From assembly GCF_003721565.1 (NCBI RefSeq), contig NZ_RJJE01000009.1:1178934-1242933 (forward strand): 64,000 bases of DNA, written 5' to 3'. Position numbers and translations under genes: made by a program. Positions 1 to 64,000 of this stretch are shown piece after piece (positions within the stretch are counted from its first letter, which is position 1; every line of letters begins with the position of its first letter). The notes below the pieces were generated by a model. That model was not told the origin of the DNA. It did no database searches and was given only the letters and a program-made list of their open reading frames with translations. The DNA comes from Rufibacter immobilis (GTDB taxonomy: Bacteria > Bacteroidota > Bacteroidia > Cytophagales > Hymenobacteraceae).

Positions 1-253
1 CCCCCACATAAGTAACCGTGTCTAAAAGAGTACCATCTCCCCCTAAACTCAGTACATAATTTACGTCAAAGAGATTAGTCTCACGGGTAAAGGTATCTAT
101 CTGGGCCGGCAGCGGGGTAAATGGAACCAAAGATTCTGCAAAATGGTCTGCCACTAGTACCGTTATACCTTGACTGAGCAAAAGATCAAACAACCGACGC
201 ACAAAAGGAACAACCTCCTCTTTGACGGGTTTGCCCACTATTGCTATTTTCAT
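1..253 (-). CDS. nadK: NAD kinase, partial (C-terminal part lies outside the window)
   Basis: Reading leftward from the ATG at 251-253 the product begins MKIAIVGKP and about 75 residues on contains a GGDGTLLDT motif, the nucleotide-binding signature of NAD kinases, which phosphorylate NAD to NADP in the cytoplasm. The gene runs off the left edge of the window, so only about 84 residues are visible. A well-placed Bacteroidota-type promoter lies just upstream at 267-296. The next gene, the CBS protein, is on the same strand but upstream of this promoter, so nadK is probably transcribed on its own as well. Confidence 0.88.
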   Translation of the reverse strand, partial: MKIAIVGKPVKEEVVPFVRRLFDLLLSQGITVLVADHFAESLVPFTPLPAQIDTFTRETNLFDVNYVLSLGGDGTLLDTVTYVG

Positions 254-266
254 GGTCTGTTCTGCT

Positions 267-296
267 CAAAGGTAAACCAAAGTCTTCTATATCAAA
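267..296 (-). promoter_or_regulatory. Bacteroidota-type promoter for nadK
   Basis: On the minus strand a TACCTTTG box (267-274, consensus TAnnTTTG) follows a TTTG box (293-296) with an 18-base spacer. This matches the -33/-7 promoter architecture of Bacteroidota. The box ends 13 bases before the nadK ATG, giving a very short leader. Confidence 0.6.
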
Positions 297-325
297 GCAA
301 AGAAGGCAAATGGCTTAATGGTTAA

Positions 326-991
326 TTAAATATTGAGATACCGCATAAGCAGATCCAATCTATCCTGATCTTCTGGGGCACTGGCGGTGTCCTGGAACTG
401 TGCCGTGATTTTATACCCGAAGCGCTCCAAGGTAGCCACTATTCTGCCTAGTTCAACGGTGTTGATTTTCAAGGTGAGTTTTATCTTGAAAATATCCGTC
501 TCATCTGGCGAAACGTAGGCACTTAGAATCTTCGCGTTATTAGATTCCACTAACCGGCTGATCTCACTCAGGGAATAATCTCGTTCGGCCATGCAGAGTA
601 CTAAAATACCACCTTGCCCCTGCAACGCAGACATTTGCCCGAAGGCAGAAATGGTGTCGTTCACGGTGATCACTCCCAGATACTCCTGCAGCTCATCCAG
701 CACGGGTACCACCTGCACTTTATTTTTGATTGCCAGCTCCATCACGTTGTAGAAGTGCTGGTTCTGCTGCACATGCACGTGCTCAAAGTCAAAGGGGATA
801 TTCTCCAGTACCTGCTCTGGGTCTTTCGCCTCCAGCACGTTCTCCTCCGTTACCAGCCCCAGATATTTCCGGTTTTTTACAACGGGCAGCTGGTTCAGCC
901 TGAATTCATCCATCCAACGCACGGCTTTCTCGCCGGTGTCAGAGAGTTTGAGGGGCGGAACCATCTGGTTTATCAGTTCTTCAGCTATCAT
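326..991 (-). CDS. CBS-domain protein with C-terminal ACT-like region (AcuB-like)
   Basis: The 221-residue cytoplasmic protein has two CBS repeats (about residues 8-60 and 70-125), the second ending in a VNDTISAFG-type motif. After a glycine-rich hinge, a region at about 130-205 (GGILVLCMAERDYSLSEISRLVE) looks like an ACT domain. CBS pairs normally bind adenine nucleotides and regulate a partner, and ACT domains bind small ligands, so a regulatory role is inferred; the partner is unknown. The start overlaps the end of the upstream alpha/beta hydrolase gene by 11 bases, so the two are almost certainly co-transcribed. Confidence 0.82.
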   Translation of the reverse strand: MIAEELINQMVPPLKLSDTGEKAVRWMDEFRLNQLPVVKNRKYLGLVTEENVLEAKDPEQVLENIPFDFEHVHVQQNQHFYNVMELAIKNKVQVVPVLDELQEYLGVITVNDTISAFGQMSALQGQGGILVLCMAERDYSLSEISRLVESNNAKILSAYVSPDETDIFKIKLTLKINTVELGRIVATLERFGYKITAQFQDTASAPEDQDRLDLLMRYLNI

Positions 992-1751
992 AGGCAGCAG
1001 TCTTTATCAGGAATCTCTCTAAGATACTGTTAAAGGCGTCCGGATGTTCCATCATGGGCGCATGGCAGCAGTGGTCTATGAAATGCAATTCAGAATTCTG
1101 GATGAGCCTGTTGAACTCATGGGCTACCATAGGCGGCGTAATGGTGTCATTCAGGCCCCAGATAAGCAGGGTAGGCGCCTGTATTTTGCCTAGGTCTTTC
1201 CCTAGGTTATTACGTTGCGCAGACTTGGCAATGGAAATGATGCGCAGTACTTTCTGGTTGCTGTTAGTGATGTCAAACACCTCATCTACCAGCTCTTTGG
1301 TGGCCACGGCGGGGTCATAGAATGTGTAGGCCACCCGCTCTTTCACAAACTCGTAGTTGCCGCGCTTAGGGAAAGAACCGCCCATGGAGTCTTCGAACAG
1401 ACCGGAGGAACCGGTTAACACCAGCCGCTGCACCAATTCGGGATTTTTCAGGGTGTACTCTAAGGCTACGTGCCCGCCCAGGGAATTGCCTAACAAGGTC
1501 AAGTCCGTCAGGTTCTTGTGCGTCACAAACTCTTCCACAAACTCCACCAGGCCCGGCACACTGGCTTGCGGCAACGACATCTCGTATAAGGGCATGAGCG
1601 GAATGACCACGCGGTAATTTTTCTGAAAATAGGAGACTACCCCCTGCCAGTTACTCAGCGCCCCAAACAGACCGTGCAAAAGCAAAAGCACTTCGCCTTC
1701 GCCTTCATCTATATACTCAAACCCGCTTTCCTTCTTGATTTCCAAGTCCAT
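981..1751 (-). CDS. alpha/beta-fold hydrolase
   Basis: A 256-residue hydrolase of the BioH/esterase type. It has an oxyanion-hole HGLFG motif near residue 26, the nucleophile elbow GNSLGG with Ser90, a WGLNDTITPP strand carrying the probable catalytic Asp near residue 199, and a late His in DHCCHAP near residue 228, so the triad is complete. No signal peptide is visible, so it is probably cytoplasmic. The substrate cannot be named. Its last codons overlap the CBS gene. Confidence 0.85.
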   Translation of the reverse strand: MDLEIKKESGFEYIDEGEGEVLLLLHGLFGALSNWQGVVSYFQKNYRVVIPLMPLYEMSLPQASVPGLVEFVEEFVTHKNLTDLTLLGNSLGGHVALEYTLKNPELVQRLVLTGSSGLFEDSMGGSFPKRGNYEFVKERVAYTFYDPAVATKELVDEVFDITNSNQKVLRIISIAKSAQRNNLGKDLGKIQAPTLLIWGLNDTITPPMVAHEFNRLIQNSELHFIDHCCHAPMMEHPDAFNSILERFLIKTAAYDS

Positions 1752-1789
1752 GTGAGAAAATCGCTTGTAATGATAGTAAGTAGAAACAA

Positions 1790-2362
1790 TTATAGGGATG
1801 TAATATTAGTAATATTCAACCAATTTCTGAGCATCTCCAGCCCATGTTGGGTAAGTGCTGCTTCTGGATGGAACTGCAGCGCGTACAACGGCAGGTGTGC
1901 GTGCCGGAACGCCATCAATTCACCCTCAACGGTTTGCGCCAGCGGAACCAGATCTTCTGGGGCCTCCTGCACCACCAGGGAATGATAGCGCACCACCGGT
2001 ATAGTAGACGGAAGCCCGGCGAAAATGGGGTCCTCGGCGCACAGAATCTGCGAGACTTTCCCGTGCATAGGCATTCGTCCTTTCACCACCTTAGCCCCGA
2101 AGAACTGGCCCAGGGCCTGGTGCCCCAGACAAATCCCTAGCATGGGCAGCCGGTCATGGTAATGAGAAATCACCGCTGGCATCACACCCGCCAGTTCCGG
2201 TGTGCCCGGCCCCGGCGACAGCACAATGCCTTTGAGTGGCAAGGCCTGCAATTCCGCTAAGGGCACATCATTGCGGCGCACCTCCACCTCCACCCCCAAC
2301 TGCCTGAAATAATCATAGAGGTTATAGGTAAAGGAATCAAAATTATCTAGAAGCAACAGCAC
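1790..2362 (-). CDS. trpG/pabA: Anthranilate/aminodeoxychorismate synthase glutamine amidotransferase subunit
   Basis: A 190-residue class I glutamine amidotransferase. It shows the LSPGPGTPE oxyanion-strand motif (about residue 49), the nucleophilic Cys78 in MLGICLGHQALG and the His-Glu pair in ALQFHPEAALTQHG near residue 166. It supplies ammonia from glutamine to a TrpE or PabB partner for tryptophan or folate synthesis. Neither partner gene is in the window, so trpG and pabA cannot be separated; isolated copies often serve as PabA or both. A degenerate copy of the dispersed palindrome lies upstream at 2400-2434. Confidence 0.87.
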   Translation of the reverse strand: MLLLLDNFDSFTYNLYDYFRQLGVEVEVRRNDVPLAELQALPLKGIVLSPGPGTPELAGVMPAVISHYHDRLPMLGICLGHQALGQFFGAKVVKGRMPMHGKVSQILCAEDPIFAGLPSTIPVVRYHSLVVQEAPEDLVPLAQTVEGELMAFRHAHLPLYALQFHPEAALTQHGLEMLRNWLNITNITSL

Positions 2363-2399
2363 AGAGAAAAAACGCAGAGGAGAGAAAAAAGATATTCGG

Positions 2400-2434
2400 G
2401 TTTAGCGGCCGTTTTTCCAGAATAAGGCCTAAAC
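2400..2434. repeat. Dispersed palindrome, degenerate copy
   Basis: GTTTAGCGGC on the left and GGCCTAAAC on the right flank a T5-rich centre, the architecture shared by the window's palindrome family, but the two arms no longer pair perfectly. It lies upstream of the trpG-like gene. Confidence 0.6.
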
Positions 2435-2480
2435 CAGAGAGAACCGCTTATGATGAACTCCGGCGAAACAGAAAATAAAG

Positions 2481-2526
2481 TGTGCGTTTAGGGGCCGTTT
2501 TCAGAAAAACGGCCCCTAAACGCACA
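2481..2526. repeat. Dispersed palindrome, near-perfect copy (core variant GGGGCCG/CGGCCCC)
   Basis: The arms TGTGCGTTTAGGGGCCG and CGGCCCCTAAACGCACA are fully complementary around a short T/A centre. The outermost TGTG/CACA is specific to this locus. It lies 6 bases beyond the cvpA stop codon (minus strand), where a terminator or 3'-end hairpin is expected. Confidence 0.9.
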
Positions 2527-2532
2527 TAATTT

Positions 2533-3042
2533 TTAAGCGAAGGAATCCAGGGCCTGCCGGCCGAAGGGAATCACCCATTGCACAAAAGACCAGGCACCGG
2601 GCGCGGCATCCAGGTAATACGGGTACACTTCAGATTCCCGCACGGTCTGCAGGGCTTTATCTAAGCCCGTGGCATTGGCGAAGTACACCAGGAGGCAGAT
2701 GGCGAAACCCCACTTGGCAGCCCCAATACCGGCACCAATCACGTTGTCCAGGAGGCCCAGCGGCGTAAGATGTACTCCTTTCTTGATAACCTTGCCAATG
2801 GCCCGCACCGCAAACCCAATCCCAATGAACACCAGCAAAAACGGGAGAAACGGCAGAAAGCCGGCGCTGTCGCCCAGCCATTCATGAATGGGCGGCGTCA
2901 CCAGCCCCACCAGCTTCATCCCGAACACGGTGATGATCACCAACGAAGCCAGAGAGGCAATCTCCAGCACCAGCCCTTTAAAGAAACCTTTAAAAGCACC
3001 GTAGGCCACAGGCAATAGCAGAAAGAGGTCAAAGGTGCTCAC
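2533..3042 (-). CDS. CvpA family membrane protein
   Basis: The 169-residue inner-membrane protein has four hydrophobic segments (about residues 5-22, 26-46, 62-82 and 105-125) and the FDLFLLLPVAYGAFKGFFKGLVLEIASL start characteristic of the CvpA/colicin V production family. The family is widespread and linked to envelope integrity, but no biochemical activity is firmly assigned. It lies 12 bases from the upstream yqeY gene on the same strand, and the two look like an operon that ends at the palindrome at 2481-2526. Confidence 0.85.
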   Translation of the reverse strand: MSTFDLFLLLPVAYGAFKGFFKGLVLEIASLASLVIITVFGMKLVGLVTPPIHEWLGDSAGFLPFLPFLLVFIGIGFAVRAIGKVIKKGVHLTPLGLLDNVIGAGIGAAKWGFAICLLVYFANATGLDKALQTVRESEVYPYYLDAAPGAWSFVQWVIPFGRQALDSFA

Positions 3043-3054
3043 GCAACAGAGGGC

Positions 3055-3516
3055 TTAGGCGTTAGGGTTGTTCAGGAGCGCGTTCACGGCGTTGGAAATG
3101 GCTTTGCCATCGGCTTGGCCGGCCAGTTCACGGGAAGCAACGCCCATCACCTTGCCCATGTCTGAAGGTCCCAACGCGCCCACGCGTTGAATGATCTCCA
3201 GAAGGCGCTCACGCAGATCTCCTTCGTCTAGCTGCTGGGGCAGGAATTCCTCAATCACGGCCAGTTCGGCCAGTTCCACTTCCTCCAGATCTGTGCGGGA
3301 CTGGGCACGGTACACCTCGGCAGACTCACGGCGCTGTTTGGCGGCTTTGGTTAACAGCTTCAGCTCCGTATCTGGGGTAAGTGCCTGCACGCCGCCTTTC
3401 TCGGTTTCGGCCAGCAAAATCTGCGACTTAATAGCGCGCAGGGCTTGCAGGCGGGTCTTATCTTTCGCCAGCATGGCTTGTTTTATGCCGGCTTCTACTT
3501 TTTCTTTCAGGCTCAT
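3055..3516 (-). CDS. yqeY: GatB/YqeY domain-containing protein
   Basis: This 153-residue protein begins MSLKEKVEAGIKQAMLAKDKTRLQALRAIKSQI and has the helical LPQQLDEGDL...GPSDMGKVMGVASRELAGQADGK pattern of stand-alone YqeY proteins. It resembles the tRNA-binding tail of GatB. YqeY is proposed to influence tRNA-dependent amidation or aminoacyl-tRNA metabolism, but its exact role is unsettled. It is divergent from pdxJ and upstream of cvpA. Confidence 0.87.
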   Translation of the reverse strand: MSLKEKVEAGIKQAMLAKDKTRLQALRAIKSQILLAETEKGGVQALTPDTELKLLTKAAKQRRESAEVYRAQSRTDLEEVELAELAVIEEFLPQQLDEGDLRERLLEIIQRVGALGPSDMGKVMGVASRELAGQADGKAISNAVNALLNNPNA

Positions 3517-3585
3517 AGTTTATGTAGGTAAAGGCGCCGCAGCACCCGGTAAGAAATCATTAGCCAAGTGACGCCAAGTTTCTTT

Positions 3586-3593
3586 TATCTTTG
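3586..3593 (+). promoter_or_regulatory. Promoter -7 box (TATCTTTG) for pdxJ
   Basis: TATCTTTG matches the TAnnTTTG consensus and lies 36 bases before the ATG at 3630. It overlaps the possible TTG start at 3591, so that upstream start cannot be used if transcription begins here. No convincing -33 box was seen. Confidence 0.5.
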
Positions 3594-3629
3594 TCCATCT
3601 TAATGCATGAACGCCAACGTAAGAGCAAC

Positions 3630-4346
3630 ATGACGAAACTGAGCGTAAATATAAATAAAATAGCCACGTTACGGAACGCCCGCGGCGGCAACCGGCCAAA
3701 TGTGGTGCAATCTGCCCTGGACTGCGAGCGCTTTGGGGCGCAGGGCATTACAGTGCACCCCAGACCAGATGAGCGGCACATCCGTTTTCAGGACGTGTAT
3801 GACCTGAAGGAAGTAGTCACCACCGAGTTCAACATTGAGGGCAATCCCACCCCAGATTTCATCAAACTGGTGCTGGCCGTAAAGCCTGAGCAGGTTACCC
3901 TGGTGCCCGATGCCCCCGAGGCCATCACCTCCAACGCCGGCTGGGACACGCTCAAGCACAAAGATTTTCTGGTGGATGTAATTGCCCAGTTCAAAGCCGA
4001 AGGAATCCGGACCTCCATCTTCGTGGACCCTATCAACGCCCAGGTGGAAGGCGCGGCCCTCACCGGCACCGACCGCATAGAACTCTACACCGAAGCCTAC
4101 GCCCACCAGTACCTCACCAACCGGGAGGCCGCCGTAAAACCGTACGCCCAGGCTGCCCGGGTAGCCCAGCAGTGCAACTTGGGCCTGAACGCCGGGCATG
4201 ACCTGGACCTGGACAACCTCCGTTACCTCAAGGAGCAGCTGCCCAACCTGGCGGAAGTTTCTATTGGCCACGCCCTCATCTGTGACGCGCTCTACTACGG
4301 TCTGGAGAACACCATTCAGCTGTACCTGCGCCAATTGAACTTCTAA
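3630..4346 (+). CDS. pdxJ: Pyridoxine 5'-phosphate synthase
   Basis: From the chosen ATG the product is 238 residues, the usual length for PdxJ. It begins [20 protein letters not shown], the family's N-terminal strand, followed by [24 protein letters not shown] and [12 protein letters not shown] motifs of the TIM-barrel active site. PdxJ condenses 3-amino-2-oxopropyl phosphate with 1-deoxyxylulose 5-phosphate to make pyridoxine 5'-phosphate (DXP-dependent vitamin B6 pathway). The start is set by homology and by the promoter at 3586. The gene ends just before a palindrome at 4359. Confidence 0.95.
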
Positions 4347-4358
4347 TGCGGCACTTCC

Positions 4359-4395
4359 CGTTTTCGGCCTTTTTTCAGAAAAACAGCCCCGAAAC
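4359..4395. repeat. Dispersed palindrome, variant copy after pdxJ
   Basis: CGTTTTCGGCC on the left and CAGCCCCGAAACG on the right surround a T6/A5 centre. The AGGGG of the common core is replaced by TCGG/CCGA, so the outer arms still pair. It lies 12 bases after the pdxJ stop codon. Confidence 0.75.
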
Positions 4396-4416
4396 GCACC
4401 GTAACCGGTACTTGGT

Positions 4417-4995
4417 ATGCTAGGCGTTTTGCTCAAGATAACGGCGTTGGTTATTGCGGCGCAGTACGGGGTGCGGTTCCTGTCCTGGCTGCTGAGGCGG
4501 CAACAGCGGGTATATTACCTGTCGTCTATGCGCCAGTTCAAGATAGTGTTCTGGTCGCTGCTGAGTTTCTGGCTGGGCGGCTCCATGCTGAGTCTGCTCA
4601 TCCGGGACCAAACTGACACTCCGCTGGAGAAAGGCATCGCCATCGGCTTGGGCTCGGTGCTGTTTCTGTTCTCCTTGCCTACCCTCCTGGTGCACCTGCA
4701 GTACTGGCGCTATGAACGGGAAAATGCGTTGGAGCTGGAGAAGGAAACCAACACTGCCTTGCTGCTGCAACCCGGCGGCAAATATCTGCTGCAACCAAGG
4801 AATATACGGGAAATTACCCTAACCCAGAGCCCCTCAAAGCGCTTTTTCTGGAGTTCTTACCAATACCTCACGCTTTCCCTCACCGATGGCCGACAGGTTA
4901 AAATCACCTCGCTCCTGATAGAGCTACCGCAGCTGCTGGCCCTCTGGCCCCAAGTACCCCTTAAAACCAGAACGAAATGGGCTTGTTTTCTGTAA
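4417..4995 (+). CDS. Membrane protein with PH-like C-terminal part, unknown function
   Basis: The 192-residue protein has three hydrophobic segments (about residues 5-22, 45-63 and 75-95). A soluble C-terminal part includes LTLSLTDGRQVKITSLLIELPQLLALWP, which resembles the PH-like domain of small bacterial membrane proteins. I do not recognise the family with certainty. The last codons overlap a small hairpin of GCTTGTTTT type (4978-5003) that looks like a decayed member of the dispersed palindrome family. It sits between pdxJ and an esterase, all on the plus strand. Confidence 0.7.
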   Translation: MLGVLLKITALVIAAQYGVRFLSWLLRRQQRVYYLSSMRQFKIVFWSLLSFWLGGSMLSLLIRDQTDTPLEKGIAIGLGSVLFLFSLPTLLVHLQYWRYERENALELEKETNTALLLQPGGKYLLQPRNIREITLTQSPSKRFFWSSYQYLTLSLTDGRQVKITSLLIELPQLLALWPQVPLKTRTKWACFL

Positions 4996-5038
4996 AACAG
5001 GCCAAGTAACCTCTGCACTTAACCATCTCTAGACACCC

Positions 5039-5806
5039 ATGGAATTAAACTATAAACAACAAGGACAGGGACAGCCCCTGCTCATCTTACACGGCCTCTT
5101 CGGGACATTAGACAATTGGCAGACGCTGGGCCGCCAGTTCGCGGAGACCTTTAATGTGTACCTACTGGATCTGCGCAACCACGGCCGCTCCCCGCACAGC
5201 CAGGAATTCAGCTACCAACTCATGACCGATGACCTGCTGGAGTTCATTGAGCAGCACCAGTTACAGGACGCCATGATTATAGGGCACTCCATGGGGGGCA
5301 AAGTGGCCATGAACTTCGCGCTGCAGCACCCAGACAAATTGGCCAAACTTCTGGTGGCCGACATTGCGCCCAAAGCCTACCCGCCCCACCACGATGAAAT
5401 CATTGCCGGTTTCCGGTCTATTGATCTGAACTCCCTCCAAAGTCGGCAGGAAGCCGATGCCCAATTAGCCCAAAAAGTAGACGACGTGGGCACCCGCCTT
5501 TTCCTGCTCAAGAACCTGTACCGCACCGATGACAACAGCTTTGCCTGGCGTCTGAATCTGGATGCCATTGAGCAGAACCTGGACAAAATCCTGGGCAATA
5601 TTGAGTCTGATACTCCTTTCACCAAACCTACCTTGTTCCTGCGCGGCGGCAACTCCAGGTACATTAAACCAGAGCAGGACATGGCGCAGATTCAGGCCCT
5701 GTTCCCCGGCGCTGCCATAGAAACCATAGAGAACGCCGGTCACTGGCTCCACGCCGAACAGCCCCAGGAGTTTTACCAGCGCACCATGGCGTTCCTGCAG
5801 GCCTAA
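5039..5806 (+). CDS. alpha/beta-fold hydrolase, YbfF-type esterase
   Basis: The 255-residue protein has the HGLFGTLDNW oxyanion motif (about residue 18), the DLRNHGRS loop (about 44), the nucleophile elbow GHSMGG with Ser84 and a late His in NAGHWLHAEQP near residue 236. This arrangement matches YbfF-like acyl-CoA/ester hydrolases. No signal peptide is seen, so it is cytoplasmic. The natural substrate is unknown. It is 39 bases upstream of an RsmI-like gene on the same strand. Confidence 0.87.
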   Translation: MELNYKQQGQGQPLLILHGLFGTLDNWQTLGRQFAETFNVYLLDLRNHGRSPHSQEFSYQLMTDDLLEFIEQHQLQDAMIIGHSMGGKVAMNFALQHPDKLAKLLVADIAPKAYPPHHDEIIAGFRSIDLNSLQSRQEADAQLAQKVDDVGTRLFLLKNLYRTDDNSFAWRLNLDAIEQNLDKILGNIESDTPFTKPTLFLRGGNSRYIKPEQDMAQIQALFPGAAIETIENAGHWLHAEQPQEFYQRTMAFLQA

Positions 5807-5845
5807 AAATCCGGCTCCAATTTTCTTAAACTTGATTGATCCTAC

Positions 5846-6565
5846 ATGAGTACTTCCGCCAAAGGCACGCTTTTCCTCATTCCCACGGTTCTGGCCGAAG
5901 ACACGGCCTCCGCTGTTATTTGTAGACAGGTAGCGGAAGTGACGGCGCAGTTGAAGTATTTTCTGGTGGAGAATGCCCGCACCGCCCGCCGCTACATTAA
6001 AACCATTGCGCCCTCCCAGACCATTGAAGAACTGCAGATCACGGTCATAGACAAGAATTCCTCAGACGCAGAACTCACCGCCGCCTTAAAGCCCCTGCTA
6101 GCTGGGCAAGACGCCGGGGTTATCTCAGAGGCGGGTTGCCCCGGCGTGGCCGATCCTGGGGCCGAGTTAGCCCGTCTGGCACACCAGCACGGCGTGAAAG
6201 TGGTACCGCTGGTGGGGCCTTCGGCGATTCTGATGGGGCTTATGGCCTCTGGGTTCAACGGGCAGTCGTTCGCCTTCCATGGGTATTTGCCCATTGAGAA
6301 GCGGGATCGCATTCAAGCCCTGAAGCAACTGGAGAAGGAGATGGTGCAGAAAGACCAGACACAGATTTTCATGGAAACGCCCTACCGCAACCGGCAAATG
6401 GTGGAAGACCTGCTGCAGCACCTGAGCAAAGACACCAAGCTCTGCATTGCGGCCAACATCACCGGCCCCAATGAGTTCATCAGAACCCTGCGCATCTCTG
6501 ACTGGAAAGGCAAAGTCCCTGACCTGCACAAACAGCCAGCTGTTTTCCTCATTTACAGAAGGTAG
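5846..6565 (+). CDS. SAM-dependent methyltransferase of the RsmI/tetrapyrrole-methylase family
   Basis: The 239-residue protein has the tetrapyrrole-methylase fold motifs GTLFLIPTVL (start), VISEAGCPGVADPGAELARLAH (about 90) and VPLVGPSAILMGLMASGFNGQSFAFHGYLP (about 118). This is the pattern of RsmI, which 2'-O-methylates C1402 of 16S rRNA. It is shorter than typical RsmI (about 280 residues), lacks the small C-terminal extension and has an altered start (IPTVL instead of IPIGN). It is therefore a divergent, Bacteroidota-style relative, and the rRNA target is an inference. Confidence 0.8.
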   Translation: MSTSAKGTLFLIPTVLAEDTASAVICRQVAEVTAQLKYFLVENARTARRYIKTIAPSQTIEELQITVIDKNSSDAELTAALKPLLAGQDAGVISEAGCPGVADPGAELARLAHQHGVKVVPLVGPSAILMGLMASGFNGQSFAFHGYLPIEKRDRIQALKQLEKEMVQKDQTQIFMETPYRNRQMVEDLLQHLSKDTKLCIAANITGPNEFIRTLRISDWKGKVPDLHKQPAVFLIYRR

Positions 6566-6568
6566 TTC

Positions 6569-6615
6569 AACGGCTGGTTTCCCCCTGATTTTGGAAAAAG
6601 GACCGCTAAACGGCA
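6569..6615. repeat. Dispersed palindrome, one-sided degenerate copy
   Basis: The right half (TTTTGGAAAAAGGACCGCTAAACGG, split here as TTTTGGAAAAA then CCGCTAAACGG) is recognisable, while the left half is scrambled. It follows the RsmI-like stop codon and looks like a decaying copy. Confidence 0.5.
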
Positions 6616-6684
6616 TTAGCCACCCTGTTACTTGCAGCGCACTATCACGGCTAGATTAGAGCTGCCAGGTTGAGAAATGATCCC

Positions 6685-6730
6685 ATTGCGTTTAGGGGCT
6701 CTTTTTGGAAAAAGAGCCCCTAAACGCAAT
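6685..6730. repeat. Dispersed palindrome, perfect copy (22-bp arms)
   Basis: A perfect 46-bp palindrome with 22-bp arms around a central GG. The core is GTTTAGGGGCTCTTTTT with outer ATTGC/GCAAT. It lies 2 bases beyond the stop codon of the minus-strand EnvC-like gene and between convergent genes, so it could end transcription from both sides. Confidence 0.93.
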
Positions 6731-6732
6731 TT

Positions 6733-8121
6733 CTATTTAGGCATGAGCCAACCCTGCGGGTTCAGGTTGGTCTGGTTTTTCCAGATCTGGAACTGGAGTT
6801 CAGAGGTACCCTCAGCGTCTGTGTACACAGTGCCAATGGTTTGTTTGGTGGAGATTTCCTGTCCTTCGGTCACACTTACCGTGCGCAACTTGGCATAGAC
6901 GGTAAAGTACTCGCCGTGCTGCACCATCACAATGTTGTTCATTCCCGGAATGGTCTGTACCGCCAGCACTTTGCCCCCGAAAATTGCTCTCACGTTCTCA
7001 TTTGCTCCGGTCTGGATATCGATACCCCGGTTTTCTACTACCACTCCTTTTAGAACCGGGTGCGCCTGCCGCCCGAAACGCTGCGAAATAAACCCTCGCT
7101 CCACGGGCCACGCAAACCGGCCTTTGTTACCGGCAAAGCTGTTGGACAATACAGCGGCCTCTGGGGTAAGCGTCACACGGTCGGTGCGGGAGACATTGGC
7201 CTTGGTTTTGGTACTGGCTGGTGCGCTGGCACTTGGGGTTGGGGCAGGTTTTCCGGCCTTGGCCGCTGCCGCAGCGGCTTCACGGGCGGCTTTGGCTCTG
7301 GCGGCGGCTTCTGCCGCACGGGCGGCGCGGGCAATCTCCTCCCGCACAAGGTCCGCGATCAACCTATCCAACTGCCGCACGGCTTGCCGCCGGCGCTCCA
7401 CTTCCTGCTTCAAAGACTGCTCCTGCAAACTCAATTGCTGAATCACCTGGTCTTGCTGATCATGCATGGAAAGCAGGTTCTTGTTCTCCTTCAGCTGCAC
7501 ATTCAGAAGGCTCTTTTTCTGCTGTTTCTGCGAATTGAGTATATTCACCTGGTTGGAGAGGCGTTGCTGCACTTCCTCAATGGCGGCAGCTTGCTTCTTA
7601 CGCGCCTCTGTGTATTGGCGCAGGTAACTCATGCGCCGCATCATCTGGTTGAAAGAGTCTGAGGCGAACAAAAACATCAGTTTATTATAGCTGTTAGCCG
7701 TTTTGGAGGCGGCGTAGATTAGGCGGGCGTATTCTTTCTTCAGCCGCTGCAAATCAGTCTGAGCATCGGCCACTTTCTCCTCCGTGGTGCGGAGGTCCCG
7801 GTTGAGGTAAGTGATTTCTGAAGAGATATTTTTGATAACGCCCGTCTGAACCGTAATTTTCTCTTTAATCACGTTCAGTTGACCCAAGGAGGCTTCTTTC
7901 TTCTGGGTGGTTTGTTTTAGGATGCGGTTGGCTTCCTGAATACGCTTGAGGTTCGCATTTTTTTCACGCTCCAGCTGGGCTTTGCTTTTGACCGGTGCTT
8001 TCTTGGTAGCGGTTTTGGCAGTGGAACGGGTAGTCTTTTTCTGCTGTGCCTCAACAGAATTCAACCCGATCAAGAAAAAGAATAAAAAAAGATAAAGTAG
8101 CCCCGCCCTATTTACGTTCAT
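6733..8121 (-). CDS. EnvC-like murein hydrolase activator, degenerate LytM/M23 domain
   Basis: The 462-residue protein has a signal peptide (about residues 1-25, ending VEAQ), a long coiled coil (about 40-270) with an Ala-rich stretch, a low-complexity linker and a C-terminal M23/LytM domain (335-462). The zinc-ligand His of M23 enzymes is Asn364 in ENRGID, and the HxH pair is replaced in YAKLR (Lys411, Arg413). Only Asp368 and the His of VQHGEY remain. As in E. coli EnvC, it is therefore probably a periplasmic activator of amidases rather than an enzyme. Its start overlaps the DUF4292 gene by 14 bases. Confidence 0.88.
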   Translation of the reverse strand: MNVNRAGLLYLFLFFFLIGLNSVEAQQKKTTRSTAKTATKKAPVKSKAQLEREKNANLKRIQEANRILKQTTQKKEASLGQLNVIKEKITVQTGVIKNISSEITYLNRDLRTTEEKVADAQTDLQRLKKEYARLIYAASKTANSYNKLMFLFASDSFNQMMRRMSYLRQYTEARKKQAAAIEEVQQRLSNQVNILNSQKQQKKSLLNVQLKENKNLLSMHDQQDQVIQQLSLQEQSLKQEVERRRQAVRQLDRLIADLVREEIARAARAAEAAARAKAAREAAAAAAKAGKPAPTPSASAPASTKTKANVSRTDRVTLTPEAAVLSNSFAGNKGRFAWPVERGFISQRFGRQAHPVLKGVVVENRGIDIQTGANENVRAIFGGKVLAVQTIPGMNNIVMVQHGEYFTVYAKLRTVSVTEGQEISTKQTIGTVYTDAEGTSELQFQIWKNQTNLNPQGWLMPK

Positions 8122-8869
8122 AGTTCGAAGGTACAGAAAAAGGGAAATCCAGAGAAGTCTCTGACGTGGAAACCTGCCGATGCCTTACCGCTACCACGTT
8201 GGTTTTGGCGGCGTTGCCCTCTGGCTGCTGAATGGAAAGCAGCAGCGCCATGGCGAATGGCTTCCCGTTCAGGTCCTCAAATTCCTGGTAATCCACAGAC
8301 ATGTAGTCTTTGCTCTGTAGGTTGCGCACCTCAGCACGCTTGAGTTTGTAGCGGGTGGTGTCTACAAACTGATCTATCTGGAGATTGGTACGCAGGGTAC
8401 GCAGATGCTGCATAGGGCCGTCCTGCTCCACCTTCTCCCTGTCAGAGCTCCCCGGGACAAAATTCCCGATGAGGATGTCCTGCAGCATGTTGAAGTCAAC
8501 GTCTATGTTGTACCGCTGGCGCAGCATGTCATAAGAGCCCACCAGATACTCGTCCTTCAGTCTATTTACCATGTAGACTGAATCTGGCGTTACTTTCAGG
8601 CGCGCTGCCTCAAAACCCAATGCCTGCACAGAAGCCCAGATGACTTCGTTCTTTTTCATGCGTAGCGTAAGATTGGCGCTGAGCTTGCTGTTCTCGCTCT
8701 GTACCTTGCCCTTGGCGGAGAAGTAGGTATAGTCTGTGTTGACTACGCTTACCTTGTTCATGGTCTCCGGAACCACTGAAGTAGATGCCCCTGGGGTGGC
8801 TTTTCTCTGGCAACCGGCCAATGTGAGCAAACCCAATCCAACGGCACAGATATATTTTACGCTATTCAT
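8108..8869 (-). CDS. DUF4292 family outer-envelope lipoprotein
   Basis: From the start at 8867-8869 the product is 253 residues, beginning MNSVKYICAVGLGLLTLAGCQ, a clear lipoprotein signal peptide with lipobox LAGC. The remainder has alternating beta-strand character (MKKNEVIWASVQALGFEAARLKVTPDSVYMVNRLKDEY), typical of DUF4292, a LolB/LolA-like fold family of Bacteroidota. A role in lipoprotein or lipid handling at the envelope is inferred from the fold only. The start overlaps the TPR stop by 8 bases and the end overlaps envC, a tight TPR-DUF4292-envC operon. Confidence 0.86.
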   Translation of the reverse strand: MNSVKYICAVGLGLLTLAGCQRKATPGASTSVVPETMNKVSVVNTDYTYFSAKGKVQSENSKLSANLTLRMKKNEVIWASVQALGFEAARLKVTPDSVYMVNRLKDEYLVGSYDMLRQRYNIDVDFNMLQDILIGNFVPGSSDREKVEQDGPMQHLRTLRTNLQIDQFVDTTRYKLKRAEVRNLQSKDYMSVDYQEFEDLNGKPFAMALLLSIQQPEGNAAKTNVVAVRHRQVSTSETSLDFPFSVPSNYERK

Positions 8870-10619
8870 ATAGTTTCTTGTCTTTGATCTTTTTGCTGAT
8901 GCCTTGCGAGGCACCGCCCACTTGGTTGGCTCTTACCCATTGCTTTAGGGCTAGCTCCCGCTGCCCCAGCTGGTAGAGCACATCACCGTAGTGTTCTATG
9001 ATAGTGGCATCTGAACTACTGGCTACGGCTTTCTCCAGTAGCCTTTTGGCTTCCTGGTAATCTTTCAGTTTGTAGAGCACCCAAGCATAAGTGTCTAAGT
9101 ACGTAGGGTTATCTGGGTACTGCGCCACCAGAGCACCCGCCATGGCTTTGGCTTTGGCTAAGTTCTGCCCTCTCACAGACAGAAAATAGCTGTAGTTGTT
9201 TAACGCGTGTGGGTTAGAAGGATCTAGAGACAGCACGGCCTCATACGCCTGGTCTGAAAGCGCATATTGCTCCAGAGAATGGTAAGCATCCCCTAGCTGC
9301 AAATTGAATTGCAGCTGCAATTCCAGGTTATTCCCAGCCAACCTACGCCCATATTCTAGGGACTTAGTGGCCTTCACATAATTCTTGTTGATTAAATGTG
9401 CCGTACCGTTGTAGAACCAGAACATAGGCTGGTTGGGGAAGAACTCCAGCGCCCGTTCAGAATGGTTAATCAAGGAATCGTTTTGGTTCATTTCACCGTC
9501 TAACAGCACTATTTGCTGCCAGATCTTGAAATGTCCAGGGTCTAAGGCCACCGCTTTAAGGTAATTGTCGCGGGCGGGCAGTTTGCGGTCTGTGTTCACG
9601 TAAATGTCACCGGCAACGGCAAACGCTTTGGCTTCTCTGGGGTGGGCGGCGGTGGTGAGTTCTGCCAACTTGATTGCCTGAGCCGCCACTTTTTCATTGG
9701 GCAGGCGTCGGATGTAGTCTACCAGGATCTTCACTTTGGAGTCTATATCCAGAGCGGGGTTCCCGAAGGCAAGCTCCAGTTGCGCATCGGCCTCTTCAGT
9801 TTTGCCCTGCTGTTGCAGTAGATCAGCCAGCATCAATCGGCCGAAGGCATTGTCTGGGGCTACCTTCAACGCCTTCTCGGCCATTTTTACGGCATCGGGT
9901 ACGCGTTTATTAGCGGCCAGAATCTCTACCTGGGCCAACAGATAACGCACCTCTTCTGGGTTGGAGGAAATCAGGTTTTCCCCTTCCTTGAGGGCTAAGT
10001 CCAGTTTGTTCTGCTTGAGGTAGATTTGCTGCTTCTTGAAAGAAATTTCCTCAATGAGACCGTACTTGGTCTCTATCTGATTTAGCGTGCGCAAGGCATC
10101 GTCTAGCCGGTTCTTGGCCAGATAAAGATCTGTGAGGTTGAAGAGGTACTGCTCTGTATTGGGCAGTTCCTGGGTAAGGCGCGCATACGTCTTGATGGCG
10201 TCTTCATACTGCTGCTGGTTGGTGTAGATCTGGGCCAGCAACAGATGGTAATATGGGTTTTTAGGCTCCAGCTCCAGAGCCGCCTTGGCAAACGGCAAAG
10301 CTCCGCGAACGTTGCCCAGTAACAGACTGGTCTCAGCTAACTTGTAGTTAACCGCCGCGTTGGTAGGACTAATGGCAAACGCCCGCTGGAACCGGTCTAA
10401 TGCCTTATTATATTCTTCCAGCACGAAAAACTTCATGCCTTCCAGAAAATAGGACTCACTTAGCTGCTGCTCCTGCGGGCTAAGGGCAAGAGAAGGCGCA
10501 CCGGTGGTTTCGGTGAAGGAACTCTTCTCTTTTTTGCGCTCAGATTGGGCATAGCTTTTCTCAACCGCCACTACCATTCCGCACAAAGCGGCCACTATCG
10601 TGAGTCCTCTTTTCAGCAT
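8862..10619 (-). CDS. TPR-repeat protein, exported
   Basis: The 585-residue protein has a signal peptide (MLKRGLTIVAALCGMVVAVEKSYAQ) followed by about a dozen tetratricopeptide repeats, for example ALSPQEQQLSESYFLEGMKFFVLEEYNKALDRF and YHLLLAQIYTNQQQYEDAIKTYARL, running almost to the C-terminus. It is a periplasmic or outer-membrane scaffold. Its operon with DUF4292 and envC suggests a part in envelope assembly. It starts 16 bases after the stop of the sugar nucleotidyltransferase gene. Confidence 0.87.
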   Translation of the reverse strand: MLKRGLTIVAALCGMVVAVEKSYAQSERKKEKSSFTETTGAPSLALSPQEQQLSESYFLEGMKFFVLEEYNKALDRFQRAFAISPTNAAVNYKLAETSLLLGNVRGALPFAKAALELEPKNPYYHLLLAQIYTNQQQYEDAIKTYARLTQELPNTEQYLFNLTDLYLAKNRLDDALRTLNQIETKYGLIEEISFKKQQIYLKQNKLDLALKEGENLISSNPEEVRYLLAQVEILAANKRVPDAVKMAEKALKVAPDNAFGRLMLADLLQQQGKTEEADAQLELAFGNPALDIDSKVKILVDYIRRLPNEKVAAQAIKLAELTTAAHPREAKAFAVAGDIYVNTDRKLPARDNYLKAVALDPGHFKIWQQIVLLDGEMNQNDSLINHSERALEFFPNQPMFWFYNGTAHLINKNYVKATKSLEYGRRLAGNNLELQLQFNLQLGDAYHSLEQYALSDQAYEAVLSLDPSNPHALNNYSYFLSVRGQNLAKAKAMAGALVAQYPDNPTYLDTYAWVLYKLKDYQEAKRLLEKAVASSSDATIIEHYGDVLYQLGQRELALKQWVRANQVGGASQGISKKIKDKKLYE

Positions 10620-10635
10620 ATGTTAAATCTCCTGT

Positions 10636-11643
10636 CTAACCACGCAGGACGTTGTAATCACCTAAGCTCAGGTCAGAAGGAACGCCCTCATATACAACGA
10701 AGTTTCCAACCATTGAGTTAGCAATGTGCGCATGGTTTAGCTTGCTGCTTTCCTGCACAATGCTGTTGCTGATAACAGAACCGTTCACTTGCGTGTTGTT
10801 TCCGATAGAAACGTGCGGACCTACCACTGAATTGTTCAGGACCACGTTTTCTCCTACATAAACCGGCGGAATGATCACAGAGTTCGTTATCTGGGCAGAA
10901 TTGGCCACCAAACCTTCCTCCTCTTTGATGTACTCCAGGTAGCGCTGGTTGGTGAACACAGTGGAATCTTTGTTACCGCAGTCCAGCCACTCAGAGATCT
11001 GGCCCGGTATGAACACAGAACCTTTGCTCTTCATGTTCTCCAGCGCGTTGGTGATCTGGTATTCGCCTTTGTCTTTGATGTCATTGTCCAGCAGGTACTG
11101 CAACTCCTCGCGCAGGTACTCGCCGTCTTTGAAGTAGTAGATACCAATGATAGCTAAATCAGAGACAAACTCCTGTGGTTTCTCCACAAACTCAGTGATA
11201 TGTCCCTGCTCGTTCAGCTTCACTACCCCAAACGGGCGTGGGTCCTCCACTTTCTGCACCCAGATAGTCCCTTCGGCGGAGGTATCCAGTTTGAAGTCGG
11301 CTTTGAACAGCGTATCGGCGAAGGCCACTACCACGTTTCCTTTCAGGGCTTCTTTGGCGCAAAGGATGGCGTGGGCGGTACCTAGGGGCTGGTCTTGGTA
11401 ATGGATAGATCCTACGGCACCAACAGACTCCGCAATTTTGAGCAAGCGCGCCTCTACTTCTTTCCCGAAGTTACCAATGATAAACGCCACTTCTTCAATG
11501 GGTTCCTGGCATACCTTGGCAATATCTTCTACCAACCTTTGCACAATTGGTTTACCCGCAATAGGGATGAGGGGCTTAGGAACAGTAAGGGTGTGGGGAC
11601 GCATGCGTTTACCCATGCCGGCCATTGGTACAATAATTCTCAT
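10636..11643 (-). CDS. Sugar-phosphate nucleotidyltransferase with left-handed beta-helix tail
   Basis: The 335-residue protein opens with MRIIVPMAGMGKRMRPHTLTVPKPLIPIAGKP, the NTP-binding GxGxR...PK signature of NDP-sugar pyrophosphorylases. It then has AFADTLF (metal-binding Asp) and FVEKP motifs. The last 90 residues show hexapeptide repeats (VIIPPVYVGENVVLNNSVVGPHVSIGNN). It resembles glucose-1-phosphate thymidylyltransferases of the long type, but the base and sugar cannot be fixed from sequence alone. It is close to the TPR gene (16 bases) and probably serves surface polysaccharide synthesis with the flippase at 12234. Confidence 0.85.
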   Translation of the reverse strand: MRIIVPMAGMGKRMRPHTLTVPKPLIPIAGKPIVQRLVEDIAKVCQEPIEEVAFIIGNFGKEVEARLLKIAESVGAVGSIHYQDQPLGTAHAILCAKEALKGNVVVAFADTLFKADFKLDTSAEGTIWVQKVEDPRPFGVVKLNEQGHITEFVEKPQEFVSDLAIIGIYYFKDGEYLREELQYLLDNDIKDKGEYQITNALENMKSKGSVFIPGQISEWLDCGNKDSTVFTNQRYLEYIKEEEGLVANSAQITNSVIIPPVYVGENVVLNNSVVGPHVSIGNNTQVNGSVISNSIVQESSKLNHAHIANSMVGNFVVYEGVPSDLSLGDYNVLRG

Positions 11644-11714
11644 AGTGTCTTTTAAAAATGTTGCTTAGGTAAGGCCTACCTACGTTTTTCTGCCACTTAA
11701 GATGTGGCAATTTC

Positions 11715-11747
11715 ACGTTTAGAGGCTATTTTTTCAAAAAAGAGTAA
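11715..11747. repeat. Dispersed palindrome, decayed half copy
   Basis: ACGTTTAGAGGCTATTTTTTC matches the left arm and centre of the family (split: ACGTTTAGAGGC then TATTTTTTC), but the right arm has been lost after AAAAAAGAG. It lies between dut and the nucleotidyltransferase gene. Confidence 0.45.
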
Positions 11748-11767
11748 AAACCGCAGCCCCAACCATT

Positions 11768-12214
11768 TTAGTGCTTGCCGGTGCTTCCGTAACCACCCAC
11801 GCCACGTTCAGTCTCAGAGAGTTCTTCTACCGCTTGCCAAGCCACCCGCTCGTATTTGGCCACCACCATTTGAGCGATGCGTTCCCCGTCGGCAATGACA
11901 AAATCTGTGTTGGAGAGATTTACCAGCAGCACTTTGATTTCGCCTCTGTAGTCGGCGTCTATGGTGCCGGGGGTATTCACAATGGAGATACCGTGTTTAA
12001 AGGCAAGGCCGCTGCGGGGTCTTATCTGGGCTTCATGGCCTTCCGGCAGTTCAATGCACAGACCAGTGGGAATCAAAGCGCGTTCCAGAGGCTTGAGCGT
12101 AACCGGAGCCTCCAGATTAGCCCGAAGGTCTAGCCCGGCAGAGTGTTCTGTGGCATAAGCGGGCAGCGGATGCTTGCCCAAATTGATCACTTTAACAGGG
12201 AGTGTGGTATTCAT
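11768..12214 (-). CDS. dut: Deoxyuridine 5'-triphosphate nucleotidohydrolase
   Basis: The 148-residue protein has all five trimeric dUTPase motifs: HSAGLDLRA (1), [12 protein letters not shown] (2), [14 protein letters not shown] with the catalytic Asp (3), [11 protein letters not shown] (4) and the C-terminal [12 protein letters not shown] (5). It hydrolyses dUTP to dUMP and pyrophosphate, keeping uracil out of DNA and feeding thymidylate synthesis. Length is normal. It starts 19 bases after the flippase stop and is probably co-transcribed with it. Confidence 0.95.
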
Positions 12215-12233
12215 AGACAGCTAATATAAGGAA

Positions 12234-13730
12234 TTATCTATTTATCTGGCGCAGCCCCTTCCTCTCCAGCCCCCACACCACTGCCACAAACACCAGGCAA
12301 AGCGCCAGATGGAACACTTGCCGCACCCAGAAGTTTTCTATTTCAATAAACAGGGACAGCCAGATGAGCCCAGAAGCCAACAGCAGATACCCAAAGATGG
12401 CTTTGAGGGGGTACGGCACCGGGAAATACTTCTGCCCAATGGCATAGCATACCACGCTCATAGTAAAGTAGCAGAGAAGGGTTGCCAACGCGCTGCCCAT
12501 ATACCCCATGACAGGAATGAGCAGGAAATTGGCCACCACCGTCACCACCGCGCCAAAAACTGTAATGTAGGTTCCGTACTGGGTTCTGTCTGTGAGCTTA
12601 AACCAGACGGTGAGATTATAATAGACACCATTAAAAAGATACGCCAGCAGCAAAACAGGCACCACTATTACTCCCGCTCTATAATCCTCCCTGAACACAA
12701 ACTGCAACAAATCCAGATTGACGCTTATCCCTAGATAGACCAAGGCTAAAACAATGACAAACCAGCGCATGACCACGGAAAACGTCTGCGGAGAATTTTT
12801 GTCCTGTGCCTGTGAAAAGAAAAACGGTTCAGCAGCATACCTGAACGCCTGAATCATGAGGCTCATTAACATTCCCAGCTTGTAATTGGCAAAATACACT
12901 CCCAGCGCCGCCTCATTGCTCATATTGGGGTAGAAGCCTTCGGGTAGCCAGTCGTCTAGCATCAGTCGTGACAAAACTTCATTGGTAGTTCCTGCCAGTC
13001 CCATAAATAAGATTGGTAAAGCATAGACCACCATAGGCTTCATAGCTCCTAGCTTGAGAGAAAACCTGAAACTCGCAAACTCCCGCCATAGAAGGGGAAT
13101 AAATAGCAGATTAGCCACCATGTTCACTAGAAAAATATACCCTACTCCTATTTCCGGCTGGTACAGGTAGGAGACAAGGCCTTTCAACTGGGGCAGATAC
13201 TTCCCTAGGTAAATATGGCGGCATAGCAGCAGAAAGAACAGGTTACCGGCTACCACCAATAAAATGTTGATGATTCTGATACTGGCGAATTTCATGGCCT
13301 TGTTCTCCAAACGCAACCGTGCGAAGGGAATAGCCACAATAGAATCTACCCCCATGGTAATAGCCAGCCAGACAATGTACCGTTGCTGGTCTGGGTAACC
13401 CAGCCAATTGGCAATAGGCCCAGAGAAGAAAATAAACAGCCCGGAGAGCAGTATGCTAGAGGTTAACACTAGACTCTGCACCTGGTTATATAGCACCTGC
13501 CTGTTTGCTCCGGGTTTATTGGCAAAGCGGAAGAAAGCCGTCTCCATCCCATAGGTGTAGAGAATATTCAGGAAAGCGACGTAGGCATATAATTTGGCCA
13601 CCACGCTATACTCTTCTGGCAGAAAGACATACCCGTGCAGAAAAATCAGCAGAAAGTTCAGCCCTCGGCCCACAATGCTGCTCAAGCCGTAGGCAGCCGT
13701 TTGTCCTACCAGTTTTTTAGCGATACTCAT
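12234..13730 (-). CDS. Polysaccharide biosynthesis flippase (MOP superfamily, Wzx-like)
   Basis: The 498-residue integral membrane protein has about 14 hydrophobic segments. It has the N-terminal KKLVGQTAAYGLSSIVGRGLNFLL pattern common in oligosaccharide flippases, and later YGMETAFFRFANK. Members move lipid-linked sugar units across the inner membrane. The neighbouring nucleotidyltransferase at 10636 supports a role in surface polysaccharide export. The exact cargo is unknown. Confidence 0.87.
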   Translation of the reverse strand: MSIAKKLVGQTAAYGLSSIVGRGLNFLLIFLHGYVFLPEEYSVVAKLYAYVAFLNILYTYGMETAFFRFANKPGANRQVLYNQVQSLVLTSSILLSGLFIFFSGPIANWLGYPDQQRYIVWLAITMGVDSIVAIPFARLRLENKAMKFASIRIINILLVVAGNLFFLLLCRHIYLGKYLPQLKGLVSYLYQPEIGVGYIFLVNMVANLLFIPLLWREFASFRFSLKLGAMKPMVVYALPILFMGLAGTTNEVLSRLMLDDWLPEGFYPNMSNEAALGVYFANYKLGMLMSLMIQAFRYAAEPFFFSQAQDKNSPQTFSVVMRWFVIVLALVYLGISVNLDLLQFVFREDYRAGVIVVPVLLLAYLFNGVYYNLTVWFKLTDRTQYGTYITVFGAVVTVVANFLLIPVMGYMGSALATLLCYFTMSVVCYAIGQKYFPVPYPLKAIFGYLLLASGLIWLSLFIEIENFWVRQVFHLALCLVFVAVVWGLERKGLRQINR

Positions 13731-13798
13731 AGTTGGTTAAGCGGAGGGAATAGGTGCAGGGAAGAAAGACAAAAGGCAGAAACTAGATTCCTATGTAC

Positions 13799-13854
13799 GC
13801 CTACTCCCGTTTAGGGGCCGATTTTGGAAAAACAGCCCCTAAACGGGAGTAGGC
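13799..13854. repeat. Dispersed palindrome with long locus-specific arms
   Basis: The outer stem GCCTACTCCCGTTTAGGGGC pairs perfectly over 20 bp with the right end. The inner CGATTTT/AAAACA part is partly mismatched. The first nine outer bases are not shared with other copies. It is downstream of the enoyl-CoA hydratase stop codon (minus strand) and upstream of the flippase gene. Confidence 0.9.
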
Positions 13855-13896
13855 ATTGAGTTAAAATTTACGATAGCAGCAATACAGTTGTACGTA

Positions 13897-14679
13897 CTAC
13901 TCTCCTTTGAACTCGGGCTTGCGCTTCTCTAAAAACGCTGAGGTACCCTCTTTGAAGTCCTCAGAACCGCAGCAACGGCTGAACGAGTTGGCCTCCGTTT
14001 GGTAACCGTGCTCCTCTTTGTCATACCAGGCATTCACGCAGTCTACAATCATGCCCACGGCCAAAGGAGCTTTGGCAATGATCTTCTGCATGATCTCCAG
14101 ACACTTCTCAATAAGTCCTTCTGAAGTAGTCACGTGGTTCACCAGACCAATTTCTTTGGCTTCGGCCGCCGAGATCATGTCGCCGGTCATCATCAGTTCC
14201 ATGGCTTTGCCTTTGCCCACCAACTGCGTCAGGCGCTGGGTGCCTCCGTAACCGGGAATAATGCCCAGGTTCACCTCCGGCTGCCCGAAGCGGGCGTTCT
14301 CGCTGGCCACGCGTATGTGGCAGGCCATGGCCAGTTCGCAACCACCGCCCAGCGCGAAACCGTTCACTGCCGCAATCACCGGTTTAGGACATTCCTCAAT
14401 CATGGAGAACACATCCTGTCCCCGCTCCGCGAAACGGCGTCCGTTCACCTCGTTCAACTCCGCGATCTCAGAGATATCTGCCCCGGCTACAAACGCTTTC
14501 TCGCCGCTGCCCGTCAGGATCACCCCCCGCACCTCTGTGTCATCATACGCTTCCTGCATGGCGGCACTTATTTCCTTTACCGTCTCAATATTGAGGGCAT
14601 TCATCTTACTAGGACGATTTACCGTGATAAACAAAACGCCACCTTTGTTCTCCAGCAGAAGATTGTTGTATTGGGCCAT
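13897..14679 (-). CDS. Enoyl-CoA hydratase/isomerase family protein
   Basis: The 260-residue crotonase-fold protein has GEKAFVAGADISEI (first oxyanion-hole segment, about residue 60), NGFALGGGCELAMAC (about 103) with the first catalytic Glu, and GQPEVNLGIIPGYGGTQRL (about 130) with the second Glu and GIIPG. Both acidic residues of true hydratases are present, so it probably hydrates 2-enoyl-CoA in fatty-acid or butanoyl-CoA metabolism. It stands alone with its own promoter at 14723. Confidence 0.9.
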   Translation of the reverse strand: MAQYNNLLLENKGGVLFITVNRPSKMNALNIETVKEISAAMQEAYDDTEVRGVILTGSGEKAFVAGADISEIAELNEVNGRRFAERGQDVFSMIEECPKPVIAAVNGFALGGGCELAMACHIRVASENARFGQPEVNLGIIPGYGGTQRLTQLVGKGKAMELMMTGDMISAAEAKEIGLVNHVTTSEGLIEKCLEIMQKIIAKAPLAVGMIVDCVNAWYDKEEHGYQTEANSFSRCCGSEDFKEGTSAFLEKRKPEFKGE

Positions 14680-14722
14680 GTTCTATTTTTATAAACGTAC
14701 TTTTCTTACCAAGTGAAAGGCG

Positions 14723-14730
14723 CAAATATA
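14723..14730 (-). promoter_or_regulatory. Promoter -7 box (TATATTTG) for the enoyl-CoA hydratase gene
   Basis: On the minus strand TATATTTG matches TAnnTTTG and lies 43 bases before the ATG at 14677-14679. No clear -33 box was found. Confidence 0.45.
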
Positions 14731-14916
14731 AAGAAATCCACACAGAATATTCTGCTTCTACGGCATCCCTTTAAAATGCTCTCTTTTTGCGTCATATCCA
14801 GCTAAAAACTTAGGAAAGTATCATATTTTTCTCAACTTTAAGTTCTTGTATACGGAACAGATCCCCCTGGTTACGCGTTACAGAACAAATTCCAGAACTC
14901 TTGCACTTTCAACTTT

Positions 14917-15348
14917 ATGCGTAGTTTCTTCAGATATGTGATTGCGTGCGTAATAGCCGTAACGGTGGTAGGGGTAAGCGCGGCTGAAACCGTGGCGCAA
15001 AAGCCCAGAAAAGCAAAACGTGAGACCACCCGCCGCGGCCCTGACGGCCGTAAGCGCGGCGAAGTATCCAATGGTAACAGCGAGCGTAAAATGCTCCTGG
15101 ACCGCCAGAAAGCCATTGCCTCTGCCAAAAGCAGCGGCGGTATGTACGCAGGTCCCCATTACTCCCTCCCAGACAATAAGTATGAAACCGGAACGGGAAG
15201 GTTCTCTATGGGCGATTACAAAAACAAAACAAAGTCTAAAAAGGCAAAACAAAAAAAGTCTAAACGACTAATAGACCAGGATAACCCCAATGGCCGGATG
15301 TACCAGCAAAGCCAGAACAAACGCAACCGCAAACTCCTGATTTTTTAA
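14917..15348 (+). CDS. Small exported, very basic protein of unknown function
   Basis: The 143-residue protein starts with a signal peptide (MRSFFRYVIACVIAVTVVGVSAAETVAQ). The rest is rich in Lys and Arg (KPRKAKRETTRRGPDGRKRGE; NKTKSKKAKQKKSKRL) with a conserved-looking GGMYAGPHYSLPDNKYETGTGRFSMGDYKNK centre. I do not recognise a family. The high charge suggests binding to an acidic polymer or an envelope surface, an inference only. A strong intrinsic terminator follows at 15366. Confidence 0.7.
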   Translation: MRSFFRYVIACVIAVTVVGVSAAETVAQKPRKAKRETTRRGPDGRKRGEVSNGNSERKMLLDRQKAIASAKSSGGMYAGPHYSLPDNKYETGTGRFSMGDYKNKTKSKKAKQKKSKRLIDQDNPNGRMYQQSQNKRNRKLLIF

Positions 15349-15365
15349 GCTTTTCCAGTTCCATG

Positions 15366-15404
15366 AAAGCCCTTTCCTTAGCCAGGAAAGGGCTTTTTTA
15401 TTTT
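15366..15404 (+). terminator. Intrinsic terminator after the basic exported protein gene
   Basis: AAAGCCCTTTCCT and AGGAAAGGGCTTT form a 13-bp stem with a 5-base loop followed by TTTTATTTT. A conventional Rho-independent terminator 18 bases after the stop codon. Confidence 0.85.
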
Positions 15405-15491
15405 AATGCGATTGGGAAAACCATCCTTTCGTAAGCCTTGGCAGAGACTCCCGTTCCGCTCACAGAAGCCTTTCTCCTCCAGGAGACACAT

Positions 15492-15537
15492 GTTGCGTTT
15501 AGGGGCTCTTTTCCAAAAAAGAGCCCCTAAACGCAAC
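15492..15537. repeat. Dispersed palindrome, near-perfect copy
   Basis: GTTGCGTTTAGGGGCTCTTTT pairs with the right arm ending in GCCCCTAAACGCAAC. The centre is CCA flanked by T/A runs. It lies in the convergent gap between the 14917 gene and infB, next to two ordinary terminators. Confidence 0.92.
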
Positions 15538-15541
15538 GCAC

Positions 15542-15572
15542 AAAAAAAGCCCCACCTGAACAGGTGGGGCTT
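15542..15572 (-). terminator. Intrinsic terminator of the rimP-nusA-infB operon
   Basis: On the minus strand AAGCCCCACCTG and CAGGTGGGGCTT form a 12-bp stem followed by TTTTTTTG, 30 bases after the infB stop codon. The dispersed palindrome at 15492 lies immediately beyond it, so here the palindrome is not needed as the sole terminator. Confidence 0.85.
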
Positions 15573-15604
15573 GGGTATAAAAAGTTGTTTGTCTCAACGG
15601 TAGA

Positions 15605-18600
15605 CTACAGCGTCCGTTTCACTTCGCGCTCTTCGTACGCCTCAATCACGTCGCCTTGCTGCAGATCATTGAAGTTCTTGATGCTGATACCGCACTCGTA
15701 GCCTTGGCGTACTTCGGCGGCATCGTCTTTGAAGCGCTTCAGGGCCAGGATCTCACCGGAGTGCACCACAATACCGTCGCGCACCAGACGAATCTTGGAG
15801 TTACGGGTAATGGTTCCATCGGTGACCATACAACCGGCAATGGTTCCCACCTTGGTGATTTTGAACACCTCGCGCACCTCAACGTTGGCTACTACCACTT
15901 CTTGTACGGTTGGTGCCAACATACCTTCCATGGCGTCTTTCACCTCGTTGATGGCGTTGTAGATGATAGAGTATAGCCTGATATCGATCTGCTCCTGCTC
16001 CGCCAACTTGCGGGCATTGGAAGACGGACGAACCTGGAAACCAATGATGATCGCATCAGAAGCGGAGGCCAGCAGAACGTCTGACTCAGAGATCTGCCCT
16101 ACCCCTTTGGACAGGATGTTTACCTGTACCTCTTCAGTAGACAGCTTCAATAATGAGTCTGAAAGTGCCTCTACGGAACCATCCACGTCACCGCGTACAA
16201 TCACATTCAGCTCCTTGAAGGTACCAATAGCCAAACGACGCCCGATCTCATCCAGTGTGATGTGTTTCTTGGTTCGCATGCTCTGCTCACGCTGCAACTG
16301 CTGACGGCTTACGGCAATCTCACGGGCTTCACGCTCCGTTTCCATCACCACAAACTTGTCACCGGCTTGCGGAGCTCCGTCAATCCCCAATACCTGAATT
16401 GGAGTAGAAGGTCCTGCTTTCTTATGGCGTTTGCCCAGCACATCGGTCATGGCTTTCACACGGCCGTAATGTGAACCGGCTACCAGAATGTCTCCAATCT
16501 CCAGGGTACCGGTCTGTACCAGTACCGTAGCCACATAACCACGACCTTTGTCCAGGGCAGCTTCAATTACGGTACCTACCGCACGGCGCTCTGGGTTGGC
16601 TCTCAGTTCAAGAAGTTCAGCCTCTAATAATACTTTCTCCAGCAACTCGTCAATTCCTTGACCGGTTTTAGCTGAAATTTCCTGGCTTTGGTATTTACCA
16701 CCCCACTCTTCCACCAGTACGTTCAACTGGGCAAGTTCTTCCCTGATCTTGTCTGGATTGGCGGTTGGTTTATCCACTTTGTTGATCGCGATCACAATTG
16801 GAGAACCAGCGGCTTGTGCGTGGTTTAACGCCTCCTTAGTCTGTGGCATCACACTGTCGTCAGCGGCTACCACAATGATCACTACGTCCGTTACTTTGGC
16901 ACCACGGGCACGCATGGCGGTAAAGGCCTCGTGACCTGGGGTATCCAGGAAGGTAATGCTCTTACCGGCTTCTGTGGTTACCTGATATGCACCAATGTGC
17001 TGCGTAATACCTCCGGCCTCACCAGCTGTTACTTTTGAACGGCGGATGTAATCCAGCAAAGAGGTTTTACCGTGGTCAACGTGACCCATGATGGTCACAA
17101 TTGGCGCACGTGGCTTCAGATCTTCCTCTGCATCCACTTCCTCTACGCCTACATTCTCCTCTTCTTCAGAAGAAGCAAACTGCACGTCATAACCAAACTC
17201 ATCGGCAATGATGGTGATGGCTTCGGCATCAAGGCGTTGGTTGATAGACACAAACATGCCTAAGTTCATACAGGTCTTGATCACGTCGTTCACGCTCACG
17301 TCCATCAGGGCGGCCAGGTCATTGGCAGACACGAACTCCGTTACTCTCAGAATCTTAGATTCTAATTGTTCCTGCATTCTACGCTCATCGGCGGCCTCAG
17401 CCACGGCAGAACGTTTTTCTCTGCGGTATTTGGCTCTGTTACCTTGGTTTCCGCCTTTACCGCCGCTTAAGCGGGCCAGCGTAGCCTTGATCTGATCCTG
17501 GATTTCCTTGTCGGTGAGTTCAGCACGAGGAGCGGATGGAGCACCGGCACGGTTACCTCCGCCACCCGGACGATTGCCTTGTTGCGGCCCGCCACCCGGA
17601 CGGTTGCCTTGGTAGCCGCCACCCGGACGGTTCCCTTGCTGTGGTCCTCCAGCACCTCCCTGACGGTTGGCCGCTTGCCCGGTTCCTAACGGACGGGTAC
17701 TGGTAGCTCTGTCACCGGCGCGGTGAGCCTGTGGTTGATTGCTGTTTGTATTATTGTTGTTAGCACCCTGAGTGCCTTTTGGCACTTCAATGCGCTTACG
17801 TTTCTTCTTATCTCCTCCTTGTCCCTGACCTGGTCCACCTGGCTGATTTCCGCGGCGGCGCTCATCTGAAGACGCCACAGGCTTACCACCTTTACCACGG
17901 CCTCCGCTCACTGGCAATTCAATTTTGCCCAATACCGTTAACCCTTTCAGTTGGTCTGCCTGGGCTTTAATGGTAGTTTGAGGGGCCTCAGGCGCAGCAG
18001 TATCAGCTGGTTTCTCAGGCGCGGTTGGAGCAGCGGCAACTGGTGCCGGGGCTGGGGTAGCGGGTGCGGCAGGAGCCGGAGCAACAGGCGCAGCCTCTAC
18101 AGCAGGCTTAGGAGCTTCTGGAGCCGGTGCTTTAGGCGTTTCTGCCACTGGCGCTGCGGTTGGGGCCGGAGCCACTGGTTTAGCAGGTGCTGCGGGAGCC
18201 TCTGGTGCTTTCTGTACTGCCGGAGCCTGCGGTTGCGGGGCAGGTGCTGCAGCAACGGGCGCCGCAGGGGCAGCAGGTGCTGGAGTTGGTGCAGGTGCCT
18301 CTACAGGTTTAACTGGGGCAGGAGCTTGCGGAGCTGGAGCTGGTGCCGGTGCTTCAGGAGCGGCGGCGGCCGGGGCCTGCGGAGCAGGTGCTGCTGGCGC
18401 AGGAGCCTGCTTAGGAACTGGTCTTCCTTTGGAATCCAGTTCAATCTTGCCTAGAATCTTGATACCGGGCAAAGAAGAACCCGCAGCGGCGGCTGGTGCC
18501 GGGGCTGGAGTAGGTGCCGGTTGCGCAGGAGCGGCCGGCTTAGGCGCTTCTGGCTGTACTTTTACCTGATTGGACTTGATAAACATCTCCGGCTCCGGAT

Positions 18601-18859
18601 CGGCCTGCTTTTTAGGCTCTGGGCGCTCCGGCTCAGGCTGCTGTTTCTTCCCGATGTTCAACTCTGCCGCCTCGGCCTTGGCTTGCATGGAGGAGGCAAA
18701 TTCTTTCGACAGCATATTGAACTGCTCCGGGGTAATTTTTGAAGTAGGTTTATTCTCGATATCAACCCCTTTCTTGCCCAGGAATTCCACTACCGTGGAA
18801 AGACTGATGTTCAAGGTGGTTGCTACCTGTTTAAGCCTCATCGATTTTTCTTCTGACAT
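15605..18859 (-). CDS. infB: Translation initiation factor IF-2
   Basis: The 1084-residue protein (starting [17 protein letters not shown]) has an IF-2 N-terminal helix domain, then about 200 residues of Ala/Pro-rich low complexity and a Gly/Asn-rich basic stretch. A second IF-2 N domain follows, then the GTPase domain with [12 protein letters not shown] near residue 591, DTPGHEAF and NKVDKP, and domains II-IV ending [24 protein letters not shown]. It places fMet-tRNA in the ribosomal P site. The long low-complexity linker is typical of Bacteroidota IF-2. A Met two codons further upstream is an alternative start. Confidence 0.96.
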
Positions 18860-18918
18860 GTTCAAATATGCTGTTATGATTTACTTTTAGTAGTTACTTG
18901 TTTCTTACTCATTTAAGG

Positions 18919-18989
18919 ATGGGTGGCCTTGACTACGTCACGTTTTTGCCTTGTTTCCCGGAAAATAGGCCTAAAACGGCACCCACCCT
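18919..18989. repeat. Divergent dispersed palindrome inside the nusA-infB intergenic gap
   Basis: CGTTTTTGCC pairs loosely with GGCCTAAAACG around TTTCCCGGAAAA, and an outer GGGTGGC/GCACCCACC stem encloses it. It lies between nusA (stop 19028) and infB (start 18859) within an operon of essential genes, so it cannot be a full terminator unless infB has its own promoter. Confidence 0.6.
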
Positions 18990-19027
18990 CCGGTAAGGTC
19001 AAATAACCCGGCACATAAAGCGCACCA

Positions 19028-20281
19028 CTAGTTGTTTTCTTCTGAATCAAACTCTTGGCGGATGATCTGGAGCAGGTCCTCAACGGTTTCTTCCTCAAGC
19101 TCCGTGCGGCGCACCAAATCTTCCTTGCTGACGGCCATTACGCTGCGGGCTGTGTCCAGACCAATGCGCTTCAGCTCATCAATTACCCAACCTTCAATCT
19201 CGTCAGAGAACTCGGTCAGGTCAATATCTTCTTCAAACCCTTCGGTTTCACGGAACACGTCAATCTCCAAACCAACCAGCTTGCTGGCCAGCTTAATGTT
19301 CTGTCCGCCTTTACCAATGGCCAGTGACACCTGGTCTGGTTTCAGGAACACAGAGGCGCGTCCGGTTTCTTCGTTTATCTTGATGCTGCTGATCTTGGCA
19401 GGGCTCAGCGCCCGCTGGATGTACAGCTCCATATTGTCTGTGTAATTGATCACGTCAATGTTCTCGTTCTCCAACTCACGCACAATGGTATGGATACGGG
19501 AACCTTTCATGCCCACGCAGGCGCCTACCGGGTCAATACGGTCATCATAAGACTCTACCGCCACCTTGGCACGCTCGCCTGGCTCCCGCACAATCTTCTT
19601 GATGGTAATGAGACCGTCAAAGATCTCGGGCACCTCGCCTTCAAACAGACGCTCCAGGAATTGTGGAGAAGTACGCGAAAGAATGATTTTTGGGTTACCG
19701 TTTATGATCTCCACGCGCTGCACCACGGCCCGCACCACGTCTCCTTTGCGGTAACGGTCTTTGGGGATCTGCTCGTTTTTAGGAATAAGCAGCTCGTTTT
19801 CCTCAGAGTCCAGAATCAACACCTCGCGGTTCCATACCTGGTAGACTTCGCCGGAGATGATCTCCCCTACCTGGTCTTTGTACTTTTGGTACAGCAAGTC
19901 TTTCTCCAGGTCTTTCACGCGCTGGATCAGGGTCTGGCGGGCAGTCAGGACGGCACGGCGGCCGAAGTCTTCCAGTTTCACCAGCTCAGATACTTCTTCC
20001 CCTACTTCAAAGTCAGGCTCAATCTTACGGGCATCAGAGAGGCTGATTTTATCATCGTCCCAGATGTCTTCTGAGTTATCGTCTACAATCTCACGGTTAC
20101 GCCAAATCTCCAGATCGCCTTTCTCTACGTTCAGGATGATGTCAAAATTCTCATCGGTAGACCATTTCTTCCGGATCATGGTGCGGAACACGTCTTCCAA
20201 GATCCGCATCATGGTAGGGCGGTCAATGTTCTTGAATTTAGCGAATTCCGCAAACGACTCGATCAATACTGAACTATCCAT
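19028..20281 (-). CDS. nusA: Transcription termination/antitermination protein NusA
   Basis: The 417-residue protein has an N-terminal RNA-polymerase-binding domain (MDSSVLIESFAEFAKFKNIDRPTMMRILEDVFRTMIRKKW), an S1 domain (about residues 135-200, GEIISGEVYQVWNREVLILDSEENELLIP) and two KH domains (about 230-345, with DPVGACVGMKGSRIHTIVREL and SLAIGKGGQNIKLAS). The C-terminus holds a short acidic helix-hairpin-helix-like tail instead of the two AR repeats of E. coli (495 residues). It modulates pausing and termination. It lies 7 bases from rimP. Confidence 0.96.
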   Translation of the reverse strand: MDSSVLIESFAEFAKFKNIDRPTMMRILEDVFRTMIRKKWSTDENFDIILNVEKGDLEIWRNREIVDDNSEDIWDDDKISLSDARKIEPDFEVGEEVSELVKLEDFGRRAVLTARQTLIQRVKDLEKDLLYQKYKDQVGEIISGEVYQVWNREVLILDSEENELLIPKNEQIPKDRYRKGDVVRAVVQRVEIINGNPKIILSRTSPQFLERLFEGEVPEIFDGLITIKKIVREPGERAKVAVESYDDRIDPVGACVGMKGSRIHTIVRELENENIDVINYTDNMELYIQRALSPAKISSIKINEETGRASVFLKPDQVSLAIGKGGQNIKLASKLVGLEIDVFRETEGFEEDIDLTEFSDEIEGWVIDELKRIGLDTARSVMAVSKEDLVRRTELEEETVEDLLQIIRQEFDSEENN

Positions 20282-20288
20282 GTCTTTC

Positions 20289-20762
20289 TTATTTAAAAGA
20301 GATTACAATCTGCGCTTTCACAATATCACTGTAGGCCACGTACACGGGCTCCAGCATAGATTTCTTATGTTTCACTTTTACTTCCTCAGAGAACAGAATC
20401 CCCTCTGGCTGGACCTCTGTGATCTCCCCGGTTTTCTCCACGCCTTCGGCGAAGGTCAATTTGACCATACGGCCCACATTCTTTCTGTAGTGGCGTTCTG
20501 AGGTCAGCGGGAAATCCACGCCCGGCGAAGACACCTCAATCACATAAGAGATTTCCTCACCGTAGGTTTCCTCAATGCGTTTGGCAACCTTACGGCTAAT
20601 GGTGGCGCACTGGTCAATGCTGATTCCCTGGTCACCGTCGGCAAGGATGGTTACCTTAGGCCGCACCGGCGAATCAGATACCTTTACGCTCACAATGAAC
20701 AGATCTGGTTCTGGCAATGCTGCCTGGGCATATCCTTGAATAATTATTTCCTCTAAAGCCAT
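20289..20762 (-). CDS. rimP: Ribosome maturation factor RimP
   Basis: The 157-residue product from the ATG at 20760-20762 has the RimP motifs VSDSPVRPKVTILADGDQGISIDQCATISR and EEISYVIEVSSPGVDFPLTSERHYRKNVGRMVKLTF. It assists 30S subunit maturation. A start 35 codons further upstream exists but adds a hydrophobic stretch foreign to the family and lies upstream of the promoter at 20827-20834. The order rimP-nusA-infB is the classic conserved operon. Confidence 0.94.
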   Translation of the reverse strand: MALEEIIIQGYAQAALPEPDLFIVSVKVSDSPVRPKVTILADGDQGISIDQCATISRKVAKRIEETYGEEISYVIEVSSPGVDFPLTSERHYRKNVGRMVKLTFAEGVEKTGEITEVQPEGILFSEEVKVKHKKSMLEPVYVAYSDIVKAQIVISFK

Positions 20763-20826
20763 TCGCAATCTGGGTAACAAATAAAAAGGGGGACTCTCTC
20801 GTCCCCTCCATTTCACTTTAATCGCA

Positions 20827-20857
20827 CAAATGTACAAATAAATCCACTGAAACACAA
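20827..20857 (-). promoter_or_regulatory. Promoter of the rimP-nusA-infB operon
   Basis: On the minus strand a TACATTTG box (20827-20834) is preceded, with a 20-base spacer, by TTG (20855-20857). It fits the Bacteroidota TTTG/TAnnTTTG pattern and gives a leader of about 55 bases before the rimP ATG. Confidence 0.6.
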
Positions 20858-21004
20858 GCAACAGCACAATATGTACGTTACCAGCAGTTTTTTTCCTATT
20901 ACTGAAAGGGAAAACGCCAGGCTTGGAGAGAGTTCACCTATGAATTAACCTATAGTATACCTAAATAGTTCAAGCTCCAGACTTACCTCTCACCAAAACC
21001 TTGA

Positions 21005-21049
21005 AAGCTGTTTTAGGCCCAATTTTGGAAAAAGAGCCGCTAAACGCAA
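21005..21049. repeat. Dispersed palindrome, degenerate copy
   Basis: CTGTTTTAGGCCC on the left and GAGCCGCTAAACGC on the right flank ATTTTGGAAAAA. The arms are only partly complementary. It is in the 420-base gap between feoB and rimP. Confidence 0.6.
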
Positions 21050-21083
21050 TCATATAATTAAACATATAACGTGCTGGTAATAC

Positions 21084-21138
21084 AAAGAAAGAAGCCCTGC
21101 CTGGAGTGAGTACCAAGCCGGGCTTCTTTCTTTTTTTG
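21084..21138. terminator. Hairpin terminator between feoB and the rimP region
   Basis: AAAGAAAGAAGCCC pairs with GGGCTTCTTTCTTT, with further partial pairing of TGCCTGG inside, and is followed by a run of seven T on the plus strand (A-rich on the other side). It can act in both directions. It directly abuts the palindrome at 21135. The rest of the gap 20868-21182 holds only the rimP promoter and a degenerate palindrome. Confidence 0.7.
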
Positions 21139-21180
21139 CGTTTAGGGGCTCTTTTTCTAAAAACAGCCTCTAAACGCAAA
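21135..21180. repeat. Dispersed palindrome after feoB
   Basis: TTTGCGTTTAGGGGCTCTTTTT pairs with the right arm ending CAGCCTCTAAACGCAAA with two mismatches. It ends 2 bases before the feoB stop codon on the minus strand. Confidence 0.9.
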
Positions 21181-21182
21181 CA

Positions 21183-23342
21183 TTATGAAAACAGACGGAA
21201 GACCACGAAGGCCGAGGCATATGCCAAGCCCGTCATATAGAGCATTTGCAGGATAGGCCATTTCCAGCCTTTGGTTTCGCGGTACACCACGGCAATGGTA
21301 CTCATGCACTGCATGGCAAACACGTAGAAAATAAGCAGGGAGAAGGCGCGGGCCGGCGTGAAGAAGGGCTGCCCGTTGGCGTCTTTCTCCGCAAGCAGCT
21401 TTTCCTTCACGGTGGAAATGTTCTCAGAGTCGCCTACGCTGTAGATGGTGGAGATGGTACCCACAAACACTTCACGGGCCGCAAACGAGGTAAGCAACGC
21501 AATGCCCACTTTCCAGTCGTAGCCCAGTGGGCGGATGGCCGGTTCAATGAACTTCCCGAACTGCCCGGCGTAAGAAGCCTCCAGTTTCTGACCGGCCACG
21601 TGCGCCTCGGCATCCGCATCCGCCAGGTTCAAAGCAGTTAATTCAGCGGTGGCGCGCTCTTCGGCCTGCTGCATGGCGTTGCCCGGCCCGTAGGAAGACA
21701 GCACCCAGAGAATCACGGAGATAGCCAGGATCACTTTACCGGCCTGGAACACAAACGCCTTGCTTTTCTCCACAATGGTGAGACCTACGTTTTTCCAGCG
21801 CGGCATTTTGTACGTGGGAAACTCCATGATAAAGTAGCTGCGCTCCTTGGTTTTGAGCACCCACTTCAGCAAAGCCGCCGAGAAAATAGCCGCCAGGAAA
21901 CCAATCAGGTACAGCCCCATGAGCACCAGCCCCTGCAAACTCAGGAAACCCAGGAAGTACGTCTCCGGCACCACCAGCGCAATCATGACCGTGTAGATAG
22001 GCAGACGCGCCGAGCAGCTCATGAGCGGCGTCACGAAGATGGTAATCATGCGGTCTTTCCAGTTGTCTATGGTGCGCGTGGCCATGATGGCCGGCACGGC
22101 GCAGGCTACGCCCGAAATGAGGGGCACCACGCTTTTACCGTTCAGCCCGAATTTTCGCATGATTTTATCCATCAGGAACGTGACGCGGGCCATGTACCCA
22201 GTCTCCTCCAGAATGGCGATAAAGGCGAACAGAAGGGCAATCTGCGGAATAAAGATGAGCACGCCGCCCAAACCGGCCAGCACCCCATCGGTGAGCAGGT
22301 CAATGAGCGGCCCCTGGGCCAGGGTATGAATCCAGGCGTTGAGCGCGGCCACCCCGCCATCAATGAGGTCCATGGGGTAAGCGGCCCAGGCAAAAATGGC
22401 CTGGAACATCATGAACAGCACCCCAAAGAAAATCAAGTACCCAAACACCTTGTGGGTGAGCACCTGGTCAATCTTGTTGCTGAACTGCTCGTTGTTCTGG
22501 GCTTTGGTCACGCGCATGGCATCCAGCAGCAGGCCATTGATGCGGGTGTAGCGCTCAATGGTCTCGGCGGCTTGCAGCGCGTTAGACTTGAAGCCGTATT
22601 TCTTTACCAGCTCGGCAATGTACTCTTTGTCATCTTCTGAGAGAAAAGACAGCTTCTGGTACTGGTGGGCGTAATGCCACGCCAGATAGTCATTGCTCAG
22701 CTCAAAATAGTACCTGATCTGGCGCACCATCACCAGCAGTTCATCAGGGATCTGGAAGAAAGTAGGCCGCGGCGCCTCCAGTTGTTGGGAAAGCAGGATT
22801 TTAAGCGCGGCAATCCCGCTGCCGGTACGGGCGTTCACGGGTACCACCGGCACCCCCAACTCCTGCTGAAGTTCGGCCACGTCAATCTTTACGCCGTGTT
22901 TCTCGGCCACGTCCAGCATGTTCAGGGCCAGCACGGCCGGAATCTTAAGATCGGCGAGTTGGGTGAACAGCAGCAGGTTCCGCTTCAGGTTAGAGGCATC
23001 GGCGGTGATGATCAGCACGTCTGGGTAAGAGGCCGCTTTTTTATCGTGGAGCAGGTCAATGATGACCTTTTCGTCTAATGATTTGGGGTAGAGGCTGTAG
23101 GTACCAGGCAAGTCAATAACCTGTGCCCTCAGGCTGGGCATTAGGTTGGTCACACCCGTTTTCTTGTCTACCGTTACGCCCGGAAAGTTCCCCACCTTCT
23201 GGTTCAGCCCCGTGAAATGGTTGAACAACGATGATTTCCCTGAGTTAGGGTTCCCGATCAAGGCTATTTTAGGAACAGCAGTGCGGGCAGCGGTGGTAGC
23301 ACGAGGAACAGAAGCCGGGGCCGGCGCAAGAACTTCAGACAT
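21183..23342 (-). CDS. feoB: Ferrous iron transporter FeoB
   Basis: The 719-residue protein has an N-terminal G domain (LIGNPNSGKSSLFN at about residues 28-41, G3 DLPGTYSLYP, G4 LNMLD). A helical switch region follows, then a membrane domain of about eight to ten segments with the Gate motifs MSCSARLPIYTVMIAL and FAAREVFVGTISTIYS. It imports Fe(II) across the inner membrane in a nucleotide-dependent way. The gene follows feoA by 3 bases, an evident feoAB operon. No FeoC is seen. Confidence 0.96.
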   Translation of the reverse strand: MSEVLAPAPASVPRATTAARTAVPKIALIGNPNSGKSSLFNHFTGLNQKVGNFPGVTVDKKTGVTNLMPSLRAQVIDLPGTYSLYPKSLDEKVIIDLLHDKKAASYPDVLIITADASNLKRNLLLFTQLADLKIPAVLALNMLDVAEKHGVKIDVAELQQELGVPVVPVNARTGSGIAALKILLSQQLEAPRPTFFQIPDELLVMVRQIRYYFELSNDYLAWHYAHQYQKLSFLSEDDKEYIAELVKKYGFKSNALQAAETIERYTRINGLLLDAMRVTKAQNNEQFSNKIDQVLTHKVFGYLIFFGVLFMMFQAIFAWAAYPMDLIDGGVAALNAWIHTLAQGPLIDLLTDGVLAGLGGVLIFIPQIALLFAFIAILEETGYMARVTFLMDKIMRKFGLNGKSVVPLISGVACAVPAIMATRTIDNWKDRMITIFVTPLMSCSARLPIYTVMIALVVPETYFLGFLSLQGLVLMGLYLIGFLAAIFSAALLKWVLKTKERSYFIMEFPTYKMPRWKNVGLTIVEKSKAFVFQAGKVILAISVILWVLSSYGPGNAMQQAEERATAELTALNLADADAEAHVAGQKLEASYAGQFGKFIEPAIRPLGYDWKVGIALLTSFAAREVFVGTISTIYSVGDSENISTVKEKLLAEKDANGQPFFTPARAFSLLIFYVFAMQCMSTIAVVYRETKGWKWPILQMLYMTGLAYASAFVVFRLFS

Positions 23343-23345
23343 AGA

Positions 23346-23579
23346 CTAAGCTTTTAACTTGATGGTAGCAGCTTCGTCTAAACGCAGGGACAGGGTGTAA
23401 TCGTTCACGATGATGGTAATGGGGTCGCCAAGCGGGGCGCGGCTGTTGAGGATGACTTCCTCACCGGGAATACAGCCCATCTCCAACAGCTTCAAAGACA
23501 TTTCAGGGTCAGACAGGCTACAGATAATGCCTTTCTCGCCAATCTTCAAATCCCGTACGCTTTTTTGCTCTCCTTGCAC
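23346..23579 (-). CDS. feoA: Ferrous iron transport protein FeoA
   Basis: The 77-residue SH3-like protein has the family pattern SVRDLKIGEKGIICSL...LLEMGCIPGEEVILNSRAPLGDPITIIVNDYTLSLRLDEAATIKL. FeoA is a small cytoplasmic partner needed for FeoB function. It is the first gene of the feoAB unit. A near-match to the -7 box (TACCTTGC, minus strand) lies about 40 bases upstream; I could not identify a convincing Fur site. Confidence 0.93.
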   Translation of the reverse strand: MQGEQKSVRDLKIGEKGIICSLSDPEMSLKLLEMGCIPGEEVILNSRAPLGDPITIIVNDYTLSLRLDEAATIKLKA

Positions 23580-23746
23580 CTGATCCTGCTTTATTTAGAC
23601 TTGTTATAAACAGTTGCAAGGTACAAGGTGTTCCTTTTGATTCCAAAAAGATAGGGATGTTTTGCAGCCTAGCTCCCTAAAAGACTCTTTTTTGTTGACC
23701 GGCAGCTCTATTTTGCGTACTTTTCGTTCAAACAACCCCAAAAAAC

Positions 23747-24496
23747 ATGTCATTCTTCACTTCTAACAATCCTACGCTTAAAGAGGAAGCTTTTGCCCCA
23801 ACCACCACTCCGGAGGTTTTAGACGCTCCGGCCATGACGCTGGGCGGCACCATGGGCAAGTCAGCCCTGCTGGTGGGCATTGTGCTCGTGTTCGCGGTGT
23901 TCTCTTGGGATCTGTTTAGTTTCATAGGCGTTCCCATTCCCTTCCTGATCTCCATTCCGTTAGTGGGCCTTGGGCTGGCATTCCTGATCTCGTTCAAAAA
24001 ACACCTGGCTGCCTATATAGCCCCTGTCTACTGCGCCCTGCAAGGACTGTTCCTGGGCGGCGTTTCCGGTATGCTGGAAATGAAATTCCCCGGCATTGCG
24101 AACCAGGCCATGCTCTTGACCTTCACTGTGTTTGGCGGTATGCTGCTCCTGTACAGCACCCGGGTCATTAGAGCCACTGACCGTTTCAGGTCAATTATTT
24201 ACACCGCTACCTTCGGGATATTCTGCTACTACATGGCGGCCTTTGTGCTCCAGTTCTTCGGGGTGGAAATGGCCCTGATCCATAGCAGCGGTACGGCGGG
24301 CATTATCTTCAGTGTGTTTGTGGTGGTACTGGCGGCCATGAACCTGATTCTGGACTTTGACACCATTGAGCGCGGCGTAGAATACGGGGCGCCAAAATAC
24401 ATGGAATGGTACGCGGCCTTCGGGTTAACCGTGACGCTGGTATGGCTGTACATTGAGATCCTGCGGCTGCTCTCCAAAATCAACAGCCGAAACTAA
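23747..24496 (+). CDS. Bax inhibitor-1/YccA family membrane protein
   Basis: The 249-residue protein has a hydrophilic 40-residue N-terminus and seven membrane segments. Family motifs include YCALQGLFLGGVSGMLEMKFPGIANQAMLLTF and the acidic pore region DFDTIERGVEYGAPKYMEWYAAFGL near the C-terminus. Members are TMBIM-type pH-sensitive calcium leak channels or FtsH interactors; which applies here is unknown. A near-consensus promoter box TACTTTTC lies at 23718-23725 in the divergent gap shared with feoA. Confidence 0.9.
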   Translation: MSFFTSNNPTLKEEAFAPTTTPEVLDAPAMTLGGTMGKSALLVGIVLVFAVFSWDLFSFIGVPIPFLISIPLVGLGLAFLISFKKHLAAYIAPVYCALQGLFLGGVSGMLEMKFPGIANQAMLLTFTVFGGMLLLYSTRVIRATDRFRSIIYTATFGIFCYYMAAFVLQFFGVEMALIHSSGTAGIIFSVFVVVLAAMNLILDFDTIERGVEYGAPKYMEWYAAFGLTVTLVWLYIEILRLLSKINSRN

Positions 24497-24524
24497 CCGT
24501 TGCTTTCCTCAGATCCATTCATAG

Positions 24525-24560
24525 CAAAGGGCTACAGACATATCTGTAGCCCTTTTTATT
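24525..24560 (+). terminator. Intrinsic terminator of the Bax-inhibitor-1 gene
   Basis: AAGGGCTACAGA and TCTGTAGCCCTT form a 12-bp stem around CATA, followed by TTTATTTG. It is 30 bases after the stop codon. Confidence 0.85.
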
Positions 24561-24589
24561 TGTACTCTAGGCAAAGTTTCCCTGCTGCG

Positions 24590-24635
24590 TTTCCGTTTAG
24601 GGGCCGTTTTTCCAAAAAGAGCCGCTAAACAGAAA
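24590..24635. repeat. Dispersed palindrome, slightly degenerate copy
   Basis: TTTCCGTTTAGGGGC pairs with GCCGCTAAACAGAAA with two mismatches around TTTTTCCAAAAA. It is in the convergent gap between the Bax-inhibitor gene and murF-alr. Confidence 0.85.
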
Positions 24636-24749
24636 TGCCACGCTAACCTTGCTTCCAGTTCTTTATCACCATCTCACATTTTGGCGCACTCACCAACACT
24701 ACCTCAGAAAATTGGCTTTAGCTAAACTCTTCCCGTGAAGGACGAATCA

Positions 24750-24787
24750 CGTTTAGGGGCTGTTTTTGGAAAAACGGCCCCTAAACG
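24750..24787. repeat. Dispersed palindrome abutting the murF-alr stop codon
   Basis: CGTTTAGGGGCTGTTTTT pairs with the arm ending CGGCCCCTAAACG (one G-T type mismatch). It touches the murF-alr stop codon (24788-24790). The sequence outside the core is not complementary here. Confidence 0.9.
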
Positions 24788-27259
24788 CTAGGCGTTGAAA
24801 AAGACCCGCTTTACCCGCGTACTCACGTTGGTGAGCAGCTCATACGGAATAGTGCCAATGCGGGCGGCAAGCTCTGTGAGCGGCAGTTCTTCGCCAAACA
24901 CCAGCACTTCGTCTCCGGCGCGCACATCTAAGCCCGTCACGTCTACCATGCACATGTCCATGCACACGTTCCCGATGATGGGTGCGCGCTGCCCGTTGAT
25001 GAGCACTTCGCCCACCCCGTTCCCGAAGCGGCGGTCATACCCATCGGCGTAGCCGATGGCGATGGTGGCGGTCTGTTTGTGGGTGGTGGCTATGCCCCGG
25101 CGGCTGTAGCCCACGGTATCACCGGCTTTGATGGATTTCACCTGCGAGACGGTGGTTTTCAGCTGTCCCACGGTTTGCAGGCTGCTCTGCTCCGACCCCG
25201 AAGACTCCACGCCGTACAGCCCTATGCCTAACCGCACCATGTCAAAAGCCGCCTCCTCGCCGAAGCGCACAATGCCCGCCGAGTTGAGAATGTGCTTGGT
25301 AACGGAGTAACCCAGCCCCTGCTCCACCTTGGCCGACATTTGCCGGAATCTGGCAATCTGCTCCCGGGTAAAATCATTGTAGAGCGCCTCATCGGCGCCA
25401 GCCAAATGGCTGAACACGCTCTGCACCCGCACGTGGGGCACCTGGTCCAGCACGGCTAAAGCTTCTTCCAGCTCGGCGTCATCAAAGCCCAGGCGGTGCA
25501 TGCCGGTATCCAGTTTCAGGTGAATGGCAGGTGTTTGGGGGCTTTTCTCGGGGAAATAGTCCAGGAACCGGTGCAACAGGTCTGGTGAATAGATTTCGGG
25601 CTCCAGGCTGTACTGCTGCATTTTCAGGAAGCTGTCTGGGCTGGGGTTCATGACCATGATGGGCAGCGTGATGCCGTGCTCACGGAGGGCCACGCCCTCG
25701 TCTGTGTAGGCCACGGCCAGATAGTCCACGCGGTGGAACTGCAGCAGGTTGCCAATCTCATAGGAACCGGCCCCGTAGGCAAAGGCTTTGACCATGACCA
25801 TGATTTTGGTCGGGCCCGGAACTTTGGAGCGGTAGTAATTGAGGTTGTGCACCAGCGCGTCCAGGTTTACTTCCAGCACCGTACCGTGCACCTGCTGCTG
25901 CAGGGCGGCCACAATTTTCTCAAACTGGAAGATGCGCGCGCCCTTCACCAGAATGGTTTCCTGGCGGAAGGTTTCTGAGCGGAGCTGGCCCAGGAAAGAA
26001 TCGGTGCCCAGGTAGAACTCGCTGCCCGCCGGGAACAGGTCCTGGTGACGGGTGATGATATCCCCGATGCCAATGACACGGTCTACACCCCGGGCAGTCA
26101 CCTCCTGCGCCACCTGCTGGTACAGCGCCTTTTCCTCTACCCCGGCCTCCAGTAAATCTGAGACAATGAGGGTTTTCCGGCCACGCCGCGCCTGCTGGCC
26201 CAGTACGTCTAAGGCAATGCGCAGACCGGCCAGGTCATTGTTATAGGTATCATCTATGACGTAGCACCCGTTGATAGCTTCTTTACGCTCCAGACGCATG
26301 GCCACGGGAGCCAGGCGCTCAAACCGGGCGGGCAGTTCCTCGGGCTTCACACCCAGGTAGAGCAGCGCCGCCAGACAGTGCAGGGCATTTTCCAGCGAGG
26401 CTTCATCAGAGAAAGGCAGCACCAGGTCCTGGCCCTGCCCCGCATACCTGAACCTGACCTTGGTTTTGCCCTGGTGCATTTCCAGCACGTTCAGCTGCAC
26501 CTGGGCCGAAGGATGTCCTTGAGTACTCCACCCAAAACCCGGCAAACCAGCCTGCTGTACCGCCTCCCGCACCGTGGCCTGGTCTGCACAATACACCAAT
26601 TGCTGCACGTGCTCAAACAGCTTCAGTTTCTCCTCCAGTTTCTGGGCGGTAGACGCAAAACCTTCGTCATGCGCGGGCCCCAGGTTGGTGAACACGCCAA
26701 GGGTAGGTTGCAAGACGCTGGCCAGATGGGCCATCTCCTCAGGCTGCGAGATACCGGCCTCAAACACGCCCACGGTATGGCTCTCGTTGATCTGCCACAC
26801 CGAGAGCGGCACCCCAATCTGGGAGTTATAGCTTCGGGGGCTCTTGACCACGCGTTCAGACACGCTCAACAGCTGCGCCAGCCATTCTTTGACAATTGTT
26901 TTGCCGTTGCTGCCCGTGATCCCGATGACCGGAATATGGAACTTGCGCCGGTGGTAAGCCGCCAGCCGCTGCAAGGCCTGCACGCTGTTGCTCACCAGCA
27001 GAAAGTTGGCTTCTGGATACGTAGACAGATCCATGAGTCCGGAGGCGTCTTCCACCACAAACTGCCGCACCCCAGCCTCATACAGCTCAGGGAGGTACTG
27101 GTGCCCGTCATGGAACTCGCCCCGTATGGCGAAAAACACCGACGACACCGCATTGGCTATTTTACGGCTGTCGGTGAGCAGGTGCTGCACCGGGTAGGCG
27201 CCCGGGCACTGGACCAACATACCTCCCGTTACTTGGGCAATTTCTTTGAAACTAAACAT
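24788..27259 (-). CDS. murF-alr: Bifunctional UDP-MurNAc-tripeptide D-Ala-D-Ala ligase / alanine racemase
   Basis: The 823-residue fusion has a MurF part with the ATP loop GITGSNGKT near residue 113, SPRSYNSQIGVPLSVW and DDTYNNDLAGLRIAL. It is joined near residue 455 to an alanine racemase that carries the PLP lysine in MVMVKAFAYGAGS (about residue 488) and a C-terminal VGYSRRG with the catalytic Tyr. One chain thus makes D-alanine and adds D-Ala-D-Ala to the peptidoglycan precursor; such fusions are known in Bacteroidota. The start at 27257-27259 is chosen because the promoter at 27280 lies just upstream and excludes the longer reading. Confidence 0.95.
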   Translation of the reverse strand: MFSFKEIAQVTGGMLVQCPGAYPVQHLLTDSRKIANAVSSVFFAIRGEFHDGHQYLPELYEAGVRQFVVEDASGLMDLSTYPEANFLLVSNSVQALQRLAAYHRRKFHIPVIGITGSNGKTIVKEWLAQLLSVSERVVKSPRSYNSQIGVPLSVWQINESHTVGVFEAGISQPEEMAHLASVLQPTLGVFTNLGPAHDEGFASTAQKLEEKLKLFEHVQQLVYCADQATVREAVQQAGLPGFGWSTQGHPSAQVQLNVLEMHQGKTKVRFRYAGQGQDLVLPFSDEASLENALHCLAALLYLGVKPEELPARFERLAPVAMRLERKEAINGCYVIDDTYNNDLAGLRIALDVLGQQARRGRKTLIVSDLLEAGVEEKALYQQVAQEVTARGVDRVIGIGDIITRHQDLFPAGSEFYLGTDSFLGQLRSETFRQETILVKGARIFQFEKIVAALQQQVHGTVLEVNLDALVHNLNYYRSKVPGPTKIMVMVKAFAYGAGSYEIGNLLQFHRVDYLAVAYTDEGVALREHGITLPIMVMNPSPDSFLKMQQYSLEPEIYSPDLLHRFLDYFPEKSPQTPAIHLKLDTGMHRLGFDDAELEEALAVLDQVPHVRVQSVFSHLAGADEALYNDFTREQIARFRQMSAKVEQGLGYSVTKHILNSAGIVRFGEEAAFDMVRLGIGLYGVESSGSEQSSLQTVGQLKTTVSQVKSIKAGDTVGYSRRGIATTHKQTATIAIGYADGYDRRFGNGVGEVLINGQRAPIIGNVCMDMCMVDVTGLDVRAGDEVLVFGEELPLTELAARIGTIPYELLTNVSTRVKRVFFNA

Positions 27260-27279
27260 GCTGTAGAAATTCAGGTAGT

Positions 27280-27287
27280 CAAATATA
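27280..27287 (-). promoter_or_regulatory. Promoter -7 box (TATATTTG) for murF-alr
   Basis: On the minus strand TATATTTG lies 20 bases before the ATG at 27259, fixing the downstream start codon. No clear -33 element. Confidence 0.45.
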
Positions 27288-27344
27288 CAACAGAAGCAAT
27301 ACCAGTGCACACCGTCTTTCATGCCACTGCCTGGTTACTGGTTT

Positions 27345-27386
27345 GGCGTTTTGGGCAAGTTTTAGGAAAAAGAGCCGCTAAACGCC
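27345..27386. repeat. Dispersed palindrome, degenerate copy between divergent genes
   Basis: GGCGTTTTGGGC pairs loosely with GAGCCGCTAAACGCC around TTTTAGGAAAAA. It lies between the divergently transcribed murF-alr and EamA genes, so here it cannot be a 3'-end hairpin of either. Confidence 0.6.
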
Positions 27387-27478
27387 TTCCTCTCAGAGAA
27401 AAATGTCTGGTTGGGCAAAGGCCACTTCTGTTTTCAGGCGCAGGGACCGGCATATTAGGCAGTGCGGGGCGCAAACTC

Positions 27479-27486
27479 TACCTTTG
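27479..27486 (+). promoter_or_regulatory. Promoter -7 box (TACCTTTG) for the EamA transporter
   Basis: TACCTTTG matches the consensus and lies 19 bases before the GTG start at 27506. Confidence 0.5.
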
Positions 27487-27505
27487 TGCTCCTGAAAAAA
27501 ATATT

Positions 27506-28405
27506 GTGAGATTTGACCGTTTCCACGGCGCTGCCATCAGTGCCTTCGTTATCTGGGGCTTTATCCCCTTTCCCCTCAAAGCTTTAACCGCCTACCCCAG
27601 CAGCCAGATCCTTTACTTCAGGGTACTGGTGGCGGTGCTCACGCTGCTGGTCATCTCTGGCACCACCCGGCGGGAGCAATGGCGCCAAACCATCAACATT
27701 TTCAGAGGAAGCAATTCATTTGAGCGCCGGAGGTTTCTGCTGTTCACGCTGCTGGGCGGCTTTCTGCTTACCATTAATTGGCTGGCCTTCATCTATGTGG
27801 TGAACCACGTAGACATCCAGACCGGCTCTTTTTCTTACCTGCTCTGCCCTATTCTCACGGCCACGCTGGGCTACCTGATTCTGAAGGAACACCTACGCGT
27901 AAACCAATGGATCTCTGTGGCGCTCAGCCTCATGAGTTGCCTGTTGGTGGGTACAGATTCTGTGTACAACCTGCTGTTCAGCCTGGTGATTGCGGCTTCT
28001 TACGCCTTTTACCTCATTACCCAGCGGCTGCTCAAAGACTATGACAAGATTGTACTGCTCACGCTGCAACTGCTTTTGGCCTTTGCCTTCATTGGCCCCA
28101 GCTACCCCTGGTTTGTGGGGGCCGCGGCCCAACCTATCACGGCGCACTTTGCGGGGCAGATTGTGTTACTGAGCTGGCTTTTCACGGTGTTCCCGCTGTT
28201 CCTGAACCTGTATGCGCTCAAAGAACTCAAATCTGCTACGGTGGGCGTGCTCATGTACCTCAACCCCATCATCAACTTCACCATGGCGTTCCTGTACTTC
28301 GGGGAGGTGGCCAGCCAGCAGAAAATAGTGGCGTACGGGATAATTTTCCTGTCTGTGGTGCTGTACAACCTGCCCATCGGCAGAAAGCCGGAAAAACTTT
28401 CCTGA
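27506..28405 (+). CDS. EamA/RarD-type drug/metabolite transporter
   Basis: From the GTG at 27506 the product is 299 residues with about ten membrane segments in two EamA repeats. RarD-like features are FHGAAISAFVIWGFIPFPLKAL and ILYFRVLVAVLTLL near the start and ALKELKSATVGVLMYLNPIINFTMAFLYFGE near the end. The open reading frame extends 1.1 kb further upstream without a stop, but that part is the antisense of murF-alr. The promoter at 27479 and family length favour the GTG start. The substrate is unknown. Confidence 0.85.
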   Translation: MRFDRFHGAAISAFVIWGFIPFPLKALTAYPSSQILYFRVLVAVLTLLVISGTTRREQWRQTINIFRGSNSFERRRFLLFTLLGGFLLTINWLAFIYVVNHVDIQTGSFSYLLCPILTATLGYLILKEHLRVNQWISVALSLMSCLLVGTDSVYNLLFSLVIAASYAFYLITQRLLKDYDKIVLLTLQLLLAFAFIGPSYPWFVGAAAQPITAHFAGQIVLLSWLFTVFPLFLNLYALKELKSATVGVLMYLNPIINFTMAFLYFGEVASQQKIVAYGIIFLSVVLYNLPIGRKPEKLS

Positions 28406-28432
28406 TTTCCTCCGGCCCATGCAACCAATGCC

Positions 28433-28472
28433 CCGGTTTAGGGCTCTTCTTGGTAACAGTGGTTCCTAAACT
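28433..28472. repeat. Dispersed palindrome, strongly decayed copy
   Basis: CGGTTTAGGGCTCTTCTTGG and GGTTCCTAAAC retain the outline of the family with several mismatches. It lies between the EamA transporter and the lipoprotein gene. Confidence 0.45.
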
Positions 28473-28481
28473 TTCCTCTGC

Positions 28482-28940
28482 ATGAAAAACAGCGTCTTCT
28501 TTCTGGCCGCGGGCCTTCTTTTAACAGGTTGTGCGCACACAGAAAACCTGGGCACCACGGAGCAGCAGGAAGTAACCGCGTTGGGAATGGCCCTGTCCTT
28601 GCCTCTACAGAAGCCCGTAGCGGTGCAGGACATGACCTTGCAGTTGCTGAAAGTGGAAGACAGCCGCTGCCCCATGAATGCCATGTGCATCCGGCAGGGC
28701 TCTGCCATAACCTACGTGCAGGTAAAGGACCAGAAAGGGAACGAAGCCACCAAAATCCTGTACCTGGGAGATGCGCTCACCGTGCCCGAAGACCGTGGGA
28801 TACGGTCGGCAGATACCGTGCAGGTGCTTTTGGGCGGGAAACCCTACCAGTTGATCCTGACGGAGGTGCAGCCTTACCCCAATACTTCTGATGCCCGGCC
28901 GGCACCAAAAACCGCGAAAGTGTCTATTGCCGCTTTATAA
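28482..28940 (+). CDS. Lipoprotein with conserved DSRCPxxAxC motif, unknown function
   Basis: The 152-residue protein begins with a lipoprotein signal (MKNSVFFLAAGLLLTGCAH). It continues with a beta-rich domain holding LLKVEDSRCPMNAMCIRQGSAITYVQV. The spacing of the two cysteines suggests a disulfide or metal site; this motif recurs in small uncharacterised Bacteroidota lipoproteins. No function can be assigned. Confidence 0.72.
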   Translation: MKNSVFFLAAGLLLTGCAHTENLGTTEQQEVTALGMALSLPLQKPVAVQDMTLQLLKVEDSRCPMNAMCIRQGSAITYVQVKDQKGNEATKILYLGDALTVPEDRGIRSADTVQVLLGGKPYQLILTEVQPYPNTSDARPAPKTAKVSIAAL

Positions 28941-28972
28941 TTTTAAGGGTTGTTTATGTTTAAATTGAGTGG

Positions 28973-28996
28973 ACCCACGGCGAAAGCTGTGGGTTT
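28973..28996 (+). terminator. Probable terminator after the lipoprotein gene
   Basis: ACCCACGGC and GCTGTGGGT form a stem closed by a GAAA tetraloop and are followed by TTTCGCTTTTCC. The U-tract is imperfect. Confidence 0.55.
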
Positions 28997-29033
28997 CGCT
29001 TTTCCAGACCATCCGGGGCCGGGGACTAAGGAG

Positions 29034-29073
29034 CGCGTTTTAGCCCTGATTCTGGAAAAAGAGCCGCTAAACG
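29034..29073. repeat. Dispersed palindrome, degenerate copy after the VOC gene
   Basis: GCGTTTTAGCCCTGATT pairs loosely with the arm ending GAGCCGCTAAACGC. It is 6 bases beyond the VOC stop codon (minus strand). Confidence 0.65.
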
Positions 29074-29078
29074 CAAAT

Positions 29079-29468
29079 TTACAGCTCATACAATTCCAGC
29101 GGCAGGCCGTCTGGGTCAGAGAAGAAGCAGAACCGTTTGCCGGTATGTTCATCTACCCTAATTTCCTGCACCTCCACTCCCTGCCCTTGCAGGCTCTTTC
29201 TGGCGGCCTCTACGTCTGCCACCGCAAAGGCCAGGTGCCTCAGCCCCGCCGCTTCTGGGTAAGACATCCGCGCCGGCACGTTGGGGAACGAGAACAGCTC
29301 CAGCACATAGTGCCCGTTCAGGGCCAGATCAGCTTTATAGGAATCCCTTTCCTGCCGATAAACCTCCCGCACCAGCTCAAGCCCCAGTATCTGCGTGTAG
29401 AAACGCCTGGAAATAGGGTAATCTGTGCAGATTACGGCAATATGATGGAGGTGTTGGAGGTCTAGCAT
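29079..29468 (-). CDS. VOC family protein (glyoxalase-like, YaeR type)
   Basis: The 129-residue protein has the metal ligands of a single-domain VOC enzyme: His in LDLQHLHHIAVICTDY (start), a paired His in GLRHLAFAV near residue 74 and Glu in the C-terminal DPDGLPLELYEL. It resembles the YaeR/GloA2 subgroup, which are lactoylglutathione-lyase-like; substrate unproven. The -7 box at 29473 is only 4 bases before the start codon, so the transcript may lack a leader. Confidence 0.88.
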   Translation of the reverse strand: MLDLQHLHHIAVICTDYPISRRFYTQILGLELVREVYRQERDSYKADLALNGHYVLELFSFPNVPARMSYPEAAGLRHLAFAVADVEAARKSLQGQGVEVQEIRVDEHTGKRFCFFSDPDGLPLELYEL

Positions 29469-29472
29469 GAGG

Positions 29473-29480
29473 CAAAGGTA
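29473..29480 (-). promoter_or_regulatory. Promoter -7 box (TACCTTTG) immediately before the VOC start codon
   Basis: On the minus strand TACCTTTG ends 4 bases before the ATG. With the usual distance to the start site, transcription would begin at or within a few bases of the ATG. Confidence 0.5.
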
Positions 29481-29525
29481 CGCATTTCGGCTATGCCGAA
29501 GGCAAGGACGCGGGCCCAGGCGGAT

Positions 29526-32153
29526 TTAGAACCCATACCCAATCCGGATACCGGAGCTCACTTTCTCGCTCTCCTGGAAGCCCGTCACAAAATCTACCCT
29601 GAATACTTTGAACAGGTGCTCCAGGCCTACGCCCACCTCCAGGTAATGCCCGGCGGCGTCTGTATGCAGGTAGTTCAAGCTGCCCACTTCCTGGAGCTTG
29701 AGCTTGCGCAGCAGCGGGATCTTGTTCAGGATGAAACCGTTGAAATGGTGGCTGTAGTGCGCCTCCACGTAGGTCTTTTGGGTGCTGTAGCGGTAGTAAT
29801 CCAACAGCTGGAACCCACTGAAGTCACCGGACAGAATGGTGCGGTTGCCGGAGAAGTGCCGGAAGTCCATGAAGTACATCTCCTTCTTCCGCCAGAACGT
29901 ACCCACGCTGGCCGAGTAGTTACTGGAGCCCAGCAGGCCTAAATGCAGGTTATCGCTCACGCCCACAGAAACGAAGTCATAGTCAACGTCGCTGCCCAGC
30001 ACACCGGCTATGCCTTTGCGGTAGTTCAAGCTAAAGGTAGGCCAGGGCGAACCCAGGTTAATTTTCCGGTCTGGGTGCGAAATGTACCTGGTGCCCGGCC
30101 GGAACTGGAGCCGGACGCTGGCCACCAACGCCTGGTGGCGCGGGAAGGTGATATATTCCCCCACCTCGGCGTTGTCAGGGTTGTTGGGGCTGAACGTCTT
30201 GGAAGCGTGGTCCCGCAGGACATAGTCAGTGGTGTTGAACAGCATCTCGCGCTGGTCATATTCGGCCTGGAACGTGGCCGACAAACCATTGAACAGCTCC
30301 CGGTTGTGCCACAGCCGCAGGAAGCTTTTCTGGTACAGCTTGGCGTAATTCTCCTCCCACAGCAGCGTATACACCGTGTTCACAAAGGGCGTGATGGGCT
30401 CACTGGGGTTGAACTGACTCACAAAGCGCCCCCCTTCCGCCCCCACGGCGCGGCGCTTGATCAAATCATAATAGTACGTAGCTGACAGCTTGGCCTGGGG
30501 CTTCTCATTGCTGAACCCATAGCGCAACGTGGGGGAAATGGTGTACCGCCGCCGGTCCTCAAACTGTTTGGAGTAGTCAATGCGCAGGTTGGCCACCAGC
30601 CCTTCTACGGTGTTGTACTGCCAGATACGCGTGATGGGCTCTATGCTGAAACTGGTGCGCTCAAAGGAATTGCGGTACGAGTACCCCGAGAGCAACAGGC
30701 TGGTGCCGGAAAATTTGTTGTTCTTCCGGTCCAAAGAATCTTTGTACGGCTTGGAGTCTTTAATGACCTGCAGGCTGTCTTTTTTATGGTAATCCACCAC
30801 CTCTTCCTGCGTGAGCGGCACGGGCCTTATCTGGGCCCAATAAGCACTGTCACGCGTGTTGGCTTCCTTCTCAATCAGGAGCACCTCCTTTTTCTTGAAG
30901 AACTCGGCATCTGGCATCCCTTGGGCGGGAGCGGCGCTTTTCTGGGCTTTGCGTTCTTTACGGGTAAGTTTGGGAGCTGGAGCAGACGCGGCTGCCGGGG
31001 GAGTGAGGGTTTGGGCAGGTGCGGCGGCCACCGGAGCCGGTTCCTGCTTCACGAAAGAAGCGGGTTTTATGCGGTACTTGCTGTACACGGCCATAAAATA
31101 CCCGTTGCCCTTAAACCCGTACCCTTTCACGTCAAACGTAAACTTCTGCGACTGCAGCACCCACACGTTGCCGGGGGCGGGCGTAAACTGCTGCGTAATG
31201 CGAAGGGTGTCCACAAACTCAATCTGCTGGTCTTTGGTCACGTACAGGTTCAGGCTTTGCAGACGCCAGTCTCCGTCTACAATGTACAGATAACCAGACA
31301 CTACAGGATCACTTTTGCGTTTGGGAATTACTTTAATGCGGTGGATGAGGTGTCCGTTGTTCTGGCTACTGCCCACCAGTTCGTATTTATAGAAGAACAT
31401 GGCATTGTTCGCCAGCGGCGACACAAAACCCCGTTCGTTCACGCCCTGCGCCTTGACCAGGTTCTGGTAAAAATTCACGTTGAACTCAGAGGCCTGGTTA
31501 AAGCTGAAGGCCCGGCTGTTGCCGCTCACCTTGGAGGAAATCATGCGCTCCCGGTACTTATTGGGCTGCATGAAGCTCATCTCCGCCACCGACTCAGACA
31601 GGTACAGAATACCCGGCTTGAGCCCCGCCGGTACTTTAATGACGCCTAGCACGCGCTTGGGCACGTCAATGAGGCGCTGCAAACCTTTCACATACACCTG
31701 CGCCGTATAGGCCTGCACTTCCTTTAGATGGTACTCGCGTTTGGCAATCACCTGTTGCATGATGCCGTACGCCGGATCTTTCCCGCTGAGGCTCACGCGC
31801 ACTTCGTTCAGGTTGTAGACATCGGGCAGGAGCTGTACGTTGAGGGTAAAAGTTTGCTCTTCTTCCGGCACCTCAAGCGTTTTGGTCTGGCTCTTGTAGC
31901 CCACGTACTGAAACACCACCGTATGCTTCCCCGGCTCCACGGCAAACTGGTAGTCGCCCTGCTCATTGGTGGTGGAGCCCACGGTAGACCCCTGTAAATA
32001 CACGGTGGCAAACGCCAGGCCCTTGCCGGCTTCATCGGTTACCCTGCCCTTAAGCGTACCCGCCTGCGCCCAGCTTACGGCAAGACCACAACACAGCAGG
32101 AACACGACGGACAATCGCCGGGAGGCGAACAGAGCCAGAAACACAGAAAGCAT
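29526..32153 (-). CDS. DUF5686 protein with CarboxypepD_reg-like N-terminal domain, outer membrane
   Basis: The product of about 875 residues has a signal peptide (MLSVFLALFASRRLSVVFLLCCGLAVSWAQAG) and a carboxypeptidase-regulatory-like beta domain (about residues 30-110, GRVTDEAGKGLAFATVYLQGSTVGSTTNEQGDYQF). A long DUF5686 region follows and ends in beta-strands typical of an outer-membrane barrel. An internal Ala/Pro linker lies near residue 390. The family is Bacteroidota-specific and resembles the TonB-receptor/barrel group; no substrate is known. A Met seven codons upstream (32174) is an alternative start. Confidence 0.85.
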   Translation of the reverse strand: MLSVFLALFASRRLSVVFLLCCGLAVSWAQAGTLKGRVTDEAGKGLAFATVYLQGSTVGSTTNEQGDYQFAVEPGKHTVVFQYVGYKSQTKTLEVPEEEQTFTLNVQLLPDVYNLNEVRVSLSGKDPAYGIMQQVIAKREYHLKEVQAYTAQVYVKGLQRLIDVPKRVLGVIKVPAGLKPGILYLSESVAEMSFMQPNKYRERMISSKVSGNSRAFSFNQASEFNVNFYQNLVKAQGVNERGFVSPLANNAMFFYKYELVGSSQNNGHLIHRIKVIPKRKSDPVVSGYLYIVDGDWRLQSLNLYVTKDQQIEFVDTLRITQQFTPAPGNVWVLQSQKFTFDVKGYGFKGNGYFMAVYSKYRIKPASFVKQEPAPVAAAPAQTLTPPAAASAPAPKLTRKERKAQKSAAPAQGMPDAEFFKKKEVLLIEKEANTRDSAYWAQIRPVPLTQEEVVDYHKKDSLQVIKDSKPYKDSLDRKNNKFSGTSLLLSGYSYRNSFERTSFSIEPITRIWQYNTVEGLVANLRIDYSKQFEDRRRYTISPTLRYGFSNEKPQAKLSATYYYDLIKRRAVGAEGGRFVSQFNPSEPITPFVNTVYTLLWEENYAKLYQKSFLRLWHNRELFNGLSATFQAEYDQREMLFNTTDYVLRDHASKTFSPNNPDNAEVGEYITFPRHQALVASVRLQFRPGTRYISHPDRKINLGSPWPTFSLNYRKGIAGVLGSDVDYDFVSVGVSDNLHLGLLGSSNYSASVGTFWRKKEMYFMDFRHFSGNRTILSGDFSGFQLLDYYRYSTQKTYVEAHYSHHFNGFILNKIPLLRKLKLQEVGSLNYLHTDAAGHYLEVGVGLEHLFKVFRVDFVTGFQESEKVSSGIRIGYGF

Positions 32154-32290
32154 AGGCAAAGGGTTTGGCAGCATAACGTGATTTTCTACGGGTATGACAT
32201 AGGCACATCGGCAAAATATTCACAATGTCCTATGTCTGGCACAGGCGCAGCGCTAGGTGAAGATAAGCAGCAGCACTCTAGCCCTACCGC

Positions 32291-32330
32291 ACGTTTAGCG
32301 CCTGTTTTTGGAAAAAGATGCGCTAAACGT
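32291..32330. repeat. Dispersed palindrome, covariant variant (AGCGC/GCGCT)
   Basis: ACGTTTAGCGC and GCGCTAAACGT pair perfectly. The usual AGGGGC/GCCCCT has changed on both arms in step, which indicates that pairing, not sequence, is maintained. It lies next to the stop codon of the EamA gene at 32331. Confidence 0.9.
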
Positions 32331-33194
32331 CTATTTGGTTGCCTGGGCAGTTTCCAGCTTCCTGAGTTTACGGCTGTACTGCATGTTCAGGACCACGCCC
32401 AGCAGCACCAGCGCAATGCCCAGATAGGCGTACAGGTGGAAGGTCTCCCCGAAGAACAGCATGCCTAGCGCCAGCGCGTACAGAATACCAATGTAATTGA
32501 GGCTGGCCACCCGCGCCAGCTTCTCCACCTGGTAAGAGCGCGTCATGAAGTACTGCCCCAGCTGCGTGAGAATACCCGTGAGCGAGAGCCAGAGCCAATC
32601 GTTTCCCTGTAGCGGCACCCAGTCAAAAAAGCAGAACACCAGCGAGAGCGGCAAAGACACCAGCGGGAAATAAAAGACAATGACCAGCGGGTGCTCGGTC
32701 TCGCTCAGTTTGCGCACCGAGTTGTACGCCACCCCAGACAGAAACGCGCTGCCTATGCCAATGAGCAGATAGTACAGCGAAATGCGCGTATCTACCCCCT
32801 CAATCACCAGCACCCCAGAGAAGGAAATCAGGAAAAACACCCACTGCCACGGGGCCACTTTCTCTTTGGCGATGAACACCCCCAGCAAAGCGGTGAAGAT
32901 GGGCGCCAGGTACTGGATGGTGACCGCCCCCGCCAGCGGGATGTTCTGCAACGTGGTATAGAACATGAGCAGCGAAAAGCCCCCCGCCAACCCGCGCATG
33001 ACCAGAATTGGCTTCCGGTTGCCCCAGGGCGATACCTTGGCCTGCCGAATCATCCCGTAACTCAGCACCAGAGAAATCACTGACCGGAACAAGACCACCT
33101 CCATGGGCGGCAGGTGCGCCAGAAACTTCACGCAGACGTTCATAAGCGCGAAGAAGAACGTGGAAAGCAGCATGTACTGGACACCCTTGGTCAT
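32331..33194 (-). CDS. EamA family drug/metabolite transporter
   Basis: From the ATG at 33192-33194 the product is 287 residues with ten membrane segments in two EamA halves (for example PPMEVVLFRSVISLVLSY and PLAGAVTIQYLAPIFTALLGVFIAKEK, then ILTQLGQYFMTRSYQVEKLARVASLNYIGILYALALG). It resembles DMT exporters of the S-adenosylmethionine/riboflavin type; substrate unknown. The promoter at 33222 favours this start over an upstream in-frame one at 33224. Confidence 0.88.
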   Translation of the reverse strand: MTKGVQYMLLSTFFFALMNVCVKFLAHLPPMEVVLFRSVISLVLSYGMIRQAKVSPWGNRKPILVMRGLAGGFSLLMFYTTLQNIPLAGAVTIQYLAPIFTALLGVFIAKEKVAPWQWVFFLISFSGVLVIEGVDTRISLYYLLIGIGSAFLSGVAYNSVRKLSETEHPLVIVFYFPLVSLPLSLVFCFFDWVPLQGNDWLWLSLTGILTQLGQYFMTRSYQVEKLARVASLNYIGILYALALGMLFFGETFHLYAYLGIALVLLGVVLNMQYSRKLRKLETAQATK

Positions 33195-33221
33195 AACGGA
33201 AAGCGTTGGGAATTGCGGGCG

Positions 33222-33229
33222 CAAAGGTA
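33222..33229 (-). promoter_or_regulatory. Promoter -7 box (TACCTTTG) for the EamA gene
   Basis: Minus-strand TACCTTTG lies 27 bases before the ATG at 33194 and overlaps the alternative upstream start codon, arguing against it. Confidence 0.5.
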
Positions 33230-33287
33230 GGGGGTTTTCTGGGGGAGAAGCGCAGATTTTCCAGTTTTCCCTCCCAGTTGCATGCCT

Positions 33288-33315
33288 TTTGGCAAACTGT
33301 TTTTGCCTACTTTTG
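33288..33315 (+). promoter_or_regulatory. Promoter for recX (TTTG ... TACTTTTG)
   Basis: TTTG (33288-33291) and TACTTTTG (33308-33315) are separated by 16 bases, near the Bacteroidota spacing. The leader to the recX start is about 35 bases. Confidence 0.5.
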
Positions 33316-33356
33316 GTTAAGAAGTTATACTGCTTTAAGTATTCTCACCAACGTTT

Positions 33357-33848
33357 TTGCCTGTGTTCAGCCCCAAGAAAAAGAAAGTCTACACCAAGAA
33401 AGAGGCGCTGCCTAAAATTGCCGCCTACTGCGCCTACCAGGAACGCACCCAGAACGAGGTACGCGCCAAACTGCTGGACTACGGACTGGACCTGGACGAG
33501 GCCGATGAACTGGTCATTCTGCTCACGCAGGAAAAACTGCTGGACGAAGAACGGTACGCCCAAGCATTTGTGCGCGGCAAATACGGCTTAAAGCGCTGGG
33601 GTCGCCGCAAGATTCAGCTAGGGCTCAAAGCCAAAGGCCTTTCAGACTACTGCATCCGGAAGGGCATGCAGGAAATTGACCCCGATGTGTACTGGCAGAA
33701 CCTCCTCCACCTGCTGGAAAAGAAAAACCATTCTGAAGGAGAGCGCAACCCGCTGGCCCGCCGCCAGAAGATCCAGTACTTCCTGCAAAGCAAAGGCTAT
33801 GAACTAGACCTGATCCAGGACGCGTGGCGCGAGCTGGGCTTGAGTTAA
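33357..33848 (+). CDS. recX: Regulatory protein RecX
   Basis: The 163-residue protein has the three-helix RecX repeats: IAAYCAYQERTQNEVRAKLLDYGL, EADELVILLTQEKLLDEERYAQAFVRGKYGLKRWGRRKIQLGLKAKGLS and a final RRQKIQYFLQSKGYELDLIQDAWREL. RecX binds RecA filaments and restrains recombination. No ATG is available: the start is TTG at 33357 or GTG at 33363. recA is not in the window. Confidence 0.92.
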   Translation: MPVFSPKKKKVYTKKEALPKIAAYCAYQERTQNEVRAKLLDYGLDLDEADELVILLTQEKLLDEERYAQAFVRGKYGLKRWGRRKIQLGLKAKGLSDYCIRKGMQEIDPDVYWQNLLHLLEKKNHSEGERNPLARRQKIQYFLQSKGYELDLIQDAWRELGLS

Positions 33849-33855
33849 AAATAGC

Positions 33856-33901
33856 ATGTCGTTTAGGGGCTCTTTTTCTGAAAACAGCCCCTAAACGACA
33901 T
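33856..33901. repeat. Dispersed palindrome between convergent recX and DUF4230 genes
   Basis: ATGTCGTTTAGGGGCTCTTTTT pairs with the arm ending CAGCCCCTAAACGACAT, with a single CT/CA mismatch. The outer ATGTC/GACAT is locus-specific. It is 8 bases after recX and 5 bases after the DUF4230 stop, the only candidate terminator for both. Confidence 0.92.
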
Positions 33902-33905
33902 TGGC

Positions 33906-34550
33906 TTACCTTTTCTTGAGTACCGGCGGAGGGGCCATGGTTTCCTGCGGCATGAGGTAGACTTTGCGGCCGGTCATGTTCTCCAGCATAGGCTTCAGAA
34001 TTTTCTCGGCGTTCACGGAGGTTTGCTTCAGAATACCGCTGTTGAGCGCCGCCTGCTTTACGTTCGCCTCGGCGTATTTATAGCCTTCGTCCACCAGATC
34101 GGCATCCCGGAAATAGGTGTTCTCCTTGCTGAAGACTTTGGACTGGGTGTGGTCTATGCGGTAATAGCAAATCTCAGGGGCCGGCAAACTCACGTGCAGC
34201 ACCGAGTCGCCAATAAAATGCAGATCACTGGGCTTTAGTTTTTGCAGGTCAATACAGCCCACGGCTTCGCCGCCCACAATGAGCGCCACTTTAGAGTCGG
34301 GCAGAAACCGGGACACTTCCTTCTTGTATTCCACCACATCTTTAAAGTTGAACCGCACCAGTTCCAGTTTGCCCATTTCCTCAATCTTGGTGAGCACGGT
34401 ATTATGGTTTATCTCTACGCGGGGTTCCTCCTTGGGCGCCAGGAAATCCCGCACCGGGGTAAGCAGAAAACGCCAGGCTAACCCCACCGCCACCAAAAGC
34501 AGCACCCAGGGAATAAGCTTACGAAGCACAAAAAGTAGACGCATTGACAA
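33906..34550 (-). CDS. DUF4230 domain-containing membrane-anchored protein
   Basis: The 214-residue protein has one N-terminal membrane segment (about residues 7-27, LRKLIPWVLLLVAVGLAWRF) and a periplasmic domain containing NTVLTKIEEMGKLELVRFNFKDVVEYK and ALIVGGEAVGCIDLQKLKPSD, as in DUF4230. The function of the family is unknown. It is convergent with recX. Confidence 0.85.
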   Translation of the reverse strand: MSMRLLFVLRKLIPWVLLLVAVGLAWRFLLTPVRDFLAPKEEPRVEINHNTVLTKIEEMGKLELVRFNFKDVVEYKKEVSRFLPDSKVALIVGGEAVGCIDLQKLKPSDLHFIGDSVLHVSLPAPEICYYRIDHTQSKVFSKENTYFRDADLVDEGYKYAEANVKQAALNSGILKQTSVNAEKILKPMLENMTGRKVYLMPQETMAPPPVLKKR

Positions 34551-34601
34551 AAGATAGATGTACCCTTCTATATGCGAAAACCTTGCCGAAGGTTTTCTTT
34601 A

Positions 34602-34641
34602 CCGTTTAGCCGCCGTTTTTTCAGAATTTGGCCCAAAACGG
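34602..34641. repeat. Dispersed palindrome, variant copy
   Basis: CCGTTTAGCCGCCG and GGCCCAAAACGG flank TTTTTTCAGAATTT. The pairing is partial. A separate small hairpin (AAAACCTT/AAGGTTTT, 34577-34596) is next to it. Confidence 0.6.
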
Positions 34642-34670
34642 CAGAACCTCCGCAAGCCCCTGAAATTTTG

Positions 34671-34678
34671 TACCTTTG
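34671..34678 (+). promoter_or_regulatory. Promoter -7 box (TACCTTTG) for the first glycosyltransferase-like gene
   Basis: TACCTTTG lies 25 bases before the ATG at 34703. It overlaps a possible TTG start at 34676, which it therefore excludes. Confidence 0.5.
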
Positions 34679-34702
34679 AAGCACCTCCGGCAGGTTAACT
34701 CT

Positions 34703-35836
34703 ATGACAAAGATAACGGCGACAAAGGCCCTGCTGGTGCTGGGTTGGCTTCTACTGCAGTTCCTGCTTTTTCAGCACTACGGCGTGCGGATTGTGTATGA
34801 CAGCCACCGGTTTATTCTTTTCACCAATGAGGTATTGGCGGGCCAACCGGTTACCTACCCGCAGGTGTGGCGTTACGTGGGGTACCCAGGGTTTCTGCTG
34901 CCCTTCTTTGGGCTGGGCGCCTCGCTGCAACTAGTGGTGGCGGCGCAGATGGCGGTCTCGGGTCTGGCGGCTTTTTTCCTGCACAAGGCGGCCAAACACC
35001 TCACCGGCAACGCCTGGCTGGCCCTCCTTGCCACCGCCCTTTATGCCCTCAACCCCGATCTACAGGCCTGGAACTGCTATATCCTCACAGACTCCCTGTT
35101 TACCAGTTTTTCTACCATCTGCCTCAGTCTGTTGCTCCTGCCCAAGCGCCGTTCTCTCTGGATCGGGTTTGCGCTTACGCTTCTCTGGGCCGTGCTGGTG
35201 AGGCCGAACGGTTTCATCTTACTGTTTGCAACGGCCACCTATTTAATCTCTACCTACAGGCCGTTCAGGGCGTACAATAAATGGGTTTTAGGCACCGTGG
35301 GGCTGCTGGCGGCGGTTGGGTTTTATGTTGTGCTGGACAGGTTTCTGCTGAAGGCCTTCATGCTCATGATCCCGTATGAACGCGGCGACCTCATTTATGG
35401 CTATTACGGCTTTGTCCTGAACCAGTACCACCAGCCCCAGATGCCGCCTCCCACGCTTACCCAACTGGGGCAAGTACTCTGGTTTTTCTGGTACAACCCC
35501 CTGTACTTTCTGGGCATGGCCCTGCTGAAAGGCTTTTTCTTTTTTGCGCACATAAAGCCGTTTTACTCGCTGGCGCACAATGTAGCCATTATCCTTTTTC
35601 TGGTGCCCGTGTATGCTTTTGCCTGGGCTGGTTGGCGGCGCGGTCAGCTGCCAACATCTGTAAAAGCGTTGCTGCTTACGCCGGTTCTGTGGCAGGCAGG
35701 CATTACTATGCTCACCATTGAAGACTGGGATGGCCGATGGCTTTATCCGGTTTTACCATCGTTTCTGCTGTTGGCTGCGGTGGGAGTGCAGTCGCGTTTT
35801 CCGTTGGTCTTTAACCGTTCCGCCCTTGGCTCCTAA
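34703..35836 (+). CDS. Polytopic membrane protein, GT-C-like glycosyltransferase family, copy 1
   Basis: The 377-residue protein has about nine membrane segments. It has a periplasmic-loop pattern early (DSHRFILFTNEVLAGQP) and motifs LTDSLFTSFSTICLSLLL, VRPNG, LWFFWYNPLYFLGMALLKG and a final EDWDGRWLYPVLPSFLLLAAVGV. The layout resembles GT-C enzymes that use polyprenyl-phosphate sugars, but no catalytic acidic pair could be confirmed. It shares these motifs in the same order with the next gene, so the two are tandem paralogues. Confidence 0.75.
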   Translation: MTKITATKALLVLGWLLLQFLLFQHYGVRIVYDSHRFILFTNEVLAGQPVTYPQVWRYVGYPGFLLPFFGLGASLQLVVAAQMAVSGLAAFFLHKAAKHLTGNAWLALLATALYALNPDLQAWNCYILTDSLFTSFSTICLSLLLLPKRRSLWIGFALTLLWAVLVRPNGFILLFATATYLISTYRPFRAYNKWVLGTVGLLAAVGFYVVLDRFLLKAFMLMIPYERGDLIYGYYGFVLNQYHQPQMPPPTLTQLGQVLWFFWYNPLYFLGMALLKGFFFFAHIKPFYSLAHNVAIILFLVPVYAFAWAGWRRGQLPTSVKALLLTPVLWQAGITMLTIEDWDGRWLYPVLPSFLLLAAVGVQSRFPLVFNRSALGS

Positions 35837-35867
35837 GCTCTCCTCCCGCTTATCAGCCTGGCGAAAT

Positions 35868-37031
35868 ATGGGCCTGGTGGCGCTTCCGGTGGTGGTCTGG
35901 TTCCTGCTGCAATGGTTTCTCTACCGAAGATCAGGCATCCAGATCCCGGCCGACGCGATTTTCCGCTACATCCCCTATGCCCAGGAAATTGCGCAGAACT
36001 TCCATTATGACCTGGGCCAGGACATCCGGTACGCGGGCTACACGTCTGTAATGGCGCTGTTCATGAAAGCGGGGTTACCGTTTGGGTATCTGGTGGGGTT
36101 TCAGGTGTTGCTTTCTTTGGTGGCCTTATTTCTGGTGCAGCGCATGGTGGTAGTGCTTACCAACAGCCGTCTCTGTGCCTTTGCGGCCGCGTTGCTGGCG
36201 GCCTCCAGCCAGGATATACAGCAGTGGAATTTCTATCTCTTAACCGAATCCCTTTTCACCAGCACCCTGGTCTGCTGCGTAGCTGTTCTGGTGCTTTGCA
36301 AGACCCGGAAGATGCGACTGCTCAGCCTCCCGCTGTGGCTGTTCCTCTGCCTGGTGCGGCCCAACGGGTTCATAGCCGTAGCCGCGGCGGCGGTTTACTA
36401 TCTGGCGGAATATCTGGAACGGGCATCCCCCCAGGACCGCCGAAGAATGTTCTGGGCGGTGGGCGGCGTGGGCGTACTGTTTCTGTTGCTCCTGAACCAG
36501 CTGCTGGGCCCCTTTACCCTGGTAGAGACGTACGCCCGCGGCGAGATTATTTACGGCACCGCCTACTCCAGTCTCACGCCACCGGGGTCCACCATGTACC
36601 GTCTGGTGCCACCTAGTACGCTCCAGATGCCGCCCGCAGATGCTCCGGCGGTGGAAAAACTTGCGCTTTTCTTTTGGTACAACCCTGTTTATTTCCTGAA
36701 GTTGGCTTTTGTGAAGGGGGCTGTCTTTCTGGCCTTCGCCAAACCATATTTCTCCAAGGCGCACAATGTCTTCATCTTCTTCACGGTTTACCCCTGTTAT
36801 CTTCTCTCCGGCTGGGCTCTGCGCCGTAAGAGGAATGCGCCGGCAATACTGGCTTTCTTCACCATTATAGGCCTACAGACACTCATGGTCATGTTCACGG
36901 TGGAAGACTGGGACTGCCGGTTTATGGCTCCCATACTGCCGTTCATTTTCATGCTGGCCGCCGTAGGTGTAAAGCAGATCTGGGGGCACCGCCTCCCCGC
37001 CTGGGACAAGATTCACCCAAAGATAGATTAG
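35868..37031 (+). CDS. Polytopic membrane protein, GT-C-like glycosyltransferase family, copy 2
   Basis: From the ATG at 35868 the product is 387 residues with about nine membrane segments. It repeats the motifs of copy 1: LLTESLFTSTLVCCVAVLVL, VRPNG, LFFWYNPVYFLKLAFVKG, KPYFSKAHNV and EDWDCRFMAPILPFIFMLAAVGV. A TTG at 35826 would overlap the first gene by 11 bases and is a possible start. Its stop codon overlaps that of the convergent desulfhydrase gene (TTAG, 37028-37031), so no terminator separates them. Confidence 0.75.
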   Translation: MGLVALPVVVWFLLQWFLYRRSGIQIPADAIFRYIPYAQEIAQNFHYDLGQDIRYAGYTSVMALFMKAGLPFGYLVGFQVLLSLVALFLVQRMVVVLTNSRLCAFAAALLAASSQDIQQWNFYLLTESLFTSTLVCCVAVLVLCKTRKMRLLSLPLWLFLCLVRPNGFIAVAAAAVYYLAEYLERASPQDRRRMFWAVGGVGVLFLLLLNQLLGPFTLVETYARGEIIYGTAYSSLTPPGSTMYRLVPPSTLQMPPADAPAVEKLALFFWYNPVYFLKLAFVKGAVFLAFAKPYFSKAHNVFIFFTVYPCYLLSGWALRRKRNAPAILAFFTIIGLQTLMVMFTVEDWDCRFMAPILPFIFMLAAVGVKQIWGHRLPAWDKIHPKID

Positions 37032-37939
37032 TCTATAAAACCCAGATTTAGGTTATACCGCTGCGCGTAGCCAGCCCAGCCCTGCTGCCCGCCGGTGTGC
37101 ACCGCCACTAATTTTGTGCCGCGAGTAAAATAATCCTGCATGATGAGGTCAAACACGCCATAGAGCATTTTTCCGGTGTATACAGGGTCCAGCAGAATGC
37201 CCTGCGTGGCATGAAAGTCCTGAATAAAAGTGAGAAGCTCCGGAGTATGCTTGGCGTAACCGCCGAAATGATACCCGGTCTGTAACTCCCAATTCTGGTA
37301 GGCTTGCCCGGTATACGCCTGCACCAGTTGAGCGACTTCAGGCTGCAGAAACTCGCCTCCCTTGAGCGCCGGGAAACCGAGGATACTTCCCTTCCCCTTG
37401 GCTCCCGCCACTATACCGGCCAGGGTGCCGCCGGTGCCGGCCGCCACGCAGAGCACATCCCAGGGCTGGGTCAGTTCATACACTATCTCGGTGCAGCCTT
37501 TTACGGCCAACAGGTTGGTACCGCCTTCGGGGAGCAGGTAGGGTTTAGGGGCCGCTTTTTCAATTTCGGCCCGAAACTGGAGGTCGTTCCGAAGCCTGTA
37601 TTGAGTGCGGTTGAGGTACCGCAGTTCCATTCCGCAGCCGGTGGCGTACTGCAGCGTGGGGTTTAGGGGAAGGATTTCCTCGCCTCTGATGTAGCCCAGC
37701 GTGGCAAACCCGTACTCCTGCCCGGCAGCGGCCACCGCCGCGATGTGGTTGGAGAAAGCGCCGCCAAAGGTGATCAGTGTCTGGGCTTGTTGTTCCTGCG
37801 CGGCCCTAATGTTGTATTTGAGTTTCCGCCATTTGTTGCCCGGAATACTGGGGTGCAGCAGGTCTTCGCGCAGCACCGCTACCTCCACCCCTTTCTGGGT
37901 GAGTACTGGATCTGAAAGTGGTTGCAGAAACACAGACAT
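37028..37939 (-). CDS. PLP-dependent D-cysteine desulfhydrase / 1-aminocyclopropane-1-carboxylate deaminase-like enzyme
   Basis: The 303-residue protein of the tryptophan-synthase-beta fold has the PLP lysine in HPSIPGNKWRKLKYN (about residue 36). It also has TFGGAFSNHIAAVAAAG, PEGGTNLLAVKG and the phosphate-binding AAGTGGTLAGIVAG. Family members deaminate ACC or desulfurate D-cysteine; most bacterial ones of this type are D-cysteine desulfhydrases. It is on the minus strand and alone. Confidence 0.87.
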   Translation of the reverse strand: MSVFLQPLSDPVLTQKGVEVAVLREDLLHPSIPGNKWRKLKYNIRAAQEQQAQTLITFGGAFSNHIAAVAAAGQEYGFATLGYIRGEEILPLNPTLQYATGCGMELRYLNRTQYRLRNDLQFRAEIEKAAPKPYLLPEGGTNLLAVKGCTEIVYELTQPWDVLCVAAGTGGTLAGIVAGAKGKGSILGFPALKGGEFLQPEVAQLVQAYTGQAYQNWELQTGYHFGGYAKHTPELLTFIQDFHATQGILLDPVYTGKMLYGVFDLIMQDYFTRGTKLVAVHTGGQQGWAGYAQRYNLNLGFID

Positions 37940-37963
37940 ACGGCAAAGAAATCTAAAAAAGAA

Positions 37964-38019
37964 AGCGGTGGGCGTTTAGGGGCTCTTTTTGGAAAAAGAG
38001 CCCCTAAACGCCCACCGCT
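37964..38019. repeat. Dispersed palindrome, perfect with 27-bp arms
   Basis: A perfect 56-bp palindrome with GG at its centre. The usual GTTTAGGGGCTCTTTTT core is extended outward by AGCGGTGGGC and its complement GCCCACCGCT, found at no other copy. It lies 11 bases beyond the yfhO stop (minus strand). Confidence 0.95.
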
Positions 38020-38030
38020 GCAAACTTCAG

Positions 38031-40448
38031 TTATACGTGAGCAGGTTTCCGGCGGAAGCCATACACCACCGCCCCTATCAGTCCGGCGAACAGCAACAGC
38101 GACGACACCAGCGCCACCGTGTTGCCCAGGCTGTATTCCTTCGGCTCAAACTTGAACTCAATGACGTGGTTACCGGCCGGCACGTTCATGCCCCGCAGAA
38201 TGTAGTTGGCTCTGAAATGGTCTACCGGCTTTCCGTCCAGGTACGCTTGCCAGCCGTCTGCGTAGTAGATCTCTGAGAAGATGGCTACCACCGGTTGCGC
38301 GGCCACAGCCGTGTATTTGAGGTAGTTAGGCTGGTACTCAATCAGTTTGATGATGGAGCCGGTGGTGGTGTAGCCCTGCGGCTTCACGTTCGGGAATTTA
38401 GAGACGTCCACAATGGCTTCGTGCTTGGCATCAATGCCTTTGAGGGCGGCCAGTTCCTCGTCTGGCGAGTTCACGGCTCTGATCTCATCTACGTACCAGG
38501 CATTACCCAAGTACCCCGGAATCAGTTGCACAGGATTTTGCTCCTGCCCTGTGATGGCGTATTTGGCATTGAGCATGTTGAGCACCTGAATGTTGCCCTG
38601 CGCAATGTGCTGCTCAATCACGTCTTGGTAGCGGCGCAGTTTGGCCCCATGGTACCCGCCAATGGATTTGTGGAAGTACGAGGTGCGGGCATCATTGAAC
38701 GGGTTAGGCACATTGTACACGCGGTAGCTCAGGTCTTTGTCTTGCAGAATAGCCAGGTCAGCGGGCGTAGGCTGGAAGTACGTGGCGCTGTAGTCTTTCT
38801 GGAAGTCGTCGTTGTTGAGGTAACGTTTGTCTACGGTCCAGAGGTCTACCAGAATAAGCAAGCCAATGATGCCCGTAGCCATGAAAGAAGTGAGTTTCTT
38901 CTTGGTGTAGAGGTACAGTGCCCCGGCCGCCAGCAGAATGAACACCAGAGAGCGGAAGGCATCGCCGCGCAGCATGGCCGCCCGGTCTTCCCTGATGGCC
39001 TGGATAGGATACTGGTACTGGGCCAGCTGCTCATCTACGGCACCTACGTAATCAAACGTGCCGCTCAAGACCACCAGCAGCAGGCAAACCCCACCGGTAG
39101 CGCCCAGGGCGATCAACAGTTTCTTCTGAAGGTTCTCAACAGGCTCGTTCTGGATGACCCGGCACAGGGCCAGAATGGCCAGCAGCACCATGGTTATCTG
39201 GGCAATCACCAGCGCCATGCTCACCGCCCTGAACTTGTTGTAGCCCGGGAAGTAGTCAAACATGAAGTAATTGAAGGCCTCAAAGTTCTTGCCCCAGCTC
39301 AGCATAAAGGACAGGATAGTGGCGCTCAAAAGCCAAACCCAGAGACGGCGCGGCGTTACCAGCAAGCCCAGCACAAACAGGAAGCAAATGATAGCCCCCA
39401 TGTACACCGGACCTCCCACAAAGGATTGGTCGCCCCAGTAGAACGGCATGGTGGCGTTCTGCAACTGCGCCTCCGGCACTCCGCCCTGCACTAATTGTTT
39501 ATAGGTTTCAGAGTCTTTCTCCAGTGGCCCCTGTGAGGCGCCGCCGTAGAAATTGGGCACCAAGAGGGTCATGGTTTCGCCCACGCCGTAGCTCCACTGG
39601 AAGGCATATTCCCGGTCAAGACCGGTTCCTACCTCAGCGGCGTCTTTGCCTTGGGTTAGTTCAGAAGCTCCCCTGATGGAATATTTTCCGTACTCAGCGG
39701 TGGTATAGATACGCCCGAAGCTCACACCGGCCGCCAGGGCGGCGCCAAGGGCCAGGATAAGGGTGCGCTTGAAAAAATCTGCTATGCGGCCTTCTTTGGC
39801 CCAGGCCACCAGCTCCACAATCCCGAAGATGAGCACAATGAGCAGCAGGTAATACGTGATCTGCAAGTGGTTCACCCGGATGTGCATGGTTAACCCGAAG
39901 GCGAACAGCGCCGCCCCTATCCAGAGGTTCTTTCTGTAGGCGTGCCACAGCCCGGCCAGCACCAGCGGCAGGTAGGCGATGGCCAGGGATTTGGTATTAT
40001 GCCCGGCTTCCAGAATGGCGAAGTTGTAAGACACGAACGCATAGGCAACGGCTCCTACGGCGGCCAGCATCGGCCGCAGGCCGAACACCACAAACATGAC
40101 ATAGGCGCACACCAGCGTGATGAAGATATTGGAGGCTACCAGCGGCAACCCGGCGGTGAAGAGCGAGTGCACGTACTGGAACAGATCTCCGGAGAACTGC
40201 ACGCTGATGAGGTAGGCGGGCATTCCGCTGAACATGGAGTTGGTCCAGAGGGCTTCCTGGCCGGTACGTTCCCTGAAATCGGCAATCTCCTTGGCTCCGC
40301 CCTGGAACTGCACCACGTCGTGCTGCATGAGGCTTTTGCCGTCAAAGAAGATGGGTGAGAAATAGGCTACTACCAGCAGCAGGAAAAACAGGAGCACCAG
40401 CAGGTGCGGCAACACTTGGCGGTTGAAGTCGAGTTTAGGTGAGGCCAT
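38031..40448 (-). CDS. YfhO family membrane protein
   Basis: The 805-residue protein has about 13 membrane segments and large extracytoplasmic regions, with the N-terminal FFDGKSLMQHDVVQFQGGAKEIADFR, MFSGMPAYLIS and a C-terminal EIYYADGWQAYLDGKPVDHFRANYILRGMNVPAGNHVIEFKFEP. These mark the YfhO family, some members of which are linked to glycosylation of lipoteichoic acid in Firmicutes; in Bacteroidota the role is unknown. The start is taken at the ATG near 40448; another Met five codons upstream is possible. Confidence 0.88.
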   Translation of the reverse strand: MASPKLDFNRQVLPHLLVLLFFLLLVVAYFSPIFFDGKSLMQHDVVQFQGGAKEIADFRERTGQEALWTNSMFSGMPAYLISVQFSGDLFQYVHSLFTAGLPLVASNIFITLVCAYVMFVVFGLRPMLAAVGAVAYAFVSYNFAILEAGHNTKSLAIAYLPLVLAGLWHAYRKNLWIGAALFAFGLTMHIRVNHLQITYYLLLIVLIFGIVELVAWAKEGRIADFFKRTLILALGAALAAGVSFGRIYTTAEYGKYSIRGASELTQGKDAAEVGTGLDREYAFQWSYGVGETMTLLVPNFYGGASQGPLEKDSETYKQLVQGGVPEAQLQNATMPFYWGDQSFVGGPVYMGAIICFLFVLGLLVTPRRLWVWLLSATILSFMLSWGKNFEAFNYFMFDYFPGYNKFRAVSMALVIAQITMVLLAILALCRVIQNEPVENLQKKLLIALGATGGVCLLLVVLSGTFDYVGAVDEQLAQYQYPIQAIREDRAAMLRGDAFRSLVFILLAAGALYLYTKKKLTSFMATGIIGLLILVDLWTVDKRYLNNDDFQKDYSATYFQPTPADLAILQDKDLSYRVYNVPNPFNDARTSYFHKSIGGYHGAKLRRYQDVIEQHIAQGNIQVLNMLNAKYAITGQEQNPVQLIPGYLGNAWYVDEIRAVNSPDEELAALKGIDAKHEAIVDVSKFPNVKPQGYTTTGSIIKLIEYQPNYLKYTAVAAQPVVAIFSEIYYADGWQAYLDGKPVDHFRANYILRGMNVPAGNHVIEFKFEPKEYSLGNTVALVSSLLLFAGLIGAVVYGFRRKPAHV

Positions 40449-40464
40449 GGGGTTTGATTGCAAT

Positions 40465-40495
40465 AAAAAAGCCCGATGCGGCGGGCATCGGGCTT
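40465..40495 (-). terminator. Intrinsic terminator of the fkbM-DUF4834 pair
   Basis: On the minus strand AAGCCCGATGC and GCATCGGGCTT form an 11-bp stem with a short loop, followed by TTTTTTATT. It lies 15 bases after the DUF4834 stop codon and ahead of yfhO. Confidence 0.85.
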
Positions 40496-40509
40496 GAAAG
40501 ATACTCAGT

Positions 40510-40803
40510 TTATTTCACTTCTTCATAATCTATGTACTCGCCGCCGGGGAAGTCTTTGCGCGGACGCTTCTCCTGGGGCACGTAGTCTACCTTTACCTTA
40601 GCGCCCCCGGAAGAAGTTTGGGCCCGGTGCTGCCGGGCCTGCTGGTATTGCTGCTGCTGATGCGGCTGTCCCTGGAAGGTGGCGTATTCCTGGGCCTTGC
40701 GCATCTGTTTCTGGACAAACGTTTTGAGGAGAAAGCGGATGATGTACGGCATTAAGAACCGCAACAGGAACATCACCGCCAGCATGATCAAAATAAATTT
40801 CAC
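40510..40803 (-). CDS. DUF4834 family small membrane protein
   Basis: The 97-residue protein has one strong membrane segment at the start (MKFILIMLAVMFLLRFLMPYIIRFLLKTFV) and a Gln-rich soluble tail ending GGAKVKVDYVPQEKRPRKDFPGGEYIDYEEVK, the signature of DUF4834. Function unknown. The start codon is GTG, overlapping the fkbM stop codon by one base (TAGTG), so translation is probably coupled. Confidence 0.82.
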   Translation of the reverse strand: MKFILIMLAVMFLLRFLMPYIIRFLLKTFVQKQMRKAQEYATFQGQPHQQQQYQQARQHRAQTSSGGAKVKVDYVPQEKRPRKDFPGGEYIDYEEVK

Positions 40804-41555
40804 TAGGCGTTAGGGTTTGGTTTGAAATAAAAGTCGCCGCCCTGGTACTGGTCAATTTCTTGCGGGCTACAGGCAGATAACGTCTGTTTTTCGCTTAACG
40901 TGTACACACCATAGCCTAAACCGGTTAAAATCTCTACCACGGCGCGGCGGTTCTCTGAGCCGTTGAGCTCTGTCTGGATCAACGGTCTGTGGCGTTTTAT
41001 AGTTTCCTGCAGGCGGGCAAACACCTGGTGCTCATAGCCTTCCACGTCGCATTTGATAAAGTCCAGCCGGTCCAGATGGGAGAACAGTTCATCGGGCACG
41101 CGCATTTCCACCTGATAGGTTTGGGCGTACTGCTCCTGCGCCGAGCTCGCGATTTTGGTCATGCCGTGGTGTACCAGCCCGTTGCGCACGGGCGTGCCCA
41201 TCTCAATGGTGGTGTTCTCGCCGCCCAGGGCGTACGGCAACAGCGTGAGGTTGTCTACGCCGCTGGCCCGCACGTTGTCTTGCCAGATGCGCCCGAACAG
41301 CGGCACCGGCTCCACGGCCAGCACCTTGCCGTTCGGCCCGGCCAGCCTGGACAGGAACGTGGAATAATAGCCCAGATTGGCGCCGATGTCCAGACAAGTA
41401 GAACCCGGCCTGATGATTTTTTTCAGGAAGAACAGCTCTGGGTATTTTTCGCGGCCCCGGCCCGAGCCCACCATAATGATGTACATCCGGCTGACCAGCC
41501 TGAGATAGCCCTCAAACCCGAGCGCCTTGACCAATATTTTGCGGAGAAGTTTCAC
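40803..41555 (-). CDS. FkbM family SAM-dependent methyltransferase
   Basis: The 250-residue protein has the Rossmann SAM-binding motif STCLDIGANLGYYSTFLSRLAGPNGKVLAVEP (about residue 52) and the family's LDFIKCDVEGYEHQVFARLQETIKRHRPLIQTEL segment. FkbM proteins O-methylate small molecules or sugars; the acceptor here is unknown. It is the first gene of a pair with DUF4834. Confidence 0.88.
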   Translation of the reverse strand: MKLLRKILVKALGFEGYLRLVSRMYIIMVGSGRGREKYPELFFLKKIIRPGSTCLDIGANLGYYSTFLSRLAGPNGKVLAVEPVPLFGRIWQDNVRASGVDNLTLLPYALGGENTTIEMGTPVRNGLVHHGMTKIASSAQEQYAQTYQVEMRVPDELFSHLDRLDFIKCDVEGYEHQVFARLQETIKRHRPLIQTELNGSENRRAVVEILTGLGYGVYTLSEKQTLSACSPQEIDQYQGGDFYFKPNPNA

Positions 41556-41596
41556 GCGGTAAAGTTCAGGAATCTGAAGAGAGAAAACAAAGGGAT

Positions 41597-41635
41597 GCGT
41601 TTAGGGGCTGTTTTTAGAAAAAGAGCCCCTAAACG
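41597..41635. repeat. Dispersed palindrome upstream of fkbM
   Basis: GCGTTTAGGGGCTGTTTTT pairs with the arm ending GAGCCCCTAAACG (one mismatch). The flanks are not complementary. It is the last copy before the AT-rich island. Confidence 0.88.
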
Positions 41636-41683
41636 GGAGGCGCTTCCTGAAGTGGTGGCTATATAGTATATTGGGTAGCCAAG

Positions 41684-41768
41684 TACGTTTATCTGCCGGT
41701 ACAGGTATGATAAACGTAGGTTTGGTGATAAATATAGGCCGGATAAAGGTAATTGATACGTTTATACT
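41684..41768. repeat. Inverted and direct repeats of TACGTTTAT at the left edge of the AT-rich island
   Basis: TACGTTTATC (41684-41693) and GATAAACGTA (41709-41718) form 10-bp inverted arms with a 15-base spacer, and TACGTTTATA recurs near 41759. The group sits just before the first island gene and could be an operator or a recombination site; which is unknown. Confidence 0.55.
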
Positions 41769-41792
41769 TTAGTTACGCGTAATTGAAAATAG

Positions 41793-42281
41793 ATGAAATT
41801 AGATACTGAAATAAAAATTCTTAGCTGGTATCAGATAATTGGCGGAATCATCGGACTTGGAATGATGATTCAATACATATTACAAACCGAAGCTTTCAAT
41901 GGTTATGCAGTTCTCCTCCTGTTCGTCATGCTAATACTATACTTATTCTCAGTTGCTAGCGGACTAATTTTGCTAAATAACCCTGCAGAAGGAATGCTAC
42001 CCTCCAGAATTAATCAAATCATTCAATTAATTGGTTTCGCCGTTGCGGGCTATAGTTTTCAATATATTTCAGGATTAGGGGTGTCTATCGGTTTCGACAT
42101 AACTGAAGGTATGCTGTTAAAACTAAATGCTGCCTTGTCCAGCTTTGAATATAACTGGAATACGGACCACGATGAAGCTTTCCTTGTTGTCAACATAGTG
42201 CCCTTAGTAGTGATGTATTTGCTAAATAAGATTGGAAACGAATTAGAGCAGGAAAATCCTTCTTTAGAGCTAACAAAATAG
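41793..42281 (+). CDS. Four-helix membrane protein of unknown function in AT-rich island
   Basis: The 162-residue protein has four hydrophobic segments (about residues 12-28, 36-58, 72-93 and 130-145) and no recognisable motif. Base composition is clearly richer in A and T than the genes on either side. The stop codon is followed within 30 bases by the attC-like hairpin at 42307, the arrangement of an integron gene cassette. Confidence 0.65.
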   Translation: MKLDTEIKILSWYQIIGGIIGLGMMIQYILQTEAFNGYAVLLLFVMLILYLFSVASGLILLNNPAEGMLPSRINQIIQLIGFAVAGYSFQYISGLGVSIGFDITEGMLLKLNAALSSFEYNWNTDHDEAFLVVNIVPLVVMYLLNKIGNELEQENPSLELTK

Positions 42282-42306
42282 CACGTGTAAAAATAAAAAC
42301 AACTTC

Positions 42307-42374
42307 GCGTAACAAGGTGCATATGCCATGCTTCGGCCGACGGCCTTGCACGCCTCATGCACTAGACGTTATAC
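42307..42374. repeat. attC-like recombination hairpin (candidate integron cassette end)
   Basis: GCGTAAC (42307-42313) and GTTATAC (42368-42374) are the complementary outer boxes. GTGCAT (42317-42322) and ATGCAC (42357-42362) are the inner ones, with unequal spacers (3 and 5 bases) and an inner TGC/GCA plus GGCC/GGCC stem. Imperfect stems with unpaired bases, TAAC/GTTA ends and position just after a stop codon are hallmarks of attC sites. No integrase gene is in the window. Confidence 0.5.
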
Positions 42375-42406
42375 AATCATAATTCTAAAACGAATAACAA
42401 GTATAA

Positions 42407-42871
42407 ATGAAATACATCAGCATCCTTTTTTTAATTATCCTCATATCTTCTTGTAAAAAAGACCCAATTGATCTATCTCCAAAATCACTGATAACAAGAT
42501 ATAATTGGTACCCTTATAAAATAACGACCACTTTTTACAGTGAGGATCTGAAAACCGTATATAGAGTTCAGTCTGCCGTGTTAGACTCTTGCTACCAAGC
42601 TGGGTATTATAAATTTTATTCTGACGGGAAAGTGGACAGGCATTTTCCTTGTAATATATCACCAAAGATGGTAACCGGAACTTGGCGCTTATCTTCAGAT
42701 AGTATTATCTCTGTTTCTGTTGGATTTTTATCATCTGCAACATCAAAGTTGCTATCAATCAACAATGAAGAACTTGAGACTAACACAAAAATACCCTATC
42801 ATATTTATTCATCTTCTGCCCCTCCTGAATTTGGAATCCAAAGTACTACTACAAATTTTAGACATAAATAA
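42407..42871 (+). CDS. Small putative lipoprotein in AT-rich island
   Basis: The 154-residue protein begins MKYISILFLIILISSCKKD, a short lipoprotein signal with the lipobox Cys at residue 16. The rest shows a lipocalin-like pattern (LITRYNWYPYKITTTF...YYKFYSDGKVDRHFPCNISPKMVTGTWRLSSDSIISVSV) often seen in Bacteroidota lipocalin-like or DUF5004-type lipoproteins. Function unknown. Low-GC codon use matches its island neighbours. Confidence 0.65.
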   Translation: MKYISILFLIILISSCKKDPIDLSPKSLITRYNWYPYKITTTFYSEDLKTVYRVQSAVLDSCYQAGYYKFYSDGKVDRHFPCNISPKMVTGTWRLSSDSIISVSVGFLSSATSKLLSINNEELETNTKIPYHIYSSSAPPEFGIQSTTTNFRHK

Positions 42872-42912
42872 CAATTACTACCATTGTGTAAGCATTGGTC
42901 AACGGTTTTGCT

Positions 42913-42951
42913 GTCGTTTAACCACATTTGCTAGACTTCATGGGAAACGAC
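42913..42951. repeat. Small inverted repeat between island genes
   Basis: GTCGTTT and AAACGAC form 7-bp arms about 25 bases apart in the gap before the acetolactate-decarboxylase-like gene. A CTAGAC inside it also occurs in the attC-like element at 42307. It could be a remnant of a similar site. Confidence 0.35.
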
Positions 42952-42980
42952 GCAGAAACATTAAACAGCAAATAGTAAAA

Positions 42981-43697
42981 ATGAACTTCAGAACATTACA
43001 CCTTATACTCTCAACTGCGATTTTGACAAGTGTCTCTGCACACGCTCAACAAACATCTAATCAGGTGCAGATTGTTGGTCAAATGAGAAATGTAATGTGG
43101 AAAGGGCAACTCCATGGGAACATACACTTGGACACCATTGCCAATAAGAAGAACTTATACGGATTAGGACCAGTTGAATATTTATCAGGAGAAGTCCTAA
43201 TTATTGACGGCAAGTCTTACAGGTCCGAGGTTGTTTCTGACACGGCCATGAAAGTTGAAGAAACGTATGACTTGAAAGCTCCTTTTTTTGGTTATGCGAA
43301 CATTGCCAGGTGGTCTGAACGAACTTTGCCTGCCAGTATCCAAACCCTTCAACAGCTTGAACAATACCTTGATAAAGAAACTAAAGATTCGCCGCGGCCC
43401 TTCATGTTCAAGCTCGCTGGGGTTGTTGAACAAGGGACAATCCATGTTGTAAATTTACCCAAAGGTTCAAAAGTGAGCTCACCAGGCGAAGCACATAAAG
43501 GGCAAGTGAATTACCAAGTAAAGAATAAACCATCAGAAATAATTGGCTTCTTCTCTACAGAACATAAGGCGATTTTCACGCACCATGACACCTACCTGCA
43601 CATGCACTTAATAACTGCAGACCGACAAAAAATGGGGCATTTAGACGAAGTGTTGTTTAAGAAAGGCACGATGAAACTTTACTTGCCAATTAAGTGA
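42981..43697 (+). CDS. Exported acetolactate decarboxylase-like protein
   Basis: The 238-residue protein has a signal peptide (MNFRTLHLILSTAILTSVSAHAQ). It has the fold signatures of alpha-acetolactate decarboxylase: LSGEVLIIDGKSY with Glu71 and the zinc-binding set His207, His209 and His220 in a HxH(x10)H spacing identical to the family. ALDC converts acetolactate to acetoin. A secreted form is unusual though known in Bacillus, and no acetolactate synthase is near, so the natural substrate may differ. AT-rich codon use suggests transfer. Confidence 0.75.
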   Translation: MNFRTLHLILSTAILTSVSAHAQQTSNQVQIVGQMRNVMWKGQLHGNIHLDTIANKKNLYGLGPVEYLSGEVLIIDGKSYRSEVVSDTAMKVEETYDLKAPFFGYANIARWSERTLPASIQTLQQLEQYLDKETKDSPRPFMFKLAGVVEQGTIHVVNLPKGSKVSSPGEAHKGQVNYQVKNKPSEIIGFFSTEHKAIFTHHDTYLHMHLITADRQKMGHLDEVLFKKGTMKLYLPIK

Positions 43698-43710
43698 ATG
43701 AACAATGAAG

Positions 43711-43810
43711 GCATAACACGCGCTTTACATCAAGCAGGCTGACGTGCCTACCTTGGAGCTTTGCGCCTCTATTCAATTCAAGTGCCTACTGACTGCTGTA
43801 AGCTCCGTAA
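43711..43810. repeat. Weak attC-like structure after the island's third gene
   Basis: GCATAAC begins 14 bases after the stop codon. GCTTTACA (43722 onward) can pair with TGTAAGC (43797-43803), and AGCAG with CTGCT inside. The right outer box is not a clean GTTRRRY. It may be a decayed cassette end; the evidence is much weaker than at 42307. Confidence 0.3.
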
Positions 43811-43852
43811 CCCGCTCAAACGCAAAACCAAAACCGTTTTTAAAACACAAGG

Positions 43853-43984
43853 ATGGGAGAAAGAATGCCTTTCCTGCCAATGATTTTCATTTTTAGCTGT
43901 AGCAGCAAACCATCTACAACTGCACAGGCAGAAGACATAGCCCAGATAAACAACGAGCCCAGAACCTCAGCAGAAGAAACATAA
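43853..43984 (+). CDS. Possible tiny lipoprotein or remnant, unknown
   Basis: A 43-residue reading frame, MGERMPFLPMIFIFSCSSKPSTTAQ..., has a hydrophobic stretch and an SCSS lipobox-like Cys. The composition is like the island genes. It may be a real micro-lipoprotein or a truncated remnant. The remainder of the 43698-44141 gap holds only the weak attC-like structure. Confidence 0.3.
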   Translation: MGERMPFLPMIFIFSCSSKPSTTAQAEDIAQINNEPRTSAEET

Positions 43985-44141
43985 TCAACCAAGAGGGAGC
44001 AAACAAAGAAAAATGGTCACCTTATGATTTTTATTGGACTAGGTGAACCAATGCCAGCCACACTTCCTTCTCCTTTTTCATCAAATATTTTCTGTAGTTG
44101 CCTTATCTTTAGCGTCCGGTTTCTTGTTGGCATTATTAGGT

Positions 44142-45371
44142 ATGGCTTTTCTCAGGACAAAATCACTCTTTGTTAGCGGCATCACCGCCGTTTTTTGCGG
44201 TCTTCTCTTGCTGGGTTGCCAGAAAGCGGGGAAGAGGAAAAGCTTTTGGGGTGGCAAAGATGACACCAAGGAACCGGTAACGGTACCCGCGGCATTTACG
44301 GCCGATAGTGCCCGGCAGCTGGCCCTGAAGCTGGATTCAGTATTCAAGTATTTCCACAAACGGCGGGGCTTCAACGGCACAGTATTGGTAACCAAGTATG
44401 ACCAGGTCATCTACAAAGGCGCCTTCGGCATGGCCGATTTCTATAAGCGGGATTCCCTTACCGTGGAAACGGCTTTCCAGTTGGCCTCGGTGTCTAAGCA
44501 GTTCACGGCCATGGCCATCATGATGCTGAAGGAAGACGGGGAGCTCACCTACGAGGACAGCGTGCAGCAATACATCCCAGATTTCCCGTACCACGGCATT
44601 ACCATTAGGCAGTTGCTCACTCACCAGAGCGGCTTGTCTAATTACACCTATTTCAGCGATAAGCTTTGGCCAGACCGCCAGAAGAACCTCACCAACCAGG
44701 ATGTCATCAACCTCATGGTGGCCCACCAGCCCAAGCCTTACTACCGGCCCAACACCCGGTTTGACTACAGCAACACTGGCTACAGCCTGCTGGCTTCCAT
44801 TGTGGAGAAAGTAGCCGAGCAACCCTTCGCCGATTTCCTGCGGGAGCGCATTTTTGAGCCGCTGGAGATGACCCGCACCTTCACCTACAGCCCAGACGTA
44901 GCCACGCTCACCGGCAAAATTGCCACCGGCCACACCCGCTTCCGGCAGAAGCGCACCTCAGATTACTTAGACACCGTGCTGGGCGACAAAGGCATCTATT
45001 CTACCGTGGAAGACCTTTATAAATGGGACCAGGCGCTGTACACGCAGAAACTGGTGAGCAAAGAAACCTTGCAGGAAGCCTTTACCGGTTACCGGCCCGA
45101 GAAGAAGAAAGACGAAGACTACGGCTTTGGCTGGCGCATCAGGCCCATTGAAAACGGCGATACCATTGTGTACCACGGCGGGCTATGGCACGGCTTCTCC
45201 TCTTATATGCTCCGTCACCCCAAAGAGCACAGCGCCCTCATCGTGCTCAGCAACCTGCCCAACGGAAGTTTCAGCTACCTGCAGGAAATCAGGAAGTTAT
45301 TGTATCCTGCTCACCCAGACAGTGCTGCCCATACCACAGGCCCTGGCATTGCCGCCAGAACCAAGCGGTAA
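44142..45371 (+). CDS. Serine beta-lactamase-like (class C/penicillin-binding) lipoprotein
   Basis: From the ATG at 44142 the product is 409 residues, beginning with a lipoprotein signal (GITAVFCGLLLLGC). The beta-lactamase/D-Ala-D-Ala peptidase fold has the SxxK motif in LASVSKQFTAMAIMML, YxN in FDYSNTGYSLL and a HGG motif in IVYHGGLWHGFSSYML. It is a periplasmic serine hydrolase; activity on beta-lactams is not implied. Longer upstream starts exist but carry a second hydrophobic stretch. Its stop codon TAA forms the outer end of the longest palindrome (45369-45442). Confidence 0.88.
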   Translation: MAFLRTKSLFVSGITAVFCGLLLLGCQKAGKRKSFWGGKDDTKEPVTVPAAFTADSARQLALKLDSVFKYFHKRRGFNGTVLVTKYDQVIYKGAFGMADFYKRDSLTVETAFQLASVSKQFTAMAIMMLKEDGELTYEDSVQQYIPDFPYHGITIRQLLTHQSGLSNYTYFSDKLWPDRQKNLTNQDVINLMVAHQPKPYYRPNTRFDYSNTGYSLLASIVEKVAEQPFADFLRERIFEPLEMTRTFTYSPDVATLTGKIATGHTRFRQKRTSDYLDTVLGDKGIYSTVEDLYKWDQALYTQKLVSKETLQEAFTGYRPEKKKDEDYGFGWRIRPIENGDTIVYHGGLWHGFSSYMLRHPKEHSALIVLSNLPNGSFSYLQEIRKLLYPAHPDSAAHTTGPGIAARTKR

Positions 45372-45442
45372 AAAGCATCTCCTTTGCGTTTAGGGGCTCT
45401 TTTCCCAAAAAGAGCCCCTAAACGCAAAGGAGATGCTTTTTA
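45369..45442. repeat. Dispersed palindrome, longest copy (35-bp perfect arms, includes the stop codon)
   Basis: A 74-base structure with perfect 35-bp arms around CCCA. The left arm begins with the upstream gene's own TAA stop and TAAAAAGCATCTCCTTTG, then the common core. The right arm repeats all of this in reverse, giving GCTTTTTA at the end. The 18 outer bases are unique to this locus, so gene-flanking sequence has been mirrored. The hairpin plus its T-run could terminate transcription from either side. Confidence 0.96.
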
Positions 45443-45608
45443 GATTACCTTATCCCGATCACTGCTCCCGAGGAAACAAAACCACAGGGGAGGCTTTGTG
45501 TTGCCCAGGTGCTGAAAACCCTAATAGAACCTCTTGGTGAACACCTCCAACCCATTTGCTGCGTATAGCCTTTTCATTAGCACATTCAGCTACTAACCCT
45601 CTAGCACT

Positions 45609-45788
45609 ATGAAAAAACAATGTTCCCTTTTCCGCCAGACCGTCCTCGCTTTCTCGCTTACGCTTTGCCTCTTGGTCAGCGCTTGCGGCTCAAAGCAAAA
45701 TGTAGAGTCTGAACGCGAGAACCGCGATGAAGCCGCCAAAGCCAGTGCCGGCCCAGACTCTACCCAACAAGCCGGGGAAGCACAGTAA
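45609..45788 (+). CDS. Small lipoprotein, 59 residues
   Basis: The reading frame starts MKKQCSLFRQTVLAFSLTLCLLVSACGSKQ, a classic lipoprotein signal with lipobox VSAC. The acidic/Ala-rich tail ends DSTQQAGEAQ. It is an envelope lipoprotein of unknown role, comparable in design to the small lipoprotein at 49310. A degenerate palindrome follows at 45848. Confidence 0.6.
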   Translation: MKKQCSLFRQTVLAFSLTLCLLVSACGSKQNVESERENRDEAAKASAGPDSTQQAGEAQ

Positions 45789-45847
45789 TCTTCCACCAGC
45801 AGACAGGAGACGCCGCAAAGAATCTGATAGTGGGTTTTAAACGTGTG

Positions 45848-45885
45848 TTTTAGGCCCGATTTTGGAAAAACAGCCCCTAAACGCC
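45848..45885. repeat. Dispersed palindrome, degenerate copy
   Basis: TGTTTTAGGCCCGATTTT pairs loosely with the arm ending ACAGCCCCTAAACG. The right half is canonical and the left half has decayed. Confidence 0.65.
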
Positions 45886-45923
45886 TATTCCTGCACTGGC
45901 TTCTATATCTGCGCTGGGTTGCC

Positions 45924-45931
45924 TAATTTTG
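45924..45931 (+). promoter_or_regulatory. Promoter -7 box (TAATTTTG) for the LTA-synthase-like gene
   Basis: TAATTTTG matches TAnnTTTG and lies 19 bases before the ATG at 45950. Confidence 0.45.
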
Positions 45932-45949
45932 TGTTTCTTCTCTTAGAAC

Positions 45950-47890
45950 ATGATACAATCTTTTCAGCCGAGGGCTTTGCGGCGGAGTGTGCATATTGTC
46001 ATGCTGCTGGCATTGGGCGTGGCCATGCTGCTCTATACCGTTTGCCGGGTTCTTTTCTATTTCTTCAACATCGGTTTTTTTGAAGAAACCTCTTTCTCAG
46101 ATCTGCTGTACCTCATGTGGGGCGGCCTGCGCTTTGACCTGGTGGCGGTGCTGTACACCAACCTGCTGTTCATCGCGCTCATGCTGCTGCCGTTCAGGTT
46201 CCGGCACCACCCGGTTTACCGCAAGGTGGTGAAATGGGTGTTTCTGGTCTTCAACAGCATAGGCATCGCGCTAAACTGCGTAGATTTCATTTATTACAGG
46301 TTCACCCTGCGCCGCACCACCGGCAACGTGGTCAAAGAGTTCGGGAATGAGGACTGGGGCGGCTTTGTCTTCAGCTTTCTGGTGGATTTCTGGTACGTGG
46401 CCGTCATCTGGGTAGCCTTGGTGGCGCTTATGGCTTGGCTGTACAACCGCATAAAGCTGGAGAAAGCGCCGGTGTACAACCCCTGGTTTTATTATCCGTG
46501 GCACACGGTGCTGCTGGTGCTTACCGTAGGCCTGAGCATTGGGGCCATGCGCGGGGGCTTCCGGCACAGCACGCGGCCTATTACGCTCAGCAACGCCGGT
46601 GAGTACGTGGAGCGTCCGCAGGAAATGTACATCGTGCTTAACACGCCTTTCTCCGTCATCAGGACTATCAACAAGACCAGTTACCAGAAGGTGGATTATT
46701 TTCCGGAGCCGCAGGTGGCACAGCTGTACAGCCCCATTCATCAGCCCGCAGATTCGGCCCGGTTCCGGAAGAAGAACGTGGTGGTGATTATTCTGGAGAG
46801 CTTCGGGAAAGAGGCCGTGGGCGGTTATAACCGGCACCTGGAGAACGGCACCTACACCGGTTTCACGCCGTTCCTGGACTCGCTCATGCTCCACAGCAAG
46901 GTTTACTGGAATTCGTTTGCGAACGGCCGGAAATCTATTGACGCGCTGCCCAGCGTGCTCACCAGTATTCCCAGCATTCAGGAGCCGTTCGTGCTCACGC
47001 AGTACGTGAGCAACAACCTGCCCAGCCTGCCGCGCACACTGGGTCAGCAGGGCTACCACACTTCGTTCTTCCACGGCGCGCCCAACGGCTCCATGGGCTT
47101 TGACGCGTTCATGAACCTCATTGGCGTGCAGGAATATTACGGCATGACGGAGTACGGCAAGCCCGAAGACTTTGACGGCATGTGGGGCATCTGGGACGAG
47201 GAGTTCCTGCAGTTCATGGCCGGTAAGCTGAACATGTTCCGGGAGCCGTTCATGAGCGCGGTTTTTACCACCTCTTCGCACCACCCGTTCAAATTACCGG
47301 CCCGGTACCAGGGTAAATTCAAGAAAGGTCCCTATGAGATTTTTGAGACCATCGGGTACACCGACATGGCCCTGCGCAAATTCTTCCAGAAGGCGAGCCA
47401 GGCTCCGTGGTTCAAGAACACGCTCTTCGTGATCACCGCCGACCACTCCGCCACTTTTACCCATTACACCGAGTACCAGACCGCCTTGGGTAATTTTGCC
47501 GTGCCGCTGCTTTTCTACGCCCCCGGCGACAGCACCTTCAGGGGTGTGGAGCGGGAACGCGTGGTGCAGCAGCTGGACATCATGCCCACGGTGCTGGGTT
47601 ATCTGGGGTATAACCAGCCGTACTTCTCCTTCGGGAAAAACATGCTCCAGCCTCAGGAAGGTAACTTCGCCATCAGTTACCAGGGCGGCTACCAATGGAC
47701 CGAAGGCGACTATTTCCTGCAGTTTGACGGCACCAAGACGCTGGGCTTGTTCAACTACAAAGAAGACAAGTTCCTGAAGAAAAACCTCAAAGACACGCAG
47801 CCTCAGCTCAGGATAGCCATGGAAAACAAGCTCAAGGCGTTCATCCAGCAGTACAACAACCGCATGCTGGAGAACAGGCTACAGCCGTAA
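45950..47890 (+). CDS. LTA synthase/sulfatase family phosphotransferase, membrane-anchored
   Basis: The 646-residue protein has five N-terminal membrane segments (to about residue 210). An extracytoplasmic alkaline-phosphatase-fold domain follows, with NVVVIILESFGKEAVGGYN (metal Glu and motif region near 280), FANGRKSIDALPSVLTSIPS, FTTSSHHPFKLP and the C-terminal LFVITADHSATF metal motif. Relatives transfer phosphoglycerol or phosphoethanolamine to polymers or lipids. Gram-negative bacteria lack lipoteichoic acid, so the acceptor here is probably a lipid or envelope glycan; inference. Confidence 0.88.
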   Translation: MIQSFQPRALRRSVHIVMLLALGVAMLLYTVCRVLFYFFNIGFFEETSFSDLLYLMWGGLRFDLVAVLYTNLLFIALMLLPFRFRHHPVYRKVVKWVFLVFNSIGIALNCVDFIYYRFTLRRTTGNVVKEFGNEDWGGFVFSFLVDFWYVAVIWVALVALMAWLYNRIKLEKAPVYNPWFYYPWHTVLLVLTVGLSIGAMRGGFRHSTRPITLSNAGEYVERPQEMYIVLNTPFSVIRTINKTSYQKVDYFPEPQVAQLYSPIHQPADSARFRKKNVVVIILESFGKEAVGGYNRHLENGTYTGFTPFLDSLMLHSKVYWNSFANGRKSIDALPSVLTSIPSIQEPFVLTQYVSNNLPSLPRTLGQQGYHTSFFHGAPNGSMGFDAFMNLIGVQEYYGMTEYGKPEDFDGMWGIWDEEFLQFMAGKLNMFREPFMSAVFTTSSHHPFKLPARYQGKFKKGPYEIFETIGYTDMALRKFFQKASQAPWFKNTLFVITADHSATFTHYTEYQTALGNFAVPLLFYAPGDSTFRGVERERVVQQLDIMPTVLGYLGYNQPYFSFGKNMLQPQEGNFAISYQGGYQWTEGDYFLQFDGTKTLGLFNYKEDKFLKKNLKDTQPQLRIAMENKLKAFIQQYNNRMLENRLQP

Positions 47891-47931
47891 GAAGAAAGAA
47901 TTGTTAATTGTAATCTTTTTTTGCGTTTTGG

Positions 47932-47963
47932 CCTACTTTCCAGTAAAACAGGCTAAAAACGCA
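47932..47963. repeat. Dispersed palindrome, divergent copy after the LTA-synthase-like gene
   Basis: GCGTTTTGGCCT and AGGCTAAAAACGC pair with small bulges. It is 42 bases after the stop codon. Confidence 0.6.
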
Positions 47964-47977
47964 GAGCTTCCTTAGCC

Positions 47978-48193
47978 TTACCTGCGGGAGCGGGCAACGC
48001 AGTGCCGACAGGCACGCAGGCGCTTAGCGGGAGCACGGATAGATGGTTCAAAACTGTAATGGCTGCCGTAGCTATGGAAGAAATAGCGGTTGCCAGGTGC
48101 GGAAACAATTGAAGCTTCACTGTCTGAGCGGCAGCGAGTTTGAGGCTTCTTGATTCTTTTGGTTAGGTTGAGCATCAAGGAGAAAAGTGACAA
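47978..48193 (-). other. Short open frame, probably a dispersed genomic repeat rather than a gene
   Basis: A 71-residue frame of odd composition (LTKRIKKPQTRCRSDSEASIV...SIRAPAKRLRACRHCVARSRR) fills part of the 694-base gap 47891-48584. It is rich in Arg and Ser, lacks any domain pattern and looks like translated repeat DNA. The rest of the gap holds three palindromes and the dsbA-family promoter. Confidence 0.3.
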
Positions 48194-48241
48194 ACGTTAA
48201 TAGAAAGTAATTCAAGTAGAGGTTTGGTAAAGACAGAAATG

Positions 48242-48336
48242 GGAGCAAAAACCGTTTAGGTTGTTGCTTGTTAAGGATTACTTTTCCGTTTAGGGGCTGT
48301 TTTTTAGAAAACAGCCCCTAAACGTTTTTATGCTCC
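48242..48336. repeat. Dispersed palindrome, composite/interrupted copy
   Basis: An intact core (48287-48324, CGTTTAGGGGCTGTTTT/AAAACAGCCCCTAAACG) has a right flank TTTTTATGCTCC. That flank pairs not with the adjacent left flank but with GGAGCAAAAACCGTTTAGG 26 bases further left (48242-48260). A second left half therefore precedes the element, as if material had been inserted between the outer and inner parts of one stem. Confidence 0.85.
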
Positions 48337-48434
48337 TCAAAAAGGACTGCCGGCCAGGCCGTTTTCCTTTGAAACAGTCTCTCGGGTTTACCCGCAGAAA
48401 CCAGTAACATCCCGCACATCCGTACTTTGGTCCG

Positions 48435-48442
48435 TACCTTTG
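48435..48442 (+). promoter_or_regulatory. Promoter -7 box (TACCTTTG) for the DsbA-family gene
   Basis: TACCTTTG lies 3 bases before a palindrome (48445-48490) and 142 bases before the ATG at 48585. If used, the palindrome would be transcribed as a hairpin in the 5' leader. Confidence 0.5.
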
Positions 48443-48444
48443 CA

Positions 48445-48490
48445 TTCCCGTTTAGGGGCCGTTTTTCAAAAAAGAGCCTCTAAACGGAAA
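48445..48490. repeat. Dispersed palindrome in the probable 5' leader of the DsbA-family gene
   Basis: TTCCCGTTTAGGGGCCG pairs with GAGCCTCTAAACGGAAA with a few mismatches around TTTTTCAAAAAA. It follows directly after a promoter box, unlike most copies, which follow stop codons. Confidence 0.88.
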
Positions 48491-48584
48491 TCTGTTCTGC
48501 CCGTTATTACTTCTTTCCCTCGGCCTGCCGGGAGACAGACCAGGGAAGCAAGAACCCCATTCCTAATTCTTAATTCCCAATTAA

Positions 48585-49217
48585 ATGAAGCCTACTCTTT
48601 TTTATATTTCAGACGCCCTTTGCGGCTGGTGTTACGCCATGGGGCCGCAGATAGAGAAACTGCGCGCGGCCTACGCAGACAAGTTCCGGTTTGAAGTGCT
48701 CAGCGGCGGCATGATCACCGGCGAGCGTGTGGGGCCAATCGGGAACATGGCTAGTTTCATCAAGCAGGCCATGCCGCGTTTAAACGAGATCTCCGGCGTG
48801 ACCATGGGTGAAGCCTATCTGAACGATGTCCTGGAGAAAGGCACCTACATCAGCAACTCAGTGCCCCCGGCCATTGCGTTCAGCATCTTGAAAGAAGCCC
48901 AACCAGAGGAGCAGGTAAAATACGCCAAGGCCATTCAGGACCTGCATTTCCAGGAGGGCAAAGACTTCAATCAAGTAGAAACGTATTTTCCCCTGGCCCA
49001 GGAAGCCGGCCTTACCCAGGAGGAGTTCCGGGCCATGTTCACAGACGAGAAATACCTCCAGTTGGCGCAGCAGGAATTTGCGCAGGTGCAGGCATGGGGT
49101 ATTCAGGGTTTTCCGTCTATGGTGGCGCAGAACGGCGACCAACTGTACCTGGTTACCCGCGGGTACGCCAAGTTTGAAGACGTGGCCCCGGCGCTGGACC
49201 AGGTACTGGCGCAGTAA
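48585..49217 (+). CDS. DsbA family (FrnE-like) thioredoxin-fold protein
   Basis: The 210-residue protein has a CGWC active site (Cys13 and Cys16) right after the first strand (MKPTLFYISDALCGWCYAMGPQIEKL) and a late cis-Pro region (WGIQGFPSMVA near residue 178), with an all-helical insert between. No signal peptide is seen, so it is probably cytoplasmic like FrnE-type isomerases. Exact substrate unknown. Confidence 0.87.
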   Translation: MKPTLFYISDALCGWCYAMGPQIEKLRAAYADKFRFEVLSGGMITGERVGPIGNMASFIKQAMPRLNEISGVTMGEAYLNDVLEKGTYISNSVPPAIAFSILKEAQPEEQVKYAKAIQDLHFQEGKDFNQVETYFPLAQEAGLTQEEFRAMFTDEKYLQLAQQEFAQVQAWGIQGFPSMVAQNGDQLYLVTRGYAKFEDVAPALDQVLAQ

Positions 49218-49309
49218 CCGTGTACCGAAGCGGCGCGTACCTCCTAAACTTTCTGAAGAAAAACCCCGGGCTTTGCGTAAAGCAAGAGGAACCTTTTCCA
49301 TTGCACTCT

Positions 49310-49546
49310 ATGAAAAAAGAAACTCCGTTATCCCTGGCCCGCCTTGTTCAGAAATCTGGCGCTTTGGTGGCCGCCGTCAGTCTGCTGCTGCTGGGCGCCT
49401 GCGAAAGTAAAACCGCCCCAGACCAGCCTGCCGAAGAACGAGACCGCCACACCGACATCACCGAAGACGCCGACCCAGACAGCACCGTGGAATCGCCGGC
49501 CACCACCGGGTACGTGGCCCCCGCGGGCTCTCCTCTGGTATCATGA
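49310..49546 (+). CDS. Small lipoprotein, 78 residues
   Basis: From the ATG at 49310 it reads MKKETPLSLARLVQKSGALVAAVSLLLLGACESK, a lipoprotein signal with lipobox LGAC. A short acidic tail (EERDRHTDITEDADPDSTVESP) follows. No family recognised. A palindrome follows at 49622. Confidence 0.6.
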   Translation: MKKETPLSLARLVQKSGALVAAVSLLLLGACESKTAPDQPAEERDRHTDITEDADPDSTVESPATTGYVAPAGSPLVS

Positions 49547-49621
49547 CCTGGAACCGCCAACTACACGCTGCCCCTTTGCGCCGGTAATGCCGCGCAGGGA
49601 ATTGCCAATCTTAGCTGAAGC

Positions 49622-49665
49622 GTGCGTTTAGGGGCTCTTTTTCAGAAATCGGCCCCTAAACGCAC
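49622..49665. repeat. Dispersed palindrome after the small lipoprotein gene
   Basis: GTGCGTTTAGGGGCTCTTTTT pairs with the arm ending CGGCCCCTAAACGCAC with two mismatches. The outer GTGC/GCAC is locus-specific. Confidence 0.9.
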
Positions 49666-49711
49666 TTTCCTGAAAGAAACCGGCAGAAGAGGAAACAAAA
49701 CACCTACAATA

Positions 49712-49725
49712 ATTGTATATACAAT
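49712..49725. promoter_or_regulatory. Palindromic operator upstream of marR
   Basis: ATTGTATATACAAT is a perfect 14-bp palindrome 36 bases before the marR start. Its core TTGTATATACAA is identical to that of the site upstream of the OYE gene (50235-50250), and both lie next to a MarR-family gene, so autoregulation is likely. Confidence 0.75.
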
Positions 49726-49761
49726 AGTTATAACTAGATTTGCCACACCATTGGCTACCCC

Positions 49762-50217
49762 ATGAGACTGGAAGACGAACTAAAGCAGAAATCTTTTAAG
49801 AGCCCCCACCACCGCATGATTGTGAACGTCATGTTTACGGGCAACTGGCTCCTGAAGGAACTGAGCTGCCAATTGAAGCCATTGGGGTTATCCTCGCAAC
49901 AGAACAACGTGCTGGGCATTCTGCGCGGGCAGTACCCCAATCCCGCCACGTTGGGCCTCATTCAGGAACGCATGATGGACCGCGACTCCAACGCCACCCG
50001 CCTGGTAGACAAACTACTGGAGAAAGGCTTGGTTACGCGTTGCCAGTGCAGCGAAAACCGCCGCAAGGTAGACATCATCATCACGGAGAAAGGCCTGGAG
50101 CTGCTGAAAGAAACCGATAAGATCATTCAAGGCTTAGAAGAAAGATTCAAGCAGATTAACCCAGACGAAGCCGCTTTGATTGGCGAGCTCATGGACAAGA
50201 TCAGAGACTGTCACTAA
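49762..50217 (+). CDS. MarR family transcriptional regulator
   Basis: The 151-residue winged-helix protein has the MarR layout: an N-terminal dimer helix, LSSQQNNVLGILRGQYPNPATLGLIQERMMDRDSNATRLVDKLLEKGLVTRCQCSENRRKVDIIITEKGLELL (helix-turn-helix, recognition helix and wing), and a C-terminal dimer helix. MarR proteins are usually ligand- or redox-responsive repressors. Cys residues at about 93 and 95 (TRCQCSENRR) close to the wing could be a redox sensor, an inference. It precedes the OYE gene by 57 bases. Confidence 0.9.
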   Translation: MRLEDELKQKSFKSPHHRMIVNVMFTGNWLLKELSCQLKPLGLSSQQNNVLGILRGQYPNPATLGLIQERMMDRDSNATRLVDKLLEKGLVTRCQCSENRRKVDIIITEKGLELLKETDKIIQGLEERFKQINPDEAALIGELMDKIRDCH

Positions 50218-50234
50218 TATTTTTTTACCTATAT

Positions 50235-50250
50235 AGTTGTATATACAACT
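50235..50250. promoter_or_regulatory. Palindromic operator upstream of the OYE gene
   Basis: AGTTGTATATACAACT is a perfect 16-bp palindrome 24 bases before the OYE ATG. It shares TTGTATATACAA with the operator before marR and is probably bound by that MarR protein. Confidence 0.75.
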
Positions 50251-50274
50251 TATGTTTTAACAACAAAATAAACG

Positions 50275-51396
50275 ATGAGCCAAATAGAAAACCAACCGCT
50301 GTTGCAGCCTTACCAGAAAGGCGCTTTACACCTGAACAACCGTTTAGTCATGGCCCCTATGACCCGCAGCCGGTCTAACAACCCAGAGAACGTACCTAAT
50401 GAACTGAACGCTGAATACTACGCCCAGCGCGCCAGCGCCGGCCTCATCATCTCAGAAGGTACACCGGTAAGTCCGCAGGGCGTGGGCTACATCAACATCC
50501 CGGGTATTTACTCGGCTGCGCAGGTAGAAGGCTGGAAAACGGTAACCAGCGCCGTGCACAGCAAAGGCGGCAAAATCTACGCCCAGCTGTGGCACGTGGG
50601 TCGCATGTCGCACCCAGATTTCCACAACGGCGAGTTACCCGTGGCTCCCTCGGCTATCAACCCCAATGACCAGGCTTTCACGGCCGAAGGTTTCAAACCA
50701 ACCGTCACGCCCAGAGCGCTGGAAGTTGAGGAGATCAAAGGTATTGTGGAGGATTTCAGAAACGCGGCGGCCAACGCCGTGAAAGCCGGTTTCGATGGCG
50801 TGGAAATCCACTCCTCCAACGGCTACCTGTTCCACCAGTTCTTCAACCGCTGCTCCAACCAACGCACCGATGCCTACGGCGGCACCATTGAGAACCGTGC
50901 CCGCCTGCTGTTTGAGGTACTGGACGCCGTAAAAGAAGTCATCGACCTAAGCCGCGTGGGCGTTCGCCTGAACCCGTCTATGCACGAGCAGTTCGGGATT
51001 ACGGTAGACGAGGAAACCGCCCCTACGTTTGAGTACATCGTGAAGCGCCTGAACGACTACAATCTGGCGTATCTGCACCTCACGGAGGCTTCGCCTAAAG
51101 TGGCTGAGTTACCGTATGCCATCAAAGAAGTAGCCAAGCACTTCCGCCCGCTGTACAACGGCACGCTCATCATCAACGGCGGCTTCACGCAGGAAACCGG
51201 TAATAAAGTATTGGAAGACGGCCTTGCCGATTTAGTGGCTTACGGCCGACCGTTCATCGCCAACCCAGACCTGGTGGAGCGCTTCGCGGAGAATGCCGAA
51301 CTGAACGCCCCGGACTACAACACGTTCTACAGCAACACCGGCGCCGTGGGCTACACAGATTATCCTACCCTGGCCCAAACCGTAGAAGCCAGATAA
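50275..51396 (+). CDS. Old-yellow-enzyme family alkene reductase / NADH:flavin oxidoreductase
   Basis: The 373-residue FMN-dependent TIM-barrel enzyme has MAPMTRSRSN, ISEGTPVSPQGVGY, AQLWHVGRMSHPD and GFDGVEIHSSNGYLFHQFFNRCSNQRTDAYGGTIENR, with the His/Asn substrate-binding pair near residues 178 and 181. It also has a C-terminal GRPFIANPDL. It resembles NemA/OYE, which reduces the C=C bond of electrophilic enals, enones, maleimides or nitro compounds. It forms an electrophile-response pair with marR. Confidence 0.92.
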   Translation: MSQIENQPLLQPYQKGALHLNNRLVMAPMTRSRSNNPENVPNELNAEYYAQRASAGLIISEGTPVSPQGVGYINIPGIYSAAQVEGWKTVTSAVHSKGGKIYAQLWHVGRMSHPDFHNGELPVAPSAINPNDQAFTAEGFKPTVTPRALEVEEIKGIVEDFRNAAANAVKAGFDGVEIHSSNGYLFHQFFNRCSNQRTDAYGGTIENRARLLFEVLDAVKEVIDLSRVGVRLNPSMHEQFGITVDEETAPTFEYIVKRLNDYNLAYLHLTEASPKVAELPYAIKEVAKHFRPLYNGTLIINGGFTQETGNKVLEDGLADLVAYGRPFIANPDLVERFAENAELNAPDYNTFYSNTGAVGYTDYPTLAQTVEAR

Positions 51397-51425
51397 GTAA
51401 CAGAAACCACACCACTGCATATATA

Positions 51426-51458
51426 GGAAAGGGCCGCACGCATTGTGTGGCCTTTTCC
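51426..51458 (+). terminator. Terminator hairpin after the OYE gene
   Basis: GGAAAGGGCCGCAC pairs with GTGTGGCCTTTTCC with one mismatch, 29 bases after the stop codon. The dispersed palindrome at 51455 overlaps its right end. Confidence 0.7.
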
Positions 51459-51498
51459 GTTTAGGGGCTCTTTTTCCAAAAATAGGCCCTAAACGGAA
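51455..51498. repeat. Dispersed palindrome after the OYE gene
   Basis: TTCCGTTTAGGGGCTCTTTTT pairs with the arm ending TAGGCCCTAAACGGAA with two mismatches. It is fused to the end of an ordinary terminator hairpin. Confidence 0.88.
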
Positions 51499-51570
51499 CA
51501 AGCTCCAGACAGTTCTATGGCGCGGATTTACTTTCGTGCTTTGCATTTGCACTCACTGCTCAGAATGCGA

Positions 51571-51664
51571 AACCCACCCCTACCCCTCCGAGGAGGGGAG
51601 TTTCTCCAAGTAGAGTTTTCCTAATTGGCGATAATTCCCCTCCTCGGAGGGGTAGGGGTGGGTT
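51571..51664. repeat. Large GC-rich inverted repeat (29-bp perfect arms)
   Basis: AACCCACCCCTACCCCTCCG, continuing into GAGGAGGGGA, is repeated as its exact complement after a 36-base AT-richer spacer. Its sequence is unrelated to the dispersed palindrome family and resembles C-rich CCCACCCCTACCCC dispersed repeats of many Bacteroidota genomes. It lies in the 435-base gap before the helicase, which otherwise holds a terminator, a palindrome and a promoter. Confidence 0.9.
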
Positions 51665-51798
51665 ATCTTGGCAACCGAAAAGCAGAAGCTTTCCTGTGCC
51701 GTTTGAAGCCACTTTTCCTCAAAACACCCCCAAACCAGCACCTCCACCAAACAGCTTAGCATCCAGTACTATTGTGCGGCAAATTCCTTAGCATAGAG

Positions 51799-51806
51799 TA
51801 CCTTTG
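51799..51806 (+). promoter_or_regulatory. Promoter -7 box (TACCTTTG) for the helicase gene
   Basis: TACCTTTG lies 25 bases before the ATG at 51832 and inside a longer in-frame reading that begins at 51772, so the later ATG is preferred. Confidence 0.55.
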
Positions 51807-51831
51807 CACTCTGTTGACGTGTGAGGTCCTG

Positions 51832-54771
51832 ATGAAAGCTGCTTCCCCCTCCTTTGCCATTCTGCATTTATTCGCTACCGGCTCCTATGGTTCCAAGCAT
51901 GGGCTGCTGCAGGTGGGCGTGTTGTCGTTGCAGAAAGGAAACGCGGTGCTGAAGGAGTGGTTTGTGAACCCAGAGGTGGAGTTTGGCCGAAGCGTACAAA
52001 AGCAGTCTAAAATCAGTAAGGAGCAGGCGAAAAACGCCCCGGTTTGGCAAGAGCAGAAAACTGAGATTCAGGAATACCTGGCTTCTTTCACGCACGTGTT
52101 CTTCTTCCAGGAACGGCATGAGCAAATTTGGCTGCAGAGATACGTGCTGGCCGGAATGGCTGCCCCGCCTGCTTGCGCCGATCTGGCCCTGCTGTCTTCG
52201 TTTTTTCTGCCGCACCTGAACCTGATGGAGGTAGGTGATGTGGTGGCCTTGTCTACGACAGCCCAGAAGAAACCCGCTTCCCAACCCATGCACGTAGCTT
52301 TAGCGGCCCTGCACACCCAGCTTTTCAAACTGCTGGAGGTACTACTGCAGAAAATCCCCAGCACCCCGGAAGCCCAGGTCGGTGAACCAACCCTGTTCAT
52401 GCAACTGCTGCGGCAAGTGCTGGATTTAGGAACCGTCTACATGGGCAGCGCGTGGCGGGCCCTCCTCAAAGCCGCCGAACACATTGAGACGCTGGAGCCC
52501 CTGGACTTGCACTGGCTCACACCGGCCGCCACCTCAGATGTACCGGTATTGCCGTTCCACCTGCGCACCCTGCTCAGTTCCTGGCTCCCCACCGTCACAG
52601 ACTCGCCGGTGGTAAAACCCAGGGTAGACATTGCCCAGCCCTCTGACCAGCTCATCCATGATGCCCTGCACGCCTGGTACAAAAAACACGGCTTGCCTGA
52701 GCGCTACGCCCAGATGCAGTACGCCAAATTCTGCAACCAGGCTTTAACCGGCAAAGGCACCTTTGTGGCCGAGGCCGGGACGGGCACCGGTAAAACCATG
52801 GGCTACCTCATGGCCGCCGCCGAGCTGCTGCGCCTCAACCCCGGGCGCAAAGTGGTGGTGGCCACCGCTACCAAAAACCTCCAGGAGCAGGTCATGCAGG
52901 GCGAGATTCCGCGGTTGCGCTTCAAGGGCGGCTTGCACACCCATCTGCGACCTGCCATTGTCAAGGGCAAGAATAATTACCTGTGCCTCTCGGCGCTGCT
53001 GGACTTGTATGACGAGCTGGTGGTACAGGAGAAAGGCACCATTCGGGAAGGGCTGAGCTGGCTTTACCTGGTGCTGCGCGTGCACCAGACGCAGGGCGAA
53101 GTGGAAGAGATTCCGCAGAACATCAAGGCCATTCTGCCAGACACTTCCCGGCTCCTTGCTGAGGCCAATGCCCAGGAAGTATGCGTGCCTAAACTGTGCC
53201 TGGAGCCGGCCAAATGCACCTATGCCAAGCACATGGAACTGGCCTACGCCGCCGACATTATTGTGACCAACCACCACAAACTGCTGCAGCTTCCGCCCAA
53301 GCTCACCGACACCATCAAGCACTGCGTCATAGACGAGGCCGACCAGTTCCCCGACTTCGCGCGGAGCGCCCTGAGCATGAACTTCAGTCTGGGAGTAGTG
53401 GAAGCCCGTCTTTTGCGCCCCTTGCTGGGCAAAGACTACCGCAAAGGCTTCCTGGACATTGTGGCCGAAAAGGTGGCGCACCACGCAGACACTGAAACAG
53501 CCCAGTTGGTACTGGCTGAAATTGACTCCATTCACCGCGACTGCGCCACCATTAGAAGCAGCGGAGAGATGATTCAGGCGCTTCCTATTCAGGGCGAGCA
53601 GCGGTGGCAGGAGGAAATCTCTTTGCAGGAGAATGGCCGCTGGGTCAAAAGAGAATTCAGCGCTGATATTGAACAGGCCCTGCAGGAACTTCTTACGGCC
53701 ATCCAGTTTGTGGCGGGTAAGATAGACCGCATCCTACGCCTCCTCAAAAAACCTGAGGACAAGACCTTCAGCCGCCTGGAAACCTACAAAGAAAAAGCCG
53801 CGGAGTTTGCCGACACGCTGCAGAAAATCACCAGTGACTTCCCGGCCCGCAAGTGGATTCATGTGCTGGAGAAAAACGCCCATAACTGGTCGGTGAGCAA
53901 GATGCCGTACTACCTGCAGGACGAGATGGAGAAACTGCAGAACGTCTACCCCAGCCTGCTGTTCACCTCGGCCACGCTGTACGTGGGCGGCAACACCCAA
54001 TACTTCCGGAACCAGTTGGGGCGCGCTGAGCCCTTTGAGCAGGAGGTGCGTTACCTCTCACCGTTTAACTATGAGCAGCAGGAAAAAGTCCACGCCGTGG
54101 TGCCCGCGTTCATTCCCTGCTATGACCACAAAATGGCGCAAGCGCAGAAACAGGACTGGCTGCAAACTTCTATGGAAACGCTCCTGAAGTGCATTGTGGC
54201 CCTGAATGGCCGAACCCTGGTTCTGTTCACCAGCCGAAGAGACATGGAAGACGCCTACCGGTGGCTGCACCCGCGCCTGCCCGCCTATGACATTGAACTG
54301 CTCAAACAGGAAGGCACCAGTCTGTGGGAAATCAGGCGGTTTAGGCAAGAGGAGCACTCGGTGCTGCTGGGGCTGGACCGCATGTGGTCTGGCGTGGATT
54401 TCCCGGGCGTGACGCTCTCCCAGGTGATTGTTTTCCGGTTACCGAATCCATCACTGGGCAACCCCTTGGTGGCGCACCGCCGCGAGGTGGAGGGCGGCTT
54501 TTTCTGGAGCAAGTTCTATTATCCGGCCAGCCAACATAAACTTAGGCAGGGCTTTGGGCGGTTGGTACGGCGCGAGAAAGACAAAGGTGCGTTTGTGATT
54601 CTGGACTCCCGCATCTTCCACACCGCGCGCATGCAGCACCTCAAAGAAGAACTGCCCGTAGACATCACCCCTTTCCATGCCGGGGCAGAACTGGAGCACT
54701 GGTTCCTGAAAACGCTGCTGCCCAAATTAGAACTAGCCTCTGAGTGGGAACGTCGTGGGGTTAGTCTGTAG
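51832..54771 (+). CDS. DinG-like ATP-dependent helicase with degenerate exonuclease domain
   Basis: The 979-residue protein starts with a DnaQ-like fold (FAILHLFATGSYGSKHGLLQVGVLSL), but the catalytic DxE of exonucleases is replaced by the FATG sequence. The superfamily-2 XPD/DinG helicase part has Walker A AGTGTGKT (about residue 316) and the VIDEADQF box (about 500). Cysteines at about 384 (NNYLCLS), 451 and 456 (VCVPKLC) and 461 (KC) fit an iron-sulfur cluster. C-terminal motifs include LGLDRMWSGVDFPG and QGFGRLVRREKDKG. It probably unwinds damaged or R-loop DNA; inference. Confidence 0.88.
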   Translation: MKAASPSFAILHLFATGSYGSKHGLLQVGVLSLQKGNAVLKEWFVNPEVEFGRSVQKQSKISKEQAKNAPVWQEQKTEIQEYLASFTHVFFFQERHEQIWLQRYVLAGMAAPPACADLALLSSFFLPHLNLMEVGDVVALSTTAQKKPASQPMHVALAALHTQLFKLLEVLLQKIPSTPEAQVGEPTLFMQLLRQVLDLGTVYMGSAWRALLKAAEHIETLEPLDLHWLTPAATSDVPVLPFHLRTLLSSWLPTVTDSPVVKPRVDIAQPSDQLIHDALHAWYKKHGLPERYAQMQYAKFCNQALTGKGTFVAEAGTGTGKTMGYLMAAAELLRLNPGRKVVVATATKNLQEQVMQGEIPRLRFKGGLHTHLRPAIVKGKNNYLCLSALLDLYDELVVQEKGTIREGLSWLYLVLRVHQTQGEVEEIPQNIKAILPDTSRLLAEANAQEVCVPKLCLEPAKCTYAKHMELAYAADIIVTNHHKLLQLPPKLTDTIKHCVIDEADQFPDFARSALSMNFSLGVVEARLLRPLLGKDYRKGFLDIVAEKVAHHADTETAQLVLAEIDSIHRDCATIRSSGEMIQALPIQGEQRWQEEISLQENGRWVKREFSADIEQALQELLTAIQFVAGKIDRILRLLKKPEDKTFSRLETYKEKAAEFADTLQKITSDFPARKWIHVLEKNAHNWSVSKMPYYLQDEMEKLQNVYPSLLFTSATLYVGGNTQYFRNQLGRAEPFEQEVRYLSPFNYEQQEKVHAVVPAFIPCYDHKMAQAQKQDWLQTSMETLLKCIVALNGRTLVLFTSRRDMEDAYRWLHPRLPAYDIELLKQEGTSLWEIRRFRQEEHSVLLGLDRMWSGVDFPGVTLSQVIVFRLPNPSLGNPLVAHRREVEGGFFWSKFYYPASQHKLRQGFGRLVRREKDKGAFVILDSRIFHTARMQHLKEELPVDITPFHAGAELEHWFLKTLLPKLELASEWERRGVSL

Positions 54772-54781
54772 CTTATCCTGC

Positions 54782-54832
54782 CCTTTGCGTTTAGAGCCTC
54801 TTTTTCTGAAAAAGGCCCCTAAACGCCAAAGG
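54782..54832. repeat. Dispersed palindrome after the helicase gene
   Basis: CCTTTGCGTTTAGAGCC pairs with GGCCCCTAAACGCCAAAGG, with the outer CCTTT/AAAGG locus-specific and one extra C on the right arm. It is 10 bases after the stop codon. Confidence 0.88.
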
Positions 54833-54877
54833 TCTTCGCCCGTTTTTCTGCCTCACTTCTCCCTATGCTGCATTTAG

Positions 54878-54911
54878 CCAGTTCCGTCTGCTTTGTTTTC
54901 AGACTAACTGG
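54878..54911. terminator. Hairpin in the helicase-carB gap
   Basis: CCAGTTCCGTCTG and CAGACTAACTGG form a stem with a small internal bulge and a 9-base loop, followed by CTCTCTTTCCTTTTC. It could terminate helicase transcription or lie in the carB leader. The rest of the 54772-55076 gap shows only a palindrome and the carB promoter. Confidence 0.5.
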
Positions 54912-55016
54912 AACTCTCTTTCCTTTTCTTGCTGTTCAGACCAAGCTTCCACACACAAGCTGGCTATCAATACTTTAAAACAAATAGTTTAATATTTTTA
55001 TTGCTCAGAGCAGTTT

Positions 55017-55050
55017 ATTGGTCAATTCTAAACTTTCTACTGTAACTTTG
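55017..55050 (+). promoter_or_regulatory. Promoter for carB (ATTG ... TAACTTTG)
   Basis: TAACTTTG (55043-55050) matches the -7 consensus and ATTG (55017-55020) lies 22 bases upstream. The box is 26 bases before the carB ATG. Confidence 0.5.
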
Positions 55051-55076
55051 GGCAATTTATACATACCACTTTAACA

Positions 55077-57890
55077 ATGCCCAAAGATCAATCCATTAAG
55101 TCAGTCTTGATCATCGGTTCTGGTCCTATTGTTATAGGACAAGCCTGTGAGTTTGACTACTCCGGCTCCCAAGCCGCCCGCTCCCTGCGTGAGGAGGGAA
55201 TTGAGGTAACCCTCATCAACTCCAACCCCGCTACCATCATGACAGACTCCATCACCGCGGACAACGTGTATCTGAAGCCGCTGGAGAAAAAGTCTATCAT
55301 AGAGATTCTGGAGAGGCATAGGATTGACGCGGTGCTGCCTACAATGGGCGGGCAGACCGCGCTGAACCTGGCCATTGACTGTGAGAAAGCAGGTATCTGG
55401 AAAAAATACGGCGTGAAAATCATTGGGGTAGACATTGCCGCCATTGAGACCACTGAAGACCGCGAGAAATTCCGTCTGTTAATGATTGAGTTGGGCGTGA
55501 ATGTCTGCAAAGGCAACACGGCTACCTCGTTCCTGGAAGGCAAGGAAATTGCTCAGGAGATTGGGTTCCCGCTCGTGATCCGTCCGTCGTTCACCCTGGG
55601 TGGAACCGGCGGTGGCTTCGTGAATACCCCGGAAGAATTTGACGCAGCCCTTACCCGCGGTCTGCACGCCAGCCCTACCCATGAAGTACTGGTGGAGCAA
55701 AGCATCCTGGGTTGGAAAGAGTACGAACTGGAGCTGCTGCGTGACAACATAGGCAACGTGATCATCATCTGCTCCATTGAGAACTTTGACCCAATGGGTA
55801 TCCATACCGGTGACTCTATCACGGTAGCCCCAGCCATGACCCTGCCCGACACCATCTACCAACAGATGCGTGATCTGGCCATTAAAATGATGAACGGCAT
55901 TGGGCAGTTCGCCGGCGGCTGTAACGTGCAGTTCTCCGTGAACCCAGAAGATGATACCATCATCGCCATTGAGATCAACCCGCGCGTGAGCCGCTCTTCG
56001 GCGCTGGCTTCTAAAGCTACCGGGTACCCTATTGCCAAAGTAGCCGCCAAACTGGCCATTGGCTATAACCTGGATGAACTAAAAAACTCCATCACCAAAA
56101 CCACCTCGGCGTTCTTTGAGCCCGCGCTGGACTACGTGATTGTGAAAATACCGCGCTGGAACTTTGACAAGTTCAAAGGTGCCAACAAGAAACTGGGCTT
56201 GCAGATGAAATCTGTGGGCGAGGTGATGGGCATTGGCCGTACCTTCCAGGAGGCCTTGCAGAAGGCTTGCCAAAGCCTGGAGATCAAGCGCAACGGCTTG
56301 GGCGCCGATGGCAAAGAAAAGACCAACTATGACCAGCTCATGGACAGCCTGGCCAACCCAAGCTGGGACAGACTCTTCACCATCAAAGACGCCATGAAAT
56401 TCGGCGTGGCCACCAGCACCATCCAGAAAGTGACCAAGATTGACCCTTGGTTCCTGCAGCAGATTGAAGAACTGGAGCTCACTGAGCGCGAGGTCCTGAA
56501 ATACACCATAGACAATATTCCGGCCGACCTGATGCGCAGCGCCAAAGTGAAAGGCTTCGCCGATAGACAGCTGGCGTACCTGCTGCGTTGCAAGGAAAGC
56601 GAAGTGCACGAGAAGCGTACCAGCATGGGCATCAAGCGCGTGTTCAAAATGGTAGACACTTGCGCCGGTGAATTTGAGGCTGTAACGCCTTACTACTACA
56701 GCACCTTTGACGGCGAGAACGAAAGCATTGTCACCGACCGCAAAAAGGTGGTGGTTCTGGGTTCCGGTCCTAACCGCATTGGGCAGGGCATTGAGTTTGA
56801 CTACTCTTGTGTGCACGGCGTGTTGGCGGCCAGCGAGTGTGGTTATGAGACTATCATGATCAACTGTAACCCTGAGACCGTTTCTACAGACTCTGACATT
56901 TCTGACAAGCTGTACTTTGAGCCGGTGTTCTGGGAGCACATCTATGACATCATTCTGCACGAAAAACCAGAAGGTGTAATCGTACAGCTGGGCGGACAGA
57001 CTGCCTTGAAGCTGGCCGAGAAACTCACCCGCTACGGCATCAAGATCATGGGTACTACCTATGAGAGCCTTGACCTGGCCGAAGACCGCGGTGCGTTCTC
57101 TACCCTGCTCAAAGAAAATGGCATTCCGTACCCGCCGTTCGCGAGCGTGACCTCTGCCGAGGAAGCCCTGGAAGTTTGCAAAGACCTCAAATTCCCGCTG
57201 CTGGTGCGTCCATCTTACGTATTGGGTGGCCAGAACATGAAGATTGTGATCAACGAGAAGGAGCTGGAAGCGCAGGTGCTGGACATCCTGAAAGACAGCC
57301 CGGGCAACCACGTACTCCTGGATCACTTCCTGGACCGCGCCATTGAGGCCGAGGCCGATGCCATCTGTGACGGCGAGAACGTACACATCATTGGCATCAT
57401 GGAGCACATTGAGCCAGCGGGTATCCACTCCGGTGACTCCTACGCCGTATTGCCTCCGTTTGACCTGAGCGAGAACGTGATGAACCAGATTGAGGAGTAC
57501 ACCAAGAAAATTGCCTTGGCGTTGAACACCGTGGGCCTCATCAACATCCAGTTCGCCATCAAGAACGAGATTGTGTACATCATTGAAGCCAACCCGCGCG
57601 CCAGCCGCACCGTGCCTTTCATTGCCAAAGCCTACCAGGAGCCGTATGTGAACTACGCTGCCAAAGTGATGCTGGGCGAGAAGAAAGTGACTGACTTCAC
57701 CTTCAACCCGGTGAAAAAAGGCTACGCGATCAAAGTTCCGGTTTTCTCCCACAGCAAGTTCCCTGAGGTGAACAAAGAACTGGGGCCAGAAATGAAGTCA
57801 ACCGGTGAGGCCATTTACTTCATTGATGACCTGGAAGACGAGTACTTCACCAAAGTATACGGCGAGCGTAACCTGTACCTGAGCATGTAG
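55077..57890 (+). CDS. carB: Carbamoyl-phosphate synthase large subunit
   Basis: The 937-residue protein contains the two homologous ATP-grasp halves, each with its binding motifs: GSGPIVIGQACEFDYSG and GSGPNRIGQGIEFDYSC, RPSFTLGGTGGGF and RPSYVLGGQNMKI, and EINPRVSRSSALASKATGYPIA and EANPRASRTVPFIAKAY. It makes carbamoyl phosphate for pyrimidine and arginine synthesis together with CarA, which is not in the window. It ends about 135 residues before the E. coli protein does: the C-terminal MGS-like allosteric domain is missing, as is usual in Bacteroidota. Confidence 0.96.
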   Translation: MPKDQSIKSVLIIGSGPIVIGQACEFDYSGSQAARSLREEGIEVTLINSNPATIMTDSITADNVYLKPLEKKSIIEILERHRIDAVLPTMGGQTALNLAIDCEKAGIWKKYGVKIIGVDIAAIETTEDREKFRLLMIELGVNVCKGNTATSFLEGKEIAQEIGFPLVIRPSFTLGGTGGGFVNTPEEFDAALTRGLHASPTHEVLVEQSILGWKEYELELLRDNIGNVIIICSIENFDPMGIHTGDSITVAPAMTLPDTIYQQMRDLAIKMMNGIGQFAGGCNVQFSVNPEDDTIIAIEINPRVSRSSALASKATGYPIAKVAAKLAIGYNLDELKNSITKTTSAFFEPALDYVIVKIPRWNFDKFKGANKKLGLQMKSVGEVMGIGRTFQEALQKACQSLEIKRNGLGADGKEKTNYDQLMDSLANPSWDRLFTIKDAMKFGVATSTIQKVTKIDPWFLQQIEELELTEREVLKYTIDNIPADLMRSAKVKGFADRQLAYLLRCKESEVHEKRTSMGIKRVFKMVDTCAGEFEAVTPYYYSTFDGENESIVTDRKKVVVLGSGPNRIGQGIEFDYSCVHGVLAASECGYETIMINCNPETVSTDSDISDKLYFEPVFWEHIYDIILHEKPEGVIVQLGGQTALKLAEKLTRYGIKIMGTTYESLDLAEDRGAFSTLLKENGIPYPPFASVTSAEEALEVCKDLKFPLLVRPSYVLGGQNMKIVINEKELEAQVLDILKDSPGNHVLLDHFLDRAIEAEADAICDGENVHIIGIMEHIEPAGIHSGDSYAVLPPFDLSENVMNQIEEYTKKIALALNTVGLINIQFAIKNEIVYIIEANPRASRTVPFIAKAYQEPYVNYAAKVMLGEKKVTDFTFNPVKKGYAIKVPVFSHSKFPEVNKELGPEMKSTGEAIYFIDDLEDEYFTKVYGERNLYLSM

Positions 57891-57942
57891 TGTTGGCGTA
57901 GTACGATGTGCGTATCACGTAGCGCGATGATTTATGATTTAT

Positions 57943-57976
57943 AAAGAGGCGGTTCCTTTATGGGAACTGCCTCTTT
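57943..57976 (+). terminator. Terminator after carB
   Basis: AAAGAGGCGGTTCC pairs with GGAACTGCCTCTTT around a 6-base loop with one mismatch, 52 bases after the stop codon. It adjoins the palindrome at 57974. Confidence 0.75.
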
Positions 57977-58018
57977 CCGTTTTTGGGCTGCTTTTGGAAA
58001 AACAGCCCAAAAACGGAA
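57974..58018. repeat. Dispersed palindrome, covariant variant (GTTTTTGGGC)
   Basis: TTCCGTTTTTGGGCTG pairs with CAGCCCAAAAACGGAA. Compared with the usual GTTTAGGGGC the A and one G have changed to T on the left and the complementary bases have changed on the right. Confidence 0.88.
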
Positions 58019-58069
58019 AACGTCCTGCCGCAAGTTTGAGTGCAGCTTAAACTTGCGGCAGGACGTTTT
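58017..58069. repeat. Inverted repeat with 21-bp perfect arms
   Basis: AAAACGTCCTGCCGCAAGTTT and its exact complement enclose an 11-base loop (58038-58048). It starts within the last A residues of the preceding palindrome and is unrelated to its core. Confidence 0.9.
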
Positions 58070-58070
58070 C

Positions 58071-58172
58071 TGGCGCGAGCTTGCAGCTCGTGTCCGGGCG
58101 TTGCCGATAAAATTTTCGGCTTAGGAATTTTTGCTTCAGAAATGCGTGGCCACGAGCTGCAAGCTCGCGCCA
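58071..58172. repeat. Inverted repeat with 22-bp perfect arms (GCGAGCTTGCAGCTCG type)
   Basis: TGGCGCGAGCTTGCAGCTCG(TG) at 58071-58092 is mirrored exactly at 58151-58172. Each arm contains its own GAGCTTGCAGCTC dyad, and a small GCCGA/TCGGC hairpin lies in the spacer. Confidence 0.9.
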
Positions 58173-58200
58173 GCGGATGATTATCTTCCCGTGGTTCCCG

Positions 58201-58256
58201 GCGAGTCTGGAGACTCGCAGCACTCTTTGTCACGAGTCTTTAGACTCGCGCCAGCG
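58201..58256. repeat. Pair of REP-like dyads (CGAGTCTnnAGACTCG)
   Basis: GCGAGTCTGGAGACTCGC (58201-58218) and CACGAGTCTTTAGACTCG continuing CGCCAGCG (58231-58256) repeat the layout of the 58071 arms with different central letters. The 57891-58352 gap is thus almost entirely made of hairpins. Confidence 0.85.
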
Positions 58257-58267
58257 TAAAAAAGCAA

Positions 58268-58313
58268 ATTCCGTTTTCGGGTTGTTTTCAAGAAAACAAC
58301 CCGAAAACGGAAT
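58268..58313. repeat. Dispersed palindrome, perfect but with a rewritten core
   Basis: A perfect 46-bp palindrome (22-bp arms, AA centre) with ATTCCGTTTTCGGGTTGTTTTC as one arm (read as ATTCCGTTTTCGGG then TTGTTTTC). It has the size and T-rich apex of the family although AGGGGC is replaced on both arms. It lies 40 bases after the AGCS stop codon (minus strand). Confidence 0.88.
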
Positions 58314-58352
58314 CTCATATCTTGCTACGTGATACCTGCTACTTGATACCCT

Positions 58353-59732
58353 TTAAAACCGCTGTATTTGCCCGGCTTTCAATCTAGCCAGATACTCTTT
58401 CGTGGCCGCCATCACCCTAGGCGACAGCAACAATGCGCACGTCATGGTAGGAACGGCCATAAATGCAAAGGCGGTATCCACCAGGTTGATCACTGAGGTA
58501 ATGGTGACAATGGCCCCAATAATGATGGTGAGGATATAGAAGTAGTCATACAGGCGGCGGTACTTGAACCCGAACAGGTAGGTGAAGCACTTGGAGCCGT
58601 AGTAGCAGTAAGAGAACAGAGAGGTAAACGCGAAGATGAACACGCAGACCACCAGCAGGTATTTGCCCACCTGGGGCATGGCTTCGCCAAAAGCCGCCGC
58701 CGTCATGGAAACTCCGTTGCCGGAATTCGTTTCCCAAACGCCCGTCACCAGAATGGCCAGCCCCGTCATGGTGCAGACCACAATGGTGTCAATGAACGGT
58801 TCCCACATAGCCACCAAGCCTTCGCGTACCGGCTCATTGTTCTGCGATTCGCCGTGCATCATGGCGGCAGTGCCAATGCCGGCCTCATTGGAGAATGACG
58901 CGCGGCGGGCACCCATGATGATTACCTGCATCACGGCTCCGCCCATCATGGCATTGCCAGTAAACGCATCTTCAAAAATAAGGGAGAACATGCCGGGCAC
59001 AGCCGAGATATTGGAGAAGATGATGTACAGCACCGAGCCCGTGTAGAGCACCACCATGAACGGCACCAGTTTGGAAGCCACCGCCGCAATGCGTTTGAGG
59101 CCGCCAAACAAAATGATAGACACCAGCAGCGCCATGGCCATGCCCATGATGAGGTTAGACACAAACGTATCTTCCCCTACCACGCCGCTGGGCTTGAGCA
59201 CCACATCGGTGATGATCTGGGTAAGTTGATTGGCCTGAAAGAGCGGCAGGGTCCCAAACAAACCGGCAAAAGCGAACAAGATGGACAAAGGCTTCCATTT
59301 CTTGCCCAACCCCTGTGTAACCATGTACATGGGTCCGCCTTCCACGGCACCCAATTCATTCTTGCCGCGGTACATGATGGAAAGGGTACAGGTAAAAAAT
59401 TTGGTGGCCATGCCCACAAATGCGCTCACCCACATCCAGAACAGCACGCCGGGTCCGCCCATGGCAATGCCCACGGCCACCCCACTGATGTTGCCCATGC
59501 CAATGGTAGAAGCCAGGGCGCTGGCCATGGCCTGAAACGGCGTGATTTGCCCGGCTGCGTTAGGATCCTGGTACTTGCCCTGCAAGATACGGATAGAATG
59601 ACCCATCATCCGGAACGGGATAAGACGGCAGTACAGCATCAGGAATAAGCCACCGCCCATCAATAAAATCAGCAAGGGCATTCCCCAAGCCAGACTACTG
59701 GCCTCCGCCAGAAAAGCATCTATTTTTTCCAC
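58353..59732 (-). CDS. Alanine/glycine:cation symporter (AGCS) family protein
   Basis: The 459-residue protein has about eleven membrane segments. It has the AGCS signatures GNISGVAVGIAMGGPGVLFWMWVSAFVGMATKFFTCTLSIMYR and GARRASFSNEAGIGTAAMMHGES, the latter near residue 275. Members import alanine or glycine with Na+ or H+. It is monocistronic, with a promoter box at 59761. Confidence 0.93.
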   Translation of the reverse strand: MEKIDAFLAEASSLAWGMPLLILLMGGGLFLMLYCRLIPFRMMGHSIRILQGKYQDPNAAGQITPFQAMASALASTIGMGNISGVAVGIAMGGPGVLFWMWVSAFVGMATKFFTCTLSIMYRGKNELGAVEGGPMYMVTQGLGKKWKPLSILFAFAGLFGTLPLFQANQLTQIITDVVLKPSGVVGEDTFVSNLIMGMAMALLVSIILFGGLKRIAAVASKLVPFMVVLYTGSVLYIIFSNISAVPGMFSLIFEDAFTGNAMMGGAVMQVIIMGARRASFSNEAGIGTAAMMHGESQNNEPVREGLVAMWEPFIDTIVVCTMTGLAILVTGVWETNSGNGVSMTAAAFGEAMPQVGKYLLVVCVFIFAFTSLFSYCYYGSKCFTYLFGFKYRRLYDYFYILTIIIGAIVTITSVINLVDTAFAFMAVPTMTCALLLSPRVMAATKEYLARLKAGQIQRF

Positions 59733-59760
59733 TAAATCTGTTTATTAGTAAAAGAGCCTG

Positions 59761-59768
59761 CAAACTTA
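59761..59768 (-). promoter_or_regulatory. Promoter -7 box (TAAGTTTG) for the AGCS symporter
   Basis: Minus-strand TAAGTTTG matches TAnnTTTG and lies 28 bases before the ATG at 59730-59732. Confidence 0.45.
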
Positions 59769-59879
59769 CGGCAGGATTTCGGCAAAACCGCCAAATCTCT
59801 ATAGAGTAATAGGAGAAAGCAAAAACAAGTTTTTCTCCTAAGGCATCATTGGAGACGCAGGGGCGTACTGAAGGAAAGG

Positions 59880-60281
59880 TTAGAGAAAACGCGCTTTGAG
59901 AGCGGGGATAGGCAGCATGCAGCTTTCCTGCTGGCCAAACCAGCGGTACCGGTTGCGGGAAACCCAATCATACACCGGGTCACGGAGGAATTTAGGCACT
60001 AGCATGAAGCCGTACAGTAAGCCCCAGGCACCGCCTAAACGTCTGAAAACCTTGAGTGCCGCCGTTGACCGGCTGTACAGCTGCCCATCTTCTATGAAAA
60101 GGAAGCTCCTGAATTCTTCTGTTGGCATCCCATATGCACTAAGTACCTCCTGCCCTACCCCCGACTGCAACGAGGCGAACCGGAAATATGCCTGTGTGTC
60201 ATGCCTGATCACAAACTGCACAAATCCGTTACAAAGATTACAGACCCCATCAAATAGAATAGTAGGAGAAGTAGGTAGCAT
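59880..60281 (-). CDS. DCC family thiol-disulfide oxidoreductase
   Basis: The 133-residue protein has the defining DxxCxxC motif at its start (FDGVCNLCNGFVQFVIRHD, Asp11, Cys14, Cys17) and the family pattern FRFASLQSGVGQEVLSAYG and YSRSTAALKVFRRLGGAWGLLYGFMLVPKFLRDPVYDWVSRNRYRWFG. The thioredoxin-like fold suggests redox activity, but no substrate is established. No promoter box was found. Confidence 0.9.
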   Translation of the reverse strand: MLPTSPTILFDGVCNLCNGFVQFVIRHDTQAYFRFASLQSGVGQEVLSAYGMPTEEFRSFLFIEDGQLYSRSTAALKVFRRLGGAWGLLYGFMLVPKFLRDPVYDWVSRNRYRWFGQQESCMLPIPALKARFL

Positions 60282-60474
60282 AGTGGGTTAGACTAGTATA
60301 AACACTTAGTGGGTACGTACCGGCTAAGGCCCTAGTTCAGCCTTATTTGCTACCCTTTGATAAATTTTAACAAAAGAATGGCACCTTTCTAAGAAGTGTG
60401 CGTAAAAGATGAACTTGAAAAGCAGAACTAAATTAAAAAAACAATTTATAACCATCCATTAATCTAACTGAACT

Positions 60475-60915
60475 ATGAAAAAGACGTTTTTAAACTTCTT
60501 CGCTGTTGCCGCTCTTGTAGCTACCGGTGCTATGACTTCTTGCTCTGGAAGCTCTGAGACTACCACAGACACCACGTCTACGGACATGAGCACTGAGGCC
60601 GGTACTACCACAGGCACTACTTCTGGCACTACGGGTACTACAGGCTCAACGGGCACCACATACGGCACCACCGGAACCACTACCGGTACTACTGGAACAA
60701 CCACAGGCACCACTACAGGTACTACGGGCTCAACCGGTACAACATACGGCACAACCGGTACCACTACCGGTACTACAACTGGAACAACCACCGGAACTAC
60801 TACGGGTACCACTACCGGCACCACCACTGGTACAACCGGAACAACTGGTACTACAGGCACCACCGGAACTACCACAGGTACCACTACCGGAACAACTGGC
60901 ACTACCAGCCGCTAG
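60475..60915 (+). CDS. Thr/Gly repeat lipoprotein (low-complexity surface protein)
   Basis: The 146-residue protein has a lipoprotein signal (MKKTFLNFFAVAALVATGAMTSCSGSS) followed by about 105 residues made almost only of Thr and Gly in TTG and TTTG units, with two GSTGTTYGTTGTTTG blocks. The DNA is a degenerate 9-12-base minisatellite of GGNACNACN type with varied codons, so amino-acid content is conserved better than DNA. It is probably a flexible surface spacer; function unknown. Its length is likely to vary between strains. Confidence 0.75.
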   Translation: MKKTFLNFFAVAALVATGAMTSCSGSSETTTDTTSTDMSTEAGTTTGTTSGTTGTTGSTGTTYGTTGTTTGTTGTTTGTTTGTTGSTGTTYGTTGTTTGTTTGTTTGTTTGTTTGTTTGTTGTTGTTGTTGTTTGTTTGTTGTTSR

Positions 60916-60953
60916 TACTCTCCCATGACGTTCCTCGGAACGAAGTAATGATG

Positions 60954-60995
60954 CAGAAAAGGCAAGGCCCACCGGTTTTGCCTTTTCTGTTTCTT
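60954..60995 (+). terminator. Terminator after the Thr/Gly repeat gene
   Basis: CAGAAAAGGCAA and TTGCCTTTTCTG form a 12-bp stem with a 12-base loop, followed by TTTCTTC. It is 39 bases after the stop codon. Confidence 0.7.
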
Positions 60996-61021
60996 CTCTC
61001 TCCACCTTCATCAGACTCTCT

Positions 61022-62527
61022 ATGCATCTACTTAGACAGTATCTGCATTGCGTGTTCTATACAGATACCAGGGCCCTCTCCCTCATGAGAATATGGGTGG
61101 CCAGTGTTCTGTTGCTGGACATTGGCATACGGGCTTCAGATATAGAGGCGCATTATTCCAACATGGGGGTTCTGCCCTTGCATGTATTACACGCCAATGC
61201 CTGGAACCAATATTTCTTCTCCCTACACGCTTTAAGTGGCATGTGGCAGTTCCAGGCCATTCTTTTTGCCATAGCGGCGGCGGCGGCGGTCTGTCTGCTG
61301 CTGGGCTACCATACCCGTTGGGCCACTGCCATCTCCTGGATCTTGCTGGTGTCTCTGCACAACCGCAACCCGCTCATTACCCAATCCGGCGACAGCCTGC
61401 TGCGCATGTTGCTCTTCTGGGGCATGTTCCTGCCCTGGCACCGGCACTATTCTGTAGATGCCCGTCGCTCCCTCACCTCAGAAACCTCCAGCCACTACCT
61501 AAGCGCCGCCACTGCCGCCTATATCATGCAGGTGGGGTGGGTCTATGTTTTCACCGCCTTGCTGAAGAGCGGCCCAGACTGGACTGAAGACGGCACCGCC
61601 CTGTACTACGCCCTCAGCCTGGACCAGATCCTGATGCCCGGCGGCCGAATTCTCTACCAGTTTCCCCTCCTGATGGAGCAGCTCACCCATGCCACCTATT
61701 TTCTGGAATTGTGGCTGCCGTTTGTCTTGCTCATTCCCTGGCGGAACACGTGGTTCAGGATGCTGTTTTTTATCGCCATCGTAGGCCTGCACATTGGCAT
61801 TAGCCTTACCCTGTTTGTGGGGCTCTTTTACCTCATCAGTATTTCGGCGGTGATAGGGCTCTTGCCTACGCCGGTTATGAACGTGGTAGACCAGTACCTA
61901 CGCAAAGGGTACGCCAAGTTCCAGAAGCGCTGGGCCCGGCGGGGGGCAAACTGGCGTTCTCCCCTTGATCTGCAGGTACAACTCAAATGGACCTCGCCTA
62001 GGTGGGCTCAGGCTTTCCCGCGTAAATATGTGAGAGAAGGATTAGTACTGGTAGCCATGGTTTTGGCGTTCTGGTGGAACCTGAGCACCTTAGGCAAAAC
62101 GTACTTACAGGTACCAGAGCGCCTGCACTGGGCCACGCTGGTGCCCAGGCTGGACCAAAACTGGAGCATGTTCGCGCCCAATGTTTTCAAAGACGATGGC
62201 TGGTATGTGCTGGAAGGATCAACCAATTCCAATAAAAAAGTGGACCTGAACCAGCAGGGCAAAGAGCCCGACACCACCAAACCTGCCTCTGTCATGAGCC
62301 TCTTCAAAAATGACCGCTGGCGCAAATACTCAGAGAACTATCTGTTTACCCCTAATGAGTACATGCGGCCTTACTACTGCTTTTACCTGCTGCGCCGCTG
62401 GAATGAGTCTCACCCGCCCGAGGAACAGATTCACGAGCTGTCTGTCATTTACATGAAGGAGTTCTCTTTACCAGACTACAAAACCGCTCCCATTCAGCGC
62501 GAAGTACTCTGCCACTGCAAACCATAG
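61022..62527 (+). CDS. HTTM domain-containing membrane protein
   Basis: The 501-residue protein has about six to eight membrane segments and the horizontally transferred transmembrane (HTTM) pattern: RALSLMRIWVASVLLLDI, YSNMGVLPLHVLH, HNRNPLITQSGDSLLRMLLFWGMFLPWHRHYSVD and VYVFTALLKSGPDWTEDGTALYYALSLDQ. A soluble C-terminal part contains DQNWSMFAPNVFKDDGWYVLEG. The domain is related to vitamin-K-dependent gamma-carboxylase, but the bacterial reaction is unknown. Confidence 0.85.
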   Translation: MHLLRQYLHCVFYTDTRALSLMRIWVASVLLLDIGIRASDIEAHYSNMGVLPLHVLHANAWNQYFFSLHALSGMWQFQAILFAIAAAAAVCLLLGYHTRWATAISWILLVSLHNRNPLITQSGDSLLRMLLFWGMFLPWHRHYSVDARRSLTSETSSHYLSAATAAYIMQVGWVYVFTALLKSGPDWTEDGTALYYALSLDQILMPGGRILYQFPLLMEQLTHATYFLELWLPFVLLIPWRNTWFRMLFFIAIVGLHIGISLTLFVGLFYLISISAVIGLLPTPVMNVVDQYLRKGYAKFQKRWARRGANWRSPLDLQVQLKWTSPRWAQAFPRKYVREGLVLVAMVLAFWWNLSTLGKTYLQVPERLHWATLVPRLDQNWSMFAPNVFKDDGWYVLEGSTNSNKKVDLNQQGKEPDTTKPASVMSLFKNDRWRKYSENYLFTPNEYMRPYYCFYLLRRWNESHPPEEQIHELSVIYMKEFSLPDYKTAPIQREVLCHCKP

Positions 62528-62589
62528 CGCCTGTTTTCTGCCAGATACGTAAAAGCAGTATGTTTCACCTTAACCCGAAAGGAGACAAG

Positions 62590-62769
62590 ATGCCACAAGG
62601 AGATAAATCTGCCTACACAGACAAACAGAAACGGCAGGCCCAACACATAGAAGAAAGCTACGAGAAAAAAGGCCTAAGCGAGGAAGAAGCCGAGAAACGG
62701 GCCTGGGCCACCGTGAACAAGCAAGACGGCGGCGGCAAGAAAAGTGGCTCGGGCCGCAAGCACTCGTAA
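62590..62769 (+). CDS. Small hydrophilic protein, 59 residues, unknown function
   Basis: From the ATG at 62590, which follows an AGGAG-type site, it reads MPQGDKSAYTDKQKRQAQHIEESYEKKGLSEEEAEKRAWATVNKQDGGGKKSGSGRKHS. The YTDKQKRQAxHIxxSYxxxGxxxxxAxxRAWATVNK pattern occurs in small conserved proteins of many bacteria, some annotated as plasmid stabilisation proteins without proof. A strong palindrome follows. Confidence 0.75.
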   Translation: MPQGDKSAYTDKQKRQAQHIEESYEKKGLSEEEAEKRAWATVNKQDGGGKKSGSGRKHS

Positions 62770-62791
62770 TTTGCAGCTCTACTGAAATGAC

Positions 62792-62855
62792 AAAACACAG
62801 GATCCGTTTAGGGGCTGTTTTTGGAAAAACAGCCCCTAAACGGATCCTGTGTTTT
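62792..62855. repeat. Dispersed palindrome, perfect with 31-bp arms
   Basis: A 64-bp perfect palindrome with GG at its centre. The GTTTAGGGGCTGTTTTT core is extended outward by AAAACACAGGATCC and its complement, unique to this locus. It lies between convergent genes, 23 bases after one stop and 19 before the other. Confidence 0.95.
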
Positions 62856-62874
62856 ACGCCAAGGATTCTGTTAA

Positions 62875-63378
62875 TTACCTCTTCACCTTCCGCAGCCACT
62901 TGGCCACACCACCGGCTACCACACCCGCTAAAAGATAATACCCAATGGTAAGGGCCTGAGTCTGCTTGGTCCGGTTGCTGGGAGCGGTACCCAAGCCCAT
63001 AGGTCCGGGCAAGGCCACTCCGCCCACTCCCGCCAAAGCGCCCAGAATAGTGCCGCGCCAGATGGCTTTTTTACCACCGCCGGTTAAACTGTAGTACAAC
63101 CCATTGGAGATAATGTCGCCTACCAGTGACCAGGTATGCAATTGGTCTCTAGGAGGCGGAGTCTGGCCGACGTAGCGCAAGCCTTTGGCAATGGCGCGCA
63201 TGCCCAGAATATCCATGCGGGGAGCATTGGGGTAAAAGCGGCGTACGCTTTCATGTACCAAAGTCACGGCCACTGCCCCCGCCAAACCGCTCAGCCCAAT
63301 CCTGAGCCATTTGTTCAAGCGCTTTTTAGAGGCCTTCTTGGTGGTTTTATGTCGTTTCTTGTCTTTCTTGGATCCCAT
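62875..63378 (-). CDS. Hypothetical membrane protein with basic N-terminus
   Basis: The 167-residue protein has a Lys/Arg-rich start (MGSKKDKKRHKTTKKASKKRLNKW). Three glycine-rich hydrophobic segments follow (about residues 30-43, 108-125 and 142-160), the second and third of GALAGVGGVALPGPMGLG and YYLLAGVVAGGVAKW type. I do not recognise the family. It looks like a small inner-membrane protein with a cytoplasmic basic tail. It is convergent with the gene at 62590. Confidence 0.65.
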   Translation of the reverse strand: MGSKKDKKRHKTTKKASKKRLNKWLRIGLSGLAGAVAVTLVHESVRRFYPNAPRMDILGMRAIAKGLRYVGQTPPPRDQLHTWSLVGDIISNGLYYSLTGGGKKAIWRGTILGALAGVGGVALPGPMGLGTAPSNRTKQTQALTIGYYLLAGVVAGGVAKWLRKVKR

Positions 63379-63494
63379 AGCGTCTACGTTCTTTAGCTTC
63401 GTATTAATACTGAAGGCCTTCAGCCCTCCAAAGAATTTTAACCGATTTCAGCCATAAAAGTTGTCTTAGGCTCAGCCCTGTTCCCTTACAAGTG

Positions 63495-63532
63495 GCGTTT
63501 AGGAGCCGTTTTTGCCAAAACTGCCCCAAAAC
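63495..63532. repeat. Dispersed palindrome, degenerate copy upstream of the DEAD-box gene
   Basis: GCGTTTAGGAGCCG pairs loosely with CTGCCCCAAAAC around TTTTTGCCAAAA. It precedes the promoter box at 63553, so unlike the dsbA-family leader it is not transcribed from it. Confidence 0.65.
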
Positions 63533-63552
63533 AGAGACTGAATCTTTTTACC

Positions 63553-63560
63553 TATCTTTG
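63553..63560 (+). promoter_or_regulatory. Promoter -7 box (TATCTTTG) for the DEAD-box helicase
   Basis: TATCTTTG lies 76 bases before the ATG at 63637 and gives a leader of about 70 bases, long for this window. DEAD-box genes are often regulated through such leaders, which is only a suggestion here. Confidence 0.5.
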
Positions 63561-63636
63561 CGTCTTCTTAGTAGCGGACCACAGTATTCCGCTTTTTTTC
63601 ATGCGTGGCCATCACTTACGGCCGTTACCATTCATA

Positions 63637-64000
63637 ATGACATTTTCAGAACTAAACTTAATAGAACCCCTGCTGCAGGCCCTGCAGGAAGAGGGGTACA
63701 CCTCCCCTACCCCTATCCAGGAACAAGCCATTCCGCCCGTGCTCAACGGAGACGATATCTTGGGTTGTGCCCAAACGGGGACCGGGAAAACCGCAGCCTT
63801 CAGCTTACCGTTGCTGCAACGCTTGCATGAGGCAGGTCCTTCGCACCCGGCCAAAGCCATTAGAGCATTGATCTTAACTCCTACCCGGGAACTTGCCCTG
63901 CAAATTGGCGACAGCATCAAGGCTTACGGCCGTTATACCAACATCAAGCACACCGTGGTTTTTGGCGGCGTGGGTCAGGTACCGCAGGTAGAGCAGATTA
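63637..64000 (+). CDS. DEAD-box ATP-dependent RNA helicase, N-terminal part
   Basis: The first 121 residues are visible: [33 protein letters not shown] (Q motif), [18 protein letters not shown] (Walker A) and [20 protein letters not shown] (motif Ia). The gene runs off the right edge before the DEAD box. The layout is that of RhlE-type cold-shock or ribosome-assembly helicases. Confidence 0.93.

Follow-up and report, generated by a model that had tools for sequence, protein, structure and literature searches.

Intergenic regions of Rufibacter immobilis carry a family of palindromes that is confined to one genus, Rufibacter. The window analysed here is a stretch of 64,000 nt (GCF_003721565.1, contig NZ_RJJE01000009.1, positions 1,178,934 to 1,242,933, forward strand) from a genome of 4.77 Mb, and the presence of the family in it is confirmed. 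The explanation that we prefer, and to which we give about an even chance, is that a REP-like palindrome private to the genus has spread in waves, that most of its copies in same-direction gaps are decaying, and that a minority has been recruited as bidirectional terminators between convergent genes. Literature searches yielded no paper that we recognised as dealing with this family.

Architecture and copy number

The core of the element is a rigid 36-bp dyad, GTTTAGGGGC-N16-GCCCCTAAAC, composed of two GTTTnnGGsCtnnTTT half-sites with 36 bp between their outer ends and a free 4-base centre; with its paired flanks (consensus TTTSC/GSAAA) it measures about 46 bp overall. When gaps of 4-44 were allowed between the 10-mers, 290 of 302 regex pairs showed a spacing of 16, which is also found in species with diverse centres. 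Half-sites occurred 297 times within palindromes and twice alone in 864 kb of R. immobilis DNA, and 193 times versus 3 in genome G012. The initial annotation had described hairpins of 38-74 bases with a 2-4 base centre; arms that reach past the core are confirmed, over a variable 0 to 19 bp (longest copy in Table 1). A search of the window against Rfam at curated scores gave 0 matches.

At no more than one mismatch, GTTTAGGGGC matches the window 48 times against 6.2 expected, a count reached by 0 of 100 shuffles, and 12 copies have both 10-mers exact at spacing 16. The covariance model R1 (E<=0.01) marks 25 distinct places; the some 34 palindromes originally counted include weaker ones. Genome-wide there are 517 exact copies and none of the reversed pattern. 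With its 12 exact copies in 64 kb, the window has about 1.7 times the genomic density. With up to 4 mismatches in 20, 240 copies are found in 864 kb of sampled R. immobilis DNA, corresponding to roughly 1,300 per genome; with up to 6, there are 352 versus 29 in the reversed sequence. Copy number is thus not low, and the early estimate of more than a thousand copies holds if degenerate ones are included, not for exact copies.

Table 1. Palindrome copies in the window, with remarks on single sites
Position	Copy	Basis
2484..2523	exact core	10-mer pair search, R1
4358..4397	degenerate	R1
6685..6730	exact core, perfect 22-bp arms	R1
13799..13854	exact 10-mers; arms of 27 bp with 93% complementarity, perfect over the outermost 10 bp	R1
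15492..15537	exact 10-mers, perfect 21-bp arms	R1
18940..18979	weak	R1, E 3.5e-5 / 5.3e-4 on the two strands
21135..21180	mutated in one arm	R1
24593..24632	mutated in one arm	R1
24749..24788	exact 10-mers	R1
32291..32330	degenerate	R1
33856..33901	exact 10-mers, convergent gene pair	R1
37964..38019	perfect 27-bp arms	R1
41597..41636	exact 10-mers	R1
45369..45442	longest copy, perfect 35-bp arms, A5/T5 near foot (terminator-like); begins at stop codon of ORF 44043-45371	
45845..45884	one arm degenerate	R1
47923..47962	degenerate, 3' of ORF ending 47890; intact element in 8/14 genomes having the gene, R. immobilis not among the 8	R1
48286..48325	exact 10-mers	R1
48448..48487	mutated in one arm	R1
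49622..49665	exact 10-mers	R1
51450..51503	immediately 3' of conserved GC-rich terminator of ORF 50275-51396	R1
54787..54826	3' of ORF ending 54771	R1
57974..58019	non-dialect, 22-bp arms 95% complementary, immediately 3' of carB terminator	R1
58268..58313	non-dialect, perfect; core differs from G010 ortholog by one compensated pair	
62792..62855	perfect 31-bp arms, A4/T4 feet, convergent gene pair; intact element in 10/13 genomes having the gene, R. immobilis included	
63495..63534	degenerate	R1

Position relative to genes

As first described, the copies lie outside coding regions: none of the 25 R1 copies of the window is inside a predicted gene. The accompanying statement that most are within 50 bases of a stop codon is borne out by a narrow majority, 14 of 25 (15 within 60 nt). 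In the sampled R. immobilis DNA, predicted genes contain 1 of 128 copies with at most 1 mismatch, 6 of 240 with at most 4 and 33 of 352 with at most 6, and in G012 3 of 67 (at most 1) and 10 of 172 (at most 4), few for genes that cover about 80% of the DNA; copies are far from being equally frequent inside genes. Among intergenic gaps of at least 40 bp in R. immobilis, a copy is present in 61 of 104 between convergent genes, in 118 of 318 between genes of the same direction and in 25 of 109 between divergent genes; the corresponding figures in G012 are 47 of 59, 59 of 153 and 26 of 63, divergent gaps being occupied there as often as same-direction gaps, which counts against our preferred explanation. 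In same-direction gaps of R. immobilis, the median distance from stop codon to palindrome centre is 42-46 nt.

Species dialects and covariation between arms

In the search of related genera that had been proposed, all 16 Rufibacter genomes (the genus as grouped here) are positive, with 57-61 of at most 61 scored matches each, both strands counted, whereas 7 of 92 genomes outside the genus have matches, 1-4 each. By pattern search, 0 of 394 further genomes from the class, all from outside the genus, match. Species carry their own dialects, in some at high copy number. Pattern counts per species run from 4 to 648 and reflect dialect, not copy number; between species, copies at the same site agree at 26.8 of 36 positions and copies at different sites at 26.2, while identity within burst species is 30-31 of 36. 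Sites tend to stay across species while their letters shift in concert, and such persistence is not what a freely moving repeat would predict. With a family of this kind, the way in which palindromic repeats spread and homogenise becomes directly accessible to strain comparison. No insertion pair with clean borders was found among the species pairs compared (closest pair 86% identical). Region L057 was rejected as an ortholog source, not being syntenic.

Covariation in R. immobilis reaches a z of about 9 at the outer pairs -2 to -5 and is absent at the inner positions 11, 12 and 17, the pattern that outward copying of the arms would leave. This contrast is not general: in G012 the outer pairs -2 to -5 covary less strongly (z 0.7 to 5.1), and in 38 copies of G004 inner position 12 covaries (z 3.4). 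Inner dinucleotides of the R. immobilis burst assort freely between halves, an outcome not expected of simple clonal amplification. In G012 a single inner haplotype predominates and position 6 is matched between halves, a match partly favoured by row selection. Covariation in alignment A1 was not counted as proof, because its rows were chosen on pairing.

Terminator properties

A hairpin scoring at least 14 is kept in 19 of 33 orthologs at convergent sites versus 11 of 93 at same-direction sites, and at two more convergent sites hairpins score at least 17, in 10 of 15 genomes at one and in 10 of 16 at the other. By manual reading, feet of AAA/TTT or longer flank 5, 7 and 3 of 10 hairpins on both sides at three convergent sites. 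At the two sites scored at 17 or above, 4 of the 20 strong hairpins are without the standard core, which is thus not required there. That long, near-perfect convergent hairpins, part of them A/T-footed, persist while their letters change fits bidirectional terminators. The anatomy of these long-armed copies and the conservation of their sites are established and suggest that they would terminate transcription.

Among same-direction copies, a T-tract lies 3' of the stem on the sense versus the antisense strand in 18 versus 6 of 132 and in 13 versus 2 of 68, that is, in 14-19% against 9% of nearby random windows, a modest excess. T-tracts go with arm length: 22 of 39 R. immobilis copies with arms of at least 7 bp have one versus 19 of 197 with shorter arms, and the same holds for 11 of 21 long-armed versus 14 of 147 short-armed copies in G012. 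Same-direction copies show no preference for G.U over A.C among sense-strand mispairs in either genome (71 versus 74 in R. immobilis, 48 versus 49 in G012; outer arms, 20 versus 20), whereas true terminators of the genus, taken as a control, have 22 versus 6. Of the roles considered at the outset, mRNA 3'-end protection as a general one is not supported by the mispairs; bidirectional termination is retained for a minority, chiefly at convergent pairs, and not for most same-direction copies, which have no T-tract.

There is little or no mutual exclusion between the element and a canonical terminator (odds ratios 0.39, 0.49, 0.46 and 2.3, none significant). Insertion immediately 3' of terminators, seen at carB and at ORF 50275-51396 in congeners, was rejected as a rule: the element occupies 6 of 21 same-direction gaps of R. 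immobilis with a canonical terminator and 127 of 282 without. Long arms with A/T tracts suggest that insertion into terminator loops may have occurred.

Search for a mobiliser

Y1_Tnp genes occur in 15 of the 16 genus genomes. However, palindrome density adjoining 20 Y1 loci is 0.231/kb versus a background of 0.245/kb, so that the suggested RAYT/Y1 transposase turned out to be present without any excess of palindromes around it. In R. immobilis and the genus no rayt gene was found lying between inverted copies, nor did abundance track rayt, and a mobiliser search confined to Y1 transposases returned none linked to the palindrome. The flank consensus has no adjoining GTAG/GTGG or CGTC head. A scan for target duplications over 864 offset/length combinations gave a best z of 4.3; the border repeat among the best is a 2-mer (74 versus 45 of 167), in excess because the paired arms carry self-complementary GC, and no longer border repeat appeared among these combinations. 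By the broad-sense trait list in the available text of PMC12306157, the family resembles REPs in being a palindrome of 36-46 bp with a common consensus, 517 exact copies and few occurrences in genes; transcription of most REPs is a further trait on that list. The REP/MITE-like identity considered initially is thus upheld as to a short, palindromic, extragenic and multicopy element, and not as to a Y1/RAYT link, a GTAG head or a target duplication.

Alternative explanations

That every copy acts in RNA, as a bidirectional intrinsic terminator or as a hairpin shielding the 3' end, and is kept by selection on the transcript, we consider unlikely. The 3'-end location in same-direction gaps, the hairpins kept at convergent sites, the commoner T-tracts on the sense strand and paired changes among G004 copies would agree with it, but the small share of same-direction copies with a T-tract, the even G.U and A.C mispairs and the less frequent retention of same-direction hairpins do not, and an RNA loop needs neither the fixed length nor the free centre. 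Rigid spacing and a free centre would suit a dyad bound by a putative genus-specific dimeric protein, whose specificity the dialects would track and whose sites would be kept by function or drive; the scarcity of solitary half-sites, the independent assortment of inner half-site variants in R. immobilis and the fixed sites with letters shifting in concert point the same way. We nevertheless hold this rather improbable, as there is no candidate protein, the outer arms covary despite their unrelated sequence, the hairpin is lost at many same-direction sites, and G012 shows a predominant inner haplotype and the (partly selected) match at position 6. Such a protein would have a nucleoid, topoisomerase-like or roadblock role. 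Quite improbable, too, is a DNA dyad under molecular drive, with a putative genus-private factor recognising the rigid palindrome of two half-sites and rewriting about 1000 fixed sites per genome in place, without movement or an RNA role; within each species the sites would then change jointly to a new dialect, and hairpin termination at convergent genes would be a by-product.

Classical REPs mobilised by RAYT-like Y1 transposases of the genus would account for the REP-like abundance and location and for the widespread Y1_Tnp genes. This identity was rejected, and is very improbable and largely refuted, since Y1 loci are not enriched in palindromes, several are flanked by other repeats, G006 has no Y1_Tnp match yet 161 pattern copies, and the GTAG head is absent. 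A Neisseriaceae-like DNA uptake sequence, one that has dialects and forms terminator palindromes, is scarcely credible: dialects and terminator-linked inverted pairs are similar in the part of PMC3630211 that treats them, which also describes uptake sequences as commonly intragenic, against 6 of 240 copies in predicted genes here, and it was rejected on the half-sites, 2 solitary against 297 in palindromes.

Proposed explanation

The spread of a REP-like palindrome and the recruitment of a minority of its copies, which we prefer, would proceed as follows. The presumably mobile element would have invaded intergenic 3' ends in waves particular to each species, giving rise to differing dialects. 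Same-direction copies, to judge from the few sites compared, are mostly bare, tolerated and decaying. A minority, mainly convergent, supplies the apex of a longer stem, whose feet are often A/T tracts, and would act as a bidirectional intrinsic terminator; at such sites most species retain a paired hairpin of changing sequence, and selection for termination would keep it. Fold-back template switching during replication would help, with one arm serving as template for the other from the annealed core outwards. Besides the divergent gaps of G012, the following count against this explanation: no mobiliser in the search of Y1 transposases, no insertion pair with clean borders in the species pairs compared, the persistence of sites, the free assortment of inner dinucleotides, the covariation seen in G012 and G004, the modest excess of T-tracts, the share of convergent hairpins with A/T feet on both sides, the hairpins without the standard core, and the little or no exclusion between element and canonical terminator. 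Convergent sites may thus illustrate how a repeat becomes and remains a two-way terminator despite base turnover, in a Bacteroidota family that is similar to REPs in abundance, is limited to one genus (16 species) and has no Y1/RAYT linkage.

Comparison with known systems

REPs favour 3' ends and convergent gaps, and DNA uptake sequences comprise 10-12 bases, about a third of the length of the Rufibacter element. Long-armed convergent copies resemble intrinsic bidirectional terminators in their stem and apex, their frequent A-tract before and T-tract behind, and their compensated changes, whereas most Rufibacter copies lack the T-tract and the RNA-type mispair bias, and a core common to hundreds of copies is unexpected for terminators. 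The Neisseriaceae uptake sequences, as far as the portion of PMC3630211 goes, share species dialects and inverted pairs at terminators, but the Rufibacter element is almost never single and rarely genic.

With RAYT REPs, as presented in a section of PMC2817692, it shares a short extragenic palindrome, a 2-4 base centre, paired changes that preserve the palindrome, and tens to hundreds of identical copies; it differs in having no GTAG/GTGG head or Y1/RAYT link, and in its rigid 36-bp length and the long perfect outer arms of some copies. CGTC-tagged REPs (PMC3733652, in its available text) are likewise palindromic repeats said to have no dedicated transposase, but the Rufibacter flank consensus has no CGTC head. 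REP families with an identified mobiliser are gammaproteobacterial in the relevant passages of PMC2817692, and those of PMC12306157 extend predicted REP-like palindromes to a much broader range, which takes in Flavobacterium. Hairpins made by replication template switching, as outlined in part of PMC8794818, have the same perfect arms of unrelated sequence and paired double changes; the Rufibacter case differs in being an abundant repeat, on which template switching would act.

Abundance and architecture of the element

The R. immobilis genome measures 4.77 Mb in 17 contigs, and the window spans C1:1178934-1242933. GTTTAGGGGC, exact or one base off, occurs 48 times in the window, against 6.2 expected. 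The unit is a dyad of two inverted 10-mers separated by 16 bases, with 517 exact copies in the whole genome, and an outer flank of paired TTTSC/GSAAA extends it to about 46 bp. When 464 kb of R. immobilis DNA was scanned for gaps of 14 to 18, 142 of 154 accepted copies had a gap of 16 (the reversed sequence gave 7 copies); a two-half-site expression allowing gaps of 4 to 44 returned 16 in 149/155 pairs from this species, 83/84 from the congener G012 and 58/63 others. Half-sites of R. immobilis lie within palindromes 297 times and are solitary twice. The centre varies at constant length, with 13 kinds among 15 copies in species without a burst of closely similar copies, and 29 kinds in 38 copies of the congener G004 (reverse complements pooled).

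With up to six mismatches, 352 copies were counted in 864 kb of R. immobilis (reversed control, 29) and 243 in 434 kb of G012 (control, 61); copy numbers are not comparable between species, because the patterns favour certain dialects and the model counts are the best hits, at most 61 per genome. A covariance model built on 53 copies from 12 genomes, with rows chosen on pairing, places 25 elements in the window, none of them within predicted genes (custom calls with codon-usage scoring) and 15 at most 60 nt from a stop. Applied to 351.5 kb from eleven congeners, the model scores 228 hits over the two strands.

Taxonomic range and candidate mobilisers

All 16 genomes of the genus, meaning in every count the Rufibacter group as delimited in the genome collection used (R. 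immobilis and 15 congeners), are positive with the covariance model, with 57-61 of the best hits scored (at most 61) on both strands. Outside the genus, 7 of 92 genomes, all of the same family, have 1-4 hits (best E 9.6e-7), stricter filters being used in this search of 16 + 92 genomes. A looser sequence pattern likewise matches in 16/16 genus genomes; among 395 genomes of the class it matches only R. immobilis, the other 394, which include no congeners, having none. The relatives of a 999-aa window protein are in Rufibacter species (best segments 87-92% identical) and in Sabulibacter ruber (90%). In the viral collection a single stretch carries a copy. An Rfam search of the window matched no family.

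The mobiliser search covered Y1 transposases, whose genes are present in 15/16 genus genomes. A link with them was rejected: element density beside 20 Y1 genes is 0.231 per kb versus 0.245 in the background, and other repeats adjoin several of these genes. No target duplication was found at element borders. The closest pair of genomes compared is 86% identical, too distant for insertion events to be seen directly.

Coordinates of repeats, hairpins and neighbouring features
Location	Setting	Observation
L182 1275-1310	sole viral contig with the element	element directly behind a GC-rich terminator-like hairpin
window 50217-50275	between ORFs 49762-50217 and 50275-51396	TATATAGTTGTATATACAAC palindrome, little altered and still identifiable in the ten congener loci read; resembles an operator for a regulator
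window 51571-51664	some congeners also have it upstream of this gene	second repeat type, an inverted repeat of 32 bp with GAGGGGTAGGGGTGGG at its ends and 30 nt between its arms
window 58016-58112	behind carB	25-bp hairpin GAAAACGTCCTGCCGCAAGTTTGAG, near-identical in G010; hairpin GGCGCGAG..CTCGTGTCC, found again in other congeners
window 58268-58352 and L072	behind ORF 58353-59732	flanks near-identical in R. immobilis and the congener G010, exceeding the likeness of their genes; perhaps recent exchange
window 62875-63378	ORF, convergent site	intact element at the 3' end in 10/13 genomes including R. immobilis, centre 42-51 nt past the stop
L115:4453-5409	gene, convergent site	after the gene, hairpins scoring at least 17 in 10/15 genomes including R. 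immobilis, seven with AAA/TTT or longer tracts at both feet
L100:4015-4980	gene, convergent site	after the gene, hairpins scoring at least 17 in 10/16 genomes including R. immobilis, three with AAA/TTT or longer tracts at both feet
L040, L081-L099	several RAYT-like Y1 genes of the genus	other palindromes adjoining: TTCGGGATT..AATCCCGAA, TTCCGGATT..AATCCGGAA, GAATGGGTTAAAACCCATTC

Exact GAGGGGTAGGGGTGGG ends number 11 in 864 kb of R. immobilis, 0 in 434 kb of G012 and 4 in 522 kb of others. Hairpins of GTAGAGACAAGGC are present in G012 and others, and absent from the R. immobilis sample.

Gene context and terminator-like copies

Among gaps of at least 40 bp, copies with up to four mismatches occupy 61/104 convergent, 118/318 same-direction and 25/109 divergent gaps in R. 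immobilis (864 kb). The figures for G012 (434 kb) are 47/59, 59/153 and 26/63, so that divergent gaps there are no poorer in copies than same-direction ones. In same-direction gaps, at mismatch cut-offs of 1 and 4, the median distance from the upstream stop to the centre is 42-46 nt in R. immobilis, with about 150 nt to the next start; the corresponding G012 medians run 46-70 nt and 145-218 nt. Outside the elements, R. immobilis has few canonical terminators (7-bp stem, five T in six), with one in 26/94 convergent and 21/303 same-direction gaps of at least 60 bp.

Outer arms reach at least 7 bp in 39/236 R. immobilis copies. A T-tract flanks one or both sides of 22/39 of these long-armed copies versus 19/197 shorter-armed ones, and 11/21 versus 14/147 in G012. 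In same-direction gaps, sense versus antisense T-tracts are 18 v 6 of 132 in R. immobilis and 13 v 2 of 68 in G012; about 9% of random nearby windows have one.

At three convergent sites every fetched ortholog was read. After ORF 62875-63378, the hairpin score is at least 14 in 10/10 genomes (R. immobilis and nine congeners), the ten stems all differ, and five have AAA/TTT or longer tracts at both feet; by a second scoring, 9/12 congeners reach 14 and 12/12 reach 11. Four of the 20 strong hairpins at the L115 and L100 sites (L162, L180, L181 and a drifted L178) are without the standard core; among the remaining genomes at these sites some have plainly lost the element and some have a decayed copy. 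At orthologous 3' ends of window genes, R. immobilis not counted, a hairpin scoring at least 14 is found at 19/33 convergent ends (genes 47, 48 and 52, few sites since 47 and 48 occupy one gap) versus 11/93 same-direction ends (genes 40-46 and 50); gene 51, whose gap is common with gene 52, was left out. Such hairpins occur in 1.5% of 400 random, mostly coding, 130-nt stretches.

Selection on RNA or on DNA

A hairpin selected in the transcript predicts more G.U than A.C mispairs on the sense strand, and copies can be oriented by same-direction genes. In the core plus two flanking pairs, G.U v A.C is 71 v 74 in R. immobilis (132 copies) and 48 v 49 in G012 (68 copies); in the outer arms it is 20 v 20 (99 copies). 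By contrast, the positive control, made up of 34 intrinsic terminators from the genus that each have a single non-standard pair, gave G.U 22 v A.C 6, with 6 others (p 0.002). Therefore, same-direction copies bear no sign that the RNA is under selection; on convergent copies the test is silent, because these are read from both sides.

Dialects, persistence of sites and the pairing of the dyad

Congener copies have the same plan in different letters, for example GTTTTsGGGCTCATTTC in G012. Among pairing-filtered copies, from sites of which two (genes 51 and 52) lie in one gap, copies at the same site (orthologous 3' ends) in different species are alike at 26.8 of 36 positions (140 pairs), and those at different sites at 26.2 (1803 pairs). 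Within genomes, likeness is 31.4 in G012, 30.3 in R. immobilis, 30.0 in G001, 29.7 in G013 and 21 to 28 in the others. Element sites thus tend to persist, and their letters track the species.

Pairing was followed along the dyad in 127 R. immobilis copies with at most one mismatch. Pairing at inner positions 11, 12 and 17 does not exceed chance (observed v expected 85 v 83.9, 65 v 57.1 and 97 v 96.3), and the inner dinucleotides TG, TC and CG, judged by eye, mix freely across halves; the flanking positions -2 to -5 pair well above chance (80 to 103 v 38 to 61). In G012, where a single inner haplotype predominates, the outer positions covary less strongly (z from 0.7 to 5.1 across -2 to -5) and position 6 is matched between halves (z 6.7). 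In G004, position 5 is paired in 32/38 copies against an expected 12, the pairs being of four types; covariation is also seen at inner position 12 (28 v 22.7, z 3.4). The best-fitting proposal, which draws mainly on R. immobilis, is that the core would be passed on as a dyad and the outer arms rewritten through fold-back copying.
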